NCBI GenBank assembly: GCA_022376515.1 | Contig: WTXI01000013.1 | Span: 186,001 to 250,000 of the forward strand | Source of the DNA: Lactifluus volemus | Lineage: Eukaryota > Basidiomycota > Agaricomycetes > Russulales > Russulaceae | Direction of reading: 5' to 3' | DNA length: 64,000 bases | Part shown: positions 1 to 64,000 of the stretch, one piece after another | Layout of the letters: the number at the start of each line of letters is the position of its first letter | Position numbering within the stretch: the first letter of the stretch is position 1 | Program-made: the position numbers and the translations under genes | Notes under the pieces: model-generated | Told to the model about the DNA's origin: nothing | Database searches by the model: none | The model's input: only the letters and a program-made list of their open reading frames with translations

Positions 1-1157
1 CAAGGTAGCAGGACAAGCCCGCCAACCTGCAAGACAATTCACAAGCAGCGTGACTGAGACACTTCCATGCCAGAAGCATTCGGAAAAATGGAATCAGCGA
101 CTCTAGATCTAGAGGCCTTGGCTGTCATCCATTAGCTTCAACCCTCGTTACCTGAACGTGATACTTGTTGAATGGTTCGAAAGGTGCCTGTGAGCTGTGA
201 TAACTTTCTTGCATATACTCAACTGCCCTTTTCCCGATTCACCGGAGAAGATGTCAGGCTCCGGGCTGCTCGGCTTGGAGACACACTTGTACCGTGATCA
301 TGACAGAAGTGGAAAGTGGTAGTAAGGACTCAATTGTGATTGTTCTTAGCTGCATGGCCTCTCAGGTCAAGAACAACAGCACGGGTCTTAGGAATCGCCG
401 TGTCTGACTCCATTAGGACGATCAATTACAGCATTACTGTAGGTTGTGGCCCATCGCGGCGTTACCTCACTGCACATTATCTATTGAGCGCAGGTACACA
501 CCAAGTGTTTCTTTCTAGCCAATTGGAGCTAAAGAACAGCTCAGGGTCAATTGTGTTGAATGGCCTCTCGATTTCATCTACAGATAGTTTCGCATCGCAT
601 CGATCCCATCATGACCTTGATCCCGTGACTGCCAGTGATGTTCAAGTTGGCTGGGCGACGGTCCGGGCACATCACTTTTGTATTACTCATTGTGAACACA
701 GGACATGCCAATGCGCTTCTTATTGCCATTTGGAAACACAAAATCACGTTTTTACGATTAACGCTCGCTGAACACAGGAATATTGCCAATTGGAGTACAG
801 GAACAACTCAGGGTCATAACGTTTGCGCCGCCTCTTATATCCATAGACGGTGAACTATTAGAGAGCGGTATAGACTCCCATCGCAATCATCTGTGATCTC
901 GCAGCGCTGGCAGAGACAGGCACGGTAGTACGGCTAGTAGATGGGCGGCACAAACGCCCCTACGGTATTGATTTATGTGCGCGCAGGAATCCTGTAGCCA
1001 ATTGGGGTCTGTTGCACAGTGTTCTCAAGTGATGGAAGGGACGGCCAATAGATTGGCCCGACTCTGGATACGGTTTCATACGACAAAGTGGGTCATGATA
1101 TGGTCGCTCGCTACATTTCCGAGTCTTGGGACATATAGGTTTGCTCATAAAAAAATC

Positions 1158-1166
1158 TATATAAAT
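1158..1166 (+). promoter_or_regulatory. TATA box of His-rich repeat gene, copy 1
   Basis: TATATAAAT lies about 170 bases upstream of the ATG and is preserved at the matching place in the second copy (7809-7816). A transcript starting about 30 bases downstream would have a leader of roughly 140 bases before the ATG. Confidence 0.6.
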
Positions 1167-1337
1167 CCCCCAGGTTTTGCTTCAGTTCCAGCATCCCACT
1201 GAACTGTACGTCCACACAACCATCTCATTAGCACCAAAGCGACGCGCTCACCCTTCCTCCTCCAGATTATCTCAACCAAACCAAACACAACCAGTTTTTT
1301 TTAAACGTTTGAATTTGTTTTGACCAGTCGTCTAACA

Positions 1338-2032
1338 ATGGTGAGTTAGATCCCCCATGCATGCCCACGTGGTAGCACCGGGTCTCCGTAGTTCGACACG
1401 TTGGGCTAATTCATTGTATACAGCCCAAGCACTCAGCCCCCCATCACTCGGAGCCCCACCACTCGGAGCCTCATCACTCTGAGCCCCACCACTCGGCGCC
1501 TCACCACTCGGACGAGTCGTTGCCGTTGCCTCCCCACTCTGAGCCCCACCACTCGGAGCCTCATCACTCTGAGCCTCACCACTCTGAGCCCCACCACTCG
1601 GAGCCTCATCACTCGGAGCCTCACCACTCGGAGCCCCACCACTCGGAGCCTCATCACTCTGAGCCCCACCACTCGGCGCCTCACCACTCGGACGAGTCGT
1701 TGCCGTTGCCTCACCACTCGGAGCCTCACCACTCTGAGGCCCGCTTGCCCCACCCCAACTTGAAGCATCTCTCGATCCTCAAGTGGCTCCGCGTCCTCAA
1801 CCCAGAGAGCCTCATCTTCCAGTGGGTCGCCGACAGTGCCTGGCACGCTGTCAAAGGCGGAGCCAGCAATCCCGATGGCTTCTTGATGGAAATAATGCAG
1901 TCCGCTGCTGATCATCAGTTCCACTTCAGGATTACCGAACACGGCAACCCCATCAAGGCCTCCGAGCTCACGTTCAAGGAAGCTCCCAAGTTTGCCAAGA
2001 TCCTCGAGGAACTTATCGTTCATCTCAAGTGA
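1338..2032 (+). CDS. Histidine-rich HHSEP-repeat protein, copy 1 (two exons, ATG-only first exon)
   Basis: Coding exon 1 is only the ATG at 1338-1340, followed directly by GTGAGT. The intron runs 1341-1423 (ends TACAG) and exon 2 is 1424-2032, giving 203 residues. Exon 2 starts PKHSA, then has 17 HHS-containing pentads of the HHSEP type with variants HHSAP and HHSD. A 180-nt higher-order duplication is visible: the block ending DESLPLP occurs twice, at 1481-1530 and 1661-1710. A non-repetitive C-terminal part of about 95 residues follows (from LPHPNLKHLS to EELIVHLK) and is nearly identical in copy 2. No signal peptide or membrane segment is seen. The family is not recognised. Histidine pairs could bind metal ions, but that is inference. 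The splice model is supported by both copies keeping the same start, donor, acceptor and frame. Confidence 0.7.
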
Positions 2033-2415
2033 TTTTGCAGTAGTAAAAACTCTTTTAAGTTGGCGATTACTTGTTACATCGGCCCCCACCGTTTATCTCC
2101 AAGTTGCGACATTTTCTTGGTAGTAGATGGTTTGTCTACAGGGCCTGTTCTGTCAATTAGATGTACGCCTTCCCGTTTTGTTTTGTCCGTTTGAATGTGT
2201 CAGGATTGTGTCAGGATTCTAGGTAGTGATTCTCTGTGTTCACGTAGGAGTACACTGCTTGGATGTTACAATGACAATATGAGTTTGAGTTTGAAATGTT
2301 TATGGTACGAGGACGGTATGTCGGAAAAAATGAGATTACCATATCAGCGGAAATATGCACATATAAGTATCTAAATGTTCATCAGAATTCCGGGAGGGTG
2401 ATCCAACCGATCTCC

Positions 2416-2576
2416 TCCATGAATCACACATAACACCTTCTTGGATCAGTAAGTCTGATCACAATGATCTGTTTGACAGGTCTTCATTAGCCTGACAGCA
2501 TTGATATGCTCCATGAATCACACATAGCACCATTTCGGAACAAACAAATCTGACCACACATGATCTGTTTGACGGG
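2416..2576. repeat. Pair of imperfect ~65-bp direct repeats
   Basis: TCCATGAATCACACATA begins both 2416 and about 2511, and each unit ends TGATCTGTTTGAC. Middle parts differ by substitutions. No gene is seen here; the segment is AT-rich intergenic DNA downstream of the first His-rich gene. Confidence 0.6.
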
Positions 2577-2674
2577 TGATGATATCACGTTATCAGTCTT
2601 ATCAGTAGTTATCTTACTATCTCGAGGTTATCGCTGGTTTCATAGTTATCGACTTGATTAGCGGTAATCAGCCG

Positions 2675-2744
2675 AATCAGTGTTATCAGCAATATCTGAC
2701 TAATCAGTGTTATCAGCAATATCTGACTAATCAGCAGTTATCAC
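2675..2744. repeat. 27-bp tandem repeat
   Basis: A 27-base unit beginning AATCAGTGTTATCAGC is present twice in a row (2675-2701 and 2702-2728), followed by a partial third unit. The surrounding 100 bases are rich in TTATC words. The stretch from 2745 to 2870 shows no convincing gene. Confidence 0.75.
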
Positions 2745-2869
2745 ATATTATCCCCTCACGTGCACACATTCAGAATGGTCATACAATGATATTCCAAATC
2801 ATAATACATAGTCTATATGAAAGTATGAATACATGCCATACTGAGCAAACAAAGGGAATGGCATTGTGG

Positions 2870-3538
2870 CCCCATTCAACCAGGTGACCAGGACGAGGCT
2901 CGGACAATGAAGATGGAAATGACTTGCCGGGTTTTGAGCTCTGGTCTTTGTCTGCGGGCTGCTGGTTCCCGATGGCGCTCTTACAATGTCTTTGACCGGG
3001 TAATCTAATTCAAACTAGGCTGGTGAGACCGGTCGAATTTGAGAACTGACAGGACTCACCTTCGCTATCGGGGTTCGGATTGTCCCAGCACTGGCATCGT
3101 CACCCTTCCACTCCGTAGTTCCTTGTAAACGGCAAATGTATCCCAAAACGTCGTCGGTGACGGTGCCCCGACATTTTGATAGCATCAAGTCGCGCAGACC
3201 AAGGACATGGCCAAGACGTTGGGAAACGACCGAGGGGGGTGACAGGAATAAGGTTGCTTGGACCCTGCTGCTAGCCACCTAGAACGAGAACAGAACAAGT
3301 GTCAAACTCAGGAATCTGAAACGACGAGTTCACGCAACTCTCAACGAGCTCTGCTCCACCAACTATATCGGCACCAGCCCTTTTGGTTTCTTCTGTGGCC
3401 TTCCCTTCAACAACGGCGAGTACCTTATCCTTGGCCTTGGTTTGGGCTTCCTGCGGAGGAAGACACGTCCTCAAGGGATGGCTAAACCCCTTGGCATAGC
3501 CATTTTGATGTCGCGTTCGGAGAACCAACTTCAACAGC
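2870..3538 (-). pseudogene. Mitochondrial large-subunit ribosomal protein uL1m (MRPL1) relic
   Basis: Reading the minus strand from 3538, fragments of uL1m appear in order in changing frames: AVEVGSPNAT, then MAMPRGLAIP, then LPPQEAQTKAKDKVLAVVEG and AGADIVGGAELVE, then RLGHVLGLRDLM with KCRGTVTDDV and LQGTTEWKG, then IRTPIAK. A GTGAGT donor (3059-3054) and a TTGAATTAG acceptor bound a 55-nt intron. The last exon (from 3004) retains YPVKDIV, then in another frame a region resembling the family C-terminus (FPSSLSEPRPG). The living protein is a 54S ribosome subunit that binds rRNA near the L1 stalk. Frame changes inside conserved motifs indicate a dead copy. Retained introns argue against retroposition. 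The N-terminal exons are missing. Confidence 0.7.
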
Positions 3539-3604
3539 CTATGTAAAAATGAGTCGAATAGAAATAAGCACACACAAATTCTGAACGCACTCGTACGACG
3601 TTAA

Positions 3605-4280
3605 TCAGTGCATCTTGTCTATCAAATCTTCGGGTGCCTCATCCGGTACCGGCTCCTTGAAGCGCACCGTCCTGGTCTCGACTCGGGCTGGCGGTCGCGG
3701 AGGTGGGGCAGGTTCGAGAGGCCGGGAAGCCTCCCTAAATTGATAGTTTGACGGCTCCCGGTCTCGTTCAGAGGCTCGCCAGTCGCGTTCAGGTTCCCGT
3801 GGATCACGAGCGTCCCAGGGACTCGGGATGTGGTCCGGAACGTCGGCGCGAGAAGCGTGAGCGTGGGGGGTTAATTGATCTTCCCATAGAGGGAAGGGGG
3901 CTGGAGTGGAATCGAGAAAACAGCTCTGCGGTGTCGAAGACTTCGGCAAGTTCGAATGATTCTCCGGCTCGCCGCTGAGGCTGTAGCGTGATAAGCCTGG
4001 ATGTCATGAGGTCTCTGTCTTCAGGGTGGAAACCATACCAGAAAGCCTGATCCCTTTCTTCCTCTGTGAGACGGTGGCTGTCCAGCAAGGACTTGGTCAG
4101 GAAGTTGAAGTGCCGATAGTATCGGAGCACGTTCAACTCGTCCCGAATGCGTGCTTGAGAATGTTGCCGGATGCACTCGTAGAGGCGTTGTTTCGAGTAC
4201 CGATTACGAGGGTTGAGGTCAGGGTAGGCGGTCTGTAGGGAGAGGCGGAAGTCCGTCCAGTTGACATCCACAAGTGTCAT
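3605..4280 (-). pseudogene. Retrotransposon gag-like fragment
   Basis: From the ATG at 4280 (MTLVDVNWTDF) the minus strand encodes a stretch with LNVLRYYRHFNFL and AFWYGFHPEDRDLM, motifs I associate with gag-like proteins of Agaricomycete LTR retrotransposons. Around 3804-3949 the reading moves to another frame, ending in RTVRFKEPVPDEAPEDLIDKMH at 3605. No zinc knuckle, protease, reverse transcriptase or LTR is seen nearby, so this is an orphan, frameshifted piece. It abuts the uL1m relic with no obvious boundary sequence. A domesticated gag-derived gene is less likely given the frame break. Confidence 0.45.
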
Positions 4281-5065
4281 TTTCTCTGCATCGTAGATGC
4301 TCGGCTGTACTAATACGGTGAGAAATGGTGGAGAAAAAGGAATTGAAACAAGGCAGGACGAAAGGAGGACGAGAATGGGCGCGCTTGGTGTAAACCCGCA
4401 CGTGGGCGAGCGAAATGAAGACAAGGTGCGGAGCGCACTTTCAGACACCTATGAGGGGGGATAAGAGGGATTAAAACGAGAGGAATGAACCTGAGTACAA
4501 GCTTTGAAGCTCTCTGCACAATCACTGCAGTATCATGATGGGGGTCAGATGGCTAGGAGGAAAATGAGCGGGGATGCAAATTCACTTACCATGATTGGGT
4601 TTATATGTCATCAGCCAGGCGTGCACCCAGGGGGTGTTTTGGAGCCATTAGACAAGGGCGGGAGAAGGGCGCTGTCAGTAGCGCTGTGGCGTCCTCAGAA
4701 CGCCGCCTCGGTATGTGAAAAACAAAAGCAGGTACAAACAGATCAAAGGTAGAGTCACGAGATTGGTCATGCCCGAGGCACAGATGTCATGGCATGGAAA
4801 ACAGGAGCGAGGTTGGCCGATGATCCGGGGCATGAAAGACGGCCGAAGAGGGCGATGGAAGTGTAAAACTTGTAGGACAGAATGAGGGAGGAGAAAGGAG
4901 GTGGTGCGAGGCAAGCAGGGAAAGGGCAGAAGACGAGTGAAATAAGGCATGTGGGAGGTCCGGGGGTGGGGTGAATTGAGGTCAGCGGTGACGGACTCGG
5001 AGTAGTACTAGTGCTATCCCTCCCCCCTCTTTGCAAAGGAAAGCGTTAAGATCGTCGAGTAAGAA
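4281..5065. other. Intergenic stretch without a supported gene
   Basis: Only short overlapping frames on both strands are present here, with no coherent motif, intron pattern or conserved domain. It separates the minus-strand gag-like relic from the plus-strand relic starting at 5066. Confidence 0.4.
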
Positions 5066-6809
5066 GTGCACCCCCTGGATTCTTCCGTTCTTTACAACAG
5101 CTCGTCCGATGCCTCTCCCCTCCTTCACAACGCTGCTCGTGCCTTGGGTCTCCCTGCCAGTTTTCCTCATTCCTATCTTACACTCTTCAACCAACGATCT
5201 AATATGTCTTTTCGCTTCGTTTCTTCACCCTCATCACCTAGCGACGTGGGCGTCCCTCCTCCGGAAGAGAAGTACACAGGTCATATTCTTGTTAGCGAGT
5301 ATCACGTTTCGTTTCTTCCGAGAAAATTCCCCCAAATATCCAAGCTCGGCAGTAGGTTAGATAATGGTGGTGGGGACTTTACGCCTTTGCCAACAAAGCT
5401 AAGGGTATCAACCAGTGTATCCTTTTCATGGCTGGTATCAGCCTAATGGTGCCCTACTTGACTCGCCCTCAACTTGCTCCTTGGCTGGTAAGTTTCGTTT
5501 GAATGTCCTACTATCGGTCCTCATTCACTGGCACCTGTGTTTCCAAAGCTCTCCATACCCACACCTCGCTGCCTATCGAACACCCTCAAATTGTGCATAT
5601 TTCCCCCAGAGTCATCTACCGCTTCCTCCTTCCAGTCACTTTCTTCCAGTGAAGGTGACGCTGACTTCCCCGCATGGGACATGACGGCAGACCCCCATGT
5701 CTCAAAGTTGACAAATTCCCGGCGTTCTGCCTATCAGTATCAACCCTTCGCCGACGACGAAAGTAGCGATTCTGTAAGTGCGCCCGGCATCTCCGATGGT
5801 TTCGGCATCCAAGGCACATTTCCTAGCACCGAACGCATTCGCGTGCGTTGGGCAGCTCCGGTACGGAACATCCAAAATGGGATTCGCGAAGGCCGCAGGC
5901 GAGTCGGGGTAACGGATGTGCGTGGAGAGATCCTATGCACAGTCTTGGGACGCGGCCGCGACAAGGCTGCTGGAAAAGAAGGCGTGCTGGTACACTTGGA
6001 TTACAAAGGGACCCGTGAGGGTCTTTTGTATCCGGGCGTTGCTACCCCTCTCGGTATGGATGTAGGACTGGAGGCGAAAGGATGTAACGTGAACTGGGCG
6101 ACGGTTACCGAGTTCTGGGTGGGATGTTACTGGCGACCCTGGATATACTGGGCATGACATAAGTGGCGTGGAACACCGTAACCCGTGCATTGAAAAGCAA
6201 GCAGCCTACTAGGACGTCTTCTATCACGCAATCCGAGCTGAGCCTGCCTTTTCCATCCTTATCGATCACCCTGCACATCAGCATCAACGAGTTACTCCCA
6301 CCCAACAGGAACGTCTTTACATTGTTCATCAAGGGTACAGTTCTAGTCACCTCAAGATTTACGTCGTCCCCCGACGGATCCCCTCACTCATCCGATGCTG
6401 ACGATGAATCAAGAAGCCAAGGTGTTTCATTCCTGCGATTTCGCGTCCTTGCAGCCGACAAGAACACATCGAGACGACCGCTCGCAACAATATGGATTTA
6501 CCAACAGATGCTCTGGACGTGTTCCCCTCTTCAGAACTCAAGGGACAATGGATTGAATTAACACGCGGGGCACGTACCCGAATCAGCTCTCAGGGCGGTC
6601 GTGTCACTCTCCGCCCGCTCCCGCTTCCACATGCCCTGGTTGCCTTCCCATCCTCGACGCAACGTGGGAACGCTGATCGCCCGATGCTCGCATACGCACA
6701 TCAGACCTCCATCGCGTCCCATCGTCCTCTGCATTGCGTGAATCGCCGCACACGACTCTCCACTGCCTCGTGTGCCCCTCCTCCCACACGACACCACTGG
6801 GGTGTGTGA
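5066..6809 (+). pseudogene. Frameshifted relic of an intron-containing basidiomycete gene
   Basis: A coherent protein appears in pieces on the plus strand. From ATG 5204 comes MSFRFVSSPSSPSDVG then EEKYTGHILVSEYHVSF. In another frame from 5428 comes MAGISLMVPYLTRPQLAPWL, ending at a GTAAGT donor. An acceptor (TTTCCAAAG) precedes LSIPTPRCLSN and a long exon with TFPSTERIRVRWAAP, RRRVGVTDVRGE and GVATPLGMDVGLEAKGC. After a stop at 6155, GDPGYTGHDISG, LKIYV and SSPDGSPHSSDADDESRSQG follow, each in a different frame. The order and style resemble conserved Agaricomycete proteins of unknown function, but I cannot name the family. Repeated frame changes suggest decay. The last open frame ends at 6809. 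The 6810-7067 stretch holds nothing I can support. Confidence 0.5.
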
Positions 6810-7146
6810 ACGATGCAGATCATCAACCTGTCGAAACGTTGTGGTCGCTACCAAATGGGCAACTGACGTGTGACTGTGGAGATACTTGTACTTGCTAGGT
6901 CCACCTAGTATGATGTAATTTTGTGGAGAAATCAAGAGCTGATCAGGAATGATGACCAATGGAGGTAGGAAACGGAGTCCTGATCAGCACAATGACCTCC
7001 ATCATAACCCCTTCAGGCTGATCTCGAACACCCAACCCGACCAGCCGAGTTATGCTGTCCCCTTGCTGTAGGTTGTAGCCTATCGCGGCGTTACCTCACT
7101 GCCCATTAATTGTTGAGCGCAGGTATACATCAAGTGTTTCTTCTAG

Positions 7147-7341
7147 CTAATTGGAGCTAAAGAACAGCTCAGGGTCAATTGTGTTGAACGGCCTCTCGAT
7201 TTCATCTACAAACAGATAGTCGGCAAAATCGGACAGTTTCGCATCGCATCGATCCATCATGATCTTGATCCCGTGACTGATTGCAATACGTTCAAGTTGG
7301 CTGGGCGACGGCCCGGGCACATCACTCTTTGTATTACTCAT
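7147..7341 (-). pseudogene. Short antisense coding relic within the direct repeat
   Basis: The minus strand has 64 open codons with protein-like composition, including SQLERIAISHGIKIMMD, FADYLFVDEIERPFN and TIDPELFFSSN before the stop. The matching place in copy 1 (about 505-680) keeps pieces of this sequence but lacks about 25 bases and is out of frame. No family is recognised. It may be the 3' end of a gene captured in the duplicated segment. Start codon and upstream exons are not visible. Confidence 0.3.
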
Positions 7342-7808
7342 TGAACACAGGACATGCCAATGCGCTTCTTATTGCCATTTGGAAACACAAAATCACGTTT
7401 TTACGATTAACGCTCGCTGAACACAGGAATATTGCCAATTGGAGTACAGGAACAACTCAGGGTCATAACGTTTGCGCCGCCTCTTATATTCATGGACGGT
7501 GAACTATTAGACAGCGGTATCGACTTCCATCGCCATAACCTGTGATCTCATAGCGCTGGCGGGGACAGGCACGGCAGTACAGCTAGTAGATGGGCGGCAC
7601 AAACGCCCCTGCGGTATTGATTTATGTGCGCGCGCAGGAATCCTATAGCCAATTGGGGTCTGTTGCACAGTGTTCTCAAGTGATGGAAGGGACGGCCAAT
7701 AGATTGGCCCGACTCTGGATACGGTTTCATACGACAAAGTGGGTCATGATATGGTCGCTCGCTACATTTCCGAGTCTCGAAACATATAGGTTTGCTCATA
7801 AAAAAATC

Positions 7809-7816
7809 TATATAAA
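7809..7816 (+). promoter_or_regulatory. TATA box of His-rich repeat gene, copy 2
   Basis: TATATAAA about 170 bases upstream of the ATG at 7985, at the same place as in copy 1 and inside an almost unchanged 50-base context. Confidence 0.6.
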
Positions 7817-7984
7817 CCCCCCAGGTTTTGCTTCAGTTCCAGCATCCCACTGAACTGTACGTCCACACAACCATCTCATTAGCACCAAAGCGACGCGCTC
7901 ACCCTTCCTCTAGATTATCTCAACCAAACCAAACACAACCAGTTTTTTTAAACCTTTGAATTTGTTTTGACCAGTCGTCTAACA

Positions 7985-8578
7985 ATGGTGAGTTAGATCC
8001 CCCATGCGTAGCACCGGGTCTCCGTAGTTGGACACGATGGGCTAATTCATTGTATACAGCCCAAGCACTCAGCCCCCCATCACTCGGAGCCCCACCACTC
8101 TGAGCCTCATCACTCTGAGCCCCACCATTCGGAGCCCCACCACTCCGAGCCTCATCACTCGGAGCCTCACCACTCCGAGCCTCACCACTCTGAGCCCCAC
8201 CACTCGGAGCCCCACCACTCGGAGCCCCACCACTCGGAGCCCCACCACTCGGAGCCTCATCACTCTGAGCCCCACCACTCTGGACCCCACTTGCCCCACC
8301 CCAACTTGAAGCATCTCTCGATCCTCAAGTGGCTCCGCGTCCTCAACCCAGAGAGCCTCATCTTCCAGTGGGTTGCCGACAGTGCCTGGCACGCTGTCAA
8401 AGGCGGAGCCAGCAATCCCGACGGCTTCTTGATGGAAATAATGCAGTCCGCTGCTGATCATCAGTTCCACTTCAGGATTACCGAACACGGCAACCCCATC
8501 AAGGCCTCCGAGCTCACGTTCAAGGAAGCTCCCAAGTTTGCCAAGATCCTCGAGGAACTTATCGTTCATCTCAAGTGA
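7985..8578 (+). CDS. Histidine-rich HHSEP-repeat protein, copy 2 (two exons)
   Basis: Structure repeats copy 1: ATG at 7985-7987, intron 7988-8059 (GTGAGT to TACAG), exon 2 from 8060 to the stop at 8578, 173 residues. Exon 2 encodes PKHSA, 14 consecutive HHS pentads (13 HHSE and a last HHSG) and then the same C-terminal part, nearly unchanged. The DESLPLP spacers of copy 1 are absent, so repeat number and order differ while the unique C-terminus is kept. That contrast suggests selection on the C-terminus and slippage in the repeat. Function is unknown. Metal binding or a structural or secreted role are guesses; no signal peptide is visible. Confidence 0.7.
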
Positions 8579-8920
8579 TTTTTTTGCAGTAATAAAGATC
8601 TCTTTTAAGTTGGCGATTACTTGTTACATGGGCCCCCACCGTTTATCTCCAAGTTGCGACATTTTCTTAGTAGTAGATGGTTTGTCTACGGGGCCTGTTC
8701 TGTCAATTACATGTACGCCTTCCCGGTTTGTTTTGTTCGTTTGAATGTGTCAGGATTCTAGGTAGTGATTCTCTGTGTTCACGTAGGAGTACACTGCTTG
8801 AATGTTACAATGACAATATGGGTTTGAGTTTGAAATGTTTATGGTACGAGGACGTAGAGAAAGCGCGATCTATACCATTCGTTGGCAATCATCGTCTACT
8901 AGTAGTACGCGACCAGGCTA

Positions 8921-10645
8921 TCATTCCTCAAGCTCGTCTTCTTCATCCTCACCATCGTCCTGTGCAGACGCAAGCGGAGGACCGGGCCCGCCCGACGTTT
9001 GCCCGACGAGGTCATCCATGACAAGGCCAACCGCAGCGTCCACTGCTGCGCGTGACATTTTCAAGTTGGGCATCGCGCGCAGAAGGGGGTGGTGTTTCGG
9101 GTCGAGATCGACGACCTCCTCGTCGTCCTCGCTTTCCACATTATTTTTGACCACACGCTGAGAGACATTCTGCCGACTCCCTTCTTTTTCTTCATCTTCA
9201 TCTTCTTCTTCGTCGTCGTCGTCGTCCTCTTGATCTGCTTCGCTCGCGCTATCGCTATCCCCAGAAGCAGTGGAGCTAGAGGTGCCAGATGGTGATCCAC
9301 CGTCGCTCGTACTGCTCGCGGTCTCAAAGTCCGAGTCGGAATCCGAGTCTCCTCCCACTACCTTTCCATTTCCCTCACCACCGTCCACCTCTTCCACTCG
9401 CTGCGCATCGGTCTCGGACCCAGCCCCAGCCTCAGCAGCGGCATCATCCCGAATCCCAAACGCGTCCCGATGTCTTCGCACCCATTCCAATATCCTTTCC
9501 CTCTCCTTCCCATCGATCATCTGAAACTCCGTCTCTTCTCCCTCTTCTTCTTCTCCATCATCTTGTTCTGAGCTGTTCGCCCCGACAGAAGCGCGCCGCG
9601 TTAAGACCACCGAGCACGTTCTCCCAGTCGCGGTACGCACGCGCACACCGGCCTCTCCGGGTGCGAGATCCGCGAGCGCCCAAAACTCGGCCGGCCGAGC
9701 ATCCGTGAGGATACCGGCGTCAAAGAACCAAAGCGAGGTCTCACGAACGCCACGGAACGCCGTGATACCTGCGAGCGGTGCGCCACGCTCGACGCTGGTG
9801 AGAACTAGGCCGAGTCGGTCATTATCGTTGGGGGTAATAATGGTGGCGGAGAGGAGTGTGAGGAGTGCTTGGTGTGTGGTGGAAGGACGCAGAGAGGAGG
9901 GATAGGATGAGCTTGAGTGAGCCGTTATGCGTGGAGGGGCGCCAGATTCGGGAACTGAACACGCGAGCTCGAACCGCACCGTAGCACCTGCACCAGAATC
10001 GGCGCGACTCTTACCTTCCCTGTTGCTGGCGCCACGGGGTGTAGGCGGTGGAGGTTTGTCCCCCGCAAGGAGCAGTAGTGTCCATTGCAGTGTGCCTGAC
10101 GAACGAGCGCGCGTCGGGAGGAGAAAAGCGCGCGTGAGCGCGGAACGTTCGCAGCGTGTTACGGATGCGCCAGTACCACCGTGTGCGAGGCGGAGCGTGC
10201 GCGCGTGGAACGTGATGTCCACTTTATGCCTCACGGGCGCAGTAGCGGATAACGCGTGTACCGTCAACTGTGGCAAGTCAGTCGCGTCCTCCCCATCCTC
10301 ATCATCTTTTCCTCCTCCTTTCTGGCTGTCCTGTTTGGGCTTTTTGTGAAGGGTTGAGGACGACGTCGACGGGCGTTGTTGGGGAGAGGAAGAGCGACGG
10401 CGTTTAGTGAGGTGTGAAGAAGTGGTGGGTGTATGCAGAGCGTGCAAAGCTCGCTGGACAGAGGGTTGGATCTCAGGCCACGCATCGCGGAGGTGTGAGG
10501 CGTCGTCGGGTCGGGCAGGACCGCCGGTAGCGAGGCGAAGAGCGGCGTCTAAGAATTTTTGATATCCGTGTGTTGCTATCTCCGGTGGAAGCGAGTGATG
10601 TGGGATGACAGAGAGGAGTGCGTCCAAGTATTCGTTGGTCGACAT
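8921..10645 (-). CDS. Rtt106-like (PH-type) histone chaperone, probable
   Basis: A single uninterrupted 574-codon frame starts at ATG 10645. The N-terminus (MSTNEYLDALLSVIP) is helical, followed by a Ser/Thr/Lys-rich linker with a basic KKPKQDSQKGGGK stretch. A folded middle part around residues 130-350 includes LGLVLTSVERGAPLAG, ITAFRGVRETSLWFFD and AEFWALADLAPGEAGVRV, which resembles the Rtt106/Pob3-type double PH fold. A long acidic Asp/Glu/Ser tail (roughly 360-510) is typical of histone chaperones. A conserved-looking C-terminal helix follows (HPLLRAMPNLKMSRAAVDAA), then more acidic residues. Family members deposit H3-H4 in chromatin in the nucleus. The coding sequence is GC-rich and intact, unlike its decayed neighbours. 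Assignment to Rtt106 is from memory and moderate. Confidence 0.6.
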   Translation of the reverse strand: MSTNEYLDALLSVIPHHSLPPEIATHGYQKFLDAALRLATGGPARPDDASHLRDAWPEIQPSVQRALHALHTPTTSSHLTKRRRSSSPQQRPSTSSSTLHKKPKQDSQKGGGKDDEDGEDATDLPQLTVHALSATAPVRHKVDITFHARTLRLAHGGTGASVTRCERSALTRAFLLPTRARSSGTLQWTLLLLAGDKPPPPTPRGASNREGKSRADSGAGATVRFELACSVPESGAPPRITAHSSSSYPSSLRPSTTHQALLTLLSATIITPNDNDRLGLVLTSVERGAPLAGITAFRGVRETSLWFFDAGILTDARPAEFWALADLAPGEAGVRVRTATGRTCSVVLTRRASVGANSSEQDDGEEEEGEETEFQMIDGKERERILEWVRRHRDAFGIRDDAAAEAGAGSETDAQRVEEVDGGEGNGKVVGGDSDSDSDFETASSTSDGGSPSGTSSSTASGDSDSASEADQEDDDDDEEEDEDEEKEGSRQNVSQRVVKNNVESEDDEEVVDLDPKHHPLLRAMPNLKMSRAAVDAAVGLVMDDLVGQTSGGPGPPLASAQDDGEDEEDELEE

Positions 10646-10954
10646 GACTGTCCACCTTTGACCGTCCCTCGACTCTCTCCTCTGCCCTTGTCGCAGTCAG
10701 ATCACGTGTTCACTGAAATTAGGTACAATTGGCGGTGAAAATGAATAATGAACAAACAACTCTCACCCGCCTCCTCACCTGTTGTGCCAGCGTGACCCGT
10801 GCCAGCCCATCACAGCTGGACCATCTTCTGTCAGCGCCCACCTTGACTTGACCAAGGACACCGCCACTGCCGTGGGAAAGGTCCAAGAGGCCTACACTGC
10901 TAATCGCATCCACGTCATTGCCCACCACCTCTACCATAAATTTATCCTCTCCTC
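10646..10954. promoter_or_regulatory. Divergent intergenic region between the Rtt106-like gene and the F-box gene
   Basis: This 309-base gap separates two divergently oriented genes. A short open frame runs through it (from about 10782) and could hold a 5' exon of the F-box gene, because CTACGTAAGC near 10970 is a possible donor, but I cannot decide this. No clear TATA box is seen. Confidence 0.35.
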
Positions 10955-12454
10955 ATGGAAAGGCTCGGCCTACGTAAGCAGTTCCAAATCGTGATTGTTG
11001 TGTTATTGATCTGGTCGCAACCTTGCCAATTAATAGCGCTCAAGAGCAATAGACGACACTCGCCTATCCATATCCTCAACGACGATGTGCTTCTCAATAT
11101 ATTTCATCTCTATCAGCTAGCCTATCCAGAAGAATATAACGATGGAACTATTGCTTGGTCCCACCAACGTTGGTGGTACAGGCTGGCACATGTTTGTCGA
11201 CTGTGGCGAAATATTATTCTTGGATCACCATCCCGGCTCGACCTTCATCTGTTCTGCACCAATGGTGTACCTGTAGCGGACATGCTCGCAAATTCGCCAC
11301 CTCTACCACTCACCATCTATTATACTGATTTGAAGATGACAGCAGACGATGAAACGGGTATATTGCTCGCTCTTTCGCACCGTGATCGCGTGCGTCGCGT
11401 TGACCTTTGGATGCTCCCAAATTTGGGGAAGTTCGTCATGGTTATGGATGATCAATTCCCCATTCTGGAGCGGATGTATATCAATTCTAGGACCGAAGTG
11501 GTTCTTCCTGTAACGTTTCAAGCCCCCAATCTACGCCATTTCAGACTGATGACAGCTTACCTTCCAATTGGATCGCCCATACTCACAACTACTACCGCGG
11601 GACTTGTCACTCTCTCGCTTCTTGATATCCCGGCATCCGCTTATTTCCCTCCAAGTTATGTGCTTACCTGGCTTTCATTTATGCTCCAGCTCGAGATACT
11701 GTTCATTGGATTTCAATCCCCTATCTCCAACCGTGATATTGAAAGGCAGTTGTACCATGCCCCGGCTATGACCACACTTCCCAACCTACACCGCTTTGTG
11801 CTGCAAGGTACGGCCAGATATTTGGAGGGCCTTGTTTCTCATATTAGCGTCCCTTCCCTCACCATCCTTCGTGTCCATCTTTAAAATCAACTCTCCTTTA
11901 CTTTTCCACACCTCTTGCAGTTCATGCAAACATCCGAGAACCTCACATTTAGCGCTGTCCAGGTAACTTTCGGTGCGCTTTCTGTTTCCTTACATTCGGT
12001 CCCTTGGCAGTGGGACACTCCTTTGATGCTGGAGATCAGCGGCAGACATCTCGACTGGCAGGTTGCGTCTGCGGTGCAATGCTTTGGTACACTTTCACCC
12101 ATACTTTCTGTTGTCGAGCAAGTAGTATTTTGCTACGAAGAGCACAACCAATCATCTGAATGGCACAACGATGTCGATCGAAGACAGTGGCGTGAACTTC
12201 TTAGGCCGTTCACCAACGTGAAGATTATTCATGTACAAGATGATCTCATCAGCAAAATCTTCCGTTCTTTGCCATCTGATGATGGAGAGCCACCACTGGA
12301 GCTCCTTCCGAACCTTGAGGAGGTTGGATATTCCGGAGAAGGCGATGCTCGGGACGCATTTACCACATTTCTCAATGAACGACAAGTATCGGGTCATCCC
12401 GTGAGCCTGCGCTTGGTGGATCATTGGATATTCGATATACCTAGGGAACCATAG
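10955..12454 (+). pseudogene. F-box/LRR-type protein interrupted by one in-frame TAA
   Basis: From ATG 10955 the protein has an F-box-like start (PIHILNDDVLLNIFHLYQLA, then WYRLAHVCRLWRNIILGSPS), as in the large basidiomycete F-box families that recruit substrates to SCF ubiquitin ligases, followed by leucine-rich repeat-like sequence (PNLRHFRLM, GLVTLSLLDIP). The frame meets TAA at 11882-11884 after LRVHL, then continues in the same frame without another stop (NQLSFTFPHLLQFMQTSENL) to 12454, ending IFDIPREP. Relatives usually have a Phe between the Leu and NQL, so the TAA sits exactly at a normal codon. Total span is 499 codons plus stop. Loss by one nonsense change, stop readthrough or a sequence error are the options. 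The true start may lie in an upstream exon. Confidence 0.65.
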
Positions 12455-13151
12455 CGTGTGGACCGCAGCAATTGGTGGATCGATGTAAGTCTCAACGCAA
12501 TAACCCATATCCTAATTGCGCTCACACCGTAACACCCACCTACTCTCCTTTTCATGATGACCACTAGATTTTAGTCAACATTGGCGTATGCATTCTTGAT
12601 GACTACTATCACACACCCTTCCTCAGATTCTCAAAGTCTAATTCGTCTCTCCATACATGTTGCATCGTTTCGAGCACCGTGTCATTTCCTTGTGATGTAT
12701 TTACGTACATTCGTACGACTGTTTATGTTTATGCCTTACCACTTATCAAGCAGTCAAAGTCTTGCGATCTCGTGACGTACTGACTTAGTCATCTGGAGTT
12801 CTTCTGTTCTCGATGCCCTTGCGCGTCTTCTTTTTTTGTTGGCATGCTTCTGCCGAATCAGAATCATATGGGACCAAAGGGGAGAGTTTGAGATTATCGG
12901 CTATTAGCCAACACCCGCGACGAGTCTACGTGTCTATCCCCTGACCAAGCCGGCTATGGTCTTCCATGGGATAGCCATGTCTCCAATGTCGTATGTTGCC
13001 GCACCTCTCGCTCTCTCTCTCTCTCTCATTTTTTTCCCTTCCCCGACCTTAGTCATCCTTACAGGTATCACATTGCTCTCTTCTATTTAGACCCAGTGCA
13101 CTTTTAAACCGATTTACATGGATTCTATGTCCATCATTCCGACTACGTTCC
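12455..13151. other. Convergent intergenic region, no gene seen
   Basis: AT-rich 3' flanks of the F-box gene (plus) and the RNase III-like gene (minus). It contains a (CT)8 microsatellite at 13011-13027. I see no coding signal, RNA gene or mobile element. Confidence 0.5.
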
Positions 13152-14097
13152 TTATGAACCCGTCCCTACGCTGACCCAGCCCATTGCATGCAGTGCCTGT
13201 CGCGCAGCCTCCTCTTTCGCTTGCTGCTTATTTTTTCCAGTTCCCGTACCTCTCGTTATTCCTTCCACTACAAGACATAACCCCCTCAGCATCCGGGGCT
13301 CACCCCAAGAACAATTCTAAGCCGCACTCACCGAGACAGTCGACAGTCCATATGAGAGCGTGGTCCGGTCCCGATTGCAAAGCATTCCATTTAATTTTTT
13401 GGCTGCGTTGCGCAGCCGTTTGATTGAATAGTGAGAGAAACGCCGACTTTGTTGTCACAGCAGGCAACAGCGTGTCATGTGGAACAGGCGGTGGGGGTGA
13501 CACAGGTGGGGGTGGATTACCCATTTCATGATACGGGGTCTCGGATGTCAATGAATCGGGATTTTGGTCTACCAAAAAGCGGATCCAAGCCTGGACGCTC
13601 GGGTAACCTTGTTCTACGTACAAGGCACCTACGTAGGCGTTGAATAGGCGAATGGTTTCCTGTCCATCCTCGTGTCAGTACAAAGCCGATAACTGATCTC
13701 AAGCCACAACTCAACCCTAGCAGTTAGCAGCTCTCCGCGAAGGTCTGGGGGGCATGTGAACTTTTCCCGCATCTCGTACTGTGTCACCCATTGTTCATAG
13801 GCATCTTCGGACAATGAAATCTCGAGCTCTATCTGCGGAGAATTCGCAGGTGAGGGTTCGGGGGCCAATGTCTCAGGCCGCAGTGGTGCTTACTTCTAAC
13901 CGGTCATCGTGCAACATCGGCCGCTTCTTGAAGTGAATGTCCGCGACAACCATGCACAGCACTCGCTTCCCGAGGAAAGCGAGGCGGTCGCCATCTCCAA
14001 GGTTATCATTATTAAATTCAGAAGATCTGAAAGATCGGTGGGTAAAAATCGTAAGGGCAGCGTTGCTTGAAATTGGAGGGAGAAGAGGTAAAGTCAT
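13152..14097 (-). CDS. RNase III-fold plus dsRBD protein with substituted catalytic residues
   Basis: Four exons on the minus strand are joined by consistent frames: 14097-13894, 13832-13716, 13668-13332 and 13267-13152, giving 257 residues. Introns are 61, 47 and 64 nt (GTAAGC, GTTGAG and GTGAGT donors). Exon 1 carries the RNase III signature region as DGDRLAFLGKRVL, and exon 3 has LFNAYVGALYVEQGY. A proline-rich linker (PPPPVSPPPPVP) leads to a C-terminal dsRBD whose end, TGTGKNKQQAKEEAARQALH, is in exon 4. In active enzymes the signature is ERLEFLGDAVL and the later motif DLFEAYVGA. Here the four catalytic acids are Ala, Lys, Arg and Asn. It therefore resembles non-catalytic RNase III folds such as mitoribosomal mL44 or mL57. 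Start chosen at the first in-frame ATG; upstream codons lack one. Confidence 0.65.
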
Positions 14098-14219
14098 CCT
14101 TGGCTCGGTCTTGGTCTTGGATTGCGTGCGCGATCTTGTGGACACCACCAAATCAGAAGTAGGGAGAGTACTGCTGAAGAGCCTCTTAGAGGGTTATATA
14201 CGAGTTTGAGATGGATTTG

Positions 14220-15760
14220 ACTGCGCTGCAAGCTGCGCAGCAAGCTACGCCGCAAGCTACTCCGCCGACAAAGGGGTCATCGATATTAGTGTCACCGGCC
14301 TCGCTTCCCCCCGCAAGATAGCACGTCGACCGTCTTTGCGGTCCCACTGCGCCTTGTTGAGCCTGAGCGTATGTCCCGCACTCACAGCGGTGGAAATCAC
14401 ATGGACCTATGAAGTACTGTATGAGCTAATGAACACCATGTAGTACCGCAAAACGTACCTCCGTATCCGCATCTAGATCCCAAGGATCGAATTTCCCAGA
14501 GCCATCCACCGAAGCGAAGTCCGCAGCATTTGCGGGATGCCACTTGAGATCGTAATCATAGTCGTTTGCTTCATCAAATTGAATATATCGGGAATACACT
14601 CTTGTGTCGACGTAGATGGTTTCGCCAATGACTTCGCATGCCACATTTTCACCGTTCAATCGACGGAATAGGTAAGAACAAATAGGAGAAGTCCACTGGG
14701 CCCGATCATGATGAGAGGGTGAAAGTTGAGTCGCATGACTGGCCCTTGTAAACGTCCTACTGGTCGAGACTAGCTATCGCCCCCGCACGGTCGTAGCGTT
14801 TGGCTTGGTAGATATTTCCTTCTTTAGTACCGACCCGGAACGGGGTAGTTTCCTGCGCTGTGTGAGCATCATTCTCGCCGTGAAGGTAAATAAATGCACA
14901 CACCTGTGGCTGAGCATATTGAGGTTGTGTGCGTTTTGGATCCCAAGCATTTGCATCGCATAGACTGGGTGTGTGTGCCCCGCCACTGATAATGATGTCT
15001 TGAGCACAGGTAGATGCTTCGACCTTGTGCTCCAGAGCAATATCATCCGACTGTCATTCTGGTCAACTACGCCTGACGAGTGTGAAGTTGGGGAAGATTA
15101 CACACCTGGTGAGTAGAATAACGAATTCCGGTCGCTCTATTAAGTGTAGGTTCCAAAACAGCCACAATGCCATGAGGGGGTTCATTAACCGCGGCGTGCA
15201 TTTGACGCAAGACTTGAGTTCCGGAAACTGCAATTAAAACAATGAGTAGGTAGAACAGCCCCATGACTATAGGACCCACCTTGGGCGACCAGTCCACGTC
15301 CGATTCTTACAATATCATTCGTCCCCGAATGAGCATTCCTCGTTTCAACACTCGTGAATCGTCATGTGACGATACCCGATCAGTCAGTTGATGAGAACTG
15401 CGCGATAAAGACCGGTCTCCATCCCCGGAAGTGTAGTCGCGAAAAAGTAATCGAAATTATCGTCAAAGTGCTCGTTGGACGATCTTTGAGGATTTTGCAA
15501 TACGAAATCCAAGAACTCGGGGGGTGGCAAGAACATTTTCTTCCTCCATCAAATCTACACGTGTTTCAACGGAGGGTGACGACAGGGAGCACAAAATGCG
15601 GACAGACCTCGAATTTCCTCTTCAATTTCACGGTCCGATGTCTCACTCTCTTCTTTGATTTCACCCGGGAGGCCCAACGCGATGCCAACTCAACGCGGTG
15701 CCAACACCCGTCTCGATGCAGCACCTGGACTGTGGAAAAAACATACCCGTTATGAGCACT
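14220..15760 (-). pseudogene. Cytoplasmic dynein intermediate chain pseudogene
   Basis: Pieces of the WD40 dynein intermediate chain occur in correct order on the minus strand. From the 5' side they are SDREIEEEIRG, PEFLDFV with SSKIVQRAL and RDYTSGDGD, then DVDWSPK, a GTGGGT intron, FPEL, NEPPHGIVAV and, one base shifted, WNLHLIERPEFV. These are followed by ILLWSTRSKHLPVLKTSLS, GHTHPVYAMQMLGIQNAHNL, VGTKEGNIYQAKRYDRAGA, DVYKGQ, then FDEANDYDYDLKWHP, VDGSGKFDPWDLDADTE and LNKAQWDRKDGRRA. The living protein anchors dynein to dynactin and cargo for microtubule transport. At least five frame changes plus in-frame stops (for example right after SLDQ) show this copy is dead. Introns are retained, so it came from DNA duplication or is the decayed original. 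Confidence 0.8.
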
Positions 15761-16784
15761 GGGAATTAGCCAAAAAAAAAAAAAGATTACGTGAATCGTG
15801 TTATAAACTGCTCACGTAAGCCGCGCGATTCCGACCGCATATACTGTACCTTGCGAGGTGAAACAACTGGATTGGACATCCCGCGCTGTATGCTTTGCTA
15901 CGACTTGGATCAATCACCCGAAGGAGGTTTCTGCAGTTTCAATGCACTGGTTGCATGGTATCATAGGCGACATGCACCGTACAGTACTTTTCCGTACTGG
16001 ATTGCCACCAATGCGGGTAAGCAACCGGTGGGGGGTATTCAAACAAGCAAAAGAATAGGAATGACGCAGGCTGGTTGGATAGAGACGGAAAAAGTCATCA
16101 AGATAAATATGATAGGCGCCCCAACGCCGAATTCCTGGCCGAAACCATGTGCATAACTGGCGCTGAGCTTGGGCTCGCATTCTCGACCGTACTACCTACG
16201 TAACTGTAGTACTTACTGTACAGCATGCGACTGGAGGGAGGACCCGGAAACAGAAACCCACAGTAGGTTGACATTAGCGAGGAGCAACAGCCGAATCCGG
16301 AGGGAGAGACTCACGCGAGAGACATGCGTGCGTACTGTACTGTACTGTACTGAGCTGACAGCTTTCTCTGGTTGGTCACCCCGAACCCTTCGGTAAGTGG
16401 AGGCGCTACAGTGAAACGACAAACGACGCAGTCGTTACCTGTATGCCGGCAACTGAATCAGGCGACTCACGGAAGAGCAACCACCGGATGCGGGTACTGT
16501 ACGGCAATCTCCTGGAGCGAGACAGGCAAGCGCAAGAAGCGGGCATAGAAACGGAGATCAAACTCCCCGTGCTCTCAGACTCAGAGTCCCTTTGATGACC
16601 TCAGCGTTTGCATGTGAGAGAGGAAGGTAGCGCCGCAGTTCGCTATACGCGCGCTACACAAAGAGGGTAAACCGGCGGTAGTAAACCGGCAAACACATAA
16701 TTTTTGTTTGTCAGCACATGACTGGTTGGGGCTGATCGCTTTGCCCTTTTGACCAAAAAGTTTCAGTTCTCGGTTGGAAAAATA
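15761..16784. other. Gene-free stretch with microsatellites
   Basis: No supported coding sequence. It contains an A-run near 15771-15785 and a (GTACT)4 tandem repeat at 16332-16351. The right end is the insertion point of a MITE. Confidence 0.5.
16332..16351. repeat. (GTACT)4 microsatellite
   Basis: Four tandem copies of GTACT, ending in a further TG. Because GTAC is palindromic, both strands look alike. Isolated and short. Confidence 0.8.
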
Positions 16785-17109
16785 CTAACGGGGGGCCCCT
16801 CTCTGACCACCCCCCCTTTCTGATCAGTCACGCTATGGTCACACGTCATATTTGAGACTCTGATTGGCTGTTGCGAGTGCTAAGCATGCCAGTTTGGAAA
16901 TATTATAAACTCCGACACAGTCAGGCGTGACAAACACACTATTTTTTATTTCGCCACACACTACGATTTCTACCAAAAGAATGGATGGAATATGGTCAGA
17001 CATGGTACTAGATACTGTAGGCTGAATTTTGTGGTGATTGAGCAAGAGTTGGGCGAGAAAATTGGACTGATCAGAAAGGGGGGGTGGTCAGAGAGGGGCC
17101 CCCCGTTAG
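16785..17109. mobile_element. MITE with 45-bp perfect terminal inverted repeats and TA duplication
   Basis: The element begins CTAACGGGGGGCCCCTCTCT and its last 45 bases are the exact reverse complement of its first 45. It is flanked by TA on both sides (16783-16784 and 17110-17111), the target duplication expected of Tc1/mariner-type elements. Length is 325 bp with no transposase frame, so it is non-autonomous. The interior is AT-richer. A diverged second copy in the opposite orientation lies at 27186-27500. Identity of the terminal repeats suggests recent insertion. Confidence 0.85.
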
Positions 17110-17111
17110 TA

Positions 17112-19695
17112 CATCTTACTGTAGTTCGTGGTAGCGAGCGTCTCTTTGATTTTTATTTGAGTTCATTTCGGGAACCAATCTAGTTGTCGAAGTGTCAAAA
17201 CACGTCAGAGAATCAAGTTTGTCAACTGTCAACTAGCGAGGGAAGGAAGAACACGCCGTTCACTTGAGCCAAGCATGATTGGTAAGAGGGCGAAAATGGA
17301 ATTTGCAAAAAGGGCAGAAAGCGCTTTCGGCCTTGTCTATCTCGCTATTGACAAAGCAAAATCTTGTGCCTTTTCATGAAAGCAACCATGGCATGAACCT
17401 TCGTTGCGTTCGATCAATCGCATTCATGTGTCTAGATCGACCAAGGGCGGCGACGCTCCACGCACGATTTGTCCTTAAATGGACGAAATACGGGCTGGGC
17501 CGACAGCCGGGTCCGACGGATGCAGATTGCACCATCGTGCATCATCGGGTGGATCTCTGTGCGGCGACAAGGATCATCGTCGGAAGCATTTGCAATCAAT
17601 TCAAAAGGACAAGTTCCACGGTGACATGTGATGTGAAGATCCAATTGGAAGCCTAAAGTCGGATCGGAACCGTGAATGGAGTCTCTGCGTTGCAAATGGT
17701 GGAAGAGGGAAGAGGAATTCAGGTGGTACGATCACTCCTTATAACCAGCAGACATCATGTCATCGTTGTACAGCAGGAGCGGAAGATGTGTTGAGAGTTT
17801 ATCCGGGTAGTCATAGTTGTTGTGTTATGTGTGAAGCGTCCTTGTCAGCATATCCTTAAGCTCCCAAGGGCGGAAGCAAGAGCGGATCAAAAGTCTCCAA
17901 GAGATGCTCGCAGCTCAACTTTTTCAAGCTTCCAAGATGGGTTGTCTTGTAGGGACCAATTGAAGGTTCGGTCTCTTTCTTCCATGTCACGAAACGTCTG
18001 ACCTAAGAGACGGTACTAGTGGCGCGATGAGGCGATGCCAAACCATCAGTCATTTCACAAATTCAAAAATTCAGAAATGGAAGAAACATTCCACAGTTGG
18101 CACAGCCTCATGCCGACGGGTGGACTAAGTCAGCAAGAATCGGAGTTCTGAATCGAACACAATTACGTATTAGACGACGCAGATCCAGATCCAAATCGCA
18201 AACAAAACTTGCGATCGCCGGGGCCAAGATGTTGTTTTAGCCTTGAATCCCAGCATATGACCAACTGCCAAGCTTGCTCACGCAACCACGGTGGTTCGCT
18301 CTGTAATGTCTACTTTTTGGGTGGGTCCTCTCGTCCATTTACAGTATTCTCAACCCACGGTCATTGTGTGCCTGGTTCGACCTAGAACAGCCTTGCCTGC
18401 GCGTCCCGAATTACGATGAAGCGAGGTCGTGTGTCATCGGCAAATCCCCAAAGCCATTGTTGTTCGCTGTTCGTGCGCAACTCGCCACGCCGCCAAAGAT
18501 AAAACATTTATTGATGGCGATGCCATGTCAGTCAGGGTTGAGGTCGGGCAAGTCAGTTTATCTATGATCGTATTGTTTCCGACTCGGAGCATCATTCACT
18601 ACGTCACTCTTGGAGCTCTGATGTATCATCGATCAGGGAGGAAAATCCACACTTTTCCGATAATTCGGGAAGACCCACACGTCGTCCTACAAACCCGAAT
18701 TACGCCTCTCGGGCCCGAAGCATGCACCCACGCACTCAATGTCCGCAGCAAAAAAAAAAAAAAGGATAGAAAGACGCCTCTGGAGTCTGGAGTTCAGCAC
18801 CGCATTGTTCAGTTGAGGAATTACGGCAATCAGCTGATTTCGTGGCTGACAGGGACGGATGGTGATTACGGTCAAATGTCGAGGCCCTGAGCCACTGCTG
18901 CCCCTCGGCGCTTTTCTCAGTTAAATGAGCGGTCATCCCAGACCTGATACCGATTTTTTTCTTGGTCTGGTTGTGGTGTTGATTTCCCATTTCTTTTATA
19001 TCTCCGTGTTGGACTCCGTATTCCTAAATTCTCGCGTTCATTCACGTTCGGGCCAGGGTCGTGCAAGAGACATGTGGCAGTGTCGTCCCTGCTGTGGTGA
19101 CTGCGGCGAGAGCGAGACGAAGGATGTAACGACACAGACACAGACGGAGTAAATAAAAAATGATGTGACTTGAAACGCCAACATCCATACCGCCGGCCAT
19201 CAACGAGTTGGAGGGAAGTGCATAGAAAAGGAGAGTAGACATTGACACACATGTGATGATCCCATTGTTCGTTGCATGATGATAGGCACACATAACGCCT
19301 TTGATCTGGGATGTACAGTTATGGATCTGAACTTAAATGCGTGCGGACTCAAAATCCGGAAACCGAAGTAACCGAGCAGTACGATGCGCATTTGCATTTA
19401 GGGCCAAAAAAAGGTCTACAGAACCATTTCTGTTCGGGATGCCCTATTTGACCAAAAAAAATGAAAGCTTCGGTATTAAGATACGTCGAAGCACAAGGGA
19501 GGAGCGACATGGAATGTAGAGTCGGACTGCGCGGGCGCGAGTTGAAGCGAACGAACTGACTGGAGGGTTCCTGACCGATGACTCAGACTGGACCGTTCGT
19601 CGATGAGCCGGATCTAGAATGTCCCGATCGGCCCCTGGTTGAGTCGAGTCGGCATTTCGCACTCACTCACTCACTGGAGCACGTCGTTTTCTGCA
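17112..19695. other. 2.6-kb stretch without a supported gene
   Basis: Short frames occur on both strands (for example 17432-17695 minus and 18429-18890 plus), but none has recognisable motifs, a splice pattern or a paired relic elsewhere in the window. An A-run lies at about 18750-18763. I see no RNA gene. Confidence 0.4.
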
Positions 19696-19703
19696 TATAT
19701 TAA
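19696..19703 (+). promoter_or_regulatory. TATA-like box
   Basis: TATATTAA lies 72 bases upstream of ATG 19775, followed by a long pyrimidine-rich run (CCTTCC and CTTTTCTC words), a common arrangement at fungal transcription starts. Confidence 0.45.
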
Positions 19704-19774
19704 GCCCCAGGCGTCTCTCTTGCCCTTCCTTCCTTCCCCTTCCTCTCCCATCACCACTTCCCTTTTCTCTTTCT

Positions 19775-20671
19775 ATGCTAGACTTTGTTCCCCTCGTCCC
19801 CGCCTATCCTCCCCACTATCAAGACATCGACTCGCCGTTCCGCCCCCAGCCTATGCAAGCCGGTCCTCTCCCATACAATCCATACTCTCTCCATACAGCT
19901 CCGCTAGGCAAAGTTACTCTCGATTCGACCCTCACCCCTTCGCCCGCATTCGCTTTAAATTTCAATCCTGGCCCGCAGTCTTTCACTTTTGATCCATTCG
20001 CAGACGAAGATTCTTCCACAAGTTCAGTTGCCAGTGAGCGTGAACGTGAGTTAGAAGTTCAGCGCCTCCACCGAATCGAGTTTCTCCGCCGCCGCGAATG
20101 GATGCGTCGCGTTGTCGCTTGGGTAGATGGTATATCTCATGGCACGGTGAGTATTTCCCGTTTCTCCTGTCCCGTTGAGATTGCCGCCTGCATGACTCCG
20201 GACGTCAATGACAAATCAACGAACAAAAGACAAATCCCGCTGACATCTATTGTGTATCGTTCACAGACTCCCACGTTATCACCGTCACCTACATCATCCA
20301 AGTTTGACCTTACGTCTGGATCTCTCAATTATACCCCACCGCGCGACCCAACAGATGCACCCACGCTTTACTACAGTTCTAGTCCGTCCGTTCCTGCCCG
20401 TTCCGATGAGGACGAAGAGCCCTACGTTATCTACAGCACTCCCCTCCCAGGTGCTCCTCAATCAACTTCAGTTCCTCCATCTCCGTCTCCGTCCCCGTCT
20501 CCATCTCCATCACCCCCAGTGCTTATAACTCAGTCGTCTGCTTCTGTTTATACCCCTCTGGTTTCACAGCCGCATATACCACCACCTCCACAAGCACCAT
20601 CATCACGCCGCTTCCATGGCCGCATGCGTTCACTCAGTTCAATTCGTGAGGAAGACGAATGTGGAGCATAG
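19775..20671 (+). CDS. Hypothetical Pro/Ser-rich protein, two exons
   Basis: Exon 1 is 19775-20146 and exon 2 is 20267-20671, joined across a 120-nt intron (GTGAGT to TTCACAG), giving 258 residues. The intron is a multiple of three and has no stop, so an unspliced frame of 298 codons also exists. The intron part is compositionally unlike its flanks, which favours splicing. Exon 1 contains FTFDPFADEDSSTSSVASE and then a charged helix, LEVQRLHRIEFLRRREWMRRV, followed by VAWVDGISHGT. Exon 2 is disordered and rich in Pro and Ser, with an SPSPSPSPSPP run, and ends RRFHGRMRSLSSIREEDECGA. No domain is recognised. The basic-helix, acid-patch and low-complexity pattern is common in basidiomycete-specific proteins. 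The TATA-like box and pyrimidine tract upstream support the start. Confidence 0.6.
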   Translation: MLDFVPLVPAYPPHYQDIDSPFRPQPMQAGPLPYNPYSLHTAPLGKVTLDSTLTPSPAFALNFNPGPQSFTFDPFADEDSSTSSVASERERELEVQRLHRIEFLRRREWMRRVVAWVDGISHGTVSISRFSCPVEIAACMTPDVNDKSTNKRQIPLTSIVYRSQTPTLSPSPTSSKFDLTSGSLNYTPPRDPTDAPTLYYSSSPSVPARSDEDEEPYVIYSTPLPGAPQSTSVPPSPSPSPSPSPSPPVLITQSSASVYTPLVSQPHIPPPPQAPSSRRFHGRMRSLSSIREEDECGA

Positions 20672-22690
20672 ATTCGCCCCAGGCCCTCATTTTCATTATT
20701 CCCTTAACGGGGGAGGGGAGGGGATGAGGCGGGCGGCAAAGATATCCCCTATGGCTGCGCGAAGCCGCCCGCAAAAATTCAATTTCTGCATTGCATTTGT
20801 TCTTGCTCGTCGTTGCTGCACGCAGTTTCGACTACTAGCAGTTACGGTTTGATGTTAATTTTTTTTTTGGCATGGTTGACTGGCGTAGATGCGTGGCCAC
20901 CAGCCATCCAACTTATCCCACCTGTTATCGACGTGTCCACATCACCCGCACAGCCCATCATCATCCATTCATCCGATTTCAACTATGTCCATCCAACCAA
21001 TCACCCAATACATCATCACACAATTTGCCTCGCTTCTCTTCTGTTTTCGCCCTTGTTTCCCCGTGTTTGTCCCTTTTTTCTTCCTCTTTTCGTGCAGCGC
21101 CTATCTATTTTTTACGGGGGGTAGTGTACGATTCTCGGTAATCCTTGTATCATTATCCAATGTCGTGTGACAAAGCATAATGTTTTCTTATTCTCATGCG
21201 TGTATTCCCCCTACTCTCTTTGGCTCATAGTTGTTGCAAGAGCGGGTAGAGAAAAATATCATCAAGAGACACGTTCACGTTCGGTGCTAACAACGAACCT
21301 CGCAACCGACTTGACAGCTATGGACACTGGACGCGACTGCACACGTTGACCTCCCATATCGGTTTGATCCGATGCTTTCACGCAGTCGAAGTAGATTTCA
21401 ATTTACGTCGTAGTAACTATCGCTAATCATTGGCGTTTCCCCTTGCACATGGGAGACGTCTGATTGTTGCACTCGAGCTCGACACACCTAGGGTATCTAG
21501 CAGTGCGCAACAGCCAGCAAAACCAACCAATTCCGGTTTGTTCTCGCCAATGTGATGTAACTTACGACATTTTAGGGTGAATGATTTGGCGTGTGTAGAT
21601 CATGATGAGTGGGCGGACACATGATGCCATGGGGAGGTACGACGCTAAAATTTGACTGGGGTACCATGTGCTGCTTACGTCAAAATAGATCAGATAAAGC
21701 AAAGTTTGATCCGGGCGCTCTTGCTCGCTCATTAAGTGGGATTGTCTTTCCACGCGTTGCGACGCATCGAAAGAGAAAGAAAAATACATAAAATAAAGAA
21801 GGCCGCCGGGAAGCAAGCGAATGACAGCTAGGGGGGGTCCGTGCGTGGGGTTCGAATTTGTTCAACGAGGGAAACACGGACAAGATACGGAAATAAAAAC
21901 TGAATAGGTTTAAGCTTTTTTTTTTGGGTTAAATTATTATGCATCTTGGTTGCCCTGATGACTGCTGCTGCGCGTTTTTCCGTTTACAGTACTGTTAACA
22001 GCCAGCGCTCTGTCGCGGTTTCTACGTACCACGGGAAATATATATGACCCATTCGGCGCTCCAGCGCAGCAATGGTAAAAAAGGGGGGCTGGGTTTGGAT
22101 TTTCGCTTGCGGAACCGGAGAAGAATAAGTTGTTTCGAACTGGCTTGGCATGCGCAGCTCCATCACAGAGGTTTTGTGTTTTGTGTTTTTTTTTCTTTTT
22201 GTGATTCAACTATAATAACAGAAACCCACGGTTGTCGCGGATTGACGGGGCACTGTATTTGTGTGTATGATAGAACTGTAAAATAGAAACCCGAGTAGGA
22301 AGTGATATATTGACTTAACTTTAAAAAAGCCAAGGAACTCACACGCCGCACGCTTGTCCTTTGTCCCGTGGGCGCGCGCGCAAAAATGTGTGGAGGCCGC
22401 GGTGGACATGGACAGCTCGGTCTCCCATCCTTCACCCCCCAAAACAATTAGTACCTAGCCTAGCCAAAAAAAAAATGAGAAAGAAACCATCAAGTTTGGA
22501 TATATTTTTTATCTTTGAGTGGCAAGTTCCAGCGAGAACATAGAAAAGAAAAAAAAAAGCGATTCGACTGTCCAAAAGAGGGCTCGCTCGCTTCTGCATT
22601 TGGGTGCAATTCTCTGTAGAGGGGGGGGGGTGGGACGAGCCATGATCTTTACCTTGGCTTGCCCAAAAGGTCGTGTGGGCTGTGGTCAGC
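20672..22690. other. Intergenic stretch without a supported gene
   Basis: After the 3' flank of the 19775-20671 gene the DNA has scattered T and A runs (about 20862, 21914, 22190, 22545) and a G10 run near 22621-22630. No frame has recognisable features on either strand. Confidence 0.4.
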
Positions 22691-22699
22691 TGGTGTGAA

Positions 22700-23750
22700 G
22701 GTTGTTGTAGCAGCACAGTTAGCGCGGCGCCAATAACCGACCGTTTTCTGTTTTTGTCGGGGTTGAGCAGAACCGTGTGAACGCATGTGCAATGACACGT
22801 GATCTGGCACGACGGGCGATCACACAACAAAGTCGTGCTATTGCATGCGCGTTGCAAACTCCAGCGGACACGAATGGCAGATAGGGGAGAGGAGGGGAGA
22901 TGAAGTGTGGCAATCCCCTGTGGCGGAGGGCCTACAAGGTGTGGCTGAGCATATTGCCCGCTCAGTTTCCACGTGTTCGAATGGAGAACAGAAGTGCTGT
23001 GGTGCCAGTTCGTTTTTGATTGATCGGAATGGAATGAGAACGTAGAGCGCTCCGGGCTGGGAAACGAAGAATCGCATATTAGATATAGTATCGCAGGCAG
23101 TACTATTTGACCAGGTAATTGATGGCGATCGCAACATGCTTCCTCGGCTTTCAGGATGCAGAATGGCGAGAACGTGTTAGGAAGCGCCACTCACGATGAA
23201 AAGTTTGACTGTGGAGAGAATTGTAAGTTCAATATCCCGAGGCCCTTGCAACTCGCAGCTCGAAGTGAGAGGAACACAGTAGGACGGTGCGGACTCAAAG
23301 TGTCAACGTGTCAACGCATGATTATTACGTTTATTGGGCGTTTGAACAAGGCGCGAGAGCGACCGGTGAGCCAGGTGTTGATTTTCATGATAGCCGCCAC
23401 ACGGGCAAGGGACACAAATGGAGAATAGAGTGTTTGGAGGAAGTGCCGCGCTGTGTTGGGTGTTAACTGTGCTCATGATCGACGCCATCACCTGGGCGAC
23501 CCGCCAAGCCACTTTTCCGGTATCTGGTGACCAATGTTTGAGTTAGGTGCCCTGCCGCGCCAGGGGGTGCTGTGGAGATAGAACGTCGACAGTCCCGATC
23601 TCCACATTACTCATTTCCATTCCACGATGTATCGTCTGGAACAAGAGCAGTGAGTCGTAAATGCCAGGAGTTGTAGATCTGGGACTCTGCAAGCGAAACT
23701 TGTCGAATCAGAATCATCTAGTAATGAAAGATGCGTCGACTTGAACTTTG
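22700..23750. repeat. Duplicated upstream block, copy 1 (partner 30607-31790)
   Basis: Same-orientation similarity to 30607-31790 starts at TTGTAGCAGCACAGTTA and continues past GGAACAAGAGCAGTGAGTCG. Both copies lie upstream of plus-strand DUF6535 genes, so block plus gene form a duplicated unit. Copy 1 lacks the about 170-base insertion present at 31008-31178. No protein is recognised in the block. Between 23750 and 24600 there is DNA not shared with copy 2 and no gene I can support. Confidence 0.75.
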
Positions 23751-24530
23751 ATTCAGGAAGATTTCAATAGCACCCGGCCGTCGACGCTCTGCGTGCGAGA
23801 ATTACTACAAACGACGCTTTTCATAAATGGGGGAAATTGGAACTCAGATGCGGGGAGTGAAAGCTCATATTGATGGTGGGGCTTCAACGAGTAGTTATAC
23901 GTTGGTCCGTGAGACTGTATGCACATGTAGTTTGGGAAAAACTGTATACTGTTTATGTATTCTATGACGTAAGAGAGGGAATGGCAAGAGCATCATGGGG
24001 ATGGAGGGATACATGTTGGGTCCGGAATTAAGAGTCCACCACTGTCGGAGCTGCAACTCTAACGCTGATAACGACTACAGCAGTTGGGTTGTCTCCCAAG
24101 TTCTGCAGGCCAGAGGCATATCTCCATCCTGCCTTGGGTAATGACGCCAGATCAGACCCACGGTCCAAGATTCGTAGGCAACGAAAATCCATTTTGGACG
24201 CGGGAACATTGCATGATCAGTAACTTTATAAGTTACAAATGCTTGAGCGGCTGCAGCCGCCTGCACCGCTAATTTGGACAAATAAGGGAAGATTAGTAAG
24301 CAGCCATCTGCGTCAAACTCTGGAGAGATGCTACAGAGAAGGCAGAACAAAACGAAGTGGAAAAAAAAAGGTGGCAAAGCTTGAGAGTCAAGACGAAGGA
24401 AACCAAAAAGCCCCCCCAAAAAAAGTCAAAGTCAAAAGAGGGAACACATAACTTAGCAATGATGCTCACAAAGTGGGTTCACGCCCGTGGGAATATTAGG
24501 AATTCCTGTGATTTTATAGTGCTAAAAAAA

Positions 24531-24557
24531 CTACTACTACTACTACTACTACTACTA
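24531..24557. repeat. (CTA)9 microsatellite
   Basis: Nine perfect CTA units directly after an A7 run and about 90 bases upstream of the DUF6535-1 start codon. The matching upstream region of DUF6535-2 has no such repeat. Confidence 0.9.
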
Positions 24558-24645
24558 GAACTACTGTAATAAAGCAGTCTCCTTGTGTTGAGAGCAGGAG
24601 TGCCCTTTCCCCTTCCACACACCACGCCTGTTTACCTTTCATTTC

Positions 24646-27271
24646 ATGTCGCAAATCAACGATCCCGAACAGAACCTGCGGCCAGGTCCAGCGGTGGTTC
24701 ACAACCTGAGTACGTTGGTTTTATGCCGTTGTTGTCCCAGGCAGTGGTAGTCTGACGGGTATTCAAGGTCAGGCAAATGCGAACATCACACCTGGCGATG
24801 CTTCACTGGAGAATTCTGGGGATTTTGACGATAATGCCACTCCCCTCTGGTCCCTCTATAAGGAAAAATCCCAAATCCATGATGAGGCTAAGATCCAGAT
24901 TTTAACCAAGAGTATGACAGATGTCCTGTTGTTTGTGCGTTCATATATTCCCACTTTGATAATATGTCTGACTATGATCCACAAGGCCGGCTTGTTTGCT
25001 GCTGCCCTATCCCCTTTTATCGTCGATCGCTTTCAGGCCATACAAGTAACCCCTGTACAGCAGATGGTATTCTATGAGCAACAATCTGTCGACTTGCTCA
25101 AACAAATATCCGCACAAATATCCTCTCTTTCTCTACAGGCGCCTGTTCCATCCCCTTCCCCATTGCCACCCCTTACGGCCAATCCGTCACGGTCTGACAT
25201 ACTAGTCAATGCACTCTTGTTTATAAGTCTCGTTGTAAGCCTTTCTGCTGCGCTCCTCGCAACCCTTGTCCAGCGATGGGCCCGGGACCACATGCAAATT
25301 TTCCACCGCCATAAACACCCTTTAAAGGTTTCACGGATCCGACAATATCTACATGAAGGCGTCGAGCGTTGGCACATGGCAATGATTGCAGAAGCAGTAC
25401 CTACGCTCATCCACGTCTCTCTCTTCCTATTCTTGGTTGCCCTTGCCGTCTTCTTATCAAATGCGAATTGGACCGTTGCGATATTTACCACTTTCTTCAT
25501 CACACTCTTTTTCGCGTTGTACCTCATCGCCACGATTCTACCAGTCGCGAAACCACAGTTTCCTGTTCGCAGCCCAGTTTCTGTCCTGCTCTGGTTTGTG
25601 GTCCAAACAATTTCTCCAAGGCTGCACAAGGATAGTGGAGATGGGGAATTGAAACCAGTGAGCCGAAACATGGTGGATGGGCTGATGGAACTGGCCTTGG
25701 AAGACAAACCTGTTCGGACATATGGCGATCGGGGGGCAATTGCATGGCTGGTGCGAGACCTCACTAGGGATGCCGAGGTGGAATCCTTTGCCTCGATTAT
25801 TCTCGGTTCTTTCAATTTGGAATGGGTTGTGCGCGTATTGGGGAAAACCGTACCTACCAACTGCAACTCAACGACAGGACTGACGATCGATGACGATGAC
25901 ACACCCCACCCGCTCTGCAAGCGCATTGGTCGCTTGCTCCAAACATGCAGTAACCCTTACCTCTTCAAGAACGAGGATAAACGGCTTACGCGCTCGCGTA
26001 CCTGTGTCCAGGCCGTAGCACTGCTTGTATTCCACCTGAAAGCCGATTTGAGCTGGTTTGGAGACATAGAAACTATCGGGAAACTTCTCAAGGCCCAAGG
26101 CTACAGAGGCCATCCCCGGTCGTCAGTGACAACGGGTTCGAACCAGTCACTCGTCGCGAATTGGACAGGCCTCTCGGTAGTGTTCATCCAAAAAAAGCTC
26201 GTCATGAAACGGTCAATGGTGGCAACGCAAACAAATTTTCAAGGCTTTAAGCCTAAATCCCCAAATGAAGTGATCTCACGCGCTCAGGCGATCGACAACA
26301 CCCTCAAGGTGATGTGGGATCGTGTAGAAGCCCTAGATAAAGATCCAAGACCCCACGGGGATAGGACAGAAACAGAGGAAGACAAACACCATCGAGAGTG
26401 GATCGATCGTCAAGTTGAACAGACGGCTCGTATCTTCGTGCCCAGTTCCGGGTTCCGTACTGCGGTTGACAGAGCCTCCTACAAGTTACCCGAAGAACTT
26501 CCCTGGAATGCTCTCAAAGCAATAACTGGATCAGTTGATGCTTTTGACTTTCTCCTCAATCCCTTCGAGGCCCAATTGAAGTACCTACAAAGTCGATTTG
26601 ATCGGTCTGACTTGTCCAGCTGGGGACCAGGTGCGGAACCAGGTGCGGAACAGGGCACAAGGCCCGACGTGGAACAGAGCAGTCCGATCACACGTCTGTA
26701 TCGACCCGCGGAACGACAACTGTGGCGACTGCTCGACTTACATGACGGTGGCGCCGTTGGGTTTACGCTAGAACTTTACCTCGTCTCCCTTAGGGAAATA
26801 CTCTCAACTTTTACTTCCCCATCAGACGACTCGCACGATACCTTCTTTAGCGCCTTCGAAGCCATCACATCCGACCACGACCTGTCCGAATGCACCATCT
26901 GGACGCAGAAACTCATTCTCGAACTGATCCTCGATATAGCAGCCAATCGTGGTGTTTTTTCTGATTTCAGTTATCCCAAGTTTATCGAGGAGGAACTCGT
27001 GCGCATACTACGCAGTGTAGTTTCGGGGGTGCATGATGTGTCCTATATCGGAGTTGCAGTGGAAGATCTCGAAAAAGTCAAGTCGCGACACCGTCATGCA
27101 GGTTTTCGGGAGAGCGTATTAGATGTTCTCAGGCGTCATTTGCTGGGGCCATTAGCGCCCCCGATGGTGCCTGGTCCTAGTAATACTACCCCTGCCCCCC
27201 GTCCTGCCAACCCCCCCACTTCTGATAACTCCATTTTTCTCGCTCAATTCTCCCTCAACCACGACATTTAG
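24646..27271 (+). CDS. DUF6535 membrane protein 1, with a MITE-derived C-terminus
   Basis: Three exons: 24646-24709, 24768-24934 and 24986-27271, giving 838 residues. The introns (58 and 51 nt) each hold TCTGAC as branch site. The intron 1 acceptor is placed at ATTCAAG because the four paralogs then keep a similar first-intron size. The N-terminal part has NATPLWSLYKEK, then AGLFAAALSPFIVDR (helix 1). Later come a hydrophobic helix near VNALLFISLVVSLSAALLA, then TLIHVSLFLFLVALAVFL and a fourth helix, before a long soluble region. This is the pattern I know from the Agaricomycete DUF6535 family (function unknown). The last codons, from about 27186, lie in a MITE copy that supplies the stop and replaces the RPARMNR-type tail of the paralogs. 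The frame is otherwise open. Confidence 0.7.
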
Positions 27272-27500
27272 CCCACAGTACCTAGTACCATATTCCATGC
27301 ATTTTTTTGATAGAAATTCTGGTGTGTAGTGAAATAAAAAATAGCATGTTTGTCGCGCCTGACAGTGTCGGAGTTTACAATGTTACGAAAATGGCAAGCG
27401 GAAATCACACTTTAGCGCTCATTGTGGCCAGAGAGCACGCCAAACGGAGTCTGAAATTTGGCGTGTGACCTAGCGTAACATGTCAGAAGGGGAGGACCTC
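27186..27500. mobile_element. Diverged MITE copy in the 3' end of DUF6535-1
   Basis: Read on the plus strand, this matches the reverse complement of the 16785-17109 element. The matches run through TTCTGATAACTCCATTTTTC, CAGTACCTAGTACCATATTCC, GAAATAAAAAATAG, CGCCTGAC with GTGTCGGAGTTTA, and GTGTGACC. The left end follows TA (27184-27185) with CTACCCC. The right end is degraded (TGTCAGAAGGGGAGGACC) and the terminal GC-rich part and right TA are not visible. Just beyond, the normal DUF6535 3' flank resumes (GAGTTACAGTGCAA near 27513). It is older than the first copy, judging by its mismatches. Confidence 0.75.
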
Positions 27501-27789
27501 AAATCATTGTCGAGTTACAGTGCAATACCCAAGTTGTTTACCTTACTTGTCTTAACCTTTTGCAGTGACTCTATTACGTTATACCAGCACTAGTATGGGC
27601 CTGTGCTCCGTGACTTCCAAGCATGTTGCCGCAGACAATGATTGCTGACCATTCAGGGTACGTCCGTGCCAGTGTCGCTGACCTTGCATCGACATCACCC
27701 ATTCCCATCCTGTTTAAGCTCGTTCCCTTTACCTCGCGCACCACGACGTCACCTCGACCACGACGCTATTCCTCCGTAGCCATGGTCCC

Positions 27790-30500
27790 ACTGAGGGCCT
27801 CGTGCCACACACGTGCTCCCTTCAAGTTATCTCCTTCGTATCTGCTATGTGCCTCGTGTCTCACGGCCTCCCATTTAATTAGATTGCCTCGCCTTCGTGT
27901 TTTACTTCTCAGTACGGCAATAGCTCTGTCTTTGTTTTGCCTTCATTAGTTTCAGCCCTGGACTCCGGCGTGCAATGCTTCGCGCCGTGTCTAGGCTTTT
28001 CGATTGAAAAATATCTTTATATTCTTCCTTGATTCTCGGCTTTGCACTCTAGTTTCGGTATTGGTCCTGTGTTCTGTTGTAGTCTTGCATCTCTTCCCAT
28101 TCTTAACGCGTTCCATACCACCCTGAGAACGATCCAGCCTGAGCCTTTCTCTGCACTAGTGAGGGTGCGGGTACCCGCAATGAAAATTTTATATTATGGT
28201 AGGAATCAGAAAGCGCCGGATCACGGACAGCTAACGCACAGGGAAGACGATAGCGGCAAACTTAAGAAATTACCGAACCAGAACCAGCGTGATAGCACGA
28301 GAACGGAGATAAGGCAGGCAACTAAGTTGACGAGATACTAAGAACTGTGGAACAGGAACAACAGCACGCAGGCCAACGCTGGCAAATTAAGAAAAAGTTC
28401 CAAGGACAGCAGGGAAGTAAGAGAAGGGACGATCCGAGCCCTGAGGTCAGGATTGGAGAGAAAGGGGGTGAACATAGAAGCTGTTAGTCAAAGTACTCCT
28501 GGTGAAGGTAGCACAAGGGTGAAGTACGCTGACTCGCGTCATGATACTTGGCAGGACAAAGGTGTGTCATTTTAACATTGACACTGTATGACTGGGGCAG
28601 TGCACCAGCGGCGGAAAGCCCCAAAGTGTAGTGGATAACAGACGCATGCATTGAACCATGGAAGGTGCAGGGAAAGACCTGCCAGGGGTGCGCACACAAG
28701 GGCAAGAGATGTTCCAATTAGAGAGTTGAAAAAGGCGTCGTCGGCCCTCTGTGGCCGGTGCGATCAAATGACCAACCTTGTATGATAAAAAGGTCATCCT
28801 GTTGGAACAAAGGGAGTGGCCACCATACTGGCACCAGGAAGGAAGGCGTGAGGACAGCATAAGAATCAGCTTCGGACGGAATAAGTCAAATAATTCCAGA
28901 GATAGAAAAATGAGGGAGCGCAGGAGTCCCGACTGTGGCAAAGATGGAGATGGGGGGGAGCCTGCCAGAGAAGGCTACTTGCCAGTGAATGATGATGTAG
29001 TAGGCCGCATGTCTGCAGGCCAGGGGCATACTCGGCGCTGAAAAATGCCCCGTGTCTATACTTTACTGTTCAAGTCGTATAGAGCGAGCGCACGGCAACG
29101 ACGAGTACTATGCGGCAGCTGTCGATATCTGCCAGTGGTAATACAAGTGGTAAGCTTGGTTTGATGATCGGTTCGCGTCATCTGGCGCTCGGCCCGAGTG
29201 CCGACGGCGCAGCTGTCAATGTCAATGACACGCAGGGCAGTGTACAACTTTATGAAATCTCTGGCATTTCGCTCTCTCTTTCATCCGACGTCCCTCCGAA
29301 ATTATTCCGGAAACGTGTCTCGTAAGTTAGTACGGGCCCAAGTAGAATTGTCTGCCGACAATTGGCTTGCTTCCGATCTGTGTACTACATCCAAAATCTG
29401 TGATCATCTAGTCCGTCACAATCACCGGATGGATCTCAACTTCTATCATCATTGGCAAGCGCATGTAAATGGAGACATAGGAGATACAGAAAGGATATAT
29501 GATGGAAGGCGTGGGAGGAGGGGAGGGTCAGCTGGAGTATCACGCGTTTGCCAGGGCAGCGGGCTGTACTAGTACAGAACCACCATTTTCTCAGGTTTAC
29601 GTGAAGAACTTACGGACACATCTGAACGTACGGTGAAGATGAGTGCGAGAGAGACGTGGGATCGTCATGAGATGAGGGCTGATCGTCCCGTGTTTACGTA
29701 CATGCCAGTGGTTGTTCGCCAATTGAAAACTTACTCTTACAAGTCGACTGGTACTCCAAACCTGCTGCGCACTTTCCCACCCGTCTTCGTGCGTGTGCAT
29801 ATATAGTGCCCAAGGGTTGCTCACTTGGCGCTTAGCTGATCGATAATGCATTTTCGTTATAGGCGCCTCGCCTTGCGTGACGACGCCCATCTGATGTCGT
29901 TACTTCTGCAGAAGTTTAAGTTTCCTTCCAGTTGCCTCTTGAGGTAGTTCTACTTCTGCCCCCCAAGACATGCGGGGGTGTTGGCCAACGTTTAATGGGT
30001 TCTCGACCCTGATTGGGGGCTCCGTACTCTCAGGCTTGCCATATATTTCGAACTCTTGCGCCGTGATGATCCGTTGCGCGTCATGCATCAGTGACTTGTA
30101 GGCATTCCATCAAAAGACTGATCACCCCTCATGGACAAGGTGCGCCGGAGCACATGAGACAAGACTCAGATTTACGTGACAGCCGGGGACATCCAATCGA
30201 GAGGATGATTACAGCTCGGAAGGAGCACAAGTGTGGTGAATTATATATCTCAGTAATCGAAATTCATGTCACTAAACCTCCGTGGAGATAAAGCGCTCGT
30301 TCCACGTCCATTGAGTGGTCAACCTACGGAGTTACACGATCTCTGTCGCCCGCAGCATCAAAGACAAGGTGGTCAAGTAGTGGACTACGTACTCGAAATA
30401 GATACAGGATCACGGATCGCATTCCGCCGCAATCAAGCCGAACGAGGCCTCTCCTTGGTCCGTGGGTGAGTCGAAAGCTGATATGAGGATGGGCATACGA
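27790..30500. repeat. Duplicated spacer block, copy 1 (partner 40070-42885)
   Basis: Long same-orientation similarity to 40070-42885. Clear anchors are CCTCGTGCCACA near 27797, GCGGGTACCCGCAATGAA near 28167, GTGGAACAGGAACAACAGCA near 28346, and TGCCCAAGGGTTGCTCACTT near 29807. There are many small indels. No coherent protein is seen on either strand. It is probably duplicated repetitive DNA, perhaps an old mobile element, but no terminal structure was found. Confidence 0.7.
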
Positions 30501-30517
30501 TAAGAGGTCGTCCTAGC

Positions 30518-30606
30518 GAGATATCTCAGTTGAATCTGTGGTGCAAGTGGTCGAGGAATTGTGCGAGTCATTGTAGATGGTCGAACGAGGGGCCCGGCGG
30601 TCGTTG
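30518..30606 (-). pseudogene. 3' terminal fragment of a DUF6535 gene, antisense
   Basis: The plus strand reads CGAGATATCTCAGTTGAATC and then GGTCGAACGAGGGGCCCGGC, matching the ends of the minus-strand DUF6535 genes (48535 and 53221 onward). It covers only about the last 28 codons plus stop. It is cut at about 30607, exactly where the block shared with 22700 begins, so it marks a recombination breakpoint. Confidence 0.7.
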
Positions 30607-31790
30607 TCGCGGTACTATTTGTAGCAGCACAGTTAACGCGGCGCCATTAACCGACCTTTTTCTGTTTTTGCCCTGGGTGAGCACAACCGTGTAAACGCAT
30701 GTGCGATGGCACGTGATCTGACACGACGGGCGGCAAAAAGCGATCACATAACAAGGTCGTGCTATTGAATGCGCGTTGCAAACACCAGCGGACACGCTGG
30801 AGAGGAAATGGCAGATAGGAGAGGAAGAGGAGGAGGGGAGATGAGATGTGGCAATCCCCTGTGGGGGGGGAGGGGGGTGATTACCCCTGCCTGCTCAGTT
30901 TTCGCGTGTTCGAATGGGATATAGTGCCAGTTCGTTTTTTATTGATCGGGATAGCGAGAACGTAGAGCGCTCCGGGCTCAGAAACGAAGAATCGCATATT
31001 ATATATACCGCTGGAGGGCCGGGCGCTGCCCCGAGGAAGTCGTGGTTAGGGATGAAGTCGCGTTGTCTGTGACTCTGTGCTTATCTCAACGTCGGGTAAC
31101 TGCACAATGTCCGCTACGCTTCCCACGCCTGTCATCCCGCCCCCGCTATCCCTAATCCCTACTCTACCGCGGATAACGTATCGCACGCAGTACTATTTGA
31201 CCAGGTAAATGGTGGCGATCACAACATGCCTCCTTGGCTTGCAGGATTCCGAATGGCGAGAACGTGTTAGGAAGCGCCACTCTACAATGAAAAGCCTGAC
31301 TGTGGAGAGAAATTGTAAGTTCAAGATCTCGAGGCCCCCCTGCAACTCGCAACTCGAGGGGAAAGGAACACAGTGATGAGGGTAGGACGGTGCAGACTCA
31401 AAGTGTCAACGCGTAATTATTATGTTTATTGGGCGTTTGGACAAGGCGCGAGAGCGACCGGTGAGAATTTTTGCTCTAAGTGTTGATCTTCATGATAGCC
31501 GCCACACCGGCAAGGGACACAAATGGAGAATAGAGTGTTTGAAGAAAGTGCCACGCTGTGTTGGGTGTTAGCTGTGTTCATTATCGACGCCATCACCTGG
31601 GAGCACTCTTCCGGTATCTGGTGACCAATATTTGGGTTAGGTGCCCTCGCCGCGCCAGGGGGTAATGTGGAGATAGAACGCGTCGACAGTCCCGATCTCC
31701 ACATTACTCATTTCTATTCTACGACGTATCGTCTGGAACAAGAGCAGTGAGTCGTAAATGCCAGGAGTTGTAGATTTGGGACTCTGCGAA
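30607..31790. repeat. Duplicated upstream block, copy 2 (partner 22700-23750)
   Basis: Mirrors 22700-23750 in the same orientation, from TTGTAGCAGCACAGTTAACG to GTTGTAGATTTGGGACTCTG. It has an extra segment of about 170 bases (31008-31178) and many small changes. It lies upstream of DUF6535-2. The following 31790-32330 stretch contains short frames but no gene I can support. Confidence 0.75.
31008..31178. mobile_element. Copy-specific ~170-bp insertion
   Basis: Compared with 23075-23095, copy 2 is interrupted by a GC-richer segment starting CCGCTGGAGGG and ending CTCTACCGCGG. Near its two ends are TTAGGGAT and ATCCCTAA, an inverted pair, and the extremes CCGC and GCGG are also inverted. This suggests a small non-autonomous element. 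No clear target duplication could be defined, so an alternative is deletion in copy 1. Confidence 0.45.
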
Positions 31791-32367
31791 ACTTGTCGAA
31801 TCAGGATCAATAATTGAGTTGACTTGAACTTTGATTCTTCCAATATTTAAGGTCGTCACTTTTCTTTCACATTAGTGCTAACACGTACTAATGACTGAAC
31901 GTACGCCCATGGGTGAGTTCGAGAGTAAATTATTGGGGAAAAGAATGACTACTATGTTCTCTGAGTCTGACCTCTACTGTAATTACGTTGTGTGGCTGAG
32001 GGTTAAGGTAAAGCTCGAACTGCTGTGTGACTCTACACGGGCCGAGCCCGAGGCGGAACTTGAATGTGGCATGCAAGGTGGTTGCAAGGCGGACTCAGTT
32101 TCAAGGTGCCCGGACTTCATTCAGCCCTCCAGCTCTCAGATTTTTGGTCTATGTCCGGATGTCATGGCTGATATCGACTATTAGTTGGATGGGTCATGAT
32201 GCCGGCATGACACTATGCGCCGGACGTTACACATTACACGTTTAGATAACTTAAGTTATGTCATTACGGAAGTTCGGGAATTTCCATCCATCACTCGCAC
32301 AAATCACGGACAAATAAAGCAGTGCCCTTTTTCCCTCCACACACCACGCCTGTTGACCTTTCATTTC

Positions 32368-35025
32368 ATGTCGCAAATCAACGATCCCGAACAGAATCCG
32401 CAGCCAAGTCCAGCGGTGGTTCACAACCTGAGTACGTTGTTTTTCTGCCGTTGTTGTCCCAGGTGGTGGTAGTCTGACGGGTATTAAAGGTCAGGCGAAC
32501 CCGAACATCATACCTGGCGATGCTTCACTGGAGAATTCTGGGGATTTTGACGATAATGCCACTCCCCTCTGGTCCCTCTACAAGGAAAAATCCCAAATCC
32601 ACGATGAAGCTAAGATTCAGATTTTAACCAAGAGTATGACAGATGTCCTGTTGTTTGTGCGTTCATATACTCCCACTTCGATAATATATCTGACTATGAT
32701 CCACAAGGCTGGCTTGTTTGCTGCTGCCCTATCCCCATTTATCGTCGATCGCTCTCAGGCCATACAAGTAACCCCTGTACAACAGATGGTATTCTATGAG
32801 CAACAATCTGTCGACTTGCTCAAACAAATATCCGCACAAATCTCCTCTCTTTCTCTACAGGCGTCTGTTCCATCCCCTCCCCCGTTGCCTCCCCTTACGG
32901 CCAATCCGTCACGGTCTGACATACTAGTAAATGCACTTTTGTTCATAAGCCTCGTTCTAAGCCTTTCTGCTGCACTCCTCGCAACCCTTGTCCAGCGATG
33001 GGCCCGGGACCACATGCAAATTTTCCACCGCTATAAGCACCCTTTAAAAGTTTCACGGATTCGACAATATCTACATGAAGGCGTCGAGCGTTGGCACATG
33101 GCAATGATAGCGGAAGCAGTACCTACGCTCATCCACGTCTCTCTCTTCCTATTCTTGGTTGGCCTTGCTGTCTTCCTATCAAATGCGAATTGGGCTGTTG
33201 CCAAGCCCACCATTTTCTTCATCACACTCTTCCTCGTATGGTACCTCATCGCTACAATTCTACCAGTCGCGAAACCACAATTTCCGCTTCGCAGCCCAGT
33301 TTCTGTCCTTCTCTGGTTTGTGGTCCAATCGATTTCCCCAAGGCTGCACAAGGATCATGAAGATGGAGGACTGAAACCAGTGAGCCCAAACATGGTAGAT
33401 GGGCTGATGGAACTGGCGTTGGAACACAAACCTGTTCGGACATATCGCGATCGGCGGGCAATTGCATGGCTGGCGCGAGACCTCACTGGGGATGCCGAGA
33501 TGGAATCCTTTGCTTCGATTATCCTCGGTTCTTTCAACTTGGAATGGGTTGTGCGCGTATGGGGAAAAAGAGCAAACGGCGTATCGACCAACGACAACTT
33601 AACGACAGAACTAACAATCGAGAACTATGACATCTACCCGCTCTGCACGCGCATTGGTCACTTGTTCCAAACATGCAGCAACCCTTACCTTTTCGAGAAC
33701 GAGGACAAACGGCTTACGCGCTCTCGTACCTCTATCCATACCGTAGCATTGCTCGTATTCCGCATGAAAGCCGATCTGAACTGGTTTGGAGACATAGAAA
33801 CGATCGGGAAACTACTCAACGCCCAAGGTTACAGAGACCATCCCCGGCTGTCATGGGGAACGGGTTCAAACCAGTCATTCGCCGCGAATTGGACAGGCCT
33901 CTCGATAATGATCATCCAAAAACACTGGTCATGGAACGGTTCAAGGCGGCAGCGAAAGCAGTTTTGCTAAGCTTTGACCCTATCTCCCAAAATGAAGCGA
34001 CCACGCGCGCTCGGATGATCGACAACACCCTCAAGGTGGTGTGGGATCGTGTAGAAGCCCTAGATAAAGATCCAAGACGCCACAGGGATATGCCAGAAAC
34101 CGACGAGGACATACGCCATCGAGAGTGGATCAAACATGAACTTGAGAAGATGGGATACACCTCCAGGCTCCTCTCCGATCTCCGAACCGCAGTTGACCTA
34201 GCCTCCAACCAGTTGTCTAAACGCCTTCCTTGGAAATCTCTTAAAGAAACGACACAATCAACTGATGCTTGTGATTTCCTCCTCAATACTTTCGAAGCCC
34301 AATTGAAGTATCTGTATGGTCGAATTGCTCCGTCTAGCCTCAGCGTGGGCGGGGGCGTGAAACAGGCCGAAGAACAGGGTGCGAACCAGGGCACAAAACA
34401 CGCTGTGGTACAGAACCGTCACGGTGCTGTCACACCTATGTGTCGACCCATGGAACGGCAACTGTGGCGTCTCCTCGATTTACATGAAGGCGACGCTGTT
34501 GGCTTCACGCTAGAGCTTTATCTCCTCTCTCTTAAAGAAATCCTCTCCACTTTTGCTTCCCCATCAGACGACTCGCATGACAACTTCTTTATCGCCTTCG
34601 AAGCCATCACATCCAACCGCGCCCTGTCCGAATGCACCATCTGGACGCAGCAACTCATTTTCGAACTAATCCTCGATATAGCAGCCAATCGTGGTGTTTT
34701 TTCTGATTTCAGTTATCCCAAGTTTATCGAGGAGGAACTCGTGCGCATACTACGCAGTGTAGTCGCGGGGGTGCACGACGTGTCCGATATCGGAGTTGCA
34801 GTGGAAGATCTTGAAAAAGTCAAGTCGCGACGCCGTCATGCAGGTTTCCGGGAGAACGTATTAAACGTTCTCAGGCATCCCTTGCCGAGGCCATCAGCGC
34901 CCCCGATGGCGCCCGGTACGAGTAATAGTACCGCGACAACGACTGCCGGGCCCCTCGTCATTCGACCAGTTAGAATGAATCGCCCGGTTCTACGACCACA
35001 GATTCAACTGAGAATATCTCGCTAG
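32368..35025 (+). pseudogene. DUF6535 membrane protein 2, one-base frameshift
   Basis: Exons 32368-32431, 32490-32656 and 32708-35025, with the same intron positions and sizes as DUF6535-1. The N-terminal membrane part is intact (AGLFAAALSPFIVDRSQ, then ALLATLVQRWARDHM, and SRIRQYLHEGVERWHMA). After LSIMIIQKHW the frame shifts and stops at 33970. The paralogs read IIQRTLVMERLK there, and an alternative frame from the same spot resumes TLVMERFKAAAKAVLLSF and stays open to 35025. The lesion is a missing A in the A5 run at about 33918-33922. The C-terminus keeps the family tail (VRMNRPVLRPQIQLRISR). It is a recent pseudogene, a truncated 480-residue membrane product, or a homopolymer sequencing error. 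Confidence 0.7.
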
Positions 35026-35284
35026 CATCATGGCCGAGTTACAGTGCAAGTCGTTTACCTTATTTGTCTTAATTATACCTACATTTGAATGATGTCATTC
35101 GAAAACTTATTCTAGAGAAAAGTCCAAAATTTAAACAGGTGATGTGTCCTCTTGTCAAAAATGATCTTGTGTTTAGCCATATACTATACAAGTGCTTGAG
35201 TGGCTGTTTTGGGTCAACCCCACTTTATATTATGGACAAGCTGAAGTTCAAGCCTATGGCTTGTGGATGGCAGTAAAAGTCAAT

Positions 35285-38200
35285 GGTATTTCTCAGTCAT
35301 TGTATCCTGTCCAAATCAATATAGGCCGCTGCCGTTAGAAAAGACTAATGGTCAGCCACTTGAACTAAGAGAACCTAGAAGAGAGAGTAATCATAGTATA
35401 CTGCGAAATAGCTCTAAGTCTATGCCAGGGACGGCATGCCACTGGTATGCCGCGTTCGTGCTCTAGCGGTCGAGGTGAACAGCGCCGCCAAGGAAATAAA
35501 AACGAAAATGACGAAGCCACAGGTAGGATACCTATGACACGTCTCGCGGACCTTTGAAATGATCAAATAGTAAATCGATCGAACGACCATCACCAAACAG
35601 TCGAATGGGTTCTCCCCGCGGGCAGGGGCGGAACTTCCAACGGTATCTGATTGTTATTATCCCGCGCGTACACATCGGCGCCGTTCATGAGTAGTATTTG
35701 CACCGTCTTCATTTTCTTGTTATTCTTTGCGAGGTGTAGCGGTGTCTTGCCATCGTTGCCCTTCGCGTTCACGTCCGCTCCTCCATTGAGTAAGCACTGC
35801 ACAACATCGACAGCGCCCACAAACGACGCCACATGCAAAGGGGTCCAGCCCATGTCGTTGGACGCATTGATATCCCCGCCGTTCTCGAGTAAACACTGCA
35901 CGACTTCGAGAGCCCCTCCTGCGATGCAACATGTAACGGAATCCAGTCCTTGACATTGCGCGCGGTTAAATCTCCGCCCATGTCGAGTAAGAACTTCACG
36001 ACGTTGGCAGGTCCGCAGCGCGACGCCACATGTAACGGCGTCGAGTTCTTGTTGTCTTGGGCATTCACTCTCGCGCCATGATCAAAGAGCAACCTGACAA
36101 GCTCGAGGCTTCCGCTCTCCGATGCTAGGTGTAGTGGCGTTGAACCTTTGTTATCAACTGCATCGATTTTCGCTCCACGAGAAAACAGGAATTCGGCAAC
36201 TTGCAGGTTTTCATTGGCCAACGCGAGGTGCAAAGGAGTCGAGCTGTTCCTATCCCGGCAATCCACTTTTGCGCCATTGTCGACCAACAGCTTGACAATC
36301 TCGACATTCCCTTTGACCGATGCGAGGTGAATCGGTAACGAGCCCTGGTCGTCCGGGGCATCTACTTTCGCGCCTTCTTTAAGTAGCAGTTGGACACTGT
36401 CAACGTTTCCGCTGTCCAATGCTGCACGCAGCAAAGACGAGAGTTCTTCTCCGGGCATGTTCAAAACCGCGCTGTGGCCAACTAGTAGTCGTACGATCTC
36501 GGTGTGTCCTTTGGTCAAGGTAATGTACAATGGGGTGAAGCTGTCGTGGTCCGGGGCATTGACATTCACGCGGTGGTCAACTAATAGGCGAGCAATCTCG
36601 AGGTGTCCCATGTAACATGCTGCGTGGAGTGGAGTTGCGAAACTACCGCCTCTGGCATTGACATCTTCTTTGTGTGTCCTGATGAGATGGTCTGCCAGGT
36701 CACGGAAACCGCAGAGCGCGGCATAGTACAACGCGCCGGCTTCCGGTAGCACTGCATCCGAGTCTCTCGGTGACACGTCCTGTCAACATTATGCATACGA
36801 ATCCAATTTCTGAATTGCGGTGCGGTCGGGTCGAAGAGTGATTTCATCCCGTCCTGTACGTGGGATGACGCGTTCTTAAACTGGGCATGGTCGACCCAAT
36901 GTCGAGCAGCGTATTTGACTAGCGGTGAATCCGTGACATGGGACCAGTAAACCTGGCGGTCAAATCCGAGTAAGACACCAAGGCAAGCTTGTGCAAGGAC
37001 AGTATGGGCATCTTCGAGAGAGACATGATAATGTGAGAGGCATCCATTTGATGACGTGGCGAGGCGACCCGAGGTTAGGAAATCCTTTAGGGAAATGTGG
37101 GAGAGTTGGGCGACCCGGCGACGGTCTCGGTTAATAATGGCAATCAAGTCCGAGGACAATGACAACACCGCCTGCTCTGGGTCCTTCGACCGCTTATCCA
37201 CATCGAGCTTCGGGATCCCATTTCTTGGCAGGTCAAGGGCAAGGATTTCTGCGAGGTCCTCGACATAAAGTGGCCGGATCGCTACCGTGAGGCATTGCAG
37301 GAGACGATGAACATGGTCTCTGTGGGCCTTGTCGATTTGCAATAGCGCACGCTCATACGTCTCACCCAGCGATTCAGGGAAAGGAAATTCAACCCGGAAT
37401 CTTGCCGGAGGACAGTCGCGCAGCGCCTTCAGCTGGCATGAAGCAAATAGAAACCTGAATGATGGACAGCATAAGCAATATGGTTGGGCATACGGCAAGG
37501 ACCTTACATTCCGTCGGCTCTTCGTGAGAGCGTATCAAAAACTAATTCCTTGTCCTCCCTTTCCCATCTTTGCATCATTGGGTCTGAGTCGACGAAACGC
37601 TTGATAAAGTCGATCACGTCTTGTTTTTGTCGAAATTCGTTCTCTAAAGATATTCGGGAAGGGGACAAGGGCTCAAGGGCTTTTCGGATGTCGATCTCGG
37701 GTCGGCTAGAGACACACAGACGGAAGTTCTTGAGACGAAACTTGGTAAGTTCCTCCACAAGCTGGAGGATATCTTCACGGGGTGACGGTGATCCAGGAGA
37801 ACTAGGACTTTCATCGAGTCCGTCCAGGATGATGTAGATCTGGGATTGAGCTGAGAGCATTTTTTTCAAGTATGCTGTCAAAACGCGTCCATCGGGCATC
37901 TGTTCTGGGTCGCTGTAGTAGGTAGAATAAAGCTCGTCCAGGACGTCACAACAGTGATTGGACTGATTGGATAGTTGGATAAGGAGAGAAGAAAGTACAT
38001 AGAAGCGAGTTTGTTTATCCGTGTCCCTACAATCGAAGAAACAGTAGGCCATGAGAGCTCGTTCATCCTTTGCTTGGATGTCTTTGATGATCGTGGAACT
38101 AAATAACGAAAATAAGATCTGATAGAATGAGTGCAAGGATAACGAACCAGAGGCCAGTCTTTCCAGAGCCAGCTATCGAAATGGGGAGGCATCAGAAATT

Positions 38201-39440
38201 AAACTATAAGGGTAGAAGGGTACAAACGCATTCCACTGATCCACAACAGGGAACCGCTGGCCTTCCATCGTTTGTAGGAATCGTTTTCGAGAAACCACCT
38301 AGAAGCCTTGCGCACGGTGTACTTTTGCAAGTGATCGGGTGGAGAGAGCCACGACTTGACGAGTCCTAGCAGAGTGCGTCCTGTGTGAACGTTTGACCCA
38401 TCCATCACGTGCAACGTGGGAGAAACGAGGGAGTACGAACGCTTCTCGTCCATGTCATCACCACTTGGCTGTTGTAGAGCCACTGGTCTAGGCAGCTTCT
38501 CCTCGTCTTGTATCAACTTGTCAAGTTTAATAACTGCGGTCTGTATGCTACGCTCTTTGTCATCGGAAGACTTGGACGGACGTCTTTCGGAGGAGCTCAA
38601 CGGGCGTGCTTCTAGAAGGGGGGTAATAATCTTCATATAGTTTGCTGAATAGGCTAGATGAGTGAAATACGATATGTCACCCAGGATAAACTCACTCAAA
38701 TGCCGTTGCTTGATGTGCTTTGTTAACATGGCAAGCGTCGTGAGTACTTCGGCCATGAACACTACCATTCTGTCCTTCACTTTCTCATCGAGAGAGACCT
38801 CGGTGAAACTCTTGAGCCGTTGAAAAAAGGTTTGCATGCGCAGGAAGAAGTCTGAGAGGGCCTCTGTGGGGACAACAGCCTGAAACATTTAGGCGTCATA
38901 ACTATAGCGCGCGGAAATGGAGGAAGATACGAACTTCGAGGAAGATACCGATAGCAGTAAGAAGAGCATTCGAGGGTGTGAATAACTGTAAACGTGGGTT
39001 AGAAAGGACGGTGATGGAATATGAGCCTGAATGATGTTCACAATGCCAACGTGTCTCCCTAGAGTAAACGAAAATGCGTGGAGGACATCCACGGTTGTGG
39101 CAAGCCAGAGTCCTGATCCTTCCTTGCCACCAAAAAAATTTCGGGCATAAACTCGAAGCACAGAGAGAATCATGTCGGGAGTGCTGCAATTTTGCAACTT
39201 GGGGAGTAGAGAATGCTCCGAAATGTCAATCTTTGTTTGCTTCCGGTATGAACTTAAGGCATCGAGAAATATGTTCCTAGGAGATGCTGGGGATAAGGAT
39301 ACATTGTAGGAATATGGGAAGGTGCAGTGAGAGTGGGAGAGCGCAGTGAGAGTGAGAAGAGTGTTAAGCATGGACAGCAGTGCAGTCGTTGACAAAGGGA
39401 TAAATATGACCTTTTTTGGGCATATGTCATGTGCCCTAAA
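35285..39440. repeat. Inverted duplication, left arm (partner 56770-60950)
   Basis: The reverse complement of this segment matches 56770-60950 nearly base for base. It includes the STAND gene with promoter-proximal DNA and 300 bases of 3' flank. The loop between the arms is about 17 kb and carries three DUF6535 genes. Arm ends are estimated by eye. Confidence 0.85.
35590..39371 (-). pseudogene. Goodbye-NACHT-ankyrin STAND protein A, two frameshifts in last exon
   Basis: Six exons: 39371-39042, 38985-38935, 38879-38228, 38172-38148, 38098-37508 and 37454-35590. The N-terminus (FLDALSSYRKQTKIDISEHS, then ATTVDVLHAFSFTLGRHVG, then RMQTFFQRLKSFTEVSLDEK) matches the fungal STAND Goodbye domain. 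NACHT Walker A is GMPGSGKTGL (about residue 345, split over exons 3 and 4) and Walker B is IYIILDGLDES (about 440). SRPEIDIRKAL and a helical region follow, then eleven ankyrin repeats. Such proteins are signalling NTPases acting as fungal NLR-like receptors. Compared with gene B, one G is missing at about 36779 (before DVSPRDSDA) and one at about 35913-35916 (GALEVVQC), so the ankyrin part is shifted twice. The start is an upstream ATG, since a 13-base deletion puts the ATG used by gene B out of frame. About 1171 codons if uninterrupted. Confidence 0.8.
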
Positions 39441-40069
39441 GTCTCCAAGTCACCATTCGGGGAATTTGTCTCTGTGACGTGGTTGTAATCTTCTATCTTT
39501 CCGTTGTGTTACTGCAACTTGAGAGTCCGCATCAGATAGGACATGGGCCGGCTCAGGTCAAGCACTGAACTTGAAGTCATTTGAATGAACATTCGTCTAG
39601 AACCGATACGAAGATACGAACCGCTCGCAAATGAAAGGGGTCCAATTTGAAGTGCCCTTGCCAGTTCAAAACTCGACGCATTCGATGCTCGTGTACAACC
39701 AGCGGGCGGGGAATCGCCTGCTGACTTGGATCCTGGTGTCATATCAGAAGTTTCCGTCCATCAGTGACGTCCGCATTATATCCGCCTTTCCTAACTAAAC
39801 TCACACTGGCAGGCAATACCCTCTTCGACCCCACTATAAGGTCAGCGGCCGTGTCGCAGACCTCGAAACCACATTTTATTTGCCTTATTACACCCTCTTT
39901 CGTTCTCTCTTCAGGCTTTCGTCTCAAGCTTGTCCTACCTCCCACCTTTCCATCGCCTTCGGAGTCGTCTCTTTGCAATCGTCCTAGGTTCCTGGCCGCT
40001 CCTCTCGTTCCCTTTTCTTCCCGCCCCACGACGCCCTTGCCAGTGCTCCTTAGGGTTAGTCCCGCTGAC
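39441..40069. other. Upstream flank of STAND gene A, no gene supported
   Basis: Beyond the inverted arm the sequence loses similarity to 56770. Overlapping frames at 39739-40144 on both strands are low-complexity and have no recognisable motif. A weak resemblance to 27640-27790 suggests that the duplicated spacer begins here. Confidence 0.35.
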
Positions 40070-42885
40070 CGTGTGGCCCGGGCCTCGTGCCACATATGTG
40101 CTCCTTTCAAGTCATCTCCTTCGTATCTGCTAGGTCCCTCCTGACTAACAACCTCCCATTTGATTAGATCGCCTCGCCTTCGTTTTTGTTTTTTCGCTCA
40201 GTACAGCAATCTCTCTATCTTTGTTTTTCCTTCATTAGTTTCAGCCCTAGCGGAGATAGCTTACTTCTCTTCTGCGTACATTTGCCAAATGTGCAGGTCA
40301 TTCGAAGCCACTGTTATTGAGAACGAAACGCGTTAAGAATGGGAAGAGATGTAAGCCCACAAACAGAATGGGGACGGTTAAAAGGTCAGAAAACGAGACG
40401 AGGAAGCAGAAAAGAGCAGAGTGCCCTTCTGGAAAGGCTAAGAGCACAGGGGAAATACCGAAACTAGAGTGCGAAGCCGAAAATTACAAGGAGAATTTTC
40501 AATTGAAAAGCTTAGACACGGCGTGAAGCGTAGCACCCAGATTCGTCGCTCGATCCCCCTTTGTCACCGCTGCATGCCCTTTCCTGTTCTCTCTCTTGAA
40601 CTCACGTGGATGCCCTGGTCTGCCCATATCACTCTGAGCCCGATCCTGCTTGTGCCTTGGCAGCCTTTTGTGAGGGCACACCCAGCGAGTAGGGTGACTG
40701 AGTGCGGGTACCCGCAATGAATATTTTATTGTGGTGGAAGCCGACACGCTCGAGCTGACGGCGGCGGCCGCACAGGGGAGATGACAGCGGCAAAACTTAA
40801 GGAATTACCAAACCAGGAGCTACGAAATGGGACAACTAAATAGACGAGATACTAAGAACTGTGGAACAGGAACAACAGCACGCAGGCCAACGCTGGAAAT
40901 TTGAGGAAAAGTTCCAGGGACAGCAGGGAAGTAAGAGAAGGGACGCAGGGTTGGAGAGAAAGGGGTGACACATAGTAGCTATTAGTCAAAGTAATTCTGG
41001 TAAAGGTAGCACAGGGAGAAGTACGCTGACGCACATCATGATCCTTGGGAGGATAAATGGGTCTGCAGCCAAAGGTGTGTCAATTTAGCATTGATACAGT
41101 ATGACTGGGGCTGTGCACCAGCGGCGGTAAGCCCCAAAGTGTAGTAGACAACAGAGACGCATGTATTGAGCCCGTGGAAGGTGCAGGGAAGGACCTGCTG
41201 GGGGTGCGCACCCAAGGGAATGAGATGTTCCGATCAAAAAGTTGAAAAAGGCGTCGGCGACCTTCGGTGGCCGATGCAATCATAGGACCAACCTTGGATG
41301 GCAAAAAGGTCGCCCTGATGGAACAAAGGTAGTGCGTGAAGACAACATAAGAATCAGCTTCAGACGGAATAAGTCAAAGAGAGCCAGAGGTAGAGAAAGA
41401 CGGAGACGTGGGAGTCCCGACTGCGGCAAAGCCTGCTAGTGAGGGAAAGGTCGAGCTACTCAACGATGATGCTGCGCATTTCTGCAGGCCAGGGGAGTAC
41501 CTTGCGGCAGCTGTCGATAATTCGGTGTTAAGCTTGGTTTGATGATCGGTTCGCCCAAAAACCGCGTCATCTGGCACTCGGCCCGAGTGCCAAAGGCGGA
41601 GCGTGTCAATGTCAATGACACGAAGGCTACAACTTGATGAAATCTCTGGCATTTCGCTCTCTCTTTCATCCGACGTCCCTCCGAGATTATTCCGGGCACG
41701 TGCCTCATTGTACGGACCCGAGTACGATAATTGGCTTGCTTCCGATCTGTGTACATCCAAAATCTGTGATTACCAACCCTGTCACAATCACCGGATGGAT
41801 CTCAACCTCTATCATCGTTGGCGAACACATGTAACTGGAGACATGGGGGGTACAGAAAGGATATATGATGGGAGGCGTGGGAGGTGAGGGAGGTCAGCTG
41901 GAGTATCACGCGTTTGCCAGGGCAGTGGCTGTACTAGTACAGAACCACCATCTTCTCAGGTTTACGTGAAGAACTTACGGAACGGACGGCGAAGATGGGT
42001 GCGAGCAAGGAGACATGGGATCGTCGTGAGATGAGGCGGAAGAGACAGCTGATCGTCCTGTGTTTACGTACATGGCTGTTCTGTGTTCACCGATTGAAAA
42101 CTTACTATAGCTTGCAAGTCGACCGGTACTCCAAACCTGCCGCGCACGTTCCCACCCGTCTTCATGCGTGTACACATATAGTGCCCAAGGGTTGCTCACT
42201 TGGCGCTTAGCTGATCGATAAAACATTTTCGTTATAGGCGCCTCGCCTTGCGTCGACTGGCGACGCCCATCTGATGTCGTTGCTTCTGCAGAAGTTTCCC
42301 TCCAGTTGCCTCTTGAGATGATTCTACTTCTGCCTCGCCAAGACGTGCAGGGGTATTGACCAACGTATAAAGGGATTATCCCGACCCTAATTTGGGGTTC
42401 CGTACTCTCAGGCTTGCCATATATTTCGAACCGCTGCGCCGTCATGATCCGTCGTGGGGTTGTCATCATCAGTGACTTGCAAAGTCACTCTTTGTAGGAA
42501 GATCCACAGGAGTGTATTGTAAAAGAGGATTCCATCAAAAGATCGATCAGGTTACGCCGGAGCACATGGGACAAGACTCAGATTTACGTGACAGCCGGGG
42601 TCATAAGGTACGTCCAATCGACTCGGAGACTCGGAGAGGACGATTACAGCTCGGACGGAGCACAAGTGTGGTGGATCACATATCTCAGTAATCGAAATTC
42701 ACGTCACTAAATCTCCGTAGGGATCAAGCGCTCGTTCCACGTGTCAACCAACGGAGTTACCCCGGGTCGATCTCTGTCGCCCGCAGCATCAAAGACTGGG
42801 CACATTCCGCCGCAATCAGGCTGAACGGGGCCCTCTTCTCGTCCCGCCAGTCAGTCGAAGCTGACGTGAGAATGGTCATACTGCA
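40070..42885. repeat. Duplicated spacer block, copy 2 (partner 27790-30500)
   Basis: Same order of anchors as copy 1: CCTCGTGCCACATATG, GCGGGTACCCGCAATGAA, GTGGAACAGGAACAACAGCA, TCTGGCATTTCGCTCTCTCT and TGCCCAAGGGTTGCTCACTT. It has many short indels. Neither copy contains a recognisable gene. From 42886 to 43622 only the 3' flank of DUF6535-3 is present. Confidence 0.7.
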
Positions 42886-43622
42886 CGAGAAATTTGGGGA
42901 TGTCTACCAGTGATATTGCGGGGCGGGTTTTCAGGCGAGATCGGATGTGTCGAAGAGACATTGTTAGGAACGGACACCGTGCTAGGTGTCACTGACAACT
43001 TCAAGTTGAACGGTATCTGAACCTTTTGCAATTGGCTCATATGTCTGTAGACGAGTGTCCAATCAAGCGACCTTCAGTTGGAGTAATTTGATGAGCAGTC
43101 CGAGTCCCGGACGCAGTAACCGTGACACAGAAAATAAAACGACCGCACCACATACTCACAGAGGCAAAGTCCCAACTGTCTGCCAGTGTGTTCAAAACAA
43201 GCCCAGTAATTCACCCCTGCTGTGATCACACAATTTCAAGCGTTCCATATAACTTGAACGATGGGTATCTGAGAGAGCTTCAGTTGAAGATGAATGCACG
43301 TAAGGAACGGCCAGCACTGCCAAGCCACGACAATAGAAGTACGGCTTGGCTCATAGAACATTACATCCCTCCCTCACCCTAGGCCTTGGGGAAACATCTG
43401 GGCGTCTTGGATAAGAGTAAGTACACCACAGGTCGAGCATATCTACGTTCAATTTACAGGTAGCAGCTTGGAACTCTTCTTAGTCACCTCGTAAGATACT
43501 GTATATGCGAATAAAACGTGGGTATATCGTGTGTGGGAAAAGAAGCGGAAGCAATTTGGCACCGGCGGACTGGTAATCAAAATAGACAGTGATCAATTGA
43601 GGGTTGTACTGCGAGCTGATGG

Positions 43623-46218
43623 TTACTGGACATGGCGCTTGAGAACCGCCAATACCCTATCCCGGAAACCAAAACGGCGTTCCCTTCCTCGCGGCCTAAC
43701 TTTTTGGAGGTCTTCGACTGCAAGTCTGATATCAGGCAAATCACTCAGCCCTGCAGCCACCTTGTCTAGTAGCTTCACGACTTCGTTCTCGATGTAGTTG
43801 GGATAAGTGAAATCAACAAATACACCACGATTAGCGGCTATATCAGAGATGGCTTGAAGAATGACTCGCTGCGTCCAGATGGAGTCTACAGCATGAGGTT
43901 GGTCGTCGTTGGATGTGATGAGCTCGAATGCGCCAGCATAGAAGGTATTGTGGGACTCGTTTGATGGGGACGTGGAAGTCGAGTGTATGTCCCTAAGTGA
44001 GAGCAAATATAGCTCCACCGTAAAGCCAACAGCGCCACCGTCGCGTATGTCAAAGAAACGCCAAAGCTGCCGTTCCATAGGTCGATGGAGCCGCGGGATC
44101 GCGCTTCCTCGTTCCGCGCCTTCTTGTGCATCCTTATGCACGCCCTGTTCCTGGTCGGGGGACATAATCGACTTCGCAGATACTTCAATTGGGCCTGGAT
44201 GGGATTAAGGAGGAAGTCACAAGCGTCAACTGATTGAGTCATTTCTTTAAGGGTATTCCAGGGAAACTTTTTCGGCAACTCGTAGGTGGCTTTCTCAACT
44301 TCAGAGCGGAGATCGGAGATGAGCCTGGAGATGTGTCCCATCTGCTCAAGTTCATGGTCGATCCACTGTCGATGATCATTGTCCTCCTGCCTCTCTGGCC
44401 CACCCCTACCTAAAATTTCCACACGATCCCACACCTCCTTGAAGTGATTGTCTATCTTCCTGGCACGCTCTATCGCCCGGTATTCGCTCAGCTCGAATGC
44501 TTGCAAAACAGTTTGCGCAGCCACCCGTGGCCGTTCGCTGTTCAGCAATTTTCCTGTGATTACTGTTGAAAGACCCGTCCAGTTCGCGGCGAATGATTGG
44601 TTCGAGGCCGTTGTCATTGACCGCCGAGGATGTCTTCCATAACTTTGGTCCTTGAGTAGTTGCCCGATTGTACTTATGTCTCCAAACCAGTGCAACTCGG
44701 CTTTCATGCGGAATACAAACAACGCCACGGCCTCAATACAGGCACGTGAGCGTGCATGGCGCTTATCTTCCTTGTTCACGAAGTGGTATGGGTTGTTACA
44801 CGTTTGGAACAAGTGTCCAACGCGCTTGCAGAGCGCTGGGAAACCCTTCACCTGGAGGATATGAAGATGGGAAGTCGTTGGCGAGCGTGTGAGACCGGGA
44901 GAGGTGGGGAAATTGGCCCTGGTCGGGCGATCGATCCATTTAAGGAAATTCCAAGGTGTCCCGAGGCGAGAGGGGGGATGGAGTAGGTCATAGTCATCGA
45001 TTGCCAGGGATTTATTCGAGTCGATAGTTCCATCGTGTTCTCTTTTTCCCCACACGTGTGCACCCCATCCTGGGTCGAAAGAACCGGGAATGCTCGAGGC
45101 GAGAGATTCCATCTCAACGTCCTCTGTGAGGTCTCCCACCAGCCATGAAATTGCTCGCTGATCGCGATCTTTCCGAGCGGGCATGTTTTCCAGGGCGAGT
45201 TCCATCTGCCCATCTGCCATGTTTTGGCTTACTGGCTTCGGTTTTCCATCGATACGATCCTTGTACAACCTGAAAGGGAGCCCCTGGGCCAAAAACCAAA
45301 GCAGGACAGAGAATGGGCTACGAAGCGGAAATTGCGGATTCCAGACTGGTACGACTGTGGTGATGGCATAGAATATGCAATAGAGGACGATGAAAACAAC
45401 AGTGGGTGCACCAACAGTCACATCCGTATGCACTAGAAAATCGGCAAGGCCAATCATGAACAGGAAGAGAGAAGTGTGGATGAGTGCAGGTACTGCTTCT
45501 GCTATCGCCGACATGTGCCAGTGCTCGACACCTTCATGTAGATATTGTCGGATCCGTGAAAGTTTCAAAGGGTGTTTGTACCGGTGGAAGATTTGCATGT
45601 GGTTGCGGGACCATCGCTGGACAAGGGTCGCGAGGAGTGCAGCGGCCAGACTCAAGACGAGACTTATGAACCAGAACACATTCACTCGTCTGTCTGATCG
45701 TGACGGGTTGGCGGTAAGGCTACTAATGGGAGGCAATGGGGGTGGAGATGGGATGGAGGCCTGTGGAAAAGCAGAAGAGAGCTGTGCTGAGATTTGTTTG
45801 AGCATCTCAACTGATTGTTGCTCATAGAATACCATCTGCTGTGCAGGGGTTACTTGTATGGTCTGAACACGATCGACGATAAAAGGGGTGAGCGCAGCAG
45901 CGAACAAGCCAGCCTACGAGATAATAATCAGTCACGTAGTCACTAGCAAGGTGGAACCCATGTAAACGTACAAACAAAAGGACACCATTCATGCCCTCGG
46001 TTAAAGTCTCAATCTTAGCCTCGTCATGATCTTTAGCTTTTTCAGAATAGAGGGTCCATAAGGGATTGGCATTATCGTTGAAATCTCCGCGATTCTCTTG
46101 TGGCGAAATGAGTGGTCTCAGACCATCAGGAACATTGACAGAAAACCAACGTACCGGGAACGACCCCCGGGCTTGGTTGTGGGTGATTCCGTTCGAGGTC
46201 GTTAATTCGCCGCGGCAT
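43623..46218 (-). pseudogene. DUF6535 membrane protein 3, frameshifted near the C-terminal third
   Basis: Exons 46218-46155, 46096-45972 and 45913-43623, with introns of 58 and 58 nt. The N-terminus reads MPRRINDLER, then NANPLWTLYSEKAKDHDE, and helix 1 is AGLFAAALTPFIVDR. It is the most diverged of the five, with an extra PTRANFPTSPGLTRSPTTSH-type insertion before the conserved KRVGHLFQTCNNPY. After LKYLRSRL the frame is lost. The family text resumes one base off from about 44165 (RLHRPMERQLWRFFD, then GAVGFTVELYLLSLRDI) and runs to 43623, ending VLKRHVQ without the usual long tail. The linker with repeated GAEQG motifs in paralogs is deleted exactly at the break. It may be truncated or non-functional. 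Confidence 0.7.
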
Positions 46219-46429
46219 GGCACAAACGGTGGAATATGAAAGGGCGTGTAGGCGACTGTGTGGAGGGAGAACGGCGGGGCATAGTGATAAAACTGGTTCA
46301 GTGCATCGCGGTGTTCGTGACACGGAAATACCCGAAATTCCGTAATTATGAGAACAAGGTCCCTCTGCCGCTGTTGTGATGGTTCCTGAGACAATAAAAT
46401 ATTGGCACTCAGACTCCGGCAATGAGTGA

Positions 46430-48534
46430 AAATTATACTGTTTTACTATAAGTATTCAACAATCCTTGTTAATCAAAATACTCCAGATGTTGGTTTCTTT
46501 AAATCGCTCCAAATTTGGTCGAGATGCACGCTGATAGTCACTGTTCATGTTTTCGAAGCTGGTTGTCATGAAGGGAAGGGGGTGAAACAGCAAGGGACAG
46601 GCACACGGCTGGTGCAAACGTACTCATCCGTCGGTACTGTACTAGTAGTATAGCATGTTCAGAGATTATGACCACGCGGAGTGCAGAATGCACAACAGTT
46701 TCAATCATTGTTGGTCTTGAACAATTGGTGGGAGAAAAAAAAAAGATGAGCTGTACAAATGAAGTTGTGGCCAGGGCATGGGGAGACTGAGGACCTGTGA
46801 CTGCGGGAGATTTCGGGCCATGCCTAATCGATGAGAGAATTTATATGCTACGGTCCTCGGCAACGTCCAGAGACAGGTTGATAGAGTCTGCAAGCTCATG
46901 ATCTTCCGCTTTGGCTCGCATCCTGCCTTTTGATCTGATCAACCCACATCTTGCGCTCAAGTAGTCAAATGGCCGTATCTCATCGCAATCTGACTGAAGG
47001 TCGCGGTGAAGCTGGAAGTCACGGCGGCCGCGCAGGATGTCGCGATTTTGGCAGTTTAACCGCGGCCTTCTCATCTGAGAAAGGCGCTGAATCAAACGAT
47101 CGGCGTCAGTTGGCGTCAAATCAGCAAGCTCGTCTCTAAGGTGGCGCGGCGCTGTAATGGCTTGCAGAACTGTGCACACTGGGATTGTAGCCCCAATGGC
47201 AACGCCAACATGGACGTGCAGCCATCCCGAATACGGCCGACAGAGGTTGTAAAGTCGTAAAGATGAATACTTAACCACGTGTAGAGGAAGAGAACAATTG
47301 TGAGCAGGATGTTGGGAAATCATGGAAAATAAGCCAGAACCTCCGAGTTGCGGTCGTCCGGGTGGAAGCCTCAGAAACATTCCACGCTGCGGTTGTTGGC
47401 CAAAATTTCACGCACAGAGAGTTCCTAGCGGGTGAGGAAATCTCGGCAGCGTTGTAACATGTTGCGGCAGTGGTGTCTGGATATCTCAGTACATGTGCTC
47501 CACGTAACAGCGGAACTGGCACACACAGCCAAATATCGGCTACTCGAATACGAACTTCAAAGGTGGCCCGACACCCGAGAAAGAACCACCTGTGGCGCGA
47601 ACGTCGATCCCACACCCGAGCCCTATATACCGAAGTCAAGCAAAAGACCGCGGCGGACACGGCAAAACGTACTTATCCCTGGCGCCGGGCCCGGTTTCCC
47701 CAGCAGCCTTCCAGCCATCAGAGGTCCGGAAATCTCCAACACAAGACTGGTCACCGCCCTCCGGCGAAGAGGGAAATCACCTGTGAAGTTCAGAGTCGTT
47801 CAGGGAGCGTGAGGTACTTAAGTTACAAGAGTTTAACAGTAATTTTTGGCCTATGACTTCGACGACGGAAACGGGTCACTCCCGGCGGCCATGGGCCAGG
47901 GCCCCGGAGCACGGCTTTGAGAAAGGAACTCCATCCGGCGATTTCCGCGCTCGTCACACGCGAGGTCAATGAGATTAAGGATGAGAGCGTTGGAGACAGG
48001 GACAGAGTATGATTTTTGATCCTGGAAAAGGGGACCATTTTCAACTGCGAGTGATTCGTATCTTCGTAACAGTAATTTCAACGCTAGAGTAACGTCCAAT
48101 CCGATGACTCAGAGCAATCGCAGGTCTTAGTAACACAACAGAAAACCAGAAATTTGAGAACGACCGAATCACAGAGGCGAAGATTTTGTAACTTTCGGTG
48201 CTAGTTCTCAAAGGCTAAACTGGCCGAGCTGAGTAATTCAGCCTTACGTCACAATTCCCAGGGAGGACGGCGGTAGGTTGAAGGGGTATACCTGATAAGT
48301 TAGATCAAAAAATCCCAAAGATCTTATGGGTGGCCCTGGCCTGTGAGAACACGAGTCCCTTATATAGATGGTTGTTATAGACAAGATGACAGACGACATT
48401 ATTTAAATTTTACTTGTGGCGACTGGGACTTTTCTCTGGAGTAGGTTTACAGAATATTCGAATGACGTCATTTGGATGTTGGCATAATTAAGACGAATAA
48501 GATAAACGACTTGCACTGTAACTCGACCATGATA
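46430..48534. repeat. Duplicated spacer between DUF6535 genes, copy 1 (partner 51420-53220)
   Basis: Matches 51420-53220 in the same orientation, from TCTTGTCAATC-like sequence through CCTCCGAGTTGCGGTCGTCC, GGCGCCGGGCCCGGTTTCCC and CGGAAATC to AAACGACTTGCACTGTAACT at the 3' end of the downstream gene. Gene plus spacer therefore form a tandemly duplicated unit. Short frames appear on both strands, but none is recognisable. Confidence 0.75.
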
Positions 48535-51256
48535 CTAGCGAGATATTCTCAGTTGAATCTGTGGTGATCGGGGAATCATTGAAGCTGGTCGAACGACGAG
48601 GGGCCCGGAGGAGGTACTATTACTAGTACCAGGCGCCACCATCGGGGGCGCTAATGGCCTCGGCAAGTGATGCCTGAGAACATTTAATACATTCTCCCGG
48701 AAACCTGCATAACGGTATCGCGACTTGACTTTTTCGAGATCTTCCACTGCAAGTCCGATATCGGACACATCATGCACCCCCGCAACTACATGGCGTAGTA
48801 TGCGCACGAGTTCCTCCTGGATAAACTTGGGATAACTGAAATCAGAAAAAACACCACGATTGGCTGCTATATCGAGGATCAGTTCGAGAATGAGTTGCTG
48901 CGTCCAGATGGTGCATTCGGTCAAGGCGCGGTTGGATGTGATGGCTTCGAAGGCGCCAAAGAAGGTGTCATGCGAGTCGTCTGATGACGAAGTAGAAGTC
49001 GAGAGAATTTCCCTAAGGGAGACGAGATAAAGCTCTAGCGTGAACCCAACGGCGCTACCTTCACGTAACTCGAGGAGTCGCCACAGTTGTCGTTCCGTGG
49101 GTCGGTACAGACGTGCGACCGGACGGCTCTGTTCCACGGCTTGCCTTGTACCCTGTTCCGCACCTTGTTCCGCACCTGGTCCCCAGCTGGACAAGTCAGA
49201 CCGATCAAATCGACTTCGCAGGTACTTCAATTGGGCCTCGATGGGGTTGAGGAGAAAATCACAAGCATCAACTGATCGAGTTATTGCTTTGAGAGCATTC
49301 CAGGGAAGTCCTTCGGGTAACTTGTAGGAGGCGGTGTCAACCTCAGTATGGAGCTTGGAAATGGGCATTTGGATGCGAGCCATCTGTTCAACTTCATGAT
49401 CGATCCACTCTCGATGGCGCTTGTCCTCCTCTGTTTCTGGCCTATCCACGTGGCGCCTTAAATCTTTATCTAGGAATTCTACACGATCCCACACCACCTT
49501 GAGGGTGTCGTCGATCCTCCGAGCGCGTGAGATCGCTTCATTTGGGGAGTAAGGCTCAAAGCTTAGCAAAACCCCTTGCGCTGCCGCCTTTAACCGTTCC
49601 ATGACCAGCGTTCTTTGGATGATCACTATCGAGAGGCCTGTCCAATTCGCGGCGAATGACTGGTTCGAACCCGTTGCCAATGACAGCCGGGGATGGTCTC
49701 CGTAACCTTGGGCCTTGAGCAGTTCTCCGATCGTTTCTATGTCTCCAAACCAGTTCAAATCGGCTTTCATGCGAAATACAAGCAACGCTACGGTCTGGAC
49801 ACAGGTACGCGAGCGCGTAAGCCGTTTATCCTCTTTCTCGAAGAGGTAAGGGTTGCTGCATGTTTGGAACAAGCGACCAATGCGCGTGCAGAGCTCCTGA
49901 AAACTCTTCACTTGCAGATGAGCAGGACGAGAAATTGTTGGCGCGCGCATGGGAGGTAGAGGGGTGCCAGTGGGGGAGTTGTCCCCAATTGGGATGCCCA
50001 TGGATCCAAGGAGATTCAAAAGAGTCCCGAGGCGCGATGGGGGGTAGAGCGTGTCATAGTTATCGACCGTCAGCCCTGGTGAGTATTCATCCTGGTTCCC
50101 GTCGCTTTCGTTTGTTCTTCTTCCCCATACGCGTACACCCCATTCTGGGTTGAAAGAACCAGGAATGCTTAGGGCAAAAGATTCCATCTCGACGTCCTCT
50201 GTGAGGTCTCCAACCAGCCATGCAATTGCCCGCCGATCGCGATATCTCCGGAGGGGTTTGGTTTCCAGGGCTAGTTCCATCTGTCCGTCTCCCATGTTTT
50301 GGCTCACAGGCTTCATTTTTCCGTCGTGGTCCCTGTACAACCTGCAAGGGAACCACTGGGCCAAAAACCAAAGCATGACAGAGAATGGGCTACGAAGCGG
50401 AAATTGCGGCTTCGAGACCGGTACAATTGTGGTGGCAGCATAGAATGCGCAATAAAGCACGATGAAAAAAACAGTAGGTGCACCAACAGTCACATCCGTA
50501 TGCATTAGGAAGTCGGCAAGGCCAAACATGAACAGGAAGAGAGCAATATGGATGAGCGCAGGAACTGCTTCCGCTATTGCTGCCATGTGCCAATGCTCGA
50601 CACCTTCATGTAGATATTGTCGGATCCGTGAAAGCCTCAAAGGATTTTTGTACCGGAGGAAGATTTGCATGTGCCTCCGGGCCCATCGCTGGACAAGAGT
50701 CGCGAGGAGTGCAGCGGAAAGACTCAAGATGAGACTTATGAACCACAACACATTCACTCGTTTGTCTGACGGTGACGGATTGGCAGTAAGGCTACTGAGG
50801 GGAGGCAGTGGGGATGGAGATGGAACGGAGGCCTGTGGAAAGGCAGAAGAGAGCTGTGCTGAGATTTGTTTGAGCAGCTCAACTGATTGTTGCTCATGGA
50901 AAACCATCTGCTGAGCGGGAGTGACTTGTATGGTCTGGACACGATCGACGATAAATGGGGTGAGAACAGCAGCGAACAAGCCAGCCTAGGAGATCATAAT
51001 CAGACACGTAGTCACTAGCAGGTTGTGGGAAGCATGTGAACACACAAACAAAAGGACACCAGTCATACCCTCGGTTAAATTCTCAATCTTCGCCGCATCA
51101 TAGTCTTTAGCTTTTTCCGAATAGAGGGACCATAAGGGATTGGCTTCATGGTTGAAATCTGTTGTGGCGAAATGAGTGGTATCAGGAGCACTGACAGAGA
51201 ACCAACGTACCGCTTGTTTGTGAAGGATCCTCTGGCATGGAACTTTGCGGCTGCAT
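48535..51256 (-). CDS. DUF6535 membrane protein 4
   Basis: Three exons: 51256-51211, 51158-51046 and 50985-48535, giving 869 residues with no interruption. Exon 1 encodes MQPQSSMPEDPSQTS, and exon 2 starts FNHEANPLWSLYSEKAKDYD. Exon 3 opens AGLFAAVLTPFIVDRVQTIQ (helix 1). Three further hydrophobic helices follow around NVLWFISLILSLSAALLATL, PALIHIALFLFMFGLADFL and FFIVLYCAFYAATTIVPV. A soluble C-terminal region of about 550 residues carries GAEQGAEQGTRQAVEQ, then YRPTERQLWRLLELREG and DIAANRGVFSDFSYPKFIQEE. The basic segment WARRHMQIFLRYKNPLRLSRI after helix 2 suggests a cytoplasmic loop. Function is unknown. It is one of two paralogs whose whole family-type frame is open here, so it may be a working member. 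Confidence 0.75.
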
Positions 51257-51419
51257 GGCACAAATGGTGGAATACGAAAGGGCGTGTGGGCGAGTGTGTG
51301 GTTGGGGAACTTATGAGAACGGCGGGGCGCAATGAAAAGAATGGTTCAGTGCAACGCGGTGTTCGCGCCACGGAAATACCCGAAATTCCGTAATTATGAG
51401 TGAACAAGGTTTGTTCCTG

Positions 51420-53220
51420 AGACAATATTGGCACTCAAACTCCGCCAAAGCGTGGAAATTATACCATTCTTGTCAATCAAAATACTCCAAATTCGGTCGA
51501 GATGCACGCTGATAGACACTGTTCGTGATTATTCCGAGCTTTCGAAGCCGGTCGTCGGATGTAAGGGAGTGAGGAGGCAACAGGAGACCAGGGCACGGCT
51601 AGTGCACACATACTCTTCCGTCGGTAGTTTGGCATGTACAGAGAATGTGACCACGCTGAGAATGCACAACAGTTTCAATCATGATTAATTTTGAACAATT
51701 GACGGGAAAGAACCATGAACTATATAAATGAAGTTGTAGCATGGGAAGAACTGAGGACCTGGAACTGCGGCAGATTTCGGGCCATGCCTGATCGATGAGA
51801 GAACTGATATGCCACGGTCCTCTCGGCAACGTCCTTGACAGGTTGATAAAGTCTGCAAGTTCATGATCTTCCGCTTTGGCTCGCTGCCAGGTGTCCTGCC
51901 CTTTGATGTGGTCAACCCTCATTTTGCACTCAGGTAGTCAAACGGCAGTGTCTTATCGCAATGGCAACGCCAACATGGACATGCAGTCTATCCCGGAGCC
52001 AATGTGGCAGGCAGAGGCTTGTAAAGTAGCCCGAGGAAGGTAACCACGTGCAGAGGAAGATAACGCTTGTGAATAGGATGGCAAATAACCCAGAACCTCC
52101 GAGTTGCGGTCGTCCGGGTGGAAGCCTCAGAAACATTCCACGCTGCGGGTGTTGGCCAATTCACGTACAGAGATTTCCTGGCGGGTGAAGAAACCTCGGC
52201 GGCGTTGTAACATGTTGCGGCAGTGGTATCTGGGATTCTCGGTATATGTAACAGCGGAACTGGCACGCACTCGAATACGAACTTCAAAGGTGACCCGACA
52301 CCCGAGAACGAACCACCTGTGGCGCGAACGTCGATCACACACCCGAGCCTTATATACCGAAGTCAAGCAAAAGACCGCGGCGGACACGGCAAAATGTATT
52401 TATTCATGGCGCCGGGCCCGGTTTCCCCAGCAGTCCAGCCATCAGAGGTCCGGAAATTCAAGACTGGCCACCGCCCTCTGACGAAAATGGATCACCTGTG
52501 AAGTCAGGGAGCGTGAGGTTCAATGACAGGGTTTACAGTAATTTTGGCTATGACTCCGGCGACGGACGGAAACGGGTCGCTCGCAGCGGCCATGGGCCGG
52601 GACCCCGGAGCACGGCTTTGAGAAGGAGCTCCATCCGGCGATTCCGCGCTGGTCACGATGAGAACAAGGATGAGAACGTTGGAGACGGGACAGGCATGAT
52701 TTTAGACCCTGGCAAAGGGACCGGCGCGTGATTCGTATCTTCGTAACCGTGACTTCAACGCTAAAGTAACGTCCAATCCGATGACTCGGAGCAATCGCAG
52801 GTCTTAGTAACACAATAGAAAGCCAGAAATTTGAGAAAGACCGAATCAGAGGCGAATTTTTTGTAACTTTCGGTGGCTAGGGTCGATCTGCACTCTCAAA
52901 GGCCAATTGGCCGAGCCTGAGTAATTCAGCTTACGTCACAATTCCCAGGAGGAGGACGGCGGCAGGTAGGTTGAATGCGTTACCTGATAAGTTAGATCAA
53001 AAAATCCCTGGGCGGCCCTGGCCTGTGAGTACACGAGTCCCTTATATAGATGGTCGTTATAGACAAGATGACACATCACCTGACGACATTTAAATTTTAC
53101 TTGTTGCGACTGGGAATATCTCTAGAGTAGGTTTACAGTATATTCGAATGAGGTCATTCGAATGTTGGTATAATTAAGACAAATAAGGTAAACGACTTGC
53201 ACTGTAACTCGGCCATGATG
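51420..53220. repeat. Duplicated spacer between DUF6535 genes, copy 2 (partner 46430-48534)
   Basis: Same-orientation copy of the 46430-48534 spacer, somewhat shorter through scattered deletions. It joins directly to the 3' end of DUF6535-5, as copy 1 joins DUF6535-4. No gene or RNA is recognised. Confidence 0.75.
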
Positions 53221-55972
53221 CTAGCGAGATCCGCTCAGTTGAATCTGTGGTGGTCGAGGAATCGGGCGATTCATTCTAGCTGGTCGAACGACGGGTCCGG
53301 CGGTTGTTGTCACGGTACCATTACTAGTACTGGGCGCCATCGGGGGCGCTGGCCTCGGCAAGTGATGCCTGAGAACATTTAATACATTCTCCCGGAAACC
53401 TGCATGACGGTGTCGCGGCTTGACATTTTCGAGATATTCCACTGCAACTCCGATATCGGACACGTCATGCACCCCCGCAACTACATGGCGTAGTATGCGC
53501 ACGAGTTCCTCTTCGATAAACTTGGGATAACTGAAATCAGAAAAGACACCACGATTGGCTGCTATATCGAGGATCAGTTCGAGAATGAGTTGCTGCGTCC
53601 AGATGGTGCATTCGGACAGGTCGCGGTTGGATGTGATGGCTTCGAAGGCGCTAAAGAAGGTGTCATGCGAGTCGTCTGATAAAGCAGAAGTCGAAAGTAT
53701 TTCCCTAAGGGAGACGAGATAGAGCTCTAGCGTAAACCCAATGGCGCCACCTTCAACTAAGTCGAGCAGTCGCCACAGTTGTCGTTCCATGGGTCGATAC
53801 AGACGTGTGACCGGACGGCGCTGTTCCACGGCTTGCCTTGTGCCCTGTTCCGCACCTTGTTCCGCACCTGGTCCTCGGCTGGACAAGTCAGACCGATCAA
53901 ATCGACTTCGCAGGTACTTCAATTGGGCCGCGATGGGGTTGAGGAGAAAATCACATGTATCAACTGATAGGGTTATTGCTTTGAGAGCATTCCAGGGAAG
54001 TTCTTCGGGTAACTTGTAGGAGGCGGTGTCAACCTCAGTATGGAGCTTGGAAATGGGCGTTTGAATGCGAGCCATCTGTTCAACTTCATGAACGATCCAT
54101 TCTCGATGGTGTCTGTCTTCCTCTGTTTCTGGCCTATCGAAGCGTTTTGAATCTTTATCTAGGACTTCTACACGATCCCACACCACCTTGAGGGTGTCGT
54201 CGATCCTCCGAGCGCGCGAGATCGCTTTATTTTGGGAGCTAGGCTCAAAGCTCAGCAAAACCCCCTGCGCTGCCAACTTTAACCGTTCCATGACCAGCGT
54301 TCTTTGGATGATCACTATCGAGAGGCCTGTCCAATTCGCGGCGAATGACTGGTTCGAACCTGTTGCCAATGAAAGCCGGGGATGGTCTCCCGGGCCGTAA
54401 CCTTGGACCTTGAGTAGTTTCCCGATCATTTCTATGTCTCCAAACCAGGTCAAATCGGCTTTCATGCGGAATATAAGCAACGCTACGGCCTGGACACAGG
54501 TACGCGAGCGCGTAATCCGTTTTTCCTCTTTCTCGAAGAGGTAAGGGTTGCTGCATGTTTGGAACAAGCGACCAATGCGCGTGCAGAGCTCCTGAAAACT
54601 CTTCACTTGGAAAGGAGCAGGGCGAGAAAATGTTGACGCGCGCATGGGAGTTAAAGAAGTGCCAGTAAGGGGGTTGTCCTCAATTTGGGTGTCCATGCAT
54701 CCAAGGAGATTCCAAGGAGTTCCGAGGCGCGATGGGGGGTAGAGTGTGTCATAGTTATCGATCGTCAGCCCTGGTGGTGAGTATTCATTCGAGTTGCCGT
54801 CGCTTTCGTTTGTTCTGCTTCCCCATACGCGTACACCCCACTCTGGATTGAAAGAACCAGGAATACTTAGGGCAAAGGATTCCATCTCGACGTCCTCTGT
54901 GAGGCCTCCAACCAGCCATGCAATTGCCCGCCGATCGCGATATCTCCGGAGGGGTTTGGTTTCCAGAGCTAGTTCCATCTGTCCGTCTGCCATGTTTTGG
55001 CTCACAGGCTTCAGGTCTCCATCGACACGATCCCTGTACAACCTGAAACGGAACCCCTGGGCCAAAAACCAAAGCATGACAGAGAATGGGCTCCGAAGCG
55101 GAAATTGTGGTTTCAAGAGTGGTAAAATTGTGGTGGTGGCGTAGAAAATGAAATAGAGCACGATGATAAACATAGTAGGTGCGCCAACGGTCTTGTCCGC
55201 GTGCATTAGGAAGTCGGCAAGGCCGCACATGAACAGGAAGAGAGCAATGTGGATGAGCGCAGGAACTGCTTCCGCTATTGCTGCCATGTGCCAATGTTCG
55301 ACACCTTCATGTAGATATTGTCGGATCCGTGAAAGTTTCAAAGGATGTTTGTACCGGAGGAAGATTTGCATGTGGCTCCGTGCCCAACGTTGAACAAGGG
55401 TCGCGAGGAGTGCAGCGGAAAGACTCAAGACGAGACTTATGAACCACAACACATTCACTCGTTTGTCTGACGGTGACGGGTTGGCGGTAAGGGGAGGCAA
55501 AGGGGATGGAGATGGGATGGAGGCCTGTGGAAAGGCAGAAGAGAGCTGTGCTGAGATTTGTTTGAGCAGCTCAACTGATTGTTGCTCATAGAACACCATC
55601 TGCTGAGGGGGAGTGACTTGTATGGTCTGGACACGATCGACGATAAAAGGGGTGAGAGCAGCAGCGAACAAGCCAGCCTAGGAGATCATAATCAGACACA
55701 TAGTCACTGGCAGGGTGGGAAGCATGTTGAACGTACAAACAAAAGGACACCAGTCATACCCTCGGTTAAAGTCTCGATCTTTGCGTCATCGTGGACTTTG
55801 GCTTTTTCTGCATAGAGGGACCATAGGCGATTGGCATTATCGTTGAAATCCCCATGAGGCTCTTGTAACAAAAAAAATGAGACTTTCAGGAATAATAAAG
55901 GCAGCGAATTAACGTACCGGATGAGCCTGAGACTGCCGAGTTCGGCTGTTGAGGTTCGTTGATTCGCGGCAT
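53221..55972 (-). CDS. DUF6535 membrane protein 5
   Basis: Three exons: 55972-55918, 55861-55737 and 55677-53221, giving 878 residues, fully open. Exon 1 reads MPRINEPQQPNSAVSGSS, and exon 2 has GDFNDNANRLWSLYAEKAK. Exon 3 has four hydrophobic helices as in paralog 4 (AGLFAAALTPFIVDR; WFISLVLSLSAALLATL; LIHIALFLFMCGLADFL; FIIVLYFIFYATTTILPLL) and the same long soluble part, ending ARMNRPIPRPPQIQLSGSR. The alternating GAEQG linker and the DIAANRGVFSDFSYPKFIEEE block are preserved. It is close to paralog 4, consistent with tandem duplication of gene plus spacer. It is divergently oriented to STAND gene B, 924 bases away, so the two may share control elements. The molecular role of the family is not known to me. 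Confidence 0.75.
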
Positions 55973-56896
55973 GGAGCGAAGAATCACAAATGAAAAGTCA
56001 AAGGTCCAAATGAAAGGGCGTGGGGGTGGGGAGGAGAAAAGCCCCAAGTCGGCAGTACCACTGTTTAAGTAACACAAGATGGCGCCAAGAGTTTATGGTG
56101 CCAAGAGCGAGTTAGCTCATCATCGCCACCCATATTCGTTGCCGTAATAGCTATGCAATAGCTATGCAAGCGGTTGGGACTGATAATTCTGCTACCAAGT
56201 GCCTCTTCGTTTCCTGGTTCCCCCACACCAAACAACGGACTCTGGAGACTAAGTGCTTGGAAACTTGGCAAAAAAGTGTCTCGGAAAAAAAATTATTTGC
56301 TTGTTGAAGGACATTTGCTTTTGTCCACAGTTACACTTGTTGAAGTGCGTTGACAGAGTCATTCAAGTTGTTCCTGGGACAATATTCGATCCCCGTTTGA
56401 CACATGGTACAATCCCAATTTTCATCAGACATATCGAAACTCCGCTGGCAATGACCTCAAGACGGTACTGGGACTGTCTTGGATGAGTTAACTATTCGAC
56501 ACAAAGTTTCTGGTTTTCTTTAATCATTCCAACGGCTCGCTCATGTTTATTCCGAAAATTTTAAACCTCGCCTCGGCATATTCCGTGCTGGGGATTTCCA
56601 AAGGGATTCCCCATAGCCTCTCCGCTTTATTATCCGATAGATGACATAATCACTTTCTCACTGCCCCAACCCCAACAGATTCAAGGTCTTTGAAGAGGGA
56701 AATTTGCCACGAATGGAGGCCTGGAGACAAATCAGATTGCTTAACTTTTATACGTAACTGTGGACGTAGGGCTGATGTATGCCCATAAAAGGATAGATTT
56801 ATCTCTTGTCAAAGACGCACTGCCCCCCCATGCTCAGCTCTCTTCTCTCTCTCACTGCGCTCTCCCACTCTCACTGCACCTTCCCATATTCCTACA
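55973..56896. promoter_or_regulatory. Shared divergent promoter region of DUF6535-5 and STAND gene B
   Basis: The 924 bases separate two divergently transcribed genes and contain no recognisable coding sequence. The right 130 bases, a pyrimidine-rich leader with repeated CTCTCTCAC-type words before the ATG, are also present upstream of STAND gene A. ATAAAAGG at about 56784-56791 is a possible TATA element for gene B. No equivalent DUF6535 neighbour exists at gene A. Confidence 0.5.
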
Positions 56897-59800
56897 ATGT
56901 ATCCTTATCCCCCGACAACTGTCCCAGCATCTCCTAGGAACATATTTCTCGATGCCCTAAGTTCATACCGGAAGCAAACAAAGATTGACATTTCGGAGCA
57001 TTCTCTACTCCCCAAGTTGCAAAATTGCAATACTCCCGACATGATTCTCTCTGTGCTTCGAGTTCATGCCCGAAATTTTTTTCGTGGCGACGAAGGGTCA
57101 AGGCGCTGGCTTGCCACAACCGTGGATGTCCTCCACGCATTTTCGTTTACTCTAGGGAGACACGTTGGCATTGTGAACATCACTCAGGCTCATATTCTAT
57201 CACCGTCCTTTCTAACCCACGTTTACAGTTATTCACGCCCTCTAATGCTCTTCTTACTGCCATCGGTATCTTTCTCGAAGTCCGTATCTTCCTCAATTTC
57301 CGCGCGCTATGGTTATGACGCTTAAATGTTTCAGGCCGTTGTCGCCCCAGACGCCCTCTCAGACTTCTTCCTGCGCATGCAAAACTTTTTTCAACGGCTC
57401 AAGAGTTTCACCGAGGTCTCTCTCGATGAGAAAGTGAAGGACAGAATGGTAGTGTTCATGGCCGAAGTACTCACGACGCTTGCCAACTTAACAAAACACA
57501 TCAAGCAACGGCGTTTGAGTGAGTTTATCCTGGGCGACATATCGTATTTCACTCATCTAGTCTATTCAGCAAACTATATGAAGATTATTACCCCCCTTCT
57601 AGAAGCGCGCCCGTTGAGCTCCGCCGAAAGACGCCCGTCCAGGTCTTCCGATGACAAAGAGCGTAGCATACAGACTGCAGTTGGTAGACTTGACAAGTTG
57701 ATACAAGACGAGGCGAAGCTGCCTAGACCAGTGGCTCTACCACAGCCAAGTGGCGATGACATGGACGAGAAGCGTTCGTATTCACTCGTTTCTCCCACGT
57801 TGCACGTGATGGATGGGTCAAACGTTCACACACAGGACGCACTCTGCTGGGACGCGTCAAGTCGTGGCTCTCTCCACCCGATCAGTTGCAAAAGTACACC
57901 GTGCGCCAGGCTTTTGAGGGAACAACTAGGTGGTTTCTCGAAAACGATTCCTACAAACGATGGAAGACCAGTGGTTCCCTGTTGTGGATCAGTGGAATGC
58001 GTTTGTACCCTTCTACCCTTATAGTTAAAATTTCTGATGCCATTTCGATAGCGGGCTCTGGAAAGACTGGCCTCTGGTTCGTTATCCTTGCACTCATTCT
58101 ATCAGATCTTATTTTCGTTTTTTTAGTTCCGCGATCATCAAAGACATCCAAGCAAAGGATGAACGAGCTCTCATGGCCTATTGTTTCTTCGATTATAGGG
58201 ACACGGATATCCAAACTCGTCACTATATACTCTCTTCTCTCCTTATCCAACTATCCAATCAGTCCAACCCCTGTTGTGACGTTCTGGACGACCTCTATAA
58301 AACCCACCACAAAGACCCACCACAGATGCCTAGTGGGCGCGTTTTGACCGAATACTTGAAAAAAATGCTCTCAGCTCCCGGTCAAACCCAGATCTACATC
58401 ATCCTGGACGGACTCGATGAAAGTCCCAGTTCTCCTGGATCACCGTCGCCCCGTGAAGATATCCTCCAGCTTGTGGAGGAACTTACCAAGTTTCGTCTCA
58501 AGAACTTCCGTCTGTGTGTCTCAAGCCGACCCGAGATCGACATCCGAAAAGCCCTTGAGCCCCTGTCTCCTTCCTGGATATCTTTAGAGAACGAATCTCG
58601 ACAAAAACAAGACGTGATTGACTTTATCAAGCGTTTCGTCGACTCAGACCCAATGATGCAAAGATGGGAAACGGAGGACAAGGAATTAGTTTTTGAGACG
58701 CTCTCACGAAGAGCCGACGGAATGTAAGATTCTTGTCGTATGCCCAACCATATTGCTTATGCTGTCCATTATTCAGGTTTCGATTTGCTTCATGCCAGCT
58801 GAAGGCGCTGCGCGACTGTCCTCCGGCAAGATTCCGGGTTGAATTTCCTTTCCCTGAATCGCTGGGTGAGACGTACGAGCGTGCGCTATTGCAAATCGAC
58901 AAGGCTCACAGAGAGCATGCTCATCGTCTCCTGCAATGCCTCACGGTAGCGATCCGGCCGCTTGATGTCAAGGACCTCGCAGAAATCCTTGCTCTTGACC
59001 TGCCAAGAAATGGGATTCCGAAGCTCGATGTGGATAAGCGGTCGAAGGACCCAGAGCAGGCGGTGTTGTCATTGTCCTCGGACTTGATTGCCATTGTTAA
59101 CCGAGACCGTCGCCGGATCGCCCAACTCTCCCACGTTTCCCTAAAGGATTTCCTAACCTCGGATCGCCTCGCCACGTCGTCCAATGGATGCCTCTCACAT
59201 TATCATGTCTCTCTCGAAGATGCCCATACTGTCCTTGCACAAGCTTGCCTTGGTGTCTTACTCGGATTGGACGGCCGGGTTGACTTGTCCACTGTCGGGG
59301 AATCACCGCTAGTCAAATACGCTGCTCGACATTGGGTCGACCATGCCCAGTTTAAGAACGTGTCATCCCACGTACAGGATGGGATGAAATCACTCTTCGA
59401 CCCGACCGCACCGCAATTCAGAAATTGGATTCGTATGCATAATGTGGACAGGGACGTGTCACCGAGAGACTCGGATGCAGTGCTACCGGAAGCCGGCACG
59501 TTGTACTATGCCACGCTCTGCGGTTTCCGTGACCTGGCAGACCATCTCATCAGGAAACATAAGGAAGATGTCAATGCCAGAGGCGGTAGCTTCGCAACTC
59601 CACTCCACGCAGCATGTTACATGGGACACCTCGAGATTGCTCGCCTATTAGTTGACCACCGCGTGAATGTCAATGCCCCGGACCACGACGGCTTCACCCC
59701 ACTGTACATTACCTTGACCAAAGGGCACACCGAGATCGTACGACTACTAGTTGGCCACAGCGCGGTTTTGAACATGCCGGGAGAAGAACTCTCGTCTTTG

Positions 59801-60950
59801 TTGCGTGCAGCAGTGGAAAGCGGAAACGTTGACAGTGTCCAACTGCTACTTAAAGAAGGCGCGAAAGTAGATGCCCCGGACGACCAGGGCTCGTTACCGA
59901 TTCACCTCGCATCGGTCAAAGGGAATGTCGAGATTGTCAAGCTGTTGGTCGAGTATGGCGCAAAAGTGGATTCCCGGGATAGGAACAGCTCGACTCCTTT
60001 GCACCTCGCGTTGGCCAATGAAAACCTGCAAGTTGCCGAATTTCTGTTTTCTCGTGGAGCGAAAATCGATGCAGTTGATAACAAAGGTTCAACGCCACTA
60101 CACCTAGCATCGGAGAGCGGAAGCCTCGAGCTTGTCAGGTTGCTCTTTGATCATGGCGCGAGAGTGAATGCCCAAGACAACAAGAACTCGACGCCGTTAC
60201 ATGTGGCGTCGCGCTGCGGACCTGCCAACGTCGTGAAGTTCTTACTCGACATGGGCGGAGATTTAACCGCGCGTAATGTCAAGGACTGGACTCCGTTACA
60301 TGTTGCATCGCAGGAGGGGGCTCTCGAAGTCGTGCAGTGTTTACTCGAGAACGGCGGGGATATCAATGCGTCCAACGACATGGGCTGGACCCCTTTGCAT
60401 GTGGCGTCGTTTGTGGGCGCTGTCGATGTTGTGCAGTGCTTACTCAATGGAGGAGCGGACGTGAACGCGGAGGGCAACGATGGCAAGACACCGCTACACC
60501 TCGCAAAGAATAACAAGAAAATGAAGACGGTGCAAATACTACTCATGAACGGCGCCGATGTGTACGCGCGGGATAATAACAATCAGATACCGTTGGAAGT
60601 TCCGCCCCTGCCCGCGGGGAGAAGCCATTCGACTGTTTGGTGATGGTCGTTCGATCGATTTACTATATGATATCACATTTCAAAGGTCCGCTCGACGTCA
60701 TAGATATCATACCTGTTGCTTCGTCATTTTCGTTTTTATTTCCCTGGCGACGCTGTTCACCGAGACTGCTAGAGCTTGAATGCGGCATGGCATGCCATCC
60801 CTGGCATACTTAGAGCTATTTCGCAGTAGATTATCTATGATTGCTCATTGAATCTCTCTTCTGTTAGGTTCTCTTGGTTCAAGTGACTGACCCACTAGTC
60901 TTTGTTAACGGCAGTGGCTTTTATTGATTCTGACAGGATACCTTACGACT
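56770..60950. repeat. Inverted duplication, right arm (partner 35285-39440)
   Basis: Reverse-complement match to 35285-39440, including the entire six-exon STAND gene with all introns at the same places. The left flank abuts the DUF6535-5 promoter region and the right flank becomes unrelated near 60950. Confidence 0.85.
56897..60643 (+). pseudogene. Goodbye-NACHT-ankyrin STAND protein B, 2-bp frameshift in exon 3
   Basis: Six exons: 56897-57172, 57229-57279, 57335-58000, 58052-58076, 58127-58723 and 58777-60643. Splice sites keep frame everywhere except one point: a (CA)4 run at 57827-57834 where gene A has (CA)3. Before it the frame reads VMDGSNVHT; after it VKSWLSPPDQLQKY continues in another frame. 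The corrected length would be about 1159 residues. Domains are Goodbye (FLDALSSYRKQTKID, then RMQNFFQRLKSF), NACHT with Walker A GMPGSGKTGL and Walker B IYIILDGLDES, a helical middle, and eleven ankyrin repeats from about residue 790 (TPLHAACYMGHLEIARLL to TPLHLAKNNKKMKTVQILL), with the repeat region fully open. As written, the product ends before NACHT. Slippage at the CA run, an unrecognised exon change or a sequencing error could restore it. Confidence 0.8.
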
Positions 60951-63789
60951 CGGAAGATTTCACTGCTGTATAATAATACTAGCGTTAACCCATGCTTCGC
61001 ATGGTAGCCGTCGTTGTCTGTCGATGAATGAACGGCTTCTTTTACCATTCTCGTATGAGAGAAGGTTACGCAGGAAGGGGTGCAAATGGTTGAGAACTGT
61101 ATCGATTCGTGCCGAAGAAGTGTCATAGAGTCAAATTTTCATCATTTTCGCGTTCAGTTCGACATGTGATTCATCCGGTTTTTCACTACCACGTAGTATG
61201 ATTACAGACAGATGATGTAAAGAAGATAAACATGGCATCAAGATGAATGAAATTGCTCCCAGAGCGTGACAAACATTCAACGTTCAGCGCTCAGCGCTCA
61301 ACGTTCAACCCCAGTGAAAAATAACTTACAATTAATTAATCCCGATCATAGACTGGAATTTTGATAGTGGCCTGGGCAAGAGCCTAGCGGAGGCTAGGTG
61401 TTGCGCAGGTCACCATGCTGCTATCGCATCTAAAGCAGATCGTGATTTCTCTTGGCGGTACCCTTGAAATGGGAAAAATATATTAGCCTGGTACAAGACC
61501 CTCACCTGTCTCCTTGACCATACGATGAGGTATGTCAAGTAATTGTTTAGATGTTGGCGAGCCACGGATGTCATGTGACATTACAGGTCACGTGGCTGCC
61601 AAACGGTTGGGCCCAGTTGGCAACGACTGCACTTGGTCTACGACTACTAGGCTAGCTGCAACAGCCCTACCAGTTGGAACGTCACAAGCACATTCATGGT
61701 GTATTCACCTTCTGCCCCAAATTTCACAAGGGCTTTTATCGCGTGAGAGGGTGCGCTAGTAGGATCCGAGCAATATCCCTGGCACCGAGAAGGGAATAAC
61801 ATGTCCAGGCTGGTTGTCACAAGCAATGGACAAATATCACGATTGGGTGGGGATACGCTTTGAAGAGAGAGGGAACTGCGGTCCATGTCCCAGGGTAATA
61901 TCACACTGGCAGCTTGAGGACAATGATGCCAGAGACTGGCCCGGGCCCGGGTATCCAATGATTGGCTGTTCCACGACCGCCGATTCTTAGTCTTCTTCAT
62001 CGAGTCGTGGGGAGACATCACTGCTGATCGGCCTCAAATAGACTCGGAGTGTTTCGCTCATGCCGTTGATTTTGGTGCCAGTGGGACATTGGCTTCCTTT
62101 GCTTCCTAACTTTGCGGTTCGCATTGGAATACACCCACACTCAAACCCTCCTTTACGCTTCCAGGCCACTGACTGTCTAATTTACTTCATCCGGAACTAC
62201 ACGCGCTGCTCTCGCAAGAACTCCCTCCTCCTGTATCTCTTTCACCTCCAGCTTTCCATCCCTCCCGAGTCCACATTTGACACACCTTTCGCACACTAGT
62301 TCGTGTCACTTATGTCACCTTGACATGGCGAATGTTGAGTGCCCTTTTTTTATTAAGTATCCAGTTGTGCGGGTGCCTCGCACGCTACCCATCTCTCTTG
62401 TCCGCGCTTGAGCCCTGGGCTGCCAGCCTGAGTGATCACTCATAATTTGATTCTTCGTGCTCGCCTCCAAAGTCGCCACGTCACATTGTGTGGCGTGCGT
62501 AGCACATCGGGCGCCATCACTCTCAGAGCCTCATCGGGAGATCACCCGAATCTACCCGCCTTAGTATTTCGCCTCGGGAACCTCCGACAGCCTGAGCCTT
62601 GGGAGTTTTCTCATCCACACTCACACAAAATCTATCTCTCATACCAAGAAAAGGTATGGATTGTGACAATATGAACCTGCTTCTCACGCCCCAAAGTCCT
62701 CAACAAATTATGATCCGCCTTTTTGAGCTGGGTCATGGGAGTCGGCGGATACTGGGACTTCTTCTAGAGCCACACTTGAGCCGACAAGGACAGTAGGATT
62801 GAAAGGGGACATTACCATCACTAGTTCTCGATGACACTAGTAGGAGGATAGTCCGTCGCCGCCGCCGTTGGTGAGCACGGCGGCGCCGCGCGGGCGAAGG
62901 GAAAGTTTATTTGCGTTTGGTTGATTCAACTTGTTCAACTTCATTGATCCAAACCACACGTACGATTATTCACGCCCTGCGGGAGAGCGAGTCCGAGAAT
63001 TGCAAAAGAGAGAGCAAAGACGGTTTTCATCAACATCATTGTCACCGCAGGAAGTCACTGGTATGTTGGGTGATGAGGATAAAATCAAGAAACGACGGCT
63101 GATAGTGAGAGAAGGAAATGGCTCGACCTTATACTGCACACGACTTGACTGTGTCCGTACAGGCGGAGCCGCGGGGTTCAATAGCCGGAGGATATTATTA
63201 ATAAGATCATTGGTACAATCCATTCAGGCTTCACTCGATACTGTCAGTGCTTTACCACATATGTTCAACAGGCATCATAATAGGTAATGTCATCCGCAAC
63301 TTCTGAATCTCCGCTTGGATGTTCAGTGTGTGCTTACTGTGACTAATGCCATATTTCCCAAAACAAAAGTCCATGAATACTACATAGTGATTGGGTTTGA
63401 AGTAATGTAGTAGTAATTTCAGCAACTGAAATGAGATGAGATGAGATACCGTCTCAGCCTGAGGGTACGATGACCGCATATACTAGCCTTGATACTAGCT
63501 TGCACTCTCATGGATAGAGAGCTTCATCTCCACTATCTTGTATCTGTAAATATGTAGGATTATTTTGTTTCCATGTCTAGCCGGTATTGTCACCGCGGCC
63601 AAGTGCTGACATAAAAACCGAAATATTGCTGGGAGTCGCATGCGAGAGCGCTCAATTTGGTTGCTCATAGCGCTCATATCTTGGCTCATATGGCTGGGCA
63701 GTTTAACACTCTTCGTTGCGAGCAATTTTGCCAGTGGTGCACAAAAAGGGATTTTGTGAAAACTTACGTAGTTTGAAAAATTCCAGTTT
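60951..63789. other. Intergenic stretch without a supported gene
   Basis: No recognisable protein is present. A local GCGCTCAGCGCTCAACGTTC-type set of short repeats lies at about 61275-61310, and a GC-rich CGCCGCCG patch at about 62849-62895. One open run at 62931-63287 (plus) lacks an early ATG and is listed separately. I see no RNA gene. Confidence 0.4.
62931..63287 (+). other. Open frame of 118 codons, possible exon
   Basis: The frame reads FNFIDPNHTYDYSRPAGERV, then QEVTGMLGDEDKIKKRRLIV and LLIRSLVQSIQASLDTVSA. Composition is protein-like and charged, but there is no ATG near the start, so it could only be an internal exon or a relic. A possible donor (GTAATG) lies at its end. No family is recognised; chance remains possible. 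Confidence 0.25.
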
Positions 63790-64000
63790 TCGCAACATTG
63801 AGCCATTTCACTTACTGGCGAGGCAGTGTTCTTTCACCAACGACAAGTAGCAAAAATCCGTCTGCGTGTTTTCAATTATTTATAACCCTCGCTTTGCAGG
63901 TATTCGCACTCTCAAATGCAAGCCTTGCTGCAATTGGTACCCACCTCGAAGTCCGTATCTTCCTCTATTCCCGCGCACCGTTGTTATGAACCCCTAAATG
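63790..64000 (+). pseudogene. 5' fragment of a third STAND gene copy, cut by the window edge
   Basis: 63899-63949 (VFALSNASLAAIGTHLE, preceded by TTTGCAG and followed by GTCCGTATCTTCCTC) matches exon 2 of STAND genes A and B (LFTPSNALLTAIGIFLE) and its donor. The following intron sequence up to CCCTAAATG also matches. Upstream, CATTTCACTTACTGGCGAGG at about 63804 resembles the end of exon 1 but is altered, and the rest of exon 1 is not recognisable. The copy therefore looks damaged at its 5' end. Orientation is the same as gene B. What lies beyond 64000 is unknown. Confidence 0.6.

What the first reader, a model, noticed from the sequence alone, without database searches (positions are those of the whole stretch)
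24646..64000. Amplified island combining DUF6535 membrane proteins with Goodbye-NACHT-ankyrin receptors
Seen: five DUF6535 paralogs and three STAND copies interleaved in 40 kb, with duplicated spacers and little else. Known: STAND/NLR-type NTPases act in fungal non-self recognition, and several known fungal systems pair a receptor with a membrane-acting partner encoded next to it. Inference: DUF6535 proteins (four N-terminal helices, long soluble tail) could be the membrane partner of these receptors. Gene turnover, copy-number growth and inactivation of individual copies fit a fast-evolving recognition locus. I know of no description of this pairing, but could not search.
Basis: partly seen in the sequence, partly recalled or inferred. 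Interest (0 to 1): 0.75.

Follow-up and report, generated by a model that had tools for sequence, protein, structure and literature searches.

The report
Back-to-back receptor and membrane-protein genes
In a milk-cap mushroom, one small lineage of immune-type receptor genes sits back to back with one lineage of an uncharacterised membrane-protein family, and the two have been copied and kept together as a unit, although the two families otherwise stay apart in this genome.

Summary
The island is real. The window lies in Lactifluus volemus and holds five DUF6535 genes, two near-full-length Goodbye-NACHT-ankyrin STAND genes and a STAND fragment at its right edge.

A general DUF6535-STAND pairing fails in this genome: of 149 DUF6535 hits outside the window's clade, 0 lie within 5 kb of 348 STAND loci (capped lists; about 8 expected under uniform placement).

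A clade-specific pairing exists. Seven of eight STANDs of the window type stand head to head with a DUF6535 gene: window gene 5/STAND2, two pairs on C120, three on C501, one on C431. They form two types. Between types, synonymous divergence is alike for both genes (DUF6535 0.59-0.65, STAND 0.64-0.83), dN/dS 0.25-0.47, so the pair apparently split as a unit under constraint. A 14-base word in the shared intergenic region occurs eight times in 62.4 Mb, seven of them in these seven regions. Haplotypes differ in copies carried.

Joint function is inference: there is essentially one origin, no shared motif was found, and only one of the window's five DUF6535 genes is paired.

The parts
24646..27271 (+). 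DUF6535 gene 1, unpaired; 838-aa public gene model P0001 (98% identity)
32368..35025 (+). DUF6535 gene 2, tandem copy of gene 1 (86.6% over 2.6 kb), split over two frames near 33.92 kb
43614..46097 (-). DUF6535 gene 3, unpaired, split over two frames near 44.17 kb
48535..51198 (-). DUF6535 gene 4, unpaired
53221..55972 (-). DUF6535 gene 5, divergent partner of STAND2; start codon at 55972 inferred from similarity to gene 1 exon 1
55973..56896 (.). shared intergenic region of gene 5 and STAND2
56603..56616 (+). 14-base word found once in each of the seven pair intergenic regions and once elsewhere in the genome
56897..60643 (+). STAND2, Goodbye-NACHT-WHD-ankyrin; exons 56897-57172, 57229-57279, 57335-57773, 57836-58000, 58052-58076, 58127-58723, 58777-60643 (1139 aa, my model)
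35302..39438 (-). STAND1, inverted copy of STAND2 (93.6%), introns kept, three frame-changing deletions, no divergent DUF6535 partner
63879..64000 (+). STAND fragment (Goodbye part), continuing past the window edge
22705..23754 (.). duplicated spacer, matches 30619-31837
30619..31837 (.). duplicated spacer, matches 22705-23754
27795..30365 (.). duplicated spacer, matches 40080-42796
40080..42796 (.). duplicated spacer, matches 27795-30365

Best explanation
Within two very large and otherwise separate gene families of Lactifluus volemus, one DUF6535 lineage and one Goodbye-NACHT-ankyrin STAND lineage form a divergently transcribed pair that has been duplicated and inherited as a unit (shown from sequence). 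The most likely working is a two-gene receptor module: the ankyrin repeats sense a ligand, the NACHT oligomerises, and the Goodbye domain, with or through the neighbouring DUF6535 protein (membrane helices plus a helical tail), brings the response to a membrane, as executor or as anchor. Sensing, oligomerisation, membrane insertion and contact with DUF6535 are all inferred.
For: Seven of eight STANDs of this clade are head to head with a DUF6535 gene, against 0 of 149 DUF6535 hits outside the clade near a listed STAND. dS between the two pair types is alike for both partners (DUF6535 0.59-0.65; STAND2 NACHT 0.66-0.83; WHD 0.64-0.69) with dN/dS 0.25-0.47. All six introns keep GT-AG in the seven other copies. 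A 14-base word is shared by all seven intergenic regions and occurs once elsewhere. Whole pairs vary between haplotypes. DUF6535: predicted membrane helices and an all-helical model. Fungal NLR-effector pairs such as nwd2/het-S are also adjacent and in part divergent (passages of PMC3321046).
Against: Nine of 16 DUF6535 loci of the clade have no listed STAND within 5 kb, four of five in the window; STAND1 has no partner. One ancestral pair could explain all seven. No shared segment between the partners (best E 0.92 for gene 5/STAND2, 0.39 for C501 pieces). Trees of the two partners differ in branching among the C501 copies. The C120 counterpart of STAND2 is frameshifted, and intactness of the type B STANDs was not established. 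Constraint on each gene does not show joint function. No expression or interaction data.
Confidence: 0.45

Rival explanations
1. Frozen neighbourhood: a chance head-to-head junction arose once and was copied along by tandem and segmental duplication; each gene works by itself.
For: One origin suffices; strong local duplication; DUF6535 and STAND are unpaired elsewhere; STAND1 and nine of 16 clade DUF6535 loci lack a near partner; introns of the two types still align at 64-86%, so the short shared intergenic block may be mere descent.
Against: The pairing was kept in seven of eight STANDs although the arrays were rearranged, including partners with different branching, and intergenic sequence otherwise lost alignability between types.
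Confidence: 0.37
2. Guard form: the DUF6535 protein is not the executor but a membrane protein (or decoy) that the STAND monitors or that restrains it.
For: Same facts as the main model; the Goodbye domain may itself be an executor, since published models relate it to the HeLo/MLKL four-helix bundle (passages of PMC9815663). Among type B copies STAND dN/dS is 0.37-1.15 and DUF6535 0.18-0.62 (near-identical C501a/C431 left out), which would fit a faster-changing receptor.
Against: No data on direction of signalling; same weaknesses as the main model.
Confidence: 0.15
3. General rule: DUF6535 proteins are partners of STAND receptors throughout the family, as first proposed.
For: The window and three other contigs; on C161 a more distant DUF6535 and a STAND are divergent but about 10 kb apart.
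Against: 0 of 149 within 5 kb outside the clade (capped lists); 0 of 8 sampled upstream regions; on C597 the two genes run in the same direction.
Confidence: 0.03

Closest known systems
nwd2/het-S and related fungal NLR-effector gene pairs (HELLP/PNT1, SesA/SesB with STANDs)
   Same: A STAND/NLR gene next to a gene for a membrane-acting (or here membrane-helix) protein; nwd2 and het-s are divergently transcribed in Podospora (passages).
   Different: There the partners share a short amyloid motif; none was found here. The partner here is DUF6535 and not HeLo, and the receptor carries a Goodbye domain. In het-S pairs the orientation varies between species.
Goodbye-NACHT-ankyrin NLRs of Agaricomycetes
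   Same: STAND2 has this domain order and its best database matches in Lactarius and Russula carry Goodbye, NACHT and, in many rows, ankyrin families.
   Different: Best listed identity over near-full query cover is about 41-42%; I saw no description of a linked partner gene in the passages read.
Head-to-head NLR-NLR pairs of plants and Sordariales
   Same: Divergent pair with short shared intergenic region (passages of PMC12258605).
   Different: Here only one of the two genes is an NLR.

Membership tests
Fungal STAND/NLR (Goodbye-NACHT-ANK) | NACHT with P-loop followed by superstructure-forming repeats | tested here: met
   NPHP3_N 4e-35, NACHT 2.9e-7, Ank 1.1e-77 on the spliced model; the model reads GMPGSGKT at the P-loop
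Fungal STAND/NLR (Goodbye-NACHT-ANK) | N-terminal Goodbye domain | tested here: inconclusive
   PF17109 E 2.4e-4, 22.0 bits, below the 24.8 cut-off; relatives carry it
DUF6535 (PF20153) | Match above the family's cut-off | tested here: met
   Five window genes, 122-140 bits, cut-off 23.9
nwd2/het-S type amyloid-linked pair | NLR gene adjacent to the effector gene | tested here: met
   Seven head-to-head pairs
nwd2/het-S type amyloid-linked pair | Motif shared by the NLR N-terminus and the effector C-terminus | tested here: not met
   BLASTP gene 5/STAND2 best E 0.92; C-terminus against N-terminus best E 2.4; a very short diverged motif could escape BLASTP
nwd2/het-S type amyloid-linked pair | HeLo-type effector domain on the partner | tested here: not met
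   Pfam finds only DUF6535 on the partner, gene 5
nwd2/het-S type pair, by function | Receptor activation triggers membrane damage through the partner | not testable with these tools
   Needs expression in cells
Head-to-head NLR-NLR pair | Both genes encode NLRs | tested here: not met
   Partner is DUF6535 without NACHT

The most novel reading that the evidence does not exclude
DUF6535 proteins of this lineage are the membrane-acting half of a two-component fungal NLR system: a Goodbye-NACHT-ankyrin receptor and a membrane-helix/helical-tail partner expressed from one shared promoter region, working without a shared amyloid motif. That would be a new partner class for fungal NLRs, found first in Russulaceae.
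Probability: 0.27. Interest if true: 0.8.

Novelty: new variant of a known kind. Interest (0 to 1): 0.5.

Why it matters
I saw no named partner for Goodbye-type NLRs in the passages read, and in the library searched DUF6535 appears only as a table row of one paper. A naturally linked pair with paralogous and probably allelic copies in one sequenced assembly gives a concrete place to test both. The negative result also matters: abundance of the two families does not predict their adjacency, so pairing in this clade needs its own explanation.

Tried and rejected
General enrichment: not supported in this genome. The counts use capped lists: 150 of 776 first-look DUF6535 candidates and 348 merged STAND loci pooled, where NPHP3_N alone had 1154 first-look candidates with 150 scored. 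Absence is therefore a statement about the listed part.

Shared repeat-rich neighbourhood as the explanation: not supported, since outside the clade the listed members lie apart.

STAND1 as a retrocopy: rejected, all six introns are present.

Same-contig test in other fungi, by comparing by eye the contig lengths in the tables (120 best rows of each): one coincidence, 5386, between a DUF6535 protein (P0011, jgi) and an ankyrin protein (P0331, ena). With so many lengths in that range about one chance match is expected by my rough estimate; left unresolved.

Other divergent partners upstream of eight hand-chosen DUF6535 genes (four of them close relatives): Crinkler N-terminal domains in one region, an ankyrin protein without NACHT in another, a zinc knuckle in a third, no consistent partner. 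Eight shorter loci with 1.5-kb flanks also held no NACHT (L001-L008).

The palindromic core GGGGATTCCCC alone: 35+42 sites genome-wide, 4+5 for the reversed control; not specific to the pairs. The 14-base word may be a STAND promoter element only.

C161: a more distant DUF6535 and a STAND are divergent but about 10 kb apart; six ORFs tested in between show no Pfam family. Left open.

dS and dN/dS: simple Nei-Gojobori counts on single-exon parts. Rows left out before the count: NACHT of the first C120 pair (frameshifted) and the C431 DUF6535 gene.

Full report
What is there. The window is C35:186001-250000 of a 62.4-Mb, 628-contig assembly. A window protein matches BGW80DRAFT_1458133 of Lactifluus volemus at 98% on a contig of 858748 bases, the length of C35. 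Pfam finds five DUF6535 genes and two NACHT-ankyrin STAND genes. I derived a spliced model for STAND2, 56897-60643, seven exons, 1139 aa, six GT-AG introns. It matches Goodbye (just below cut-off), NPHP3_N/NACHT, a weak winged helix and about ten ankyrin repeats. The same six introns have GT-AG in STAND1 and the first C120 copy and in five more distant copies. STAND1 is an inverted duplicate at 93.6% with three frame-changing deletions; the C120 counterpart of STAND2 has two single-base deletions. Two of these single-base losses lie in runs of five G and seven A, so assembly error is possible.

How the island grew. DUF6535 genes 1 and 2 with their spacers look like a tandem duplication (about 22.7-31 and 30.6-43 kb) with STAND1 lying in the second unit (inferred). 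Genes 3, 4 and 5 group separately from them in the tree, on a branch with support 85/94.

The pair. Genome searches with the window's DUF6535 and STAND proteins and annotation of the hit contigs show one layout repeatedly: STAND on one strand, DUF6535 on the other, 5' ends facing. The seven pairs are window gene 5/STAND2; C120 at 24.2-31.5 and 35.2-41.9 kb; C501 at 168.8-175.7, 183.5-190.2 and 195.4-202.2 kb; C431 at 8.9-15.6 kb. The window pair's start codons are 925 bases apart. STAND1 is the one of the eight clade STANDs without such a partner. C120 matches the window at 96.6% over 10.6 kb, and C431 matches C501 at about 95%, so several pairs are probably alleles. There are two types: A (window, first C120 pair) and B (the other five).

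Age and constraint. Between paired copies of A and B, the DUF6535 membrane part has dS 0.59-0.65 and dN/dS 0.25-0.34. STAND has dS 0.66-0.83 and dN/dS 0.35-0.47 for NACHT (STAND2 against five B copies), and dS 0.64-0.69 and dN/dS 0.28-0.38 for WHD (STAND2 and first C120 copy against five B copies). STAND1 against B gives dS 0.57-0.75 and dN/dS 0.35-0.53. The similar dS suggests that both genes split together. Among B paralogues, STAND dN/dS is 0.37-1.15 (leaving out the near-identical C501a/C431, NACHT 0.16) and DUF6535 0.18-0.62. Both trees share the A/B division, but branching among the C501 copies differs, so partners were exchanged or converted within the array. Whether the B STANDs are intact was not established: the alignment to STAND2 has many indels and a start codon aligned only in C501a.

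The shared intergenic region. A and B intergenic regions align only over 22-32 bases. A 14-base word of that block occurs eight times in the genome: once in each of the seven intergenic regions, in the same orientation to the STAND gene, and once on C1; the reversed control word occurs 0 times. Introns of the two types still align at 64-86%, so the block may be descent and not selection. It does suggest that the intergenic regions are homologous and that the divergent layout is older than the A/B split.

Haplotypes. C593 matches window 5.2-23.7 kb at 93-97% plus the gene 1 region. C120 matches 41.5-62.3 kb at 87-97%. That both belong to one other haplotype is inference. C120 has about 1.1 kb where the window has 6.3 kb holding STAND1. 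C120 also carries a B-type pair not seen among the C35 hits, nor in the next 10 kb of C35.

No general rule. Of the 150 scored from 776 DUF6535 candidates, 149 lie outside the clade: 0 within 5 kb and 1 within 10 kb of 348 listed STAND loci, where uniform placement predicts about 8 and 17. In the clade it is 7 of 16 within 5 kb (Fisher p 2e-8, which ignores common descent and overstates the case). The clade of 16 has support 90/99. Eight hand-chosen 4-kb upstream regions of other DUF6535 genes hold no NACHT. On C597 a STAND and a DUF6535 gene lie about 5 kb apart in the same direction.

The DUF6535 protein. Hydropathy gives one weak and three clear membrane helices in P0001; of the four proteins scanned, one shows only three. 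AlphaFold with 68 sequences gives an almost all-helical model, mean pLDDT 73.3, pTM 0.65. Only weak resemblance to helical-repeat proteins was found. No shared segment with the STAND was found, whether with gene 1, gene 5 or the C501 pieces.

Relatives elsewhere. The best DUF6535 matches outside this assembly are metagenome proteins at 64-73%, and the nearest named other species in the list is Russula dissimulans at 40% (120 of 283 listed). The best named STAND matches are Lactarius and Russula proteins at about 41% (120 of 406 listed). No gene order is available for these.

Literature. In the held library one paper has DUF6535, PF20153 or IPR045338, in a table of down-regulated genes (passage seen). 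Searches for Russulaceae with NACHT and for L. volemus gene families gave nothing relevant (listings), nor did a search for fungal NLR gene pairs in basidiomycetes (listing). Passages of PMC3321046, PMC9815663, PMC12258605 and PMC12881547 were read, not the whole papers. PMC3321046 describes nwd2 and het-s as divergently transcribed and Goodbye-HeLo proteins next to STANDs; PMC9815663 relates Goodbye to the HeLo/MLKL bundle. I saw no mention of DUF6535 there.

Judgement. Pairing, co-duplication, constraint and turnover are supported by sequence. Joint function is inference from essentially one ancestral pair; a frozen neighbourhood is the main rival.

Noticed in passing
window 434-2315 and 7063-8854: A 1.9-kb direct repeat (88%) with 15-base tandem repeats inside both copies.
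   Followed up: no
window 8921-10696: Rtt106-like gene with exactly one other match in the assembly, 97% identical on C593; used to find the probable allelic contig.
   Followed up: yes
whole assembly: Very large expansion of both families: 776 DUF6535 and 1154 NPHP3_N first-look candidates, partly allelic copies; many identical scores on different contigs suggest an assembly holding two haplotypes.
   Followed up: partly
L034 (C368:173000-177500) 3269-4206: Two frames with Crinkler N-terminal domains upstream of a DUF6535 gene.
   Followed up: no
C120:34.1 kb, C501:191.3 kb, C431:16.6-16.9 kb, window 63.9 kb: Fragments of the STAND N-terminal part recur about 1 kb from the 3' end of type B DUF6535 genes and at the window edge, perhaps remains of earlier pairs.
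   Followed up: partly
P0004 against window 32368-35025: The public model matching gene 2 lacks a stretch present in gene 1 near the frame break; an annotated intron may hide a broken copy.
   Followed up: no
C161 10.4-12.8 and 23-27.3 kb; C597 128-135 kb: Two other places with a DUF6535 and a STAND within about 10 kb, one divergent and one in the same direction.
   Followed up: partly
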